Below are positions 1 to 28,536 of a DNA stretch of 28,536 nt, piece after piece. Position 1 is the stretch's first letter; each line of letters starts with the position of its first letter. The translations under genes were made by a program, and so were the position numbers. Origin of the DNA: a virus; the IMG/VR virus record IMGVR_UViG_3300025940_000019, positions 1 through 28,536 of that record; one strand, 5' to 3'. The notes below the pieces were generated by a model. The model searched no databases, was not told where the DNA came from, and saw nothing but the letters and a program-made list of their open reading frames with translations.

Positions 1-99
1 CTGGCGCGCGCCACTGAGTTCGCCGCGATCACCGAACTCGAAAAGTCGGGCGCGAAGATCACGCTTGCCGCGGGCGCCGACGGGCCGACGATCCTGCAG
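1..99. repeat. Terminal direct repeat, left copy (circular assembly overlap)
   Basis: Bases 1-99 are identical to 28438-28536. Because the capsid reading frame is continuous when the copies are merged, this is best read as the overlap of a circular contig and not as a biological terminal repeat. Confidence 0.93.
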
Positions 100-534
100 G
101 CGATCTTCGACGCGAGCGCGCTCGTGTATCAGAACACGGGCGATATCGCGTCGTGGATCGCGATGGGCCCGCTGGGCTGGGCGCGCCTGGGCGGTCTGAC
201 CGACCTCGCCGGGCGTCCGCTCTTCCCCTACCTGGGCGCCTCGAACGCGATGGGTACGGCGTCGGCCGACATGCTGGGCCTGGGCACGGTCGCCGGGCTG
301 CGCCCGATCGTCACGTACGGGATCGACGACGACACGTTCTGGGTCGGCAACTCGTCAGCGTTGGAGTTCTACGAGTACCGATACCCGCTGCTCGAAGCGG
401 TCGAGCCTTCGCTGCTGGGTCGGCAGATCGCGGTCGCCTCGTCGATCGTCGCCTACCGCCCGACGACGAAGGAAGCGGGCCCGTCGAACACCCCGCCCGC
501 TGAGCAGAACGGCGCAGTGCACCTAGCGCCGTGA
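1..534 (+). CDS. Major capsid protein, HK97 fold, 3' part
   Basis: This is the C-terminal 177 codons of the major capsid protein, open from base 1 in frame 1 and ending at TGA 532-534. Joined to the 5' part at 27715-28536 through the identical 99-base ends it gives one frame of 418 residues, a usual size for an HK97-type capsid protein carrying its own N-terminal scaffold-like delta domain. The segment contains the P-domain/A-domain style sequence ITLAAGADGPTILQAIFDA and a tail rich in Pro and Ala. It lies downstream of portal and prohead protease, the standard order. The stop overlaps the GTG start of the next gene. The break is an artefact of where the circle was opened, not a truncation. 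Confidence 0.9.
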   Translation: MARATEFAAITELEKSGAKITLAAGADGPTILQAIFDASALVYQNTGDIASWIAMGPLGWARLGGLTDLAGRPLFPYLGASNAMGTASADMLGLGTVAGLRPIVTYGIDDDTFWVGNSSALEFYEYRYPLLEAVEPSLLGRQIAVASSIVAYRPTTKEAGPSNTPPAEQNGAVHLAP

Positions 535-1016
535 GCACTCGTATCCGCGACCTCGTAGCCGCCGACGCAGCGGCGGGCGGCTCAGTGCCGCCCGACCTGC
601 TCGTGCCGCCTACGGCGACGCTGCTCAGCCCGACGTCGGTCGTCGTGAACGTGGCGACACCTGTGACCGTGACAGGCACGGGCTTCGACGCGGGCACGCG
701 TGTCGTCGTCGACGGCATCGCGCAGCCGACGACCTACCTGTCGCCGACGCAGGTTCGCTATAGCGCCCTCGCCGATGCGGTCGGCGCGCAAGATGTACGC
801 GTGCGGCGGTCGACTGGGCTGCCGTCGAACGCACTCACGCTGACCGTGACCGCGACGCAGGAAGAGCCTGCACCGACGTCGTCGAACACGAAGGGCGAAA
901 TCGTCGCCTGGCTGCTCGCGCACGGCGTCGACCTCGACGAAGCGGCGCTGAACGAACTCACGAAGGCTGAACTGCTCGTGATCGTCGGCGAACTACTGAA
1001 CGACCAGAAAGGCTGA
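531..1016 (+). CDS. IPT/TIG (Ig-like) domain protein, candidate head decoration protein
   Basis: A 161-residue protein with a GTG start overlapping the capsid stop (GTGA). Residues about 25-110 have the look of an IPT/TIG immunoglobulin-like fold: PTATLLSPTSVVVN, then VTGTGFDAGTRVVVDG, then a run of alternating hydrophobic strands ending NALTLTVTA. Residues about 120-161 form a separate helical module (GEIVAWLLAHGVDL and LTKAELLVIVGELL) like the LEM/HeH or SAP-type small domains often tagged onto phage head proteins. Ig-like domains on phage capsids are known to be surface decorations that bind glycans. Its place directly after the capsid gene favours a decoration role, which is inference. 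A head-tail role is the alternative. Confidence 0.7.
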   Translation: MSTRIRDLVAADAAAGGSVPPDLLVPPTATLLSPTSVVVNVATPVTVTGTGFDAGTRVVVDGIAQPTTYLSPTQVRYSALADAVGAQDVRVRRSTGLPSNALTLTVTATQEEPAPTSSNTKGEIVAWLLAHGVDLDEAALNELTKAELLVIVGELLNDQKG

Positions 1017-1019
1017 CGC

Positions 1020-1103
1020 ATGACCGTGCTCGAACCTGAGCCGAAGGTGCCCGAAGACCCTGACGAGCCCGCAGAACCCGCTGAGGGCGACGAGGGCGCC
1101 TGA
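1020..1103 (+). CDS. 27-residue acidic, proline-rich peptide
   Basis: A tiny reading frame beginning ATG at 1020, three bases after the previous stop, and ending TGA at 1101-1103, where TGATG shares a base with the next ATG. The product is almost entirely Glu, Asp, Pro and Ala (start MTVLEPEPKVPEDPDEPAEP). The tight fit between two head genes with coupled stop and start is the main evidence that it is translated. Function is unknown. It may only keep ribosomes moving to the connector gene. Confidence 0.5.
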   Translation: MTVLEPEPKVPEDPDEPAEPAEGDEGA

Positions 1104-1423
1104 TGGCAGTGAATGCCGACCTCGACTCGCTGAAGACCTTCCTGGGGCTTCAGACGACCCGCGACGACGACGTGCTGGGCTGGGACTTAGCCGCGGCGTC
1201 GCGTGTCGTGCAGCAGCGAGTCACGGTCGACGCCTGGGCGACCGACGACGTGCAGATGGCAGTGCTGATGACCGCAGCGCGGCTCTTCGCTCGACGGCGG
1301 TCGCCTGAAGGCGTGGCGGGCTTCGCATCCGATGGGCTCGTCGTGCGGATCGTGACGACCGACCCTGACATTCGGACCCTGCTCGAATGGGCGCTCGACC
1401 TCGACAAGGCGGGCGTCGCGTGA
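1103..1423 (+). CDS. Head-tail connector, gp6-like
   Basis: A 106-residue protein that begins at the TGATG junction. The sequence LDSLKTFLGLQTTRDDDVLGWDL followed by a helical stretch (VQMAVLMTAARLFARR) and the motif SPEGVAGFASDGLVVRIVTTDPDI is typical of small head-tail connectors of the HK97 gp6 type in actinophages, which form a ring under the portal. Position, two genes after the capsid and before the tail terminator candidate, agrees. Assignment rests on pattern and order, not on a catalytic motif. A separate head-closure (gp7-like) protein is not evident. Confidence 0.7.
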   Translation: MAVNADLDSLKTFLGLQTTRDDDVLGWDLAAASRVVQQRVTVDAWATDDVQMAVLMTAARLFARRRSPEGVAGFASDGLVVRIVTTDPDIRTLLEWALDLDKAGVA

Positions 1424-1815
1424 TCAGCGCGCTGCGGGCCGAACTCGCGGCGCTGATCACGGGCGCGCTGCCGAACTTCCCAGTGCATCGCTGGCTGCCC
1501 GAAGACACGCCCGAACTGCCGTGCGCCGTCGTCGGGCGACCCGCGCTCGAAGTCGACCCTGACGCGGCTACCGCCGTGCTCGCCTCGACGACGGTCACTG
1601 TCGTCGGGCGCCGCTACACGAGCGACGGCGCGCAGGAAGAACTCGACGACACCTGCTGGGCCGTGCTGCAGGCGTACAACTTCCTGCGCGGGATGCACAC
1701 GGCGACCGTGCAGCGACTGAACGTGTCGAACGTGCTGCCCGACCTCGTGTCGATCGCGGGCGACGAGTACCCCTGCTACCTCTGCGAAGTGCAAGCGCAC
1801 CTGATCGCCTGCTGA
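1420..1815 (+). CDS. Tail terminator-like protein
   Basis: I take the GTG at 1420, which overlaps the preceding stop as GTGA, giving 131 residues; the frame is open further upstream to 1387 but that would overlap the connector more. It begins ISALRAELAALITGALPNFPVHRW and has the compact alpha/beta character of tail terminator or tail-completion proteins that cap the tail tube at the neck (compare lambda gpU and HK97 gp10-type positions). It sits immediately before the major tail protein, as expected for a terminator. No diagnostic motif is visible, so the role is inferred from size and order. Confidence 0.55.
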   Translation: MISALRAELAALITGALPNFPVHRWLPEDTPELPCAVVGRPALEVDPDAATAVLASTTVTVVGRRYTSDGAQEELDDTCWAVLQAYNFLRGMHTATVQRLNVSNVLPDLVSIAGDEYPCYLCEVQAHLIAC

Positions 1816-1826
1816 AAGGGCCCGCC

Positions 1827-2423
1827 ATGTCGTCAGTAATCCTGCAGATCGAAGAGGGCACCTTCGCCCTGTCGCTCGTCGACAAGGCTGCCGTCGGCTA
1901 CCTCGACACGTGGCAGGCGCCAGGCGGCGCCACGCTCGCCGACGTGACGCTTGCCGACTACGACACGGCGTCGCCCGCCTGGTCGTGCCAGGCGACGTCG
2001 GGCGCGCTCACGGCGACGGCAAACCTGACGACCGTCGAAGTGCCTGCGACGTTCTGCGAGCCCGCCCAGTCGATCCCGCAGCCCGCGTCGACGTCGTTCA
2101 GCCTCGACATGACGTTTCTGCAGGATGCGAACATCGTCGATGGGATCAACCGCTACCTGTTCGAGAACGACACGAAAGAGGCGTACGTCTTCTACGGGCT
2201 GGCAGGCGAAGACCCGCCGAAGATGATCGGCCGCGTGCGGCTGATCGCGGGCACGATCGGCGGCGCTGCTCGAAGCACGCTCACCTTCGACGTGTCGCTG
2301 CCGTTCAGCCGAAAGCCTGATGCTGAGTTCGGCGACACGACGGCGTCGCAGATCGTGAACGGCGACGGCACGGTCGGCCCGCCGCCCGTCGCTACCGCAG
2401 CGGCGTCGTACGCGCCTGCCTGA
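1827..2423 (+). CDS. Major tail tube protein
   Basis: A 198-residue beta-rich protein with a good ribosome site (AAAGGG at 1816-1821) before ATG 1827. The layout resembles actinophage major tail proteins: an N-terminal strand block (SVILQIEEGTFALSLVD), a middle block with DMTFLQDANIVDGINRYLFENDTKEAYVFYG, and a segment about inhomogeneous strands ending LTFDVSLPFSRKPD, with a flexible Ala/Pro C-terminus. It is directly upstream of the tape-measure region. Stop and next start share a base (TGATG at 2421-2425). The identification is from position and general pattern. Confidence 0.78.
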   Translation: MSSVILQIEEGTFALSLVDKAAVGYLDTWQAPGGATLADVTLADYDTASPAWSCQATSGALTATANLTTVEVPATFCEPAQSIPQPASTSFSLDMTFLQDANIVDGINRYLFENDTKEAYVFYGLAGEDPPKMIGRVRLIAGTIGGAARSTLTFDVSLPFSRKPDAEFGDTTASQIVNGDGTVGPPPVATAAASYAPA

Positions 2424-2923
2424 TGCCCGTCAGCGGGCTCGACCGTGTGGCGAAGATCGTGCACGACGTGCACGGCGTCGTCGAGGGCGCAGCCCTGCGT
2501 CGCGTGCAGGCGTACGTCGGCGGTCGCTCGAAAGGGCTCGCCCTGGGGCACGCCGCGAAAGACCTGGGCGGCGATCGCGCGATGCACAACTACAAGGGCG
2601 GCAAGTTGCGCCTGGGCGCGGGCTGGGATGCCGTGCCGGGCGGCGTCGCCGTGAACTTCCGACCTGCGGGCGTGTGGAAACTCGTCGACCAGGGGCGCAA
2701 ACGGTCAGGCGTGATCGTGCCGAAGCGGCGTCGGCGTCGAGGCGCGCGCCCTGGGGCGCGTAGGGCGATCCGCATGCCCGACGGCGGATACGTCGCCTTC
2801 AGTCACTACGGGCCGTCGCGAGGGCTGGGCACCTTCGGCGACAGTGAGCGCGATATCGAACGGCGGGCGGCAGCGAACGTCGACGCGGCGATCGCCCGCG
2901 AACTGCGAAGGGTCGTCGGCTAG
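2423..2923 (+). CDS. Basic 166-residue neck/tail assembly candidate
   Basis: The protein is strongly basic, with a central Arg/Lys run (residues about 90-115, KRRRRRGARPGARRAIR). It has the pattern AGVWKLVDQGRKRSG and a C-terminal block RGLGTFGDSERDIERRAAANVDAAIA, which recall HK97-gp10-type neck proteins (a central 'W.l..G' and a C-terminal helix). However, it sits between the major tail protein and the tape measure, where tail assembly chaperones are normally found. I cannot see a programmed frameshift extension. It may serve as chaperone or neck component; unresolved. Its TAG stop overlaps the GTG start of the tape measure. Confidence 0.5.
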   Translation: MPVSGLDRVAKIVHDVHGVVEGAALRRVQAYVGGRSKGLALGHAAKDLGGDRAMHNYKGGKLRLGAGWDAVPGGVAVNFRPAGVWKLVDQGRKRSGVIVPKRRRRRGARPGARRAIRMPDGGYVAFSHYGPSRGLGTFGDSERDIERRAAANVDAAIARELRRVVG

Positions 2924-4488
2924 TGGCGACCTTCACCGAACGCGTTCAGGTCATCATCGACTTCGTCGAGCGGCGCCAGGGCGGCGACTCGCCCTTCGCG
3001 AAACTGAAGGCTGACGTAGCGGGCGCCGAAGGCGCGATGGGGAAACTGAAGGCGGCGAGCGCGGGCGTCGGCGGCGTGCTGTCGAGCGTCGGCCCGCAGG
3101 TGTGGGCGGCGGCGGGCGCGGCGGCGGTCGGCTTCCTGGTGAAGAGCACGCAGGCGTTCGAGGCGCTCGCCCTGAGCAGTTCTAAGTTCGCTGCGGCGAC
3201 GGGCCTTGCAGTCGACGAGGCGTCACGCTGGGCCGAAGTCGGCGGCGACGTAGGCGTAGGCGTCGACACGCTCACGGTCGCCTTTAACAAACTCGCGACC
3301 ACCGCGGAAAAGTCGCCCGACTCGCTCGCGAAGTACGGCGCGGAGGTCGTGCGCGCGAAAGACGGCACGGTCGACATGAACGCGACGATCCTGAACGTGA
3401 TCGAAGCGCTGAACAAACTCGACCCTGCGAAGCGCGCCGCGGCCATGAAGGAAATCTTCGGCAAGGGCGCCGTCGGCGGCGCGCAACTCTTCAGCCTGTC
3501 GGTCGACGAGATTCGGCAGCGGCTCGCCGACGTCAGCGACTCGAAGGTGATCGACGAGGAAGAGCAGGCGAAGGCTGAGCGCCTGCGCGACGCCGTCGAC
3601 TCGCTGAAGGATGCCTGGGACAACGTCGTACTAACCGTCGGCGAGGTCGGCGCAGGGCTCGCGCCCGCCCTCGAACTGATAGGGCAGATCGTCGGCGGCG
3701 TGACCGACCTCGACGCGAAGTTGCAAGAGGTCACGGGCGGCTTTTCGCTCTTCACGGGCGGGCTGGGCTTCCTGGGGCAAGCCTGGGATGCGATCACGGG
3801 CAAGTCGAAGGATTCGGGCGACGCGCAAAAGCAGGCGCTGACCGACGTCGGCGACGAAGCCGACGACGCGTCGATCAAGGTGCGCGCGATCGGCGACGCC
3901 TGGGATGCGGTCATGGGGAAGATCAAGGGCGAGCAGTCCGACCTGCGTGTCGCCGACCAGTTCGACCAGGCGCGCGACGCGGCGACGAAAGCCTGGGACG
4001 CGGCGTCGAAGGGCGCCGACGACGCGAAGGGGAAGACCCGCGACGCGCGCCAGGCGATCGTCGACACGAAACTCGCCGTCGCCGACTACGCGCGCGAAGT
4101 GCTGGGCCTGCCGCCTGAGCAGGTGACCGACATTCTGGCGAAGATCGACCAGGGCTCGCTTGACTCAGCCGAGAGCCAACTTGACGCACTGGCGAAGACG
4201 CGGCGGGCCGAAATCCTGGTGAAGACCGTGCTGCAGAACACGCTCAGTTTTCTGCCGGGCGGTAAGCCCGTCGTGACGGGCACGGCGGCGAGCGCGGCGC
4301 CGTCGACGATGGTCGCGGCGCAGGCGGGCATGCCGATCGCCCTCGCGGCGCCGATGGTCGCGACCGTGCCCGTGCAGGTGCAGGTGAACCTGCCTGTCGG
4401 CGCCGACGAGTCGCGCACGGTCGCCGCGCTGCATCGCTGGTCGCGGCGTAACGGTTCGCTGCTTAACGCGGGCGTGTGGACAGGATGA
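2923..4488 (+). CDS. Tape measure protein
   Basis: The product is 521 residues from a GTG start. It is Ala/Lys/Asp-rich, long helical, with a hydrophobic stretch at about 50-72 (VLSSVGPQVWAAAGAAAVGF) and the recognisable tape-measure segment with KDGTVDMNATILNVIEALNKL followed by EIFGKGAVGGAQLFSL. It determines tail length by spanning the tube during assembly. At roughly 1.5 angstrom per residue, the usual rule for siphoviruses, the tail would be short, near 75-80 nm (inference). It is small for the family, in keeping with the compact genome. The next gene's ATG overlaps its TGA. Confidence 0.85.
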   Translation: MATFTERVQVIIDFVERRQGGDSPFAKLKADVAGAEGAMGKLKAASAGVGGVLSSVGPQVWAAAGAAAVGFLVKSTQAFEALALSSSKFAAATGLAVDEASRWAEVGGDVGVGVDTLTVAFNKLATTAEKSPDSLAKYGAEVVRAKDGTVDMNATILNVIEALNKLDPAKRAAAMKEIFGKGAVGGAQLFSLSVDEIRQRLADVSDSKVIDEEEQAKAERLRDAVDSLKDAWDNVVLTVGEVGAGLAPALELIGQIVGGVTDLDAKLQEVTGGFSLFTGGLGFLGQAWDAITGKSKDSGDAQKQALTDVGDEADDASIKVRAIGDAWDAVMGKIKGEQSDLRVADQFDQARDAATKAWDAASKGADDAKGKTRDARQAIVDTKLAVADYAREVLGLPPEQVTDILAKIDQGSLDSAESQLDALAKTRRAEILVKTVLQNTLSFLPGGKPVVTGTAASAAPSTMVAAQAGMPIALAAPMVATVPVQVQVNLPVGADESRTVAALHRWSRRNGSLLNAGVWTG

Positions 4489-5888
4489 CCGCCGCCTGGG
4501 TCGACGTGCAGTTGTGGCGGTACAGCGCGCTGCCGAATGAAGGCTGGGACCGCGCGCTCTGGGACGAAGGGCACTGGGACGCGGGCTACCCGACGCCGAA
4601 CGTCGAATGGCTCAGCATCGTGTGCGACGTGCGCGGGCTCGACCTGCGCCGCGGCTCGCAGGGCACGACCGTCGCGGGCGGCAGCGAAACGGGCGTGCTG
4701 ATGCTCGAACTCGACAACCGCGACGGGCAGTGGTCTGAGTTCGTCGACACGGGCGACGGCAACTTCGAGCCCGCCCTGACGAACGGCGTGCAGTTGCGCG
4801 TCATCGCGGGCAACGACGTCGTGCCGCAGGTGACGCTCTTCCGCGGCTGGGTCGAAGCCTGGGTGCAACGCTGGACGAAGACCGACGACAGCGTGCTCGT
4901 GACCTGTACCGACGGCTGGTCTGACCTCGTGCAGCAGGGCAGCGACGTCGAATGGACGCCTGGCGCGATGGGCGAGCAGGTCGGCGAGCGCCTGTGGCGC
5001 CTCGTGCGCATGCGGGCGGGCTGGGACGAAGATCAGTACCCGATCTATCTGCAGCCTGGCAGTGTGCGCCTGCTGGGCTCGTCTGCCTGGGGCAGCGTCG
5101 AGCGCGGGCTGACGCTGCGGCGCACGAGCGTCGCCGACGAAATCCTGCGCACGACGCGCAGCGACGGCGGGATCGCCTTCCTCGACGGCGACGGCGCCTT
5201 CGTGTACCTGAACCGTGGGCGCTGGTCGTCGATCGCGTCGGCGCCGTCGCACGAGCAGGGCCGTGCGCCTCGACCTGCGCAGGGCACAGTGCCGCTCTTC
5301 GGCGACTGGTGCGGCACCCCGCAGTCGAACGAACTGCCGTACACCGACCTCGAATGGGACTACGACGGCACGGGCGCGGCGAACATCGTCGTCGTCGCGA
5401 ATGCCGACGCGCCGCACGAGCGCGACGACGCGGGGAACGTGATCCCTGACGCCTGGGCCCAGTGCGGCTCGACGCAGGTCGACGGGCGCGCCTCGAACCG
5501 TCGCCGCCAGGTGCTGCAGTTGACCGATCTTCGCTTCACGACGCAGGCTGAAGCCGACGCGCTCGCGACGCACTACCTGAACACGTACGCCGAAAAGTTC
5601 GTGAGCGTGCGACGGCTCGAAGTGCGCCCTGAACTCGACGACCGACTGTGGGCGACCGTGCTGGGCCTGCGCCTGCAGGATCACGTGCGCGTGCTGCGCC
5701 GCACGCAGACGAACACGGTCGACATGGAATGCCTGATCGACGGCGCGCAGTATCGGATCACCCCGCTCGAAGTCGTGAACGGGCTGCATTACGGCACGTG
5801 GATCGTCACCTATTCGACGACCGACGCCGTGAGTGAGGTCAGCGACCTGGGCGTGCGGGCGAAGCACTTCGCGGAGGTCGCAGCGTGA
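4485..5888 (+). CDS. Baseplate hub / tail-associated minor tail protein
   Basis: A 467-residue protein. I chose ATG 4485 because it overlaps the tape-measure stop (ATGA); a GTG at 4476 is in frame. The N-terminal half has the hub pattern seen in small actinophages: DVRGLDLRRGSQGTTVAGGSETGVLMLELDNRDGQWSEF, then a strand with VQLRVIA, FRGWVEAWVQRW and VLVTCTDGWSDL. This resembles the gp27/Tal-like hub fold that closes the tube below the tape measure. The C-terminal half ends in strands with MECLIDGAQYRITPLEV and WIVTYSTTDAV. No peptidase or lysozyme module is visible. Confidence 0.72.
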   Translation: MTAAWVDVQLWRYSALPNEGWDRALWDEGHWDAGYPTPNVEWLSIVCDVRGLDLRRGSQGTTVAGGSETGVLMLELDNRDGQWSEFVDTGDGNFEPALTNGVQLRVIAGNDVVPQVTLFRGWVEAWVQRWTKTDDSVLVTCTDGWSDLVQQGSDVEWTPGAMGEQVGERLWRLVRMRAGWDEDQYPIYLQPGSVRLLGSSAWGSVERGLTLRRTSVADEILRTTRSDGGIAFLDGDGAFVYLNRGRWSSIASAPSHEQGRAPRPAQGTVPLFGDWCGTPQSNELPYTDLEWDYDGTGAANIVVVANADAPHERDDAGNVIPDAWAQCGSTQVDGRASNRRRQVLQLTDLRFTTQAEADALATHYLNTYAEKFVSVRRLEVRPELDDRLWATVLGLRLQDHVRVLRRTQTNTVDMECLIDGAQYRITPLEVVNGLHYGTWIVTYSTTDAVSEVSDLGVRAKHFAEVAA

Positions 5889-6571
5889 GCGCCGTCAAAG
5901 ACCCGATCAGCCGCGAAGTCATCGCGTCGTCGCTGGGCGCCCAGTGGAACGACCGTGTCGTGCAGGTCTTCGCGACGCTCGCCGAACTGCGGTCGGGCAC
6001 GTACTCAGGCTGGGCGCCGATCCGCGGCAGCCTCGCCTACGCCGAAGACGTGCGCGCGCTCTACGAGGTCGTCAACTTCGACGGCGGCGGCGCGCCGATC
6101 TGGTGGCCTGTCGCGGCACGAGGCGCCATCGCGCACTGGCCCAACGCGCACCCACCGAACACGGGCCTGATCACGATGCCGACGTCGGGCGCCATCACGA
6201 ACATTGCGAAGTTGCCAGGCGAAGTGCGCTACGGGCGCTCGTACGGCTTCGCCTGGCAGTGCACGATCTACACGCAGTCGGGCAACCTGGGCCTGTGGCA
6301 CGGCGAGGTCTTCATTCAGCGCGCCGCGAATCCTGGCTACGCGATCAGCACTCTGCTGCCGACAGGCTGGATTCGCGAAGCGGGGCAGGGCTGGGCGGCG
6401 GGCGTGTACAGCAGCAGCGAAATGTCGGGCTTCAGCATCATCGGCCCGATGGCAGAAAACGAACCGTCGGCTGAGTTCGTGTGGCGAGGCGCCGCGTACC
6501 CAGGGCTGCCCGACGTCGTGTCGTGCAATCCGTCACTGTCGATCGTCGAACTAGGAGGGGGCGCCGCGTGA
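5885..6571 (+). CDS. Minor tail protein
   Basis: A 228-residue protein from GTG 5885 (GTGA overlap with the hub stop). It begins with a helix-rich segment (DPISREVIASSLGAQWNDRV) followed by a beta-rich body with many Gly, Trp and Tyr residues (GGGAPIWWPVAARGAIAHW, YGFAWQCTIYTQSGNLGLW). Its place between hub and fibres suggests a baseplate or fibre-attachment subunit. I do not recognise a specific family. Its last codons carry the ribosome site for the following gene. Confidence 0.55.
   Translation: MSAVKDPISREVIASSLGAQWNDRVVQVFATLAELRSGTYSGWAPIRGSLAYAEDVRALYEVVNFDGGGAPIWWPVAARGAIAHWPNAHPPNTGLITMPTSGAITNIAKLPGEVRYGRSYGFAWQCTIYTQSGNLGLWHGEVFIQRAANPGYAISTLLPTGWIREAGQGWAAGVYSSSEMSGFSIIGPMAENEPSAEFVWRGAAYPGLPDVVSCNPSLSIVELGGGAA
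6552..6558 (+). promoter_or_regulatory. Strong Shine-Dalgarno inside the upstream gene
   Basis: TAGGAGG followed by GGG lies within the last codons of the minor tail gene and 9-10 bases before GTG 6568. It supports the GTG start of the 65-residue protein. Confidence 0.6.
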
Positions 6572-6765
6572 GCGACATACCTGTACCGCCCGAAGGGACA
6601 CCTGGCGCGCCGTGGGACGTGCCGCCCGACGTGCTCGCCGCGGGCGGCAACCCTGTGCCTGGGCAGTCGCCGCTCGCGCCGAACACTGACCAGCGGCTGA
6701 GCGCGATCGAAGCGACCGCCGCCGACACAAACCGTCGCGTGACCGACCTCGAAGTCAGCACGTGA
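6568..6765 (+). CDS. Small coiled-coil tail protein, 65 residues
   Basis: GTG 6568 overlaps the previous stop (GTGA) and has the AGGAGG site upstream. The first 40 residues are Pro/Gly-rich and probably unstructured (PVPPEGTPGAPWDVPPDV). The last 25 form a heptad-like helix (DQRLSAIEATAADTNRRVTD). Such short coiled coils next to fibre genes can serve as trimerisation pieces or fibre chaperones; the role is inferred. Confidence 0.55.
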   Translation: MSDIPVPPEGTPGAPWDVPPDVLAAGGNPVPGQSPLAPNTDQRLSAIEATAADTNRRVTDLEVST

Positions 6766-6766
6766 C

Positions 6767-8473
6767 GTGAGCCGACTGCTGCTGGGCGAAGACCTCAGCC
6801 TGTACGCCGACGGTACGCAGGCGGGCCCTGAGCCTGATCCGCCGCCCGAACGGTCGAAGGCTGAACTGCCGTACTTCGACCAGCGCATGTCGGGCCGCGT
6901 GCTGCAGATCGGCGGCGACGGCGCCCTCGTGTGGAACCTGCGCGGCACGATCCCGCTCGCCGACGGTAAGCAGGCGGGCGCCGTGCTGCAGGTCGCAGGC
7001 GACGGCACGCTGATCTGGACGCAGCCGAAGCCTGGCGGCAGTGAAGAGGTCTTCGCCACTGACCTGCTCGACGTGCTGAACGTCGGGCAACTCTTCGTCG
7101 GCCCGACTGATCCTGTCGGCGGCGCGAACGGCGACCTATGGGTCGTGACGCGCACAAACGTCACTGAGGCGTCGATCGTGCCGCCCTCGCAGGTGCCTGT
7201 CGTCACGGTCGCGGCGACGAGCGCGACGCCGACCGTGCCCGTGTCATGGACTGCCGTCAATACCGCCACCGCGTACCGCGTCACGGTCGACGGCGCCGAC
7301 GTCGCCCAGGTGACGACGCTCACGCTGACGCTGACGCTGGCCCAGGGCGCGCACACGATCACAGTGCGCGGGCTGAACTCAGGCGGCGACGGGCCCGCAT
7401 CGGCGCCGAAGACGTGCACCGTTCAGAATCAGGCGCCGCCGCCCGTGACGAACCTGCGCGTGACACAGGTCTCGCCCTCGACGATCGACGTCGCCTGGGA
7501 CTACGCGAGCCCGCCCGCCGACTTCGCCTCGTACGTCGTGACGGCTTCGGTCGGCACGGTCACGGTTACAGGCACGACCGCGCACGTGAGCGCGCTCGCC
7601 GCCGACATTGCCGTGTCGATCACGGTCGTCGCTCGTGACACAGGCGGGCTCGACTCGACGCCCGTGTCGACGACTGGGCGCACGTCGCCGCAGCCGCCGC
7701 CCGCGGCGCCGCCTGCGCCTACGAACTTCCGCGTGACCCGCGTCGGCTACTCGTCAGCCGACTTCGCCTGGGACGCCGCGCCAGGGGCAACGCGCTACGA
7801 AGTGTCAGGCGACGGCACGAGTTTCGGCAACGTCGGCGCCGTGCTGTCCTGGGGCTGGGCGGGCCTGACGCAGCAGACCGGTTACACGCTCTACGTGCGG
7901 GGCGTGAACGCGGGCGGCGCGGGCCCTGCCGCAGCGGTCAGTTTCACGACCCTGCCGCAGGTCGCGTACTGGGTGACGACGCACCAGGATCGAACGATCG
8001 GCTACGGCGCCGAAGACTGGTCAGCGGCGGGCATCGGCTACGAGTCGTCGGGCGTGCTCTTCACGAACGACAACTGGGCGTCGGGCGCGAACTCGCACCT
8101 GTACGCGCTCGACCTCAACCTGAACACGGGCCCGTACTCGCAGCAGGGCGACCGATGGATCGTCTTCAGTGTCGGGCTCTTCGTCGACTACGTGTACGAC
8201 GTAACGGGCTGGTGGGGCTACCCAGGAACCTTCAGGTGGAACGCCTACGCCGACGGGCTCGCGGCGCAGCAGCAGGGCGCCGTCGTCGCGAGCGGCGGCG
8301 CGATGGCGGTCGGGCCGAACGAAGTGAACAACGCGCACGACGGCGTGCAACTGAAGCACCTGCAAATGTCGTACTCGGCTGGGCAGGGCTCGCCGGGCTG
8401 GTACAAGTTGCGCGAGTTCCAGATTCACGTTCGCCAGGTGACAGGGCAAACGCCTGTCTACAACCCAGCATGA
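6767..8473 (+). CDS. Tail fibre with three fibronectin type III domains
   Basis: The product is 568 residues. Residues 43-58 and 71-86 are a short internal repeat of the type (V/I)LQ..GDG.L.W, common at the virion-proximal end of phage fibres. Three Fn-III-like modules follow at about 143-218, 224-305 and 316-397, each with the Trp of strand B (VSWTAV, VAWDY, FAWDA) and the Tyr of strand C, joined by Pro-rich linkers (QAPPPVTN, PQPPPAAPPAPTN). The C-terminal 170 residues are a separate beta-rich receptor-binding candidate (from about WVTTHQDRTIGYGAEDW) ending in a long strand EFQIHVRQV. Fn-III repeats in virion proteins are known to bind cell-surface glycans. It starts one base after the previous stop. 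Confidence 0.8.
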   Translation: MSRLLLGEDLSLYADGTQAGPEPDPPPERSKAELPYFDQRMSGRVLQIGGDGALVWNLRGTIPLADGKQAGAVLQVAGDGTLIWTQPKPGGSEEVFATDLLDVLNVGQLFVGPTDPVGGANGDLWVVTRTNVTEASIVPPSQVPVVTVAATSATPTVPVSWTAVNTATAYRVTVDGADVAQVTTLTLTLTLAQGAHTITVRGLNSGGDGPASAPKTCTVQNQAPPPVTNLRVTQVSPSTIDVAWDYASPPADFASYVVTASVGTVTVTGTTAHVSALAADIAVSITVVARDTGGLDSTPVSTTGRTSPQPPPAAPPAPTNFRVTRVGYSSADFAWDAAPGATRYEVSGDGTSFGNVGAVLSWGWAGLTQQTGYTLYVRGVNAGGAGPAAAVSFTTLPQVAYWVTTHQDRTIGYGAEDWSAAGIGYESSGVLFTNDNWASGANSHLYALDLNLNTGPYSQQGDRWIVFSVGLFVDYVYDVTGWWGYPGTFRWNAYADGLAAQQQGAVVASGGAMAVGPNEVNNAHDGVQLKHLQMSYSAGQGSPGWYKLREFQIHVRQVTGQTPVYNPA

Positions 8474-9612
8474 CGACGACGCCGGGCGTGATCGCTCGCC
8501 GCAAAGACGGCGCCTGGGTGCAGGACGGCTCGTACGTGCTGACCGTCCCGAACGCGTCGGCGCTGCCGAACGCGCCCGCTAACGACGACGTCTTCGCCTT
8601 CGTGCACGACACGCAGAAACTGATGCGGTCGCGCACGGGCGCCTGGGTCGAGTTCACGTCGGGCAGCGCGTCGACGGGCGGCTACTTCGCGGCGCCGCTG
8701 GGCCCGCTGACGATGGCGGCGAGCACGATCTACGAACTGCCGATCGGCGGCGTGACGCTGTCGTCAGGCTTCACGAAGAGCGGCACGACACGGCTGCAGT
8801 GCGACCGTGCGGGCGTGTATCACGTCGCCGCGGCGGTCACCTGCAACGGCACCGCGGCGCAATGGGTGATTTTGTCGATCGTGCAGACCCGCGGCGCGAC
8901 CGTCGTCAGCAAGTTCGATCACGTCGGCGGCAACTACGCGGGCGGCGGCTTCGCGCTGAACACGGCAGTCGGCGAGTTCAATCTGCAGGCGAACGATCTG
9001 CTGACCGTGCAGGTTTCGTCGTCGGGCGCGAACACGGTCGACGCGCGCTCGAACCTGGCCGTGTCCGCGGTGGGCGGGCCGAAGGGCGACAGGGGCGACC
9101 CTGGCGCAGGGGCGACGACGATGCGCCTCGACGACCTGATCGACGTCACCGCGCCTGCGCCTGCCGCGAGTCAACTGCTGCGCTACAACGGCACGTCAGC
9201 CCAGTGGGAAAACTTCGCGGGCTACGTCGACGTGCATCATGGCAGCGCCTTCGTCGACCTGGGCTCGTCGAACGCGGGCGGCGTGATCGACGTCGTATCG
9301 ACGGGCATGCCCGCGTCGTTCCCCTATCAGGTCGACGTGAAGGTCGACGCGGTTCTTACCTTCGGCTTCGGTCAGCAGAACACGGCGGCGAGCGGCGACC
9401 TGTTCAACATCGGCACGAACTCGGTCGTGGACACGGTCGGGCAGATGTTCGCGAATGGCTCGTACAACGTGCGCGTGCCCTTCAGCGCCTTCTACCCGGT
9501 GCCCGCAGGGCAGAACCCAAACGCGAAGTTGCGCCGCAACGGGATCAACTTCAACGCGGCGAACTGCTACTTCAGCGGGCGCGTCCTGTGGCAAGCGATT
9601 CGGATGACCTAG
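8470..9612 (+). CDS. Tail fibre with C1q-like knob and short collagen-like stretch
   Basis: I chose ATG 8470 because it overlaps the previous stop (ATGA); the frame is open far upstream but there it only shadows the other fibre. The product is 380 residues. Residues about 75-200 resemble a C1q/TNF-like jelly roll, with the hallmark GVYHVAAAVTCNGTAAQW and a second strand block FNLQANDLLTVQV. A collagen-like GPKGDRGDPGAG follows, then the fibre motif LDDLIDVTAPAPAASQLLRY and a C-terminal beta-sandwich of about 140 residues. It is probably a trimeric host-recognition fibre. Stop TAG is merged into the next gene's ribosome site. Confidence 0.75.
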   Translation: MTTTPGVIARRKDGAWVQDGSYVLTVPNASALPNAPANDDVFAFVHDTQKLMRSRTGAWVEFTSGSASTGGYFAAPLGPLTMAASTIYELPIGGVTLSSGFTKSGTTRLQCDRAGVYHVAAAVTCNGTAAQWVILSIVQTRGATVVSKFDHVGGNYAGGGFALNTAVGEFNLQANDLLTVQVSSSGANTVDARSNLAVSAVGGPKGDRGDPGAGATTMRLDDLIDVTAPAPAASQLLRYNGTSAQWENFAGYVDVHHGSAFVDLGSSNAGGVIDVVSTGMPASFPYQVDVKVDAVLTFGFGQQNTAASGDLFNIGTNSVVDTVGQMFANGSYNVRVPFSAFYPVPAGQNPNAKLRRNGINFNAANCYFSGRVLWQAIRMT

Positions 9613-9617
9613 GAGGG
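9611..9617 (+). promoter_or_regulatory. Strong Shine-Dalgarno before ATG 9621
   Basis: CTAGGAGGG overlaps the fibre stop TAG 9610-9612 and precedes ATG 9621. It is one of only two near-perfect AGGAGG sites noticed in this genome; the other is at 6552. Confidence 0.65.
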
Positions 9618-9620
9618 CCC

Positions 9621-9893
9621 ATGTCGTACAACACGATCAACCGCTGCGCGAACGACCAGGCGTTTCAGGGGCGCGTCACCGCGGCGTGCGCAGGCGAGAA
9701 CGAAGAGGCGCCGCAGTCTGCGATGTATCGGATTATCTGGGGCGTCAGCGCGAAGAGCGATATCGAAGCCGCCTACGCGTCGGCGGTCGCGGGCGGCAGT
9801 GCCAACCCTGGCGGCGACGAAGCGGTCGTGACCGATTCCATGATCCTGAGCGCCGTGCAGGCAGAACTCGCGGAAGGGGTACAGCCGACGTGA
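9621..9893 (+). CDS. Conserved-type small phage protein, 90 residues
   Basis: It starts at ATG 9621 behind a near-perfect ribosome site. The sequence MSYNTINRCANDQAFQGRV is a pattern I associate with small proteins of unknown function found between fibres and lysis genes in actinophages. It has Cys9 and a second Cys at about 24, then a Gly/Asp-rich end. No membrane segment. The strong ribosome site suggests it is made in quantity late in infection. Function is unknown; a virion or lysis-timing role would fit the location. Confidence 0.6.
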   Translation: MSYNTINRCANDQAFQGRVTAACAGENEEAPQSAMYRIIWGVSAKSDIEAAYASAVAGGSANPGGDEAVVTDSMILSAVQAELAEGVQPT

Positions 9894-10132
9894 GCAACCC
9901 GACGTTTCCTGACGACGACCCTGAAGACGGCTACGACCTCGAAGACGATCCGCACGCGCAGATCGACGTCTTCGAGCGTGTCGTCGCCGACCTCGAACAC
10001 GACCGCGACGACCGAACTGTCGTGCGCGTGCTGCTCGCCCTGGCGATCCTCGTCGCCCTGCGCGAACGCGTGCGCCATCGTCTGCGGCACGAGGTCGACG
10101 CGCTGATCGCACGACTGCAGGTGATCCGATGA
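9890..10132 (+). CDS. Small membrane-associated protein, 80 residues
   Basis: GTG 9890 overlaps the previous stop (GTGA). The N-terminal 40 residues are highly acidic (DDDPEDGYDLEDDPHAQ), followed by a short hydrophobic helix (VVRVLLALAILVAL, about residues 45-58) and a basic C-terminus (RERVRHRLRHEVDALIARLQ). This acidic-hydrophobic-basic layout and the position just before the amidase fit an accessory lysis protein or small holin-like peptide. The hydrophobic stretch is short for a membrane span, so it may be a surface-seeking helix. Confidence 0.5.
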   Translation: MSNPTFPDDDPEDGYDLEDDPHAQIDVFERVVADLEHDRDDRTVVRVLLALAILVALRERVRHRLRHEVDALIARLQVIR

Positions 10133-11004
10133 GCGGGCGCTACCTGACCGACCTCGCCGACGTGTGCCGCGGCGCGGGGCTCGTCGTCACTGAGGTCGGC
10201 GGCTCGCCCTCGCAGGTCGGCCCGCAGTGGCAGCAGCGGGCGCGCTCGTCGGGCGGCTACGCGAGCGGGCGACCGACTCACGTCATGGTGCATCACACGG
10301 CGTCGGGCGCGTCGGCTGACGGCTGGGGCGACGCGAACTACTGCACCTTTTCCAGCGAGAACCGACCTGTCTGCAACCTGTACCTGTCGCGCGCTGGGCA
10401 CGTCTGGGTCTGCGCCGCAGGGGCGACGAACACGAACGGCAGCGGCGGGCCGATCGACAACGTCCCGAAGGACAGCATGAACACGTACGCCGTCGGGATC
10501 GAAGCGGGCAACAACGGCACGGGCGAGCCGTGGCCGCAGGCGCAGCAAGACGCGTACGTGCGCCTCGTGCGGGCCCTGGGCGATCACTACGGGCTGCAGC
10601 ACTGCCGGGCGCATTTCGAGTGGGCGCCAGGGCGAAAGGTCGATCCTGCGGGCCCGTCGCAGTGGGCGCCTGGCGGCGGATCGTGGGACATGAACGCGTT
10701 TCGTGAGTCAGTCATCGGATCGGCAGGCGGGCAGCCGCCGCCGAAGGAAAGGGCTATCGACATGGCAGTAGCGATTCAGAGTGCCGACGGCACTGCAGAG
10801 CAGCAGTTCGCGACGTTCGCCTGGCAGCCTGGCTGCGCGATCGGCTGGCTGACGAGCGACGGGCAGATCGCCGTCGGGCACGTCACGGGCGCGCTCGCCC
10901 TCGACTCGAACGGCAAGGCGCTGCGCAACTTCGGCGCCGCGGAGATTCAGGACATGATCGACCGCTACTGGGTCGGCGGGCCGAAGCCGCCAGGATGGCG
11001 CTAA
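10129..11004 (+). CDS. Endolysin, N-acetylmuramoyl-L-alanine amidase (PGRP/Amidase_2)
   Basis: The product is 291 residues from ATG 10129 (ATGA overlap). It cleaves the bond between muramic acid and the stem peptide of peptidoglycan. The PGRP/Amidase_2 zinc site is visible: H55 in VMVHHTASG, H162 in CRAHFEW, and K170-V-D172 downstream in GRKVDPAGP, the Lys/Asp pair of zinc amidases. The catalytic domain spans about 45-200. A Pro-rich hinge (GQPPPKERAI) leads to a C-terminal domain of about 80 residues (IQSADGTAEQQFATFAW to DMIDRYWVGG), a probable wall-binding or multimerisation module. There is no signal peptide, so release needs a holin. Confidence 0.9.
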   Translation: MSGRYLTDLADVCRGAGLVVTEVGGSPSQVGPQWQQRARSSGGYASGRPTHVMVHHTASGASADGWGDANYCTFSSENRPVCNLYLSRAGHVWVCAAGATNTNGSGGPIDNVPKDSMNTYAVGIEAGNNGTGEPWPQAQQDAYVRLVRALGDHYGLQHCRAHFEWAPGRKVDPAGPSQWAPGGGSWDMNAFRESVIGSAGGQPPPKERAIDMAVAIQSADGTAEQQFATFAWQPGCAIGWLTSDGQIAVGHVTGALALDSNGKALRNFGAAEIQDMIDRYWVGGPKPPGWR

Positions 11005-11007
11005 GCC

Positions 11008-11262
11008 ATGCCCGAACGTGTCACGACCGTCGAGGGCAAAACGGTCGGCGTCGTCATGTCCTGGCTGCGGGCATGGCCCGACTGGCTGCTGATCGTCGCC
11101 TTCCTGGCGCTCGCAGTGATCGCCGCGCTGGCTGGGACGCTCGACGACTGGCTGCGCGCCGCGATGGCGATCGCCTTCGTCGCGATCGCAGCCTCGCTGA
11201 TCGCCCGCCTGCGCCGCGAGCGCGCCGCCGTGCCGCCGACTGATGACACGCCTGCGCCTTAG
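11008..11262 (+). CDS. Holin candidate, two membrane spans
   Basis: An 84-residue protein starting three bases after the endolysin stop. It has two hydrophobic spans at about 25-43 (WLLIVAFLALAVIAALAG) and 50-67 (AAMAIAFVAIAASLIARL) separated by a short DDW loop, and a charged C-terminus (RRERAAVPPTDD). Two spans, size and place directly after the amidase are the usual features of class II holins, which permeabilise the membrane to release the lysin. No sequence family is recognised with certainty. The start of the next gene lies 20 bases inside its 3' end. Confidence 0.7.
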   Translation: MPERVTTVEGKTVGVVMSWLRAWPDWLLIVAFLALAVIAALAGTLDDWLRAAMAIAFVAIAASLIARLRRERAAVPPTDDTPAP

Positions 11263-11641
11263 CCTCGCCGCCCTCGTCGCTGTCGTCGCCCTGGCGGCGT
11301 GCACGCCTGACGAAGTGCAGTTCTGGGTCGAGCGCGCCCAGGAAGCCGAAGCGGCGGGCGCCTGGTGCCCGAACGCGGCGGGCGGGATCATCGCTTACGG
11401 GCTGCCGCCTGAGTTCGACGTGATCGCCTGGCGCGAGTCGCGCTGCGACCCTGAAGCCGTGAACTCGTCGAGCGGCGCGCTGGGGCTCGTGCAGATAATG
11501 CCGTTCTGGCTCGCCGCCCTGTGCCCTGCAGGGATCGCCTGCACGGCCGACGATCTGCTGCGCGGCGACGTCAACCTCGAAGCCGCCCGCTACGTCTTCG
11601 ACCGTCAGGGCTTCGACGCGTGGTCGCAGACCGCGCCCTAG
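11243..11641 (+). CDS. Lytic transglycosylase-like lipoprotein
   Basis: The product is 132 residues. A clear lipoprotein signal (MTRLRLSLAALVAVVALAAC, lipobox LAAC, lipidated C20) precedes an SLT/goose-lysozyme-like domain: catalytic Glu65 in IAWRESRCDPEAVN, then SSSGALGLVQIMPFW (78-89) and DVNLEAARYVFDRQGFDAW (109-127), the standard order of an SLT core. Four Cys (42, 68, 94, 100) could form disulphides outside the cell. It would cut the glycan strand from the outer face of the membrane. The domain is short for the family. It could assist lysis or remodel the wall of a lysogen. Confidence 0.82.
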   Translation: MTRLRLSLAALVAVVALAACTPDEVQFWVERAQEAEAAGAWCPNAAGGIIAYGLPPEFDVIAWRESRCDPEAVNSSSGALGLVQIMPFWLAALCPAGIACTADDLLRGDVNLEAARYVFDRQGFDAWSQTAP

Positions 11642-12030
11642 CCGTCGTCGCCCTCGTGCTGGCCCTGGCGGGCTGCACGTCACGGGCGGGCTCGACGCGC
11701 CTCGACTACGACCGACTGGGCCTGCACGAGCAGATCGTGACGGGCGGGCAGGCGCAGATCGACGAGGGCTACGTCGTGCGGATCGCTTCGCTGCCGGGCG
11801 TCTGGCTGGCTGGGCATCGCACGTCGCACGGCGCAGTCTTCGCCCGCCTGGTCGAGTTCCGCGTCGGCGACAGGGTCTGCGCCTTCGAGCAGTGCTACGC
11901 CGTCACGGGCTCGAAGATCGTCAGCCGCCTGCGCCTTCCTGGCTACGTCGCGCCGCTCGTGCTGCAGACGTCGCTCAGTGCCGACGTCGAACTGCTGGTG
12001 ACCGCTCAACCTGAAGGGGTAATGCCATGA
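11620..12030 (+). CDS. Sortase-fold lipoprotein lacking the catalytic cysteine
   Basis: GTG 11620 gives 136 residues with a perfect lipobox (MVADRALAVVALVLALAGC, C19) and overlaps the transglycosylase by 22 bases. The body matches the sortase barrel: GLHEQIVTGGQAQIDEG, then the catalytic-His block VWLAGHRTSHGAVFARLVEF (H66), then VGDRVC and a strand pair. Where sortases have TL.TC this protein has VLQTS, with S118 in place of the Cys, and the usual Arg after it is replaced by Glu124 (ELLVTA). C87 and C92 form a C-x4-C pair, possibly a disulphide. It is therefore probably not a transpeptidase. A binding or decoy role at the host wall is inference. Confidence 0.7.
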   Translation: MVADRALAVVALVLALAGCTSRAGSTRLDYDRLGLHEQIVTGGQAQIDEGYVVRIASLPGVWLAGHRTSHGAVFARLVEFRVGDRVCAFEQCYAVTGSKIVSRLRLPGYVAPLVLQTSLSADVELLVTAQPEGVMP

Positions 12031-12119
12031 CGCAAACGCAGGGATGGTGGCTCGTCGTCGAGGTCGGCGTGATCGCCCTCGTGAATCTGCTCAGTGTGCT
12101 GCGAGGGATGCGCCCCTAG
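12027..12119 (+). CDS. 30-residue single-span membrane peptide
   Basis: ATG 12027 overlaps the sortase-like stop (ATGA) and the frame ends at TAG 12117-12119. The product is essentially one membrane helix with a double Trp at its start (GWWLVVEVGVIALVNLLSVL) and a basic end (RGMRP). Translational coupling to the lysis genes supports it. It may modulate the holin. The role is unknown. Confidence 0.5.
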   Translation: MTQTQGWWLVVEVGVIALVNLLSVLRGMRP

Positions 12120-12130
12120 CGGCGCGATGG

Positions 12131-12162
12131 GGCCCTGTGTGGCCCTGAGAGCGACGAAACGG
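12131..12162 (+). repeat. Interspersed repeat, intergenic copy
   Basis: GGCCCTG, three bases, then a 22-base block (12141-12162, beginning GGCCCTGAGAGCGACG) are shared with 19861-19892; only the three spacer bases differ. The copy lies in the 118-bp gene-free stretch 12120-12237 that separates the late operon from the next promoter. Nothing else was seen in that stretch except the TANNNT box at 12225. Confidence 0.75.
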
Positions 12163-12224
12163 CTCGCTGCGGTACCAGAGTGCGGGCAAACGACCTGGGG
12201 CTTTCCTGATCGCGGGAATCGGCG

Positions 12225-12237
12225 TACGGTCGCGGGC
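12225..12237 (+). promoter_or_regulatory. Candidate leaderless promoter for 12238
   Basis: TACGGT (12225-12230) fits the actinobacterial -10 box TANNNT and ends exactly seven bases before ATG 12238, so transcription would begin at or near the A of the start codon. There is no ribosome site before this ATG. No convincing -35 is visible. Confidence 0.5.
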
Positions 12238-12348
12238 ATGGCTAACGGCAGTCCGCACGACCTGGCGCACGCGCTCGCCGTCGGCGTCGCCCTGCTCGTC
12301 GCGGGGTACGTCGCCGTGTGGCTCGTGCTGCTGGTGGCGACACGATGA
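12238..12348 (+). CDS. 36-residue membrane peptide
   Basis: ATG 12238 with no Shine-Dalgarno, but with a -10-like box seven bases upstream, so probably translated from a leaderless mRNA. After a short polar start (MANGSPHDLAHAL) the rest is a single membrane helix (AVGVALLVAGYVAVWLVLLV) ending ATR. It is the first gene of the compact operon 12238-13215. The next ATG overlaps its TGA. Function unknown. Confidence 0.5.
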   Translation: MANGSPHDLAHALAVGVALLVAGYVAVWLVLLVATR

Positions 12349-12581
12349 CGACCTCGCCGAATGAAGCGATCTGGCAGGCGATGCTCGCCGTCGACGGCGA
12401 CTCGCTTGACTTCGAGGTCGAGCGCCGCCCTGAAGAGGGCGTGTCGTTCAGCGCCGACGCGCTCGACCTGCTGGGCCGACAGGTCATGGTCTACGTCGGC
12501 ACGCGGGTAATGCGCCGCTGGGCGACGACGGCTGAGCCGCCGACCGTGCTGCGCGTCACGGTCACGGTCGCCGTCCAGTGA
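12345..12581 (+). CDS. Hypothetical 78-residue protein
   Basis: ATG 12345 overlaps the previous stop (ATGA). The protein is mildly acidic, with an N-terminal helix (NEAIWQAMLAVDGDSLDFEV) and a C-terminal strand (TVLRVTVTVAV). No cysteine pairs, signal or membrane span. It is not recognised. It is coupled to its neighbours by 4-base overlaps on both sides. Confidence 0.5.
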   Translation: MTTSPNEAIWQAMLAVDGDSLDFEVERRPEEGVSFSADALDLLGRQVMVYVGTRVMRRWATTAEPPTVLRVTVTVAVQ

Positions 12582-12721
12582 AGCGCACACGGCTCGCCCT
12601 CGACAGCGACCCGCGCTGCCCGTACTGCGACCGCCGCATGACGCATCGTGAAGCCTGCGAGGGCGCCTGCGAAGCGTGCGCCTATGCCCTCGCGCTCGAC
12701 CAGGGCGACGCCGATGGCTGA
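12578..12721 (+). CDS. 47-residue zinc-ribbon-like peptide
   Basis: GTG 12578 overlaps the previous stop (GTGA). The sequence has a C-x2-C knuckle (RCPYCDRRM, Cys14/Cys17) followed by C27, C31 and C34 (ACEGACEACA), enough for one zinc site. A basic start (MKRTRLAL) suggests nucleic-acid contact. Its last codons overlap the next start at 12714. Function unknown. Confidence 0.5.
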   Translation: MKRTRLALDSDPRCPYCDRRMTHREACEGACEACAYALALDQGDADG

Positions 12722-12968
12722 GCGCGCGAAGCCGAAGCGTGAAGATGCCGCCTTCGTCGAAGAGCGCGACGGCGTCGTCGTCGTCACCTGGCCCGCGAAG
12801 CGGTACCGATTCCTGCTCAGCGACGGGCGTGTCGTCGACGTCGTCGCCCAGCGCGATGACTCAGACCTGCGGGCCGTGCTGCTCGCCTTCGTGCACAAGG
12901 CTGACGGGCTGACGAAGGCGGCGGCGAACGACCTGCGAATCGAAGGCGTCGCAGAGGTCGAGCCGTGA
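12714..12968 (+). CDS. Hypothetical 84-residue protein
   Basis: ATG 12714 lies eight bases before the end of the previous gene. The product starts with a charged stretch (AERAKPKREDAAFVEERDG), then strands VVVVTWPAKRYRFLLSDG and VVDVVAQRDD, and a helical end. The strand-rich middle looks like a small beta barrel. There is no recognised family. It is in the 12238-13215 operon. Confidence 0.5.
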   Translation: MAERAKPKREDAAFVEERDGVVVVTWPAKRYRFLLSDGRVVDVVAQRDDSDLRAVLLAFVHKADGLTKAAANDLRIEGVAEVEP

Positions 12969-13039
12969 CCTGGCTGCGTCGGCTGATCTGGCGCGTGTGG
13001 CCCTACTGGGCGCCGCCCGATCCGCGGCAGCGGCGATGA
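12965..13039 (+). CDS. 24-residue basic Trp-rich peptide
   Basis: GTG 12965 overlaps the previous stop and TGA 13037-13039 overlaps the next ATG, so the frame is coupled at both ends. The product (start MTWLRRLIWRVWPYW) is amphipathic with four Trp and several Arg. It could insert in membranes or be just a coupling leader. Low certainty that the peptide itself matters. Confidence 0.4.
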   Translation: MTWLRRLIWRVWPYWAPPDPRQRR

Positions 13040-13215
13040 CACGCGACGTATGCCGCTGCTGCTTCATGCCGCTGGGTACTGAGTTCCACCGCGACGTCGA
13101 GGGCTGCCCGCGCTGCCGACTCGAAGAGCAGCGCGCCGCTGCCCGCCGCCGATCCGACCGACAACGGTCTGCAGGGGTAGCAGCGGGCAGTGACGCAGGG
13201 GAAGACCGACCGTAG
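13036..13215 (+). CDS. 59-residue zinc-knuckle protein
   Basis: ATG 13036 (ATGA overlap). Two Cys pairs, VCRCCF and GCPRCRLEE, form a four-Cys zinc ribbon in the first 30 residues, followed by a basic Arg-rich helix (AAARRRSDRQR) and a flexible end. Proteins of this form usually bind nucleic acid or bridge RNA polymerase; here that is inference. It is the last gene of the operon and converges with the leftward gene ending at 13228. Confidence 0.5.
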   Translation: MTRDVCRCCFMPLGTEFHRDVEGCPRCRLEEQRAAARRRSDRQRSAGVAAGSDAGEDRP

Positions 13216-13227
13216 TTCGGCTCGACC

Positions 13228-13428
13228 TCAGCGGCGCGGACTTTCGAGCGTCGTGCCGTCGAGGCGCCATCCCAGACGGGCGAGCACGACAGGGTCGAGC
13301 GTCCGATCTTCGCGGATCGCCTCGACGGGCAAGCCCTGACGCTCGACCAGGCGGGCGAGCAGGCGGGCGGGCACAGGGTCGCGCGACCAGTCGAGGGCGT
13401 GATCTTCAGCCCAGACGAAGCGGCGCAT
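13228..13428 (-). CDS. Hypothetical 66-residue protein, leftward
   Basis: It starts two bases after the stop of the upstream lipoprotein gene on the minus strand, so the two form an operon. The product (start MRRFVWAEDHALDW) is helical with the pattern LLARLVERQGLPVEAI and LDPVVLARLGWRLDG. No signal or span. It is not recognised. Coupled expression with a lipoprotein suggests shared use in the lysogen. Confidence 0.5.
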   Translation of the reverse strand: MRRFVWAEDHALDWSRDPVPARLLARLVERQGLPVEAIREDRTLDPVVLARLGWRLDGTTLESPRR

Positions 13429-13430
13429 GA

Positions 13431-13943
13431 TCAGTTCGGCGAGCCGACCTGAAAGTACGCCTGCCCGCTGAGGGCGACGCGAATCTGGTGGGACGCCTTC
13501 GAGGTCGACGACGAGTGCCCGTTAAAGACGACGAGCGCGCCGTACAGCAGGTGCCCGAAATCGGGCGACGTCGTGAACGGCAGCAGCGTGCGCCCAGGTG
13601 CCAACCCAGCGGGCACGTCGGCTTCGCCGCAGTCGCCGTCGAGGGCGGGCGAGTTCGGCGTCTGGCAGAGCACGAAGGCGTCGATAAGGAACTCAGGCAG
13701 GACGCAGGCGCCGACCGTGTAGGCGCTCGACTCGACGAGCACGTCGGAATCGTCGACAAGGTGAAGGTCGAAGCGAATCACAAGGTCGCAGGATGGCACG
13801 CCGGGCGGCACGTCGAGCACGAAGCCTCGCAGTTCGTACCGCACGTCGGTCGCCCCTGTGATCGGCGAGGGCCCGCCTGGCGGCGCACAGGCAGCGACGA
13901 GGGCGAGGGCTGCTGCGAGGGCTGCGAAGGGTCGTACCGCCAT
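13431..13943 (-). CDS. Lipoprotein, leftward, probable lysogen-expressed
   Basis: The product is 170 residues with a classic lipoprotein signal (VRPFAALAAALALVAAC, lipobox VAAC). The mature part is Pro/Gly-rich at first (APPGGPSPITGATD) and then beta-rich with five further Cys. There is no enzymatic motif. It reads against all neighbouring late genes and has its own promoter candidate, which is typical of cargo expressed from a prophage. Phage lipoproteins of lysogens often block superinfection or alter the envelope; that role is inferred here. Confidence 0.65.
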   Translation of the reverse strand: MAVRPFAALAAALALVAACAPPGGPSPITGATDVRYELRGFVLDVPPGVPSCDLVIRFDLHLVDDSDVLVESSAYTVGACVLPEFLIDAFVLCQTPNSPALDGDCGEADVPAGLAPGRTLLPFTTSPDFGHLLYGALVVFNGHSSSTSKASHQIRVALSGQAYFQVGSPN

Positions 13944-13979
13944 GCCCGAAAGGTAGCCGCTGCCATGACGCAGGGTCTA
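13944..13979 (-). promoter_or_regulatory. Candidate leaderless promoter for the leftward lipoprotein gene
   Basis: On the minus strand, TACCTT (plus 13950-13955) fits TANNNT and ends six bases before the ATG. TAGACC (plus 13974-13979) lies 18 bases further upstream as a -35 candidate, matching four of six TTGACA positions. No ribosome site precedes the ATG. Confidence 0.45.
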
Positions 13980-13995
13980 CGGTCGAGGCGTCTGG

Positions 13996-14024
13996 CGGGC
14001 TCGACGGTCGGCGGCTCGAGCCCG
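13996..14024. repeat. 9-bp perfect inverted repeat with 11-base loop
   Basis: CGGGCTCGA (13996-14004) pairs with TCGAGCCCG (14016-14024). It lies in the gene-free stretch 13944-14121 between divergent promoters, where a terminator would not be expected for either gene. It may be an operator or part of an attachment site for the nearby serine integrase. Confidence 0.5.
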
Positions 14025-14050
14025 TCAGAACGAAAGCCCTGCTAGTGCCT

Positions 14051-14123
14051 GTGATATTCCTGTCACTATCCTCGGCGAGAGAGTGCTGCAACTATCACGC
14101 TGACCTGATAGCCTGTCGGCTAT
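14051..14123 (+). promoter_or_regulatory. Operator/promoter region of 14122, candidate leaderless
   Basis: This stretch is richer in A+T than its surroundings. TAGCCT (14109-14114) fits the -10 box TANNNT and ends seven bases before ATG 14122. CTATCA (14092-14097) and TGATAG (14106-14111) form a 6-bp inverted repeat with an 8-base spacer overlapping that box. ATAGCC (14108-14113) and GGCTAT (14118-14123) form a hairpin over the start codon. ACTATC also recurs at 14065. There is no Shine-Dalgarno. Confidence 0.45.
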
Positions 14124-14412
14124 GGCTAACGAACCCACTACCGAAGACCTCGTCGTGTACGACCTCGCGCCGACGACCCGTATCCCATCCCACGATTACC
14201 AGCGGGCGGGCGCTAACCCTGCCTGGCGCAAGGCGGCGCAGCGATTCGCGATCGCCGACGGCTGCGTCGTGCGCTACGTGTACGTCGCCGTCGTGAGCGT
14301 GTACGTCGACACGATCTATGGCCGCGACTGGGAAGGCGCCGCCGTGCGCCTGACGCCCGTCGACGACCTCGCTCAGGCGCTCGCCGCCGCTCGCGCTCAG
14401 GGTCTGCGATGA
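14122..14412 (+). CDS. Hypothetical 96-residue protein upstream of integrase
   Basis: ATG 14122 has no ribosome site, but a -10-like box seven bases before it suggests leaderless expression. The product has a polar N-terminus (NEPTTEDLVVYDLAPTTR) then a helix-strand body (WRKAAQRFAIADG, VVRYVYVAVVSVYVDTIYG). There is no recognised motif. It is the first gene of a three-gene unit ending in the integrase, so it could act with or control the recombinase, for example as a directionality factor; this is inference from place only. Confidence 0.5.
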   Translation: MANEPTTEDLVVYDLAPTTRIPSHDYQRAGANPAWRKAAQRFAIADGCVVRYVYVAVVSVYVDTIYGRDWEGAAVRLTPVDDLAQALAAARAQGLR

Positions 14413-14648
14413 CCGCCGCCGACCGCAACTCGCACGAGGCGCCCGCTACGGCGGGCGCTGAGGCGCAGCCTGGGCAGCAGGTGCGGGGCTACCCGCTGGG
14501 CACCCATCGCCGCCGCACGGGCACGCTCGACCGCATCCTTGACGGCTGGGCTGCCTACGTCTGGACGAACCCAGACCGCAACGATCACGTGCGGCTCGTG
14601 ATCATGGACCTGTCGACGCTCGAAGTGCTCGACGAGGCGTCGAAGTGA
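14409..14648 (+). CDS. Hypothetical 79-residue protein sharing the integrase N-terminus
   Basis: ATG 14409 overlaps the previous stop (ATGA). Its first 19 residues, MTAADRNSHEAPATAGAEA, nearly equal the first 18 of the integrase (MTAARNLHEAPATAGAAA), so the two genes share a duplicated 5' end. The rest (GTHRRRTGTLDRILDGWAAY and HVRLVIMDLSTLEVLDE) is unrelated to recombinases. It may be a small partner of the integrase or a by-product of a duplication. Confidence 0.5.
   Translation: MTAADRNSHEAPATAGAEAQPGQQVRGYPLGTHRRRTGTLDRILDGWAAYVWTNPDRNDHVRLVIMDLSTLEVLDEASK
14410..14464 (+). repeat. Imperfect direct repeat, copy 1 (5' end of 14409 gene)
   Basis: About 50 bases match the second copy at 14646, with one 3-base (one codon) gap and few substitutions. 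The core 14432-14460 (29 bases, beginning GCACGAGGCGCCCG) is identical to 14665-14693. Confidence 0.85.
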
Positions 14649-16183
14649 CCGCCGCCCGCAACCTGCACGAGGCGCCCGCTACGGCGGGCGCTGCGGCGCG
14701 TAAGCCCGCGGTGATCTACACGCGGATAAGCAAAGACCGACAAGGGCTCGAACTGGGGAACGACCGTCAAGAGCGCGAGGCGCGCGACCTGTGCGCCCAG
14801 CGCGGCTTCGACGTCGTCGCCGTGTACCGCGACGTCGACACGTCGGCGTACAAGCGCAACGTGCGCCGCCCTGGCTTCGACTCGACGCTCGCCGCCATCG
14901 CCGCGGGCGAAGCGGTCGTCGTCGTCGTGTACCACCCAGACCGCTTCGTGCGGCGCAACGATCAACTCGAAGGTGTGATCGCCCGACTCGAAGCCGCGCT
15001 CGCGGAGGGCAAGGCGGGCGACTTCGAGTTAGCGAGCGTGACGGGCGGCGGCTACGACCTGTCGACGCCCGCTGGTCGGATGATGGCCCGCGTCGTCGGC
15101 GCGACGGCGCAGTACGAGATGGAGCAAAAGGGCATGCGGCAAAAGTCGAAGAACGTCGAACTGGCAGCCGACGGCTACTGGCGCGGCGGGCCCGCACCCT
15201 ACGGCTACCGCAACGGGCGCATGGCGCTCGAAGGCGGCAAGGCTGACGCGTCGGCGGGCACGCTCGTCGTGCAGCCCGACGAAGCCGTCGAGGTCGCATG
15301 GATGGTCGACCGCATCCTGGGCGAGGGCTGGTCGCTCAACCGCATCGTGCTCGACCTGAACGCCCGCGGCGTGAAGACCGTGCGCGGGATCGCGTGGACA
15401 CGGCAGACCCTGCGGCGCCTGATGCGAACGGGCGCCATCGCTGGGCGAGTCACGACGAAGGCGGGCGCCGATCTGGGCAAGGGCAACTGGACCGCCATCG
15501 TGCCGCACGACCAGTGGCTGCGAGTGCAGGCGATCCTCGACGACCCGCGGCGGGCCCATCGCCGCCCTGGGCCGACGCGTGAGTACCTGCTGACTGGGCT
15601 CGTGCACGCGGCGACCTACGACGCTGACGGCACGATCGTCGGCACTGACCGCGTGCTGATGGCACACGCCCGCGAAGGCGGGCGGCGCACCTACGCGACG
15701 GTCGGTAACGCCTTCGTGAAGGGCGCCCAGTCGATCACGGTCGACGCGGCAGGGCTCGAAGCCTTCGTCGTCGACGTCGTGCTGGGCGTCGCCGACGAGC
15801 GCACGATCCTCGACACGGGCGGCGACGCAGCCTCGAACGCGCTGATCGCCCGTCGGCTCGAAGCCCTCGACGAAGACGAAGCCGAACTGACCGCGGGCTA
15901 CAAGGCGGGCGACATTCGCATGAAGCAGTACCGCGACCTGTCGGCCGACCTGGCGGCGAAGCGGCACGACCTCGAACGGTCACTGACCGTTCGGGCTTCG
16001 GTCGACCGTGAACTCGAACGCTTCCTGACGACGCCGGGCGCCCTGTCGAAGGCGTGGCCGCGGCTCACCTTCGAGCAGCGGCGGCGCATCCTGCGGCGCA
16101 TCCCTGTCAGGATCGACGTCGGGCCCGTGCGCGAGGTCAGGCGCACCTTCGACCCCGCCCGCGTGCTGATCACGATCCCGTGA
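14645..16183 (+). CDS. Large serine recombinase (phage integrase)
   Basis: The product is 512 residues from GTG 14645 (GTGA overlap). The resolvase-type catalytic domain (about 22-165) shows the nucleophile S29 in YTRISKDRQG, the Arg-rich NDRQEREARDL, the block VVVYHPDRFVRRNDQLEGV and the helix-E region STPAGRMMARVVGATAQYEMEQK. The recombinase DNA-binding domain follows (GPAPYGYRNGR, then WSLNRIVLDLNARGVKTVRG and WTRQTLRRLMRTGAIAGRV). A coiled coil (about 400-460) is visible. At the zinc-ribbon position, YLLTGLVHAATYDADG replaces the usual LL.GL..C..C, and none of the expected zinc Cys remains. It would integrate the circular genome by attP x attB exchange. Confidence 0.9.
   Translation: MTAARNLHEAPATAGAAARKPAVIYTRISKDRQGLELGNDRQEREARDLCAQRGFDVVAVYRDVDTSAYKRNVRRPGFDSTLAAIAAGEAVVVVVYHPDRFVRRNDQLEGVIARLEAALAEGKAGDFELASVTGGGYDLSTPAGRMMARVVGATAQYEMEQKGMRQKSKNVELAADGYWRGGPAPYGYRNGRMALEGGKADASAGTLVVQPDEAVEVAWMVDRILGEGWSLNRIVLDLNARGVKTVRGIAWTRQTLRRLMRTGAIAGRVTTKAGADLGKGNWTAIVPHDQWLRVQAILDDPRRAHRRPGPTREYLLTGLVHAATYDADGTIVGTDRVLMAHAREGGRRTYATVGNAFVKGAQSITVDAAGLEAFVVDVVLGVADERTILDTGGDAASNALIARRLEALDEDEAELTAGYKAGDIRMKQYRDLSADLAAKRHDLERSLTVRASVDRELERFLTTPGALSKAWPRLTFEQRRRILRRIPVRIDVGPVREVRRTFDPARVLITIP
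14646..14696 (+). repeat. Imperfect direct repeat, copy 2 (5' end of integrase)
   Basis: This is the partner of 14410-14464. The identical 29-base core is at 14665-14693. The two copies flank the 14409 gene, so recombination between them would remove that gene and leave the integrase intact. Confidence 0.85.
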
Positions 16184-16227
16184 CCTAATCTGCCCGCAGC
16201 GGTGCCCGCCAGGGTCCGTTAGCCAGT

Positions 16228-16262
16228 AGCAGCCCGCCCGCCCTCGTCGCAGGCGGGCTGCT
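16228..16262. terminator. Hairpin terminator after the integrase
   Basis: AGCAGCCCGCC (16228-16238) and GGCGGGCTGCT (16252-16262) form a perfect 11-bp G+C-rich stem with a 13-base loop. It lies between the integrase stop and the end of the leftward operon, so it can serve both converging units. It has no clear U-run, as is common in high-G+C hosts. Confidence 0.75.
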
Positions 16263-16267
16263 GCGCG

Positions 16268-16399
16268 TCAGGGCTGAGGCGTGACGCAGGGATCGACGGG
16301 CGACTCGCCGCTGCAGTCGGCATAGGGCGGCACGGTCGGCTGGTCGATCTTCACGTGCCGACTCGCACACGAACTCGCCACCGCGAGCACGACGAGCAG
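16268..16399 (-). CDS. Possible small lipoprotein overlapping 16351 gene
   Basis: On the minus strand a frame overlapping the end of the 68-residue gene encodes LLVVLAVASSCASRHVKIDQ and a Pro/Cys-rich tail (PPYADC, VDPC), like a short lipoprotein. The frame is open, but the only start before the hydrophobic run that gives a sensible signal is CTG at 16399; a GTG at 16573 would add a long Arg-rich lead. It could be expressed by CTG initiation or by frameshift from the 68-residue frame, or be spurious. Confidence 0.25.
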   Translation of the reverse strand: MLVVLAVASSCASRHVKIDQPTVPPYADCSGESPVDPCVTPQP

Positions 16400-16557
16400 C
16401 GGTACTCGTCGGGCACGTCGTCCCAGTCGAGGCGCGTCAGCAGGTACAGCCCTGCCGTCGAGGCGCCGCAGACGGGCCCGTCGTTTCGTCCCAGCGGGCC
16501 GTCGGCGTCGCGATGGGTCGGAAACTCGACGATCGGCGAAGGTGCCCAGACCGTCAC
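16351..16557 (-). CDS. 68-residue zinc-type protein, leftward
   Basis: GTG 16557 overlaps the upstream gene's stop (GTGA), which supports the start. It carries Cys in PVCGAS and a C-x2-C knuckle in YRCSSCSRWR, consistent with a small zinc site, and an acidic middle (DWDDVPDEY). It is the third gene of the leftward operon from 17295. Function unknown. Confidence 0.5.
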   Translation of the reverse strand: MTVWAPSPIVEFPTHRDADGPLGRNDGPVCGASTAGLYLLTRLDWDDVPDEYRCSSCSRWRVRVRVGT

Positions 16558-16907
16558 GGGCTGATGCTGGCACGCTTCAGCACTGCGGCAGGCACGCCGA
16601 CGGCTCGCCAGGCGGCGTAACTGATGCCGCGCTGCTCGCCATAGGCGGCGGCGACCTCGACGAAGGCTGCTTCGAGGGCGTCGGCGTGCTCGCCGTTTCG
16701 CTGACCTGTCGCTGCCTGCAGTGTGATTCGTCGCTGCACGAGGTCGAGCCGTTCGAGTGCCGACAGTTCGGGCGACTGCAGTCGCTCTTCGACGAGGCGC
16801 AGTCGCTCGTCGCGATGGGGCACGAAGCCATTCGGTCGCCCGTGTGAGGGCTTCGGCTGACCGACAGTTGCTAGGTACTCACGAAGCACGGTTCGCACGC
16901 TTGTCAC
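16554..16907 (-). CDS. Putative HTH-type protein, leftward, 117 residues
   Basis: I take GTG 16907, which overlaps the upstream gene's end by 29 bases; another GTG at 16889 is possible. The product has a long helical region (RDERLRLVEERLQSPELSAL to LVQRRITLQAATGQ) and a C-terminal block AAYGEQRGISYAAWRAVGVP ending LKRASI. The latter is a pattern seen in actinobacterial proteins and looks like a DNA-binding helix-turn-helix (GISYAAWRAVGVPAAVL). A regulator or nucleoid-type protein expressed from the lysogen-side operon is likely but inferred. Confidence 0.55.
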   Translation of the reverse strand: MTSVRTVLREYLATVGQPKPSHGRPNGFVPHRDERLRLVEERLQSPELSALERLDLVQRRITLQAATGQRNGEHADALEAAFVEVAAAYGEQRGISYAAWRAVGVPAAVLKRASISP

Positions 16908-17295
16908 GGGCTGCTCGCTTTCTGCTGTCTGGTGAATCGGATTCGGCGGCGAGCAGCCGACGGCGGTACTCGCCTCGTCGGGCCCAGTGGTCGTCTGGGT
17001 CGAGCGTGCGCATCGCTTCGAGCCACGCAGGGTCGTGCACGTACCAGCGCGACACGACGGCGCCTGCCCACGTGAGCACGTCGATCCGCGTGCAGTCGCA
17101 GACCCCGCAAACGCAGACACGGGCAGGCAGCCCTCGCAGCACGCCGTCGTGCTGGCGCCCTAGTTCGGTCTGGTACCAGCGATGGCCCAGGTCGAGACAC
17201 GTCAGCCCTTCGAGGTCGACGGGCGGCGGGCTGACCGTCAGCCCTTCGAGCCTCGCTAGCCGCCGCGCCTTCAGTTCGTCACTCGAAGCGGTCAT
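16879..17295 (-). CDS. Zinc-binding-type protein, leftward, 138 residues
   Basis: ATG 17295 has a ribosome site (AAAGG) and is the first gene leftward from the divergent control region; an upstream in-frame extension is not favoured. The N-terminal helix (MTASSDELKARRLARLEGL) is followed by CLDLGHRWYQ and ARVCVCGVCDCTRIDVL, a His/Cys set typical of small actinophage zinc proteins, then WYVHDPAWLEAM and a basic end. It is not an evident repressor. It leads an operon with the HTH-type and zinc-type proteins. Confidence 0.6.
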   Translation of the reverse strand: MTASSDELKARRLARLEGLTVSPPPVDLEGLTCLDLGHRWYQTELGRQHDGVLRGLPARVCVCGVCDCTRIDVLTWAGAVVSRWYVHDPAWLEAMRTLDPDDHWARRGEYRRRLLAAESDSPDSRKRAARDKRANRAS

Positions 17296-17418
17296 GTAGT
17301 CGCCTTTCGTTTCGCGTCTCACGGGCTGATCACAGTGCGAGGAATCATGGCATATGACAGCAGTCATGCGGTACAACTGCAGTCTGCAACTAACCGACAA
17401 CTAGCGAGGGCGAGCGCA
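17296..17418. promoter_or_regulatory. Divergent early/lysogeny control region
   Basis: This gene-free 123-bp stretch separates the leftward operon from the rightward early operon. It has locally raised A+T and repeats: CAACT three times at 17374, 17387 and 17398 (steps 13 and 11), a tandem CTGCA pair around 17378-17389, and the near-palindrome ATGAC-AGCA-GTCAT at 17354-17367. These are plausible operators for the HTH protein encoded at 17419. No confident -35/-10 pair was found on either strand. Confidence 0.5.
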
Positions 17419-17874
17419 ATGACGAAGCGGCGGCGTGGCAAGGGCAGACTCGAAGAGTTCGACTCGCTCGCAGCAGTGCTGCGCGCTGCTATCGACGAGT
17501 CTGGAAAGTCGCAGCGTGCGATCGCTCAGCAGATCGGCTGCAGTCAGTCGATCCTGTCGAAGTGGCGAAACGGTCTGGCGCAGCCCGAATCGGCTGACAC
17601 GATTCGTCGACTCGCCGACTGGCTGGGCGTCACGCCTGACGAGTTGCGCGCCGCCCTCGAACGCTGGCAGCCCGTCGCCGTGCTATCGCCCGCGATGCAG
17701 GCAGCGGTCGATCTGCTCGTCGAAGGTCAGCACGCACTGATCATGGTCGAGGTCAAGCGGGCCCTCGACCGCCAGGATCGCCGTCACGCCCGCGCCCTTC
17801 GTGAGTTGCGGCGCCACTGGGAAGATCGGATGGCGGATATGGAGAGGGCACTAGGGCTGCCGCCTGGGCCCTGA
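17419..17874 (+). CDS. Cro/C1-type HTH regulator, 151 residues
   Basis: I chose ATG 17419, which has GAGGG upstream; the frame is open to 17335 but that part lies in the control region. After a basic start (MTKRRRGKGR) an HTH_3 domain spans about 20-75: LAAVLRAAIDESGKSQRAIAQQIGCSQSILSKWRNGLAQPESADTI (described in pieces: RAIAQQIG and SQSILSKWRNG form the two helices). The C-terminal half is a charged helix (VKRALDRQDRRHARALRELR) that may dimerise it. It is the first rightward gene, divergent from the 17295 operon, so it may be the main switch protein. There is no LexA-like peptidase part. Confidence 0.78.
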   Translation: MTKRRRGKGRLEEFDSLAAVLRAAIDESGKSQRAIAQQIGCSQSILSKWRNGLAQPESADTIRRLADWLGVTPDELRAALERWQPVAVLSPAMQAAVDLLVEGQHALIMVEVKRALDRQDRRHARALRELRRHWEDRMADMERALGLPPGP

Positions 17875-17974
17875 CGAGGGCGTCGACAGCAGCGACGGCG
17901 AGTAATCGGTCCCATCGCTCTTCGAGCCGCTTCATGCGGCGCAGTTCCTTCGTCGTACGGTCGTGCTTCGTCAT
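17753..17974 (-). CDS. Possible leftward 73-residue gene overlapping the regulator
   Basis: On the minus strand from ATG 17974 a frame encodes a basic helical start (MTKHDRTTKELRRMKRLEER and WDRLLAVAAVDALV) before entering the antisense of the regulator's 3' end, where the sequence becomes Gly/Arg-rich and shadow-like. The first 33 residues lie in otherwise empty DNA. It has no clear ribosome site. It may be a real small gene, or chance. The remaining empty DNA up to 18157 shows nothing firm. Confidence 0.3.
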   Translation of the reverse strand: MTKHDRTTKELRRMKRLEERWDRLLAVAAVDALVRAQAAALVPSPYPPSDLPSGAATHEGRGRDGDPGGRGPA

Positions 17975-18157
17975 GCTGTCGCCCCGTCGCCTGGGGATTG
18001 TTTCGGTTGGCGCGCGACCCTAGGCGACGACGGTTGCCCATGAAAAGACCCTGATCTATGCGGGCCGTCATGGCCGCGGCAGCGTGCCCTGCAACATGGC
18101 ACCCCGCGCGGGCCCTCGCTCTTCACACGATCACGAATCAGCGCGATCGTCGTCGGC

Positions 18158-18430
18158 GTGGCCCTGGCCCGTGTACCCCTGAACGTCGAGCCCTGCCCGC
18201 GCTGGCGCGTGCGGATCGACGACCTGCGAGTGCTCAGGCTGCAGCGCGACGTGACGGGCGAAGCCGTCGGCGCCGTGCTGGGGCTCACGCAGTCGGCGTG
18301 GTCTAGGTACGAGCGGGGCGAGCGCGGCGAGTACGTCGTCGTCGACCCTGCGCAGTTCCTGGCCCTGCTCGACCTGCTCGACGCCCGCCCGTCAGGGGCG
18401 AGCCGTCGCACCATCGCCGCCGCAGCCTGA
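18158..18430 (+). CDS. Second Cro/C1-type HTH protein, 90 residues
   Basis: GTG 18158. The central part has a compact HTH: WRVRIDDLRVLRLQRDVTG, GEAVGAVLGLTQSAWSRYERG, the typical Xre pattern with GLTQSAWSRYE as the recognition helix. A short C-terminal tail (LLDLLDARPSGASRRTI) follows. It lies second in the early operon, after a 283-bp gap, and may be the Cro-like or excision regulator. The start is the first available in the frame and lacks a clear ribosome site. Confidence 0.7.
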   Translation: MALARVPLNVEPCPRWRVRIDDLRVLRLQRDVTGEAVGAVLGLTQSAWSRYERGERGEYVVVDPAQFLALLDLLDARPSGASRRTIAAAA

Positions 18431-18441
18431 AGGGGCGCACC

Positions 18442-18624
18442 ATGACGAAGCCGAAGCGCGTGCCTGACCTCGCCGACGTCGCCGATCGGCGGTACTACGA
18501 CGAGCACGTCGCCGCCGCCGTGGCCCGCGCCCTCGCGCAGCCCGTCGGCGGCATCCCGACCTCAGCCTTCGCCCTCGAAGTTCGCGACATGCTCGTCAGC
18601 GAGCGCGAGGCGAAGGCGTCGTGA
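18442..18624 (+). CDS. Hypothetical 60-residue early protein
   Basis: ATG 18442 has a good ribosome site (GAAGGGG). The product is charged and helical (MTKPKRVPDLADVADRRYYD, then AAAVARALAQPVGG and FALEVRDMLVSER). There is no motif. The next GTG overlaps its stop (GTGA). It sits just before the nuclease genes in the early operon. Confidence 0.55.
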   Translation: MTKPKRVPDLADVADRRYYDEHVAAAVARALAQPVGGIPTSAFALEVRDMLVSEREAKAS

Positions 18625-18959
18625 GCGTCAGCCCGACGGGCCTGTCGATCGCCGAACTCGAACGCGACGGCTGGCTCGTCGCCCTCGTCGAGCAGAACCT
18701 GCGGCACTCGTACACGACGCGCGACCTCTTCGGCTTCGTCGACCTGCTCGCCCTGAAGCCTGGGCGCACGCTCGCCGTGCAGACGACGACGACCTCGAAT
18801 CAGTCGAAGCGCGTGGCGAAGGTGCTCGCCTCGCCGCACTTCGGCCGCGTGCTCGCCGCGGGCTGGGAAGTGCACGTGCACGGCTGGGCCTGGTCGCGGC
18901 GAACGAATGACTGGGTGCTGACGACGACCGACCTGACCGACCGAAGGGCGGCAGCATGA
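18621..18959 (+). CDS. PD-(D/E)XK-like nuclease-fold protein, 112 residues
   Basis: GTG 18621 overlaps the previous stop. The core DLFGFVDLLALKPGRTLAVQ has the fold pattern of small PD-(D/E)XK proteins (Holliday resolvase/VRR-NUC type): Asp41 in GFVDLLAL and the second strand LAVQTTT, where Gln54-Thr-Thr stands at the usual E-x-K position. A C-terminal strand pair (GWEVHVHGW) completes the fold. The altered E-x-K raises doubt about catalysis, though a Q-x-T form is common in phage members I recall. It precedes the RecB-type nuclease by overlap (ATGA). Confidence 0.65.
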   Translation: MSVSPTGLSIAELERDGWLVALVEQNLRHSYTTRDLFGFVDLLALKPGRTLAVQTTTTSNQSKRVAKVLASPHFGRVLAAGWEVHVHGWAWSRRTNDWVLTTTDLTDRRAAA

Positions 18960-20341
18960 AACTGCTCGACGCCCGTCAGGCGAAGGTGCCGCGCGACCGC
19001 TGGGGGCGCCCGCTGATCGTGCCGCCAGGCGGCGGCGAACGCGTGCCGTACCGCCGCGTCACGACCGTCGCGAACGTCATGGACAACCGTTACGCGCTCG
19101 AAGGCTGGCTGCAGCGATGCGTCGCCGTCGGGCTCGTCGACCGCTTCGACCTCTACACGCTGATCGCCTCGCAGTCGCCGACGATCGACGACAAGGCGAT
19201 CGACGAGACAGTGCAGGAAGCCGTCGAGGCGTCGAAGGCGCACGAGCGGGCGAACCTAGGCACCGCGCTGCACAGGTTCTGCGAACGGATCGACCGCGGC
19301 GAGGAAGACGTATTCGTGCCGCCGCCCTTCGACCTCGACGTCGCCGCCTACCGCGCCGCGACCGAAGGCTGGCAGTGGCTCGTGATCGAAGACCTGATCG
19401 TGCTCGACGGCATCGGCGTCGCGGGCTCGCCTGACCGCATCGGCATCGCGCCCGACGGGCGAGTGCTCGTCGCCGACCTGAAGACGGGCCGCGGCGACGA
19501 CGACACAGGCGACCTCGAATGGGGCTGGGCGAAGATGCTCGCTCAGGTCGCCCTGTACGCCCGCGGGCAGTTCGTGTACGACCAGGCGACCGACGAGCGC
19601 CTGCCGATGCCCGACGGGCTCGACCTGACGGCGGGCGTGATCATTCACCTACCCGCAGGCGAAGGGCGCTGCAGCCTCTGGGAAATCGACCTCGTGAAGG
19701 GCTGGCACTACGTCGGGCTGGCCCTCGACATGCTCGAAGCCCGAAACAACTGGCGCGCCCTGCGCCGCCCGTACGAGCCCGTCGTCGACGACCTCGAAGC
19801 GCAACTGCAGGCGTCGCTCGACGCCGTCGCAGCCCGACAGGGCTCAGACGAGCACGAGAGGGCCCTGCAGGGCCCTGAGAGCGACGAAACGGGCAACGGG
19901 CAGCACTCGACGGCCGACAACCCGCGGCGGGCCGTGCGGGCGATTCTGGCGAATCGTGATCAGCACGACGCCGACGAAGGGGAAGACCTCGACAAGGTGA
20001 CGCTGCAGGCGCTCGAAGCCCGCTTCGCCCTGCTCGACCCCGCAGCGCGGGAATGGGTGACGCTGGTCAAGCGCTCCGCGATGGTCGCCGACGTCAGCCC
20101 GTCGCGGCTCAACCTGAGCGTGCGCCCGACCGTGAAGCGATTCGAGGTCGCCCGCGCCCTCGTGCGCCTGTGCGAAATCGGCGAGAACTACGACGAGGTC
20201 GTGCGGGCCGCGCTGCACACGGCGGCGCCCGACCTGGCGAGTGACGACGTGCCCGTCGGCGCCGCCCTGGCCCTGCTGTCACTCGAAGAGGCGAAGCACT
20301 TCGCGCAGGTCGTCGACCTGCTCGACCGAAAGGGGAACTGA
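18956..20341 (+). CDS. RecB/Cas4-type exonuclease
   Basis: The product is 461 residues. The PD-(D/E)XK nuclease signature is complete: H106 in GTALHRFCE, D160 in GSPDRIGI, D174-L-K176 in VADLKTGRG, and Q197/Y201 in AQVALYARG. The fold spans about 95-270. A flexible acidic linker (about 300-340) carries the 22-base repeat shared with 12141. The C-terminal 120 residues (VTLQALEARFALLDPAAREW) are helical and may bind a partner. It probably digests or processes DNA ends in phage recombination with the SSB-like protein encoded next. Ribosome site AAAGGGG lies before the next gene. Confidence 0.82.
   Translation: MKLLDARQAKVPRDRWGRPLIVPPGGGERVPYRRVTTVANVMDNRYALEGWLQRCVAVGLVDRFDLYTLIASQSPTIDDKAIDETVQEAVEASKAHERANLGTALHRFCERIDRGEEDVFVPPPFDLDVAAYRAATEGWQWLVIEDLIVLDGIGVAGSPDRIGIAPDGRVLVADLKTGRGDDDTGDLEWGWAKMLAQVALYARGQFVYDQATDERLPMPDGLDLTAGVIIHLPAGEGRCSLWEIDLVKGWHYVGLALDMLEARNNWRALRRPYEPVVDDLEAQLQASLDAVAARQGSDEHERALQGPESDETGNGQHSTADNPRRAVRAILANRDQHDADEGEDLDKVTLQALEARFALLDPAAREWVTLVKRSAMVADVSPSRLNLSVRPTVKRFEVARALVRLCEIGENYDEVVRAALHTAAPDLASDDVPVGAALALLSLEEAKHFAQVVDLLDRKGN
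19861..19892 (+). repeat. Interspersed repeat, copy inside the RecB-type gene
   Basis: This is the partner of 12131-12162; the 22-base block 19871-19892 is identical and the preceding GGCCCTG also matches. It falls in the linker segment of the exonuclease, where insertion or exchange would be tolerated. Confidence 0.75.
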
Positions 20342-20343
20342 TC

Positions 20344-20781
20344 ATGGAACTGTTCGAGTCTGGTGGCCCTGCTGTCGCCTTTAAGACGCCGGGCGACCGG
20401 TTCCGCGGCGTCGTCGTGTCGGCGAAAGAGCGGCAGGCGACCGAACCCAGCGGCAAGGTGCGAACCTTCGACGACGGCACCCCGCAACTGGTGACGCTGC
20501 TCAACTGCGAGCCCGTCAACCCTGGCGAATGGGGCGAAGACGACGTGCGCACGCTCTACGTGCAGTCGACGATGCGGGCGCCGTTCGCGGCGGCAGCACG
20601 TGCTCAGCACGTGAACGAAGCGAACCTGCCAGGCACGCTCGTCGACGTGACCTACACGGGCGACGGCGTCACCCAGACCCGCGGTCACAACCCGCCGAAG
20701 CAGTGGTCGATCACCCTGCAGCCGGGCTTCCGCGACGTCGGCTACGTGAACGGTTCGCTGCCGCCTGAAGAGCCGTTCTGA
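20344..20781 (+). CDS. SSB-like DNA-binding protein
   Basis: The product is 145 residues from ATG 20344, with a strong AAAGGGG site. The sequence has an OB-like strand pattern (FKTPGDRFRGVVVSAKERQ, DDGTPQLVTLL, GTLVDVTYTGDGVTQTRG, NPPKQWSITLQPG) and ends in PPEEPF. An acidic tip ending in Pro-Phe is the hallmark of single-stranded DNA-binding proteins, where it recruits partners. It would coat ssDNA during replication or recombination beside the RecB-type nuclease. The OB assignment is from pattern and the tail. Confidence 0.65.
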   Translation: MELFESGGPAVAFKTPGDRFRGVVVSAKERQATEPSGKVRTFDDGTPQLVTLLNCEPVNPGEWGEDDVRTLYVQSTMRAPFAAAARAQHVNEANLPGTLVDVTYTGDGVTQTRGHNPPKQWSITLQPGFRDVGYVNGSLPPEEPF

Positions 20782-21461
20782 TGGGCCGCTCGAAATACAC
20801 GCAGCCGATCAGCGTGAAGATCACGCAGGCGAACTGGGATCGGGCGAAGCAGTCGAACTCAGGCGCCTGCCTGATCGCCGACGCGATCAAAGAGCAGTAC
20901 CCGCACCTGTCGCGCGTGTCGGTCGACATGGTCACGATCCGCGTCACCGACCAGGCGCGAGGGCTGCGGCTGCTCTACCTCACCCCGCCGCCTGCGCAGC
21001 ACCTGCTGCTGAGTTTCGACCAGGCATGGCCGAAGCCGATCGACGAGATAACCGTGCGCCGTCCCGTGCAGGTGACGCGGATCGTCGCCCAGCGCCCAGG
21101 TAGGAAGGCGGCGAACGAAGTGCGTCGCCGCGATCGCCTCGACGTGCTCGAAGCGAAGATCGCGAAGGGCGACGCGCTGACGCGGAACGAAAAAATCTCG
21201 CTGACGATGCTGCGCAAAGCGCCGCCTGCGCCACCGCGGCCGACGTCGAAGGGCCCGCGCGAAGTGCACCTGGACAGCGACGGCACGCCGACGATCGTCG
21301 GCGGCGAACTTCCGCGCCTGGGCGCGCCGCACCCGAACCTGCTGCGGGGCACGAATCGGCACTACGGCGTGAAACTGGCGCAGCCTGGGCAGGCGTTCGC
21401 CGACGCCGTGAACGCAGAGGTCGTGCGACGGCTCGCGGAGCGCGAAGGCGACGACCAGTGA
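20781..21461 (+). CDS. Conserved-type early protein, 226 residues
   Basis: ATG 20781 shares a base with the preceding stop (TGATG). The start ISVKITQANWDRAKQSNSGA, followed by CLIADAIKEQYP and VSVDMVTIRVTD, then LYLTPPPAQHLLLSFDQAW, matches a pattern I know from many actinophage early regions. The function has not been assigned as far as I recall. The C-terminal half is basic and Pro-rich. It stands between the SSB-like protein and the zinc proteins, so a replication role is plausible. Confidence 0.65.
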   Translation: MGRSKYTQPISVKITQANWDRAKQSNSGACLIADAIKEQYPHLSRVSVDMVTIRVTDQARGLRLLYLTPPPAQHLLLSFDQAWPKPIDEITVRRPVQVTRIVAQRPGRKAANEVRRRDRLDVLEAKIAKGDALTRNEKISLTMLRKAPPAPPRPTSKGPREVHLDSDGTPTIVGGELPRLGAPHPNLLRGTNRHYGVKLAQPGQAFADAVNAEVVRRLAEREGDDQ

Positions 21462-21715
21462 GCGCGCCGCGTCTGCCGAAGGACTGGGCAGGGCGCGAGG
21501 TCGAGTGCGAGCACTTCAGTTCGTGCGGCAACCTCGTGCGCATCGGCGCCCCTGGCACGATGACGTATACCGACGGCTGGGCCCTGCACCGTACGAAGGG
21601 CGGCACTAACGCGGTCTTCGCGCAGCGATGGATCGACCGTCACTGCTGCTGGGACTGCACGACGAAACTGCGGGCAGGGATCGACCCGCGGCAGTTGACG
21701 CTCTTCGGGCCGTGA
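21458..21715 (+). CDS. Cys-rich 85-residue protein
   Basis: GTG 21458 overlaps the previous stop (GTGA). It has ECEHFSSCG and later RHCCWDCTTK, making a Cys/His set fit for one zinc ion. No basic stretch is dominant. It is one of three consecutive zinc-type genes in the early operon. Function unknown. Confidence 0.55.
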   Translation: MSAPRLPKDWAGREVECEHFSSCGNLVRIGAPGTMTYTDGWALHRTKGGTNAVFAQRWIDRHCCWDCTTKLRAGIDPRQLTLFGP

Positions 21716-21891
21716 CGGGCTGGTGCCGCGTCTGCGGGCTCGAATACGCCTGCTATCGCGACTGGCTGCTGCATCGCTACGAGCACGAGCACGACCGCCC
21801 TGCGTCGCCGTCGTGGAACGATCGTGTCGCCCTGCTGCCGCGTCCGCCCCGCGGTCGCAGGGCGACACCTGAACACGACGACGCGGCGTGA
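21712..21891 (+). CDS. 59-residue protein with a classical C2H2 zinc finger
   Basis: I chose GTG 21712 (GTGA overlap with the previous stop). Residues 5-25 read CRVCGLEYACYRDWLLH and on to a second His: C5-x2-C8-x12-H21-x3-H25. Tyr12 sits in the usual aromatic place and Trp18 in the leucine place. This is exactly the spacing of a TFIIIA-type C2H2 finger, rare in bacteria. A basic, Pro-rich tail (LLPRPPRGRRATPEHDD) follows. It probably binds DNA or a partner protein; target unknown. Confidence 0.6.
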   Translation: MTGWCRVCGLEYACYRDWLLHRYEHEHDRPASPSWNDRVALLPRPPRGRRATPEHDDAA

Positions 21892-22286
21892 CGGTTGCGG
21901 TCTGCTTCGCGCGCCCTGATCACGGGCCTGGCTTCGCGCTGCTGCACTGCGGCGACTGCGGCTACACGTGGGTCGATCGTGTCGACCTGGGAATCGCTCG
22001 CACGGTCTTCGGCGCACGAGTGCCGCCCTGCCCGCCCTGCGCCGACGAGGCGGCGCTACAGGGGCGCCTGACGGCACTGTGGCGCCCTGAAGACGACATG
22101 CCGTCGGGCTGGCTGGTCTGCCCGCAGTGCGGGCTCTACCTGAAGGCGCACGACCGCGCTGCCGACGATCCCGTGCACGGCTCGTGCTGCGGCGTGCACG
22201 GGCCCGACCGAAGGTGCAACGGGCGCCTGCTCGAAGTCAGTCGAGGCGAAATGGAACGCGAATGGTCACGAAGCGCGAAGCGGTAG
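21888..22286 (+). CDS. 132-residue double zinc-ribbon protein
   Basis: GTG 21888 overlaps the previous stop. Two Cys sets are clear: HCGDCGYTW with PPCPPCADE (first ribbon, about 20-53) and LVCPQCGLYLKAH with SCCGVHGPDRRC (second, about 76-112). The fold probably binds nucleic acid. The start of the ATPase gene lies 25 bases inside its 3' end, so expression of the two is linked. No catalytic motif. Confidence 0.6.
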   Translation: MTVAVCFARPDHGPGFALLHCGDCGYTWVDRVDLGIARTVFGARVPPCPPCADEAALQGRLTALWRPEDDMPSGWLVCPQCGLYLKAHDRAADDPVHGSCCGVHGPDRRCNGRLLEVSRGEMEREWSRSAKR

Positions 22287-23503
22287 AGCAGTGGCACGCC
22301 GACCAGGAACGGCGCAACGGCAGCCCTGACGCAGGAAGCGACCGTGGGCTGATGCTCGTGCAGGGCGACGAGGTCGCGACGAGGCGTGTCGCCTGGCTAT
22401 GGCGAGGGCGCGTACCGCTACGCGGGCTCACCATCGCGGCAGGGCCCGAAAAGTTGGGCAAGTCGACGGCGCTGATCTGGCTCGCCGCGCGCACGACGCG
22501 CGGCGAACTGCCGGGCGACTTCGAGGGCCGACCGATGACGGTCGCCTACGTGTCGGGCGAAGACGACGCCGAAAGCGTGCTGGTGCCGCGGATGGTGGCG
22601 GCAGGCGCCGACCTGCAGCGCGTGCTCGTGATGAATCCCGACCCAGACGCCGAACTCTTCGCCGTCGAGCACCTGACGACGATCGTCGACCTGGGGCTCG
22701 TCGTGCTCGACCCGCTGAGCATGTACCTCGACGTGCCCGCCATGAACGAACACGGCGAAGGCGTCACGCGCAACGCGCTGCGCCCTTTCGTGCGCCTGGC
22801 GCAGCAGCGAGGGCTCGCCGTGACGGGCGTGCGGCACCTGAACAAGGGCTGGGCGGGCGGCTCGCCCTTCGACGCGATCATGGGTAGTCGAGCGTTCAGC
22901 GCGGCGGCGAGGTCGATCCTGCTCTTCACGAAAGACGTCGAGCGTCCCGAACTCGAAGGCGGCGGGCTGATCTTCGCCCGTGGCAACCTCGCCGCAGCCG
23001 CCCCTGCCCAGCGGTACGCGCTGCAGATCGTCGACGTCGAGTGCGACGACGGCAGCACGAGCGAAGTACCCCGCTTCGCCCTCGACGAGGGCATCGTCGG
23101 CGTCAGCCTCGAAGCAGCGATGCAGTCAGGCGGCGACTCGACTCAGCACGACGACGCCGTCGCCTTCCTGCTCGACCTGCTGGGCGATGGGCCTGTCGAC
23201 ACGAAGACCGTGCAGCAGCGGGCCCGTGACGCGGGCCTGTCATGGCGCAGGGTCGAGCGCGCTAAGACCGTCGCAGGCGTGAAGGCTGAGCGCGTCGGCG
23301 GGCTGGGTGCTGAAGGTCGCTGGCAGTGGCGGCTCGCTAAGTCCGCAGGTGTGCAGCCCATACCCAGAGATAGTGGTCTTAGCGGAAACGTGGCGGTCTT
23401 AGGTACCCCGCCCTCCCCGCCGATGCCGTGCCGCGACCTCGACTGCCGCCTGACCGCGGACGCGAGCGGCTACTGCTACCGCCACCGCGAAGAGCCGTTC
23501 TAG
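22262..23503 (+). CDS. RepA-like (AAA_25) ATPase/helicase
   Basis: I chose ATG 22262, giving 413 residues; longer openings only shadow the zinc gene. A RecA-type core is clear: Walker A G61PEKLGKST, Walker B VDLGLVVLD150, and the sensor-like RHLNKGWAGG (191-200). The C-terminal part (from about 295) has a winged-helix look (LLDLLGDGPVDTKTVQQRA). The last 25 residues have a zinc knuckle, C390-x4-C395-x9-C405-x2-H408, and end EEPF. RepA/DnaB-type ATPases open or unwind the origin. A CTAAG cluster begins within its 3' third. Confidence 0.82.
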   Translation: MVTKREAVEQWHADQERRNGSPDAGSDRGLMLVQGDEVATRRVAWLWRGRVPLRGLTIAAGPEKLGKSTALIWLAARTTRGELPGDFEGRPMTVAYVSGEDDAESVLVPRMVAAGADLQRVLVMNPDPDAELFAVEHLTTIVDLGLVVLDPLSMYLDVPAMNEHGEGVTRNALRPFVRLAQQRGLAVTGVRHLNKGWAGGSPFDAIMGSRAFSAAARSILLFTKDVERPELEGGGLIFARGNLAAAAPAQRYALQIVDVECDDGSTSEVPRFALDEGIVGVSLEAAMQSGGDSTQHDDAVAFLLDLLGDGPVDTKTVQQRARDAGLSWRRVERAKTVAGVKAERVGGLGAEGRWQWRLAKSAGVQPIPRDSGLSGNVAVLGTPPSPPMPCRDLDCRLTADASGYCYRHREEPF

Positions 23504-23533
23504 GTGCATTGTCCCAGCGTGTACCTAAGACCG
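23394..23533. repeat. 13-bp inverted repeat with 114-base spacer
   Basis: CGGTCTTAGGTAC (23394-23406) is the exact reverse complement of GTACCTAAGACCG (23521-23533). It includes two of the CTAAG units and brackets the stop of the ATPase gene. Confidence 0.8.
23501..23527 (+). terminator. Imperfect hairpin at the ATPase stop, possible terminator
   Basis: TAGGTGCA (23501-23508) pairs with TGTACCTA (23520-23527) at seven of eight positions, loop 11 bases. It begins on the TAG stop of the ATPase gene. It could end the early transcript, or only reflect the repeat structure of the origin candidate. Confidence 0.35.
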
Positions 23534-23801
23534 TTGCACCTGCACCTAAGCCCGCCACCCTAAGAAACACACATCTAGCAGGTACTACTACTAAGACAGC
23601 CATGCTCAGGACACTACGCGTGCGCGCGCGCGAGGCGCCCGACGCTGCAGAAAACGCGTCGAGGTCGAACGCGAAACGCGCGTCGAGGCGCCGCCGCCCG
23701 CTCCCAGTTTTCTTGACCCTCACCCCGCACCCCGCCCTTCGTCGCCGTGACTGTGTGCGCCCAGCCTCGACGCCTGGTCGAGAGTCAGGCATGATTCCCA
23801 C
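23504..23801. other. 298-bp gene-free stretch between early and packaging genes
   Basis: It holds four of the CTAAG copies, the right arm of the inverted repeat, an alternating CG run (around 23618-23632), and TTTTCTTGACC (23709-23718), a good -35-like TTGACC. The -35-like box is followed by CACCCCGC twice (23721-23735), but no TANNNT box at the right distance. Frames here look like shadows. It may combine origin, late promoter and cos site, as it directly precedes HNH and terminase. Confidence 0.5.
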
Positions 23802-24095
23802 GTGCACGAATCGCCGCGCACCGCGCGCAAGCGCAACCGTCACGCCCGCGGCTATGGCGAGCGGCACCAGCGCGAGCGCCGTCGGCTGCTTCGAGGCGAT
23901 CCCGTGTGCGAACTCTGCTTCAGGGCGAAAGCGACGACGCTCGACCACGATCCGCCGCTTTCGACCTTCGCCGATCCGCTGCAGTGGTCAGGGCGGCTGA
24001 TCCCTGCCTGCCAGCCGTGCCAGTCGCGCCAGGGGCAAGCGATCGCGCAGGCACGTCGGCTTCGCCGTGGCCCGAAGGGCACCCGCGTATGGTGA
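23802..24095 (+). CDS. HNH endonuclease (packaging-associated)
   Basis: The product is 97 residues from GTG 23802. A basic N-terminus (RKRNRHARGYGERHQRERRR) precedes the HNH core: C36-x2-C39 in VCELCFRAK, LDHDPP with H49, and C70-x2-C73 in LIPACQPCQSRQ. The last catalytic position, normally His or Asn in C..CN..K, is Gln here, so it is a slightly diverged form. HNH proteins next to large terminases in HK97-type phages help cut at cos. The terminase ATG overlaps its end by seven bases. Confidence 0.82.
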   Translation: MHESPRTARKRNRHARGYGERHQRERRRLLRGDPVCELCFRAKATTLDHDPPLSTFADPLQWSGRLIPACQPCQSRQGQAIAQARRLRRGPKGTRVW

Positions 24096-25486
24096 CGATT
24101 GCGCCGCCCGCGCCGCGTCTGGTGAACGTCGCTAGCGGGCGGCGCACCCGCGGGAACCGTGTCGTCGACCGCATGCGGCAGATCGGCTTCGAGCCGCACG
24201 CCTGGCAAGTGCTGCTCAGCGATCTGTTCCTGCAGGAAGGGTCGAACGGGCGCCTGCACTATCGCAACTGCGGCGCGCTGGTCAGCCGCCAGTCGGGCAA
24301 GACCGCATGGGCGGCGGCACGCGTCGCGCAGCAGTGCCTCGACTACCCGCGCCAGCACGTCGCCTTCACGTCGCAGGATCGCATTAACGCCGTGCGGTCA
24401 TGGCAAGAGCACGTCGACCTGATCGTCGACTCGCCTCTCGGCAGCGAGGTGCAGTGGCTCGTGCGGGGCTCAGGGCGTGAGTGCCTGACGTTCGCGAACG
24501 GTTCCTGGTATCGGCCCGTTACCCCTAACCGCTACGGCGCGCGCGGGCTGTCGCTCGACCTGGCGATCGTCGACGAGGCGCTGACGCACTCGCAGGCGCT
24601 GCTCGCCGCGCTGGGCCCGACGCTCGCCGCGCGCCCTGGCTCGCAGTTCGTCACGATCAGCAACGCGGGCACTGAAGACTCAGTGCTGCTGCAGGCAATG
24701 CGCGAGCAGGCGCTGACGGCGCTCGACGATCCGAACTCGAAGCGGGCCTGGTGCGAGTGGTCTGCCGATCCGACCGTGCCTGGCTTCAGCACGTACGACG
24801 AAGACGTCTGGCACGCGGTCATGCCGACGCTGGGGCAGCCGAACGGCGTCGACCTCGACTTCGTGCGCAGCATGGCGCAGGTCATGGACGAGGTCGACTT
24901 TCGGCGCGAGTTCCTGTGCGTGCCGTCGACGGCGTCCGACGCGATCGTGATACCCGCAGAGGTCTGGCGCGCGCTCTACCGCACTGACGTCGTGATCGGC
25001 GACAGCGTCGCGCTGGGTATCGACATGACGCCTGAACGTGACGCTGCCGCCCTCGTCGCCGCGGGCAAGGTCGGCGACTACATCGCGTGCGAGGTCGTGC
25101 AGTGCGAAGAGTCGACCGACTGGCTGCTGGCCCGAACGGTCGAAGTCGCGCAGCGATGGCAGGCGCCTGTCGTCGTCGACAACGGCGCGAGCGTCGCGTC
25201 GCTCGTGCCGCTGCTCGAAGCCGCCGAAGTCGAGGTGATCCTGACGACGGGCCGTCAGTACGCGAGGGCGTGCGGCTATTTCTACGACCGTGCCCTCGAC
25301 GGGCACCTGACGCACCTAGATCAGTGGCAACTGAACGACGCCGTCGGCGCCGCCGTGAAGCGACCACTGGGCGACGCCTGGGCGTGGAATCGCCGCGGCG
25401 GCGTGAACCTGACCCCGCTCGTCGCCGCGACCCTGGCTGCCTGGGTCGCTGGGACGCGTCCGATGCTTACCCCGCAGGTGCACTGA
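24089..25486 (+). CDS. Terminase large subunit
   Basis: The product is 465 residues; I chose ATG 24089, seven bases inside the HNH gene's end. It is the packaging motor and nuclease. The ATPase part shows S66RQSGKT (Walker A) and LDLAIVDEA with D162-E163 (Walker B). The RNase H-like nuclease part shows three acidic residues in order: D312 in LGIDMTPERDAA, D364 in VVVDNG and D429 in GDAWAWNRRGG. Length and domain order match phage terminases. No small terminase is recognised nearby. The portal ATG shares a base with its stop (TGATG). Confidence 0.92.
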   Translation: MVTIAPPAPRLVNVASGRRTRGNRVVDRMRQIGFEPHAWQVLLSDLFLQEGSNGRLHYRNCGALVSRQSGKTAWAAARVAQQCLDYPRQHVAFTSQDRINAVRSWQEHVDLIVDSPLGSEVQWLVRGSGRECLTFANGSWYRPVTPNRYGARGLSLDLAIVDEALTHSQALLAALGPTLAARPGSQFVTISNAGTEDSVLLQAMREQALTALDDPNSKRAWCEWSADPTVPGFSTYDEDVWHAVMPTLGQPNGVDLDFVRSMAQVMDEVDFRREFLCVPSTASDAIVIPAEVWRALYRTDVVIGDSVALGIDMTPERDAAALVAAGKVGDYIACEVVQCEESTDWLLARTVEVAQRWQAPVVVDNGASVASLVPLLEAAEVEVILTTGRQYARACGYFYDRALDGHLTHLDQWQLNDAVGAAVKRPLGDAWAWNRRGGVNLTPLVAATLAAWVAGTRPMLTPQVH

Positions 25487-26772
25487 TGACTGAGTACGAA
25501 ACGCCTTCAGGGCTCGCTGTCGTCGAGCGCGCGCAGACCCCGCCGCCTGACGCTGAGCCGCCCGTGAACGTGCACGGGCATGACTCAGCCCTGCCGCACG
25601 ACGAGCACTCGTACGTCATGTACCCGGCAGTGTCGCCGCCGCTGCAGGCGTCGCGCTGGGACGGCTGGCCCGTCGGCTGGGTGCCGCCGTGGGACAACTG
25701 GTCGAGCGGGCTCGCTCAGCGCGTGTCGACGGTCTTCGCCTGCATCGACCTGAACGCGCGCACGCTCGCCACGATGCCGCCCTACGTGACGCGCGACGGG
25801 CAGACGCTGTCGCCGCCGACCTGGCTGCGCAACCCTGAGCCTGAGATTTACACGGGCTGGGTCGAGTTCCTGAAACTGTGCGTCGCCTCGTACCAGTTGC
25901 GCGGCGAGGTCTTCATATGGGCTACCGCGCACTTCGCTGACGGCTTTCCAGCGCGCTTCGTCGTGCTGAATCCTGACTGGGTAAGCGTCGACTTCGTCGA
26001 CGGGCGGCGTGAGTACGCGATCGGCGGCGAACGGCTCGACACGCGTGACGTGCTGCACGTGCGGTACTCGACATGGCCTGGCGACGCACGAGGGCATGGC
26101 CCGCTCGAAGCGGGCGCGCGGAACCTGCTCAGCGCGGAAGCGATGGAACGGTACGGCGCGAACCTGGCGACACGCGGCGGCGTGCCGTGGGCCGTGCTGA
26201 AGCATCCTGCGAACCTGTCGGCGACGCAGGCGCAGACCTTCCGCGACCGCTGGGTCGCGGGCTCGCAGTCACGCGACGGCGCCCCTGCCGTGCTGTCGGG
26301 CGGGATCGACCTCGAAGTGCTGAGCCTCAGCCCGAAAGACATGGCCCTGCTCGACCTGCGCCAGTTCGACGAAGGGCGAATCTGCGCACTGCTGGGCGTG
26401 CCGCCGTTCCTGGTGGGCCTGCCGTCGGGCGGCGACAGCATGACGTACTCGAACGTGTCGAGCCTCTTCGACTTTCACTGGCGAGCGACGCTGCGCCCGA
26501 TCGCGACGGCGCTCAGCGACGCATTGTCGAACTGGGCCCTGCCGGGCCGAACGGGCGTCGAGTTCAACCGCGACGAGTACGTGCGCCCTGGGCTAGGCGA
26601 ACGCGCGCAGGCGTACTCAGTGCTGCACAACATCGTCGACCCTGTGAGCGGCGCGCGGGCGATCACGGTCGACGAGATTCGAGCCGCCGAACGGCTCGAA
26701 GATTCCGACAACGTCGACAGCGAAGGCGTCGTCGCGCCCGCCGCCGTCGTGCTGTCAGGCGGCGACCACTGA
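25486..26772 (+). CDS. Portal protein, HK97 family
   Basis: The product is 428 residues from ATG 25486. The portal pattern is clear: VSTVFACIDLNARTLATMPP, TGWVEFLKLCVASYQLRGEV, the wing strands (VVLNPDWVSVDFVDG), DTRDVLHVRYSTWPGDARGHGP, and the stem/crown region LDLRQFDEGRICALLGVPPF with YSNVSSLFDFHWRATLRP. Twelve copies normally form the DNA gate at one head vertex. It follows the large terminase and precedes the protease. The C-terminus (SDNVDSEGVVAPAAVV) is flexible. Confidence 0.92.
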   Translation: MTEYETPSGLAVVERAQTPPPDAEPPVNVHGHDSALPHDEHSYVMYPAVSPPLQASRWDGWPVGWVPPWDNWSSGLAQRVSTVFACIDLNARTLATMPPYVTRDGQTLSPPTWLRNPEPEIYTGWVEFLKLCVASYQLRGEVFIWATAHFADGFPARFVVLNPDWVSVDFVDGRREYAIGGERLDTRDVLHVRYSTWPGDARGHGPLEAGARNLLSAEAMERYGANLATRGGVPWAVLKHPANLSATQAQTFRDRWVAGSQSRDGAPAVLSGGIDLEVLSLSPKDMALLDLRQFDEGRICALLGVPPFLVGLPSGGDSMTYSNVSSLFDFHWRATLRPIATALSDALSNWALPGRTGVEFNRDEYVRPGLGERAQAYSVLHNIVDPVSGARAITVDEIRAAERLEDSDNVDSEGVVAPAAVVLSGGDH

Positions 26773-26948
26773 TGAGCGAAGAGCGCGCGATCGCCGAAGT
26801 GCTCGCCGGGTACGAGCCCGCGCGCCCGACGCCTGGCGCCCTCGACGCGATGGCGGCGACGGTCGACGCGATACACGTGCGCGAACTGCGCAGGGCGTGC
26901 GGCTGCCCGAACTGCCGCCTAGCACTCGAAGGGGCACGACATGCCTGA
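26772..26948 (+). CDS. 58-residue Cys-knuckle protein
   Basis: ATG 26772 shares a base with the portal stop (TGATG). The product is helical (MSEERAIAEVLAGYEP, ALDAMAATVDAIHVRELRR) and ends with CGCPNCRLALEG, a C-x-C-x2-C knuckle with little else to complete a zinc site in one chain; a dimer could share one. It is placed between portal and protease. Function unknown. Confidence 0.5.
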   Translation: MSEERAIAEVLAGYEPARPTPGALDAMAATVDAIHVRELRRACGCPNCRLALEGARHA

Positions 26949-27585
26949 CACTCTGCTGCGAGCCTTCGGCGCGAACCTGCGCCTGGCGCCCGACACGTCG
27001 ACGCCTGACGCTCGACTGCTCGAAGGGCGCCTGGTGCCGTACGGCGAAACGGCTGACGTCGTCGACGAAGGGCCCGACGGCGTGCAGCGGTACCGCGAAG
27101 CGTTTCAGGCGGGCGCCTTCAGCCGCCAGGTCGCGGCGGCGACGACGAACGGCGGCGTGGCACGGCGGATCGCCTTCTACGACCAGCACCATGACGGGCT
27201 GGGCAAGGTCGGGCACCTGCTCGCCTTCGACGAGCGACCCGACGGTCTGTACGGCACGATGCGCGTGCTGCCGCGCTACGTCGCCGACGTCGAAACGATG
27301 CTCAGCGACGGCGTCGACGGGCTCAGCGTCGGCTTCGTGCCGCTGAAGACGATGCGCCTCGACGGCGTGCGCGTCCGCACCAGCGCGCATCTTGTGCACG
27401 TCGCGCTCGAAGCACTGGGCGCCTACGAGTCGGCGCGCGTGCTGGCCCTGCGGGCCGCGGCCGACGAGGTCGACGAGGTCGAGCAGGCGGCGCGCGAGCG
27501 CCAGGCGTTCGACGACGAACTCGCTGCCTGGCTGGCTCAGGCTGACCAGCGAAACGAAACACTTCACGAGCGCCTTCGGGCGTGA
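26941..27585 (+). CDS. Prohead protease, HK97 family
   Basis: The product is 214 residues from ATG 26941, overlapping the previous gene by eight bases. It cleaves the capsid N-terminal domain during head maturation. The herpesvirus-assemblin-like active site is visible: H84-D85 in YDQHHDGLGKVG and nucleophile S129 in VDGLSVGFVP. The start (LLEGRLVPYGETADVVD) and FQAGAFSRQ fit the family. A helical C-terminal extension (VDEVEQAARERQAFDDELAA) may interact with the scaffold. It precedes the capsid gene, as expected. Confidence 0.9.
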   Translation: MPDTLLRAFGANLRLAPDTSTPDARLLEGRLVPYGETADVVDEGPDGVQRYREAFQAGAFSRQVAAATTNGGVARRIAFYDQHHDGLGKVGHLLAFDERPDGLYGTMRVLPRYVADVETMLSDGVDGLSVGFVPLKTMRLDGVRVRTSAHLVHVALEALGAYESARVLALRAAADEVDEVEQAARERQAFDDELAAWLAQADQRNETLHERLRA

Positions 27586-27586
27586 C

Positions 27587-27745
27587 ATGATTCGACTGAT
27601 TCCTGAAGCGGCACCCCGCTCGACGCAGGTCGGCACCCCGCCATGTACGGCGGCACCCCGCTCGTCGCAGGTCGGCACCCCGCAGGCAACCCTCACGCGA
27701 AAGGTTCCTGAACGATGCCTGATGCCCTGCTCGAACGGCTGGTGA
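27587..27745 (+). CDS. Possible 52-residue repeat peptide overlapping the capsid start
   Basis: A frame from ATG 27587, one base after the protease stop, reads through the tandem repeat and ends 31 bases inside the capsid gene. It encodes two copies of a 14-residue unit (AAPRSTQVGTPPCT and AAPRSSQVGTPQAT). The 42-base period is a multiple of three, which would suit coding, but there is no ribosome site. It may be a leader that couples capsid translation or simply an open frame through regulatory DNA. Confidence 0.3.
   Translation: MIRLIPEAAPRSTQVGTPPCTAAPRSSQVGTPQATLTRKVPERCLMPCSNGW
27608..27683. repeat. Tandem repeat, 42-bp period, before the capsid gene
   Basis: Two 34-base copies (27608-27641 and 27650-27683) differ at one position and are separated by eight bases. 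Each holds GGCACCCCGC twice, so that decamer occurs at 27610, 27632, 27652 and 27674, at steps of 22, 20 and 22 bases, about two helix turns apart. On the minus strand this puts four GGGG runs at regular spacing. Located 31 bases upstream of the capsid ATG. Confidence 0.85.
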
Positions 27746-28536
27746 GCGAACGCGACCAGCGGCTCGCCCTCATTCACTCAGTCACGCAGACCGCCGCCGA
27801 CGGCGACCGTGACCTGAGCGACCAGGATCGCGAAACGATCACCGCGGCTCGCACCCGCGTCGCCGCGATCGACGCGCAGGTCGACCTGCTCGCCGACGAC
27901 CTCGAAATGTCCGACACGGTCCGCGATCGCCTGTCGCGGCTGCAGCCTGGGACGGTCAGCGCGGGCACGGTCCAGTACCGCAGCGCGGGCGAACTGCTGC
28001 ACGACATGCTGCACCAGCACGACCGCGAGGCGCAGCACCGTTACGGCCGCTTCCTGTCGCGCGCCGCGGAGCACATGGGCACGACGGCGGCGAACACTGT
28101 GCCCGTCGCTGGTGGCTTCGGCGCGCTGCTCGTCGCACCTGTGATCGGGCCCGTCGCCGACGTGTCGCCGCAGGGGCGCCCGTTCCTGTCGGCGATGGGC
28201 GTCACGCCTGCGCCGTCCGCGATGAGTTTTATGCGCCCTCGCATCGTGGACCCTGACCTCGACACGGGCGTCGCGCCGCAGTCGAAGGAAAAGGCCGAAC
28301 TGGTCAGCAAAAAGTTCGACTTCGCTGCCGACACGCTGACGCTCGTCACGGTCGGCGGGTACCTGAACGTGTCGCAGCAACTGCAGTCGCTGGTGCCGTC
28401 GAGCCTCGACGTGATCGTCGGGCAGATGAACAAGCGTCTGGCGCGCGCCACTGAGTTCGCCGCGATCACCGAACTCGAAAAGTCGGGCGCGAAGATCACG
28501 CTTGCCGCGGGCGCCGACGGGCCGACGATCCTGCAG
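27715..28536 (+). CDS. Major capsid protein, HK97 fold, 5' part
   Basis: ATG 27715 has AAAGG ten bases upstream. The frame runs off the window end and continues at base 100 after merging the identical ends (418 residues in all). Residues 1-100 are a charged helical delta domain (LLERLVSERDQRLALIHSVT, DRETITAARTRVAAID) that acts as internal scaffold and is removed by the prohead protease. The body then shows GGFGALLVAPVIGPVADV, PFLSAMGVTPAPSAMSF and GGYLNVSQQLQSLVPSSLDVI, the N-arm and E-loop/spine pattern of HK97 capsids. The 3' part is at 1-534. Confidence 0.92.
   Translation, partial: MPDALLERLVSERDQRLALIHSVTQTAADGDRDLSDQDRETITAARTRVAAIDAQVDLLADDLEMSDTVRDRLSRLQPGTVSAGTVQYRSAGELLHDMLHQHDREAQHRYGRFLSRAAEHMGTTAANTVPVAGGFGALLVAPVIGPVADVSPQGRPFLSAMGVTPAPSAMSFMRPRIVDPDLDTGVAPQSKEKAELVSKKFDFAADTLTLVTVGGYLNVSQQLQSLVPSSLDVIVGQMNKRLARATEFAAITELEKSGAKITLAAGADGPTILQ
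28438..28536. repeat. Terminal direct repeat, right copy
   Basis: Identical to bases 1-99; the sign of a circular contig. The codon phase of the capsid gene agrees across both copies. Confidence 0.93.

What the first reader, a model, noticed from the sequence alone, without database searches (positions are those of the whole stretch)
1..28536. The tetramer AGCT is absent from the whole genome
I read every line for AGCT, including block joins, and found none. About 85 would be expected if bases were independent at about two-thirds G+C (my estimate). The absence is enforced by synonymous codons: Glu-Leu is GAA-CTN, not GAG-CTN; Lys-Leu is AAA-CTN or AAG-TTG; Gln-Leu is CAA-CTN or CAG-TTG; Ser-Phe is AGT-TTC. 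TCGA, GATC and GTAC, of the same base composition, are common. This looks like long selection by host restriction at AGCT or a longer site containing it, or by a host defence that reads this motif. The phage encodes no visible methyltransferase.
Basis: partly seen in the sequence, partly recalled or inferred. Interest (0 to 1): 0.78.

Follow-up and report, generated by a model that had tools for sequence, protein, structure and literature searches.

The report
Phage genome purged of AGCT sites
A complete 28-kilobase soil phage genome contains no copy of the four-letter word AGCT, where about 80 would be expected, almost certainly because bacteria it infects cut DNA at that word; this is a clean and extreme case of a known phage strategy, not a new mechanism.

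Summary
AGCT occurs 0 times in 28,536 bases, against 81 expected (maximal-order Markov), 78 (codon-phase-aware Markov) or 66 (synonymous-codon shuffle). It is the only tetramer that is absent with an expectation above 5. The window is a complete circular temperate siphophage genome (28,437 bp plus a 99-bp end overlap). The loss is written in synonymous codons: Glu before CTN is GAA 36, GAG 0, but 200 to 192 elsewhere. The closest relative (73% portal identity, also about 69% G+C) keeps AGCT, and none of its 26 sites in shared genes survives in the window. Thirty related viral contigs sum to 1352 seen of 1456 expected. Forty-five Actinomycetota genomes sampled are not AGCT-free (observed/expected 0.46-1.89). 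Mutational bias is therefore rejected. Two other soil phages, at most distantly related, show the same loss (5/58 and 1/21). One sits in an Acidimicrobiia bin whose other contigs have normal AGCT. Best explanation: repeated exposure to a Type II restriction enzyme cutting AGCT (AluI specificity). The complete loss in every context excludes a longer site as sole cause. Host and enzyme were not found. CCGG, GGCC, CTCGAG, TTCGAA and CCGAG are also depleted, suggesting several restriction systems.

The parts
1..28536 (.). Complete circular temperate siphophage genome with no AGCT; 28,437 unique bases plus a 99-base terminal overlap
   Evidence: Counts; 99-base direct terminal overlap; gene models cover 93%
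24089..25483 (+). Terminase large subunit (longest ORF begins at 23906), used as one of the orthologues for the AGCT comparison
   Evidence: PHROG 9, E 5e-57; 72% identical to L004
25486..26769 (+). Portal protein (longest ORF begins at 25087), used to find relatives
   Evidence: PF04860, E 9e-57; 73-75% identical in L004 and L005
14645..16180 (+). Large serine integrase: the phage is temperate
   Evidence: PHROG 95, E 1e-84; PF00239 and PF07508
10129..11001 (+). Endolysin (amidase), used to reach phages that may share hosts
   Evidence: PHROG 880, E 6e-24; found L119-L123, of which L122 is AGCT-poor
21888..22283 (+). Small zinc-ribbon protein with a sub-threshold resemblance to the restriction alleviation protein Lar
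   Evidence: PF14354 at 20.4 bits, below the curated cut-off of 28.6; not accepted as Lar

Best explanation
The phage lineage has been purged of AGCT by repeated infection of bacteria carrying a Type II restriction-modification system whose endonuclease cuts unmethylated AGCT (AluI specificity). Each site is a chance of being cut on entry, so synonymous changes that destroy sites were favoured until none remained, and new ones are removed. The phage has no detected methyltransferase of its own, so site loss is its visible protection. Shown: the absence, its action at the DNA level across codon phases and genome modules, its absence from near relatives, and its recurrence in other phages. Inferred: the enzyme, its host, and that selection is still acting.
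For: AGCT is 0 against 66-87 expected under five nulls. It is a perfect palindrome lost in every flanking context and codon phase. Codon choice switches only where AGCT would arise: GAG 0 of 36 before CTN against 192 of 392 elsewhere, AAG 0 of 11 against 145 of 165, CAG 0 of 10 against 292 of 311, GCT 0 of 93 after NNA against 82 of 1048, AGC 0 of 56 before T against 131 of 415. Of 26 AGCT sites in L004 orthologues and 115 aligned sites in L005, none is conserved, whereas TCGA keeps 63 of 118 and GTAC 19 of 43 relative to L004; the commonest replacement is synonymous AACT. One-step neighbours AACT (153/63) and AGCA (277/195) are in excess. L147, a P22-portal phage, has 5/58; L136, a phage contig in an Acidimicrobiia bin, has 1/21, while three other contigs of that bin have 46/47, 54/53 and 18/20. 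Rusinov et al. 2018 (PMC6286503) report that avoidance concerns orthodox Type II sites and that complete or near-complete elimination is seen in about one-tenth of viral genomes.
Against: No host is identified and no AGCT-specific enzyme was found. The phage is temperate, and temperate phages eliminate sites less often than non-temperate ones (PMC6286503). Several other words are depleted too, some not palindromic (CCGAG, and GGA at 286/866), so some other compositional force acts on this genome as well.
Confidence: 0.85

Rival explanations
1. Mutational or codon-usage bias of the host, shared by the phage, makes AGCT rare.
For: The genome has other strong compositional oddities, such as GGA/TCC at one third of expectation and context-dependent codon choice.
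Against: A null keeping codon usage and proteins still expects 66, and a codon-phase Markov null 78. The component trinucleotide is common: AGC (and its complement GCT) is 1134 seen of 1176 expected. Forty-five Actinomycetota genome samples range from 0.46 to 1.89 observed/expected. The relative with the same G+C keeps AGCT.
Confidence: 0.03
2. A different host defence that reads AGCT (for example a nuclease of a non-Type II system) drives the loss.
For: The enzyme is unknown. CCGAG, an asymmetric word of the kind read by Type III or BREX systems, is also nearly gone (5/91).
Against: AGCT is a short perfect palindrome, the usual form of an orthodox Type II site. Sites of Type I and IIG systems are not avoided and Type III sites very rarely (PMC6286503).
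Confidence: 0.06
3. The phage itself makes an AGCT-cutting nuclease that destroys host DNA, and lacks the site to protect itself.
For: Many small genes have no annotation.
Against: No endonuclease family appears among the listed hits; the one PD-(D/E)XK match is taken to be the replication-module exonuclease (PHROG 466; PF12705). Two other AGCT-poor phages that are at most distantly related would each need such a gene.
Confidence: 0.03
4. AGCT is avoided for a regulatory or methylation-reading reason: the host methylates AGCT and the mark, not cutting, is harmful to the phage.
For: Orphan AGCT N4-cytosine methyltransferases without a nuclease are known in archaea (PMC10609329; PMC6329791). Two Acidimicrobiia bins carry a conserved N4/N6-type methyltransferase of unknown specificity with no nuclease seen beside it.
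Against: A regulatory mark would not be expected to remove every site from every module. Archaea are unlikely hosts for a siphophage with terminase similarity to actinophages.
Confidence: 0.03

Closest known systems
Restriction-site avoidance in phage genomes (Rusinov et al. 2018, PMC6286503)
   Same: Near-complete or complete elimination of an orthodox Type II palindrome from a dsDNA phage genome, with no phage methyltransferase detected.
   Different: The host and its enzyme are unknown here, and the phage is temperate, a class in which that study found elimination to be less frequent.
Phages lacking GATC or GGCC, such as Staphylococcus phage K and Bacillus phages (from memory, not checked here)
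   Same: Total absence of one tetramer palindrome across a whole genome.
   Different: The motif is AGCT and the host is uncultured. This comparison is a recollection, not a test.
AluI restriction-modification system (AGCT; specificity from general knowledge)
   Same: Recognises the eliminated word.
   Different: No AluI-like enzyme was found or tested; only the specificity is inferred.

Membership tests
Type II restriction-site avoidance by a phage | Site far below a composition-corrected expectation | tested here: met
   0 against 66-87
Type II restriction-site avoidance by a phage | Site is a short palindrome recognised by an orthodox Type II enzyme | tested here: met
   AGCT is its own reverse complement and is lost in all contexts; AluI specificity is from general knowledge
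Type II restriction-site avoidance by a phage | Avoidance is not shared by the host chromosome | tested here: inconclusive
   True host unknown; 45 Actinomycetota genome samples are not AGCT-free, and in bin G176 the phage contig is depleted while three other contigs are not
Type II restriction-site avoidance by a phage | A host restriction-modification system of that specificity exists | not testable with these tools
   Host not identified; portal searches found only one close relative in genomes, a 4.2-kb contig in an Acidimicrobiia bin
Type II restriction-site avoidance by a phage | No phage methyltransferase that would make avoidance unnecessary | tested here: met
   No methyltransferase among the families listed by Pfam, PHROGs or PADLOC for 46 predicted proteins; Pfam and PHROGs lists are cut to the first 25 families

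The most novel reading that the evidence does not exclude
AGCT is read by a defence other than an orthodox Type II system, widespread in uncultured soil Actinomycetota, or by a nuclease carried by the phage itself, and several soil phages of different lineages have lost the word in response.
Probability: 0.08. Interest if true: 0.7.

Novelty: new member of a known kind. Interest (0 to 1): 0.36.

Why it matters
Complete loss of a word predicted to occur about 80 times is among the cleanest signatures that a DNA-cutting defence can leave, and here it comes from a phage known only from metagenomes. Recurrence in two other phages suggests that AGCT restriction is a recurring pressure, and suggests Acidimicrobiia as one place to look for the enzyme. 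It also shows that a temperate phage can eliminate a site completely.

Tried and rejected
Phage collection DNA search: no match. Tail protein search in phages: no match. Integrase, exonuclease and primase scans of viral contigs gave only the near-identical L001 or nothing. Terminase similarity to actinophages is only about 30% and does not name a host. The genome scan for portal relatives gave one contig; class and phylum searches gave only distant others. A Lar restriction-alleviation match was rejected as below its curated cut-off. The Acidimicrobiia methyltransferase was dropped as evidence because its specificity cannot be read from sequence. Tetranucleotide correlation with sampled genomes did not single out a host. 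One fetch failed because of a handle not given out, one search pattern was too short, one centre was given in the wrong form, one region was a base too long, and one script stopped on a masked contig and was rerun.

Full report
OBSERVATION. AGCT is absent from all 28,536 bases. The window is a complete circular genome: its first and last 99 bases are identical, leaving 28,437 unique bases. Expected counts are 81.3 at order 0 and 87.2 at order 1, 81.0 by maximal-order Markov, 77.6 by a Markov model that keeps codon phase and 65.5 when synonymous codons are shuffled with proteins and codon usage fixed. No other tetramer with an expectation above 5 is absent in the codon-phase model; AATT is also absent but only 4 are expected. 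The gap is even across head, tail, lysis, lysogeny, replication and packaging modules, with 8 to 18 expected in each.

WHAT IT IS. The genome encodes a terminase, portal, capsid proteins, tape measure protein, endolysin, a large serine integrase, an exonuclease and a primase-like protein: a temperate siphophage. Terminase similarity is to actinophages at about 30%. A second record, L001, covers 11.6 kb at 99.9% identity and is AGCT-free too, but it is the same phage and not independent evidence. Gene models are my own codon-usage-based predictions.

SELECTION ON THE DNA WORD. Codon choice changes only where AGCT would be formed. Glu before CTN is GAA 36 and GAG 0, elsewhere 200 and 192. Lys before CTN is AAA 11 and AAG 0, elsewhere 20 and 145. 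Gln before CTN is CAA 10 and CAG 0, elsewhere 19 and 292. Ala after NNA never uses GCT (0 of 93), elsewhere 82 of 1048. Ser before T never uses AGC (0 of 56), elsewhere 131 of 415.

RELATIVES. L004 (73% portal identity, 68.6% G+C) has AGCT 32 of 42 expected, and L005 (74%) has 126 of 123. In aligned orthologues, 26 AGCT sites of L004 and 115 of L005 have no survivor in the window; control words such as TCGA (63 of 118) and GTAC (19 of 43) survive relative to L004. The commonest replacement is AACT with the protein unchanged. Across 30 viral contigs of the portal family AGCT sums to 1352 against 1456 expected. Three isolated actinophages also keep it (124/86, 163/124, 200/176). The loss therefore most likely arose in the window's own lineage.

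CHROMOSOMES AND OTHER PHAGES. In 45 samples from Actinomycetota genomes the ratio runs from 0.46 to 1.89. Two other phages show the same gap: L147, with a P22-type portal and 51% G+C, 5 of 58; and L136, a phage contig in Acidimicrobiia bin G176, 1 of 21, with GGCC 8 of 60. Three other contigs of that bin have 46/47, 54/53 and 18/20. Binning of phage contigs is uncertain, so this only suggests a host group.

MECHANISM. A Type II restriction enzyme cutting AGCT explains a short palindrome lost in every context, by synonymous change, in some phages and not in the sampled genomes. A longer recognition site alone would leave AGCT in other contexts. No methyltransferase appears among the listed families of the phage, with the limit that the Pfam and PHROGs lists are cut at 25. 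Published work finds avoidance mainly for orthodox Type II sites, elimination in about a tenth of viral genomes, and less elimination in temperate phages (PMC6286503). The enzyme and host are inferred, not found.

FURTHER DEPLETION. CCGG 19/157, GGCC 123/311, CCGAG 5/91, CTCGAG 1/29 and TTCGAA 0/15 suggest more than one restriction system. GGA/TCC at one third of expectation is not explained by this.

VERDICT. The finding is correct and its main interpretation is well supported. It is an extreme example of a known kind of anti-restriction adaptation.

Noticed in passing
L005-L008, L014-L023, L026-L031: Most relatives of the window's portal family are strongly CpG-depleted (observed/expected 0.15-0.73) with excess CpA/TpG, at 49-64% G+C, while the window and L004 are CpG-rich (1.39, 1.25). 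The cause is unknown.
   Followed up: partly
window 1-28536: Several other words are far below expectation: CCGG 19/157 (16 of the 19 in GCCGGG or its complement), GGCC 123/311, CCGAG 5/91, CTCGAG 1/29, TTCGAA 0/15, ATCGAG 0/16, while CTCGAA is doubled (85/40).
   Followed up: partly
window 1-28536: The trinucleotide GGA/TCC is at one third of expectation (286/866) and is depleted in several flanking contexts; unexplained.
   Followed up: partly
L147 1-16865: Virus contig IMGVR_UViG_3300015371_000275, with a P22-type portal, has AGCT 5 of 58 expected.
   Followed up: yes
L136 1-11006: Phage contig binned with Acidimicrobiia genome G176 has AGCT 1/21 and GGCC 8/60, unlike three other contigs of the bin.
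   Followed up: yes
L151 1453-2331: Methyltransferase of the N4/N6 family, 88% identical in two Acidimicrobiia bins with similar neighbours and found at 53-69% identity in about 30 of 198 Actinomycetota genomes; no nuclease seen beside it, specificity unknown.
   Followed up: partly
L156 1-40000: Arthrobacter phage Huntingdon has CTCGAG 0 of 15 expected in its first 40 kb, a possible separate case of site loss.
   Followed up: no
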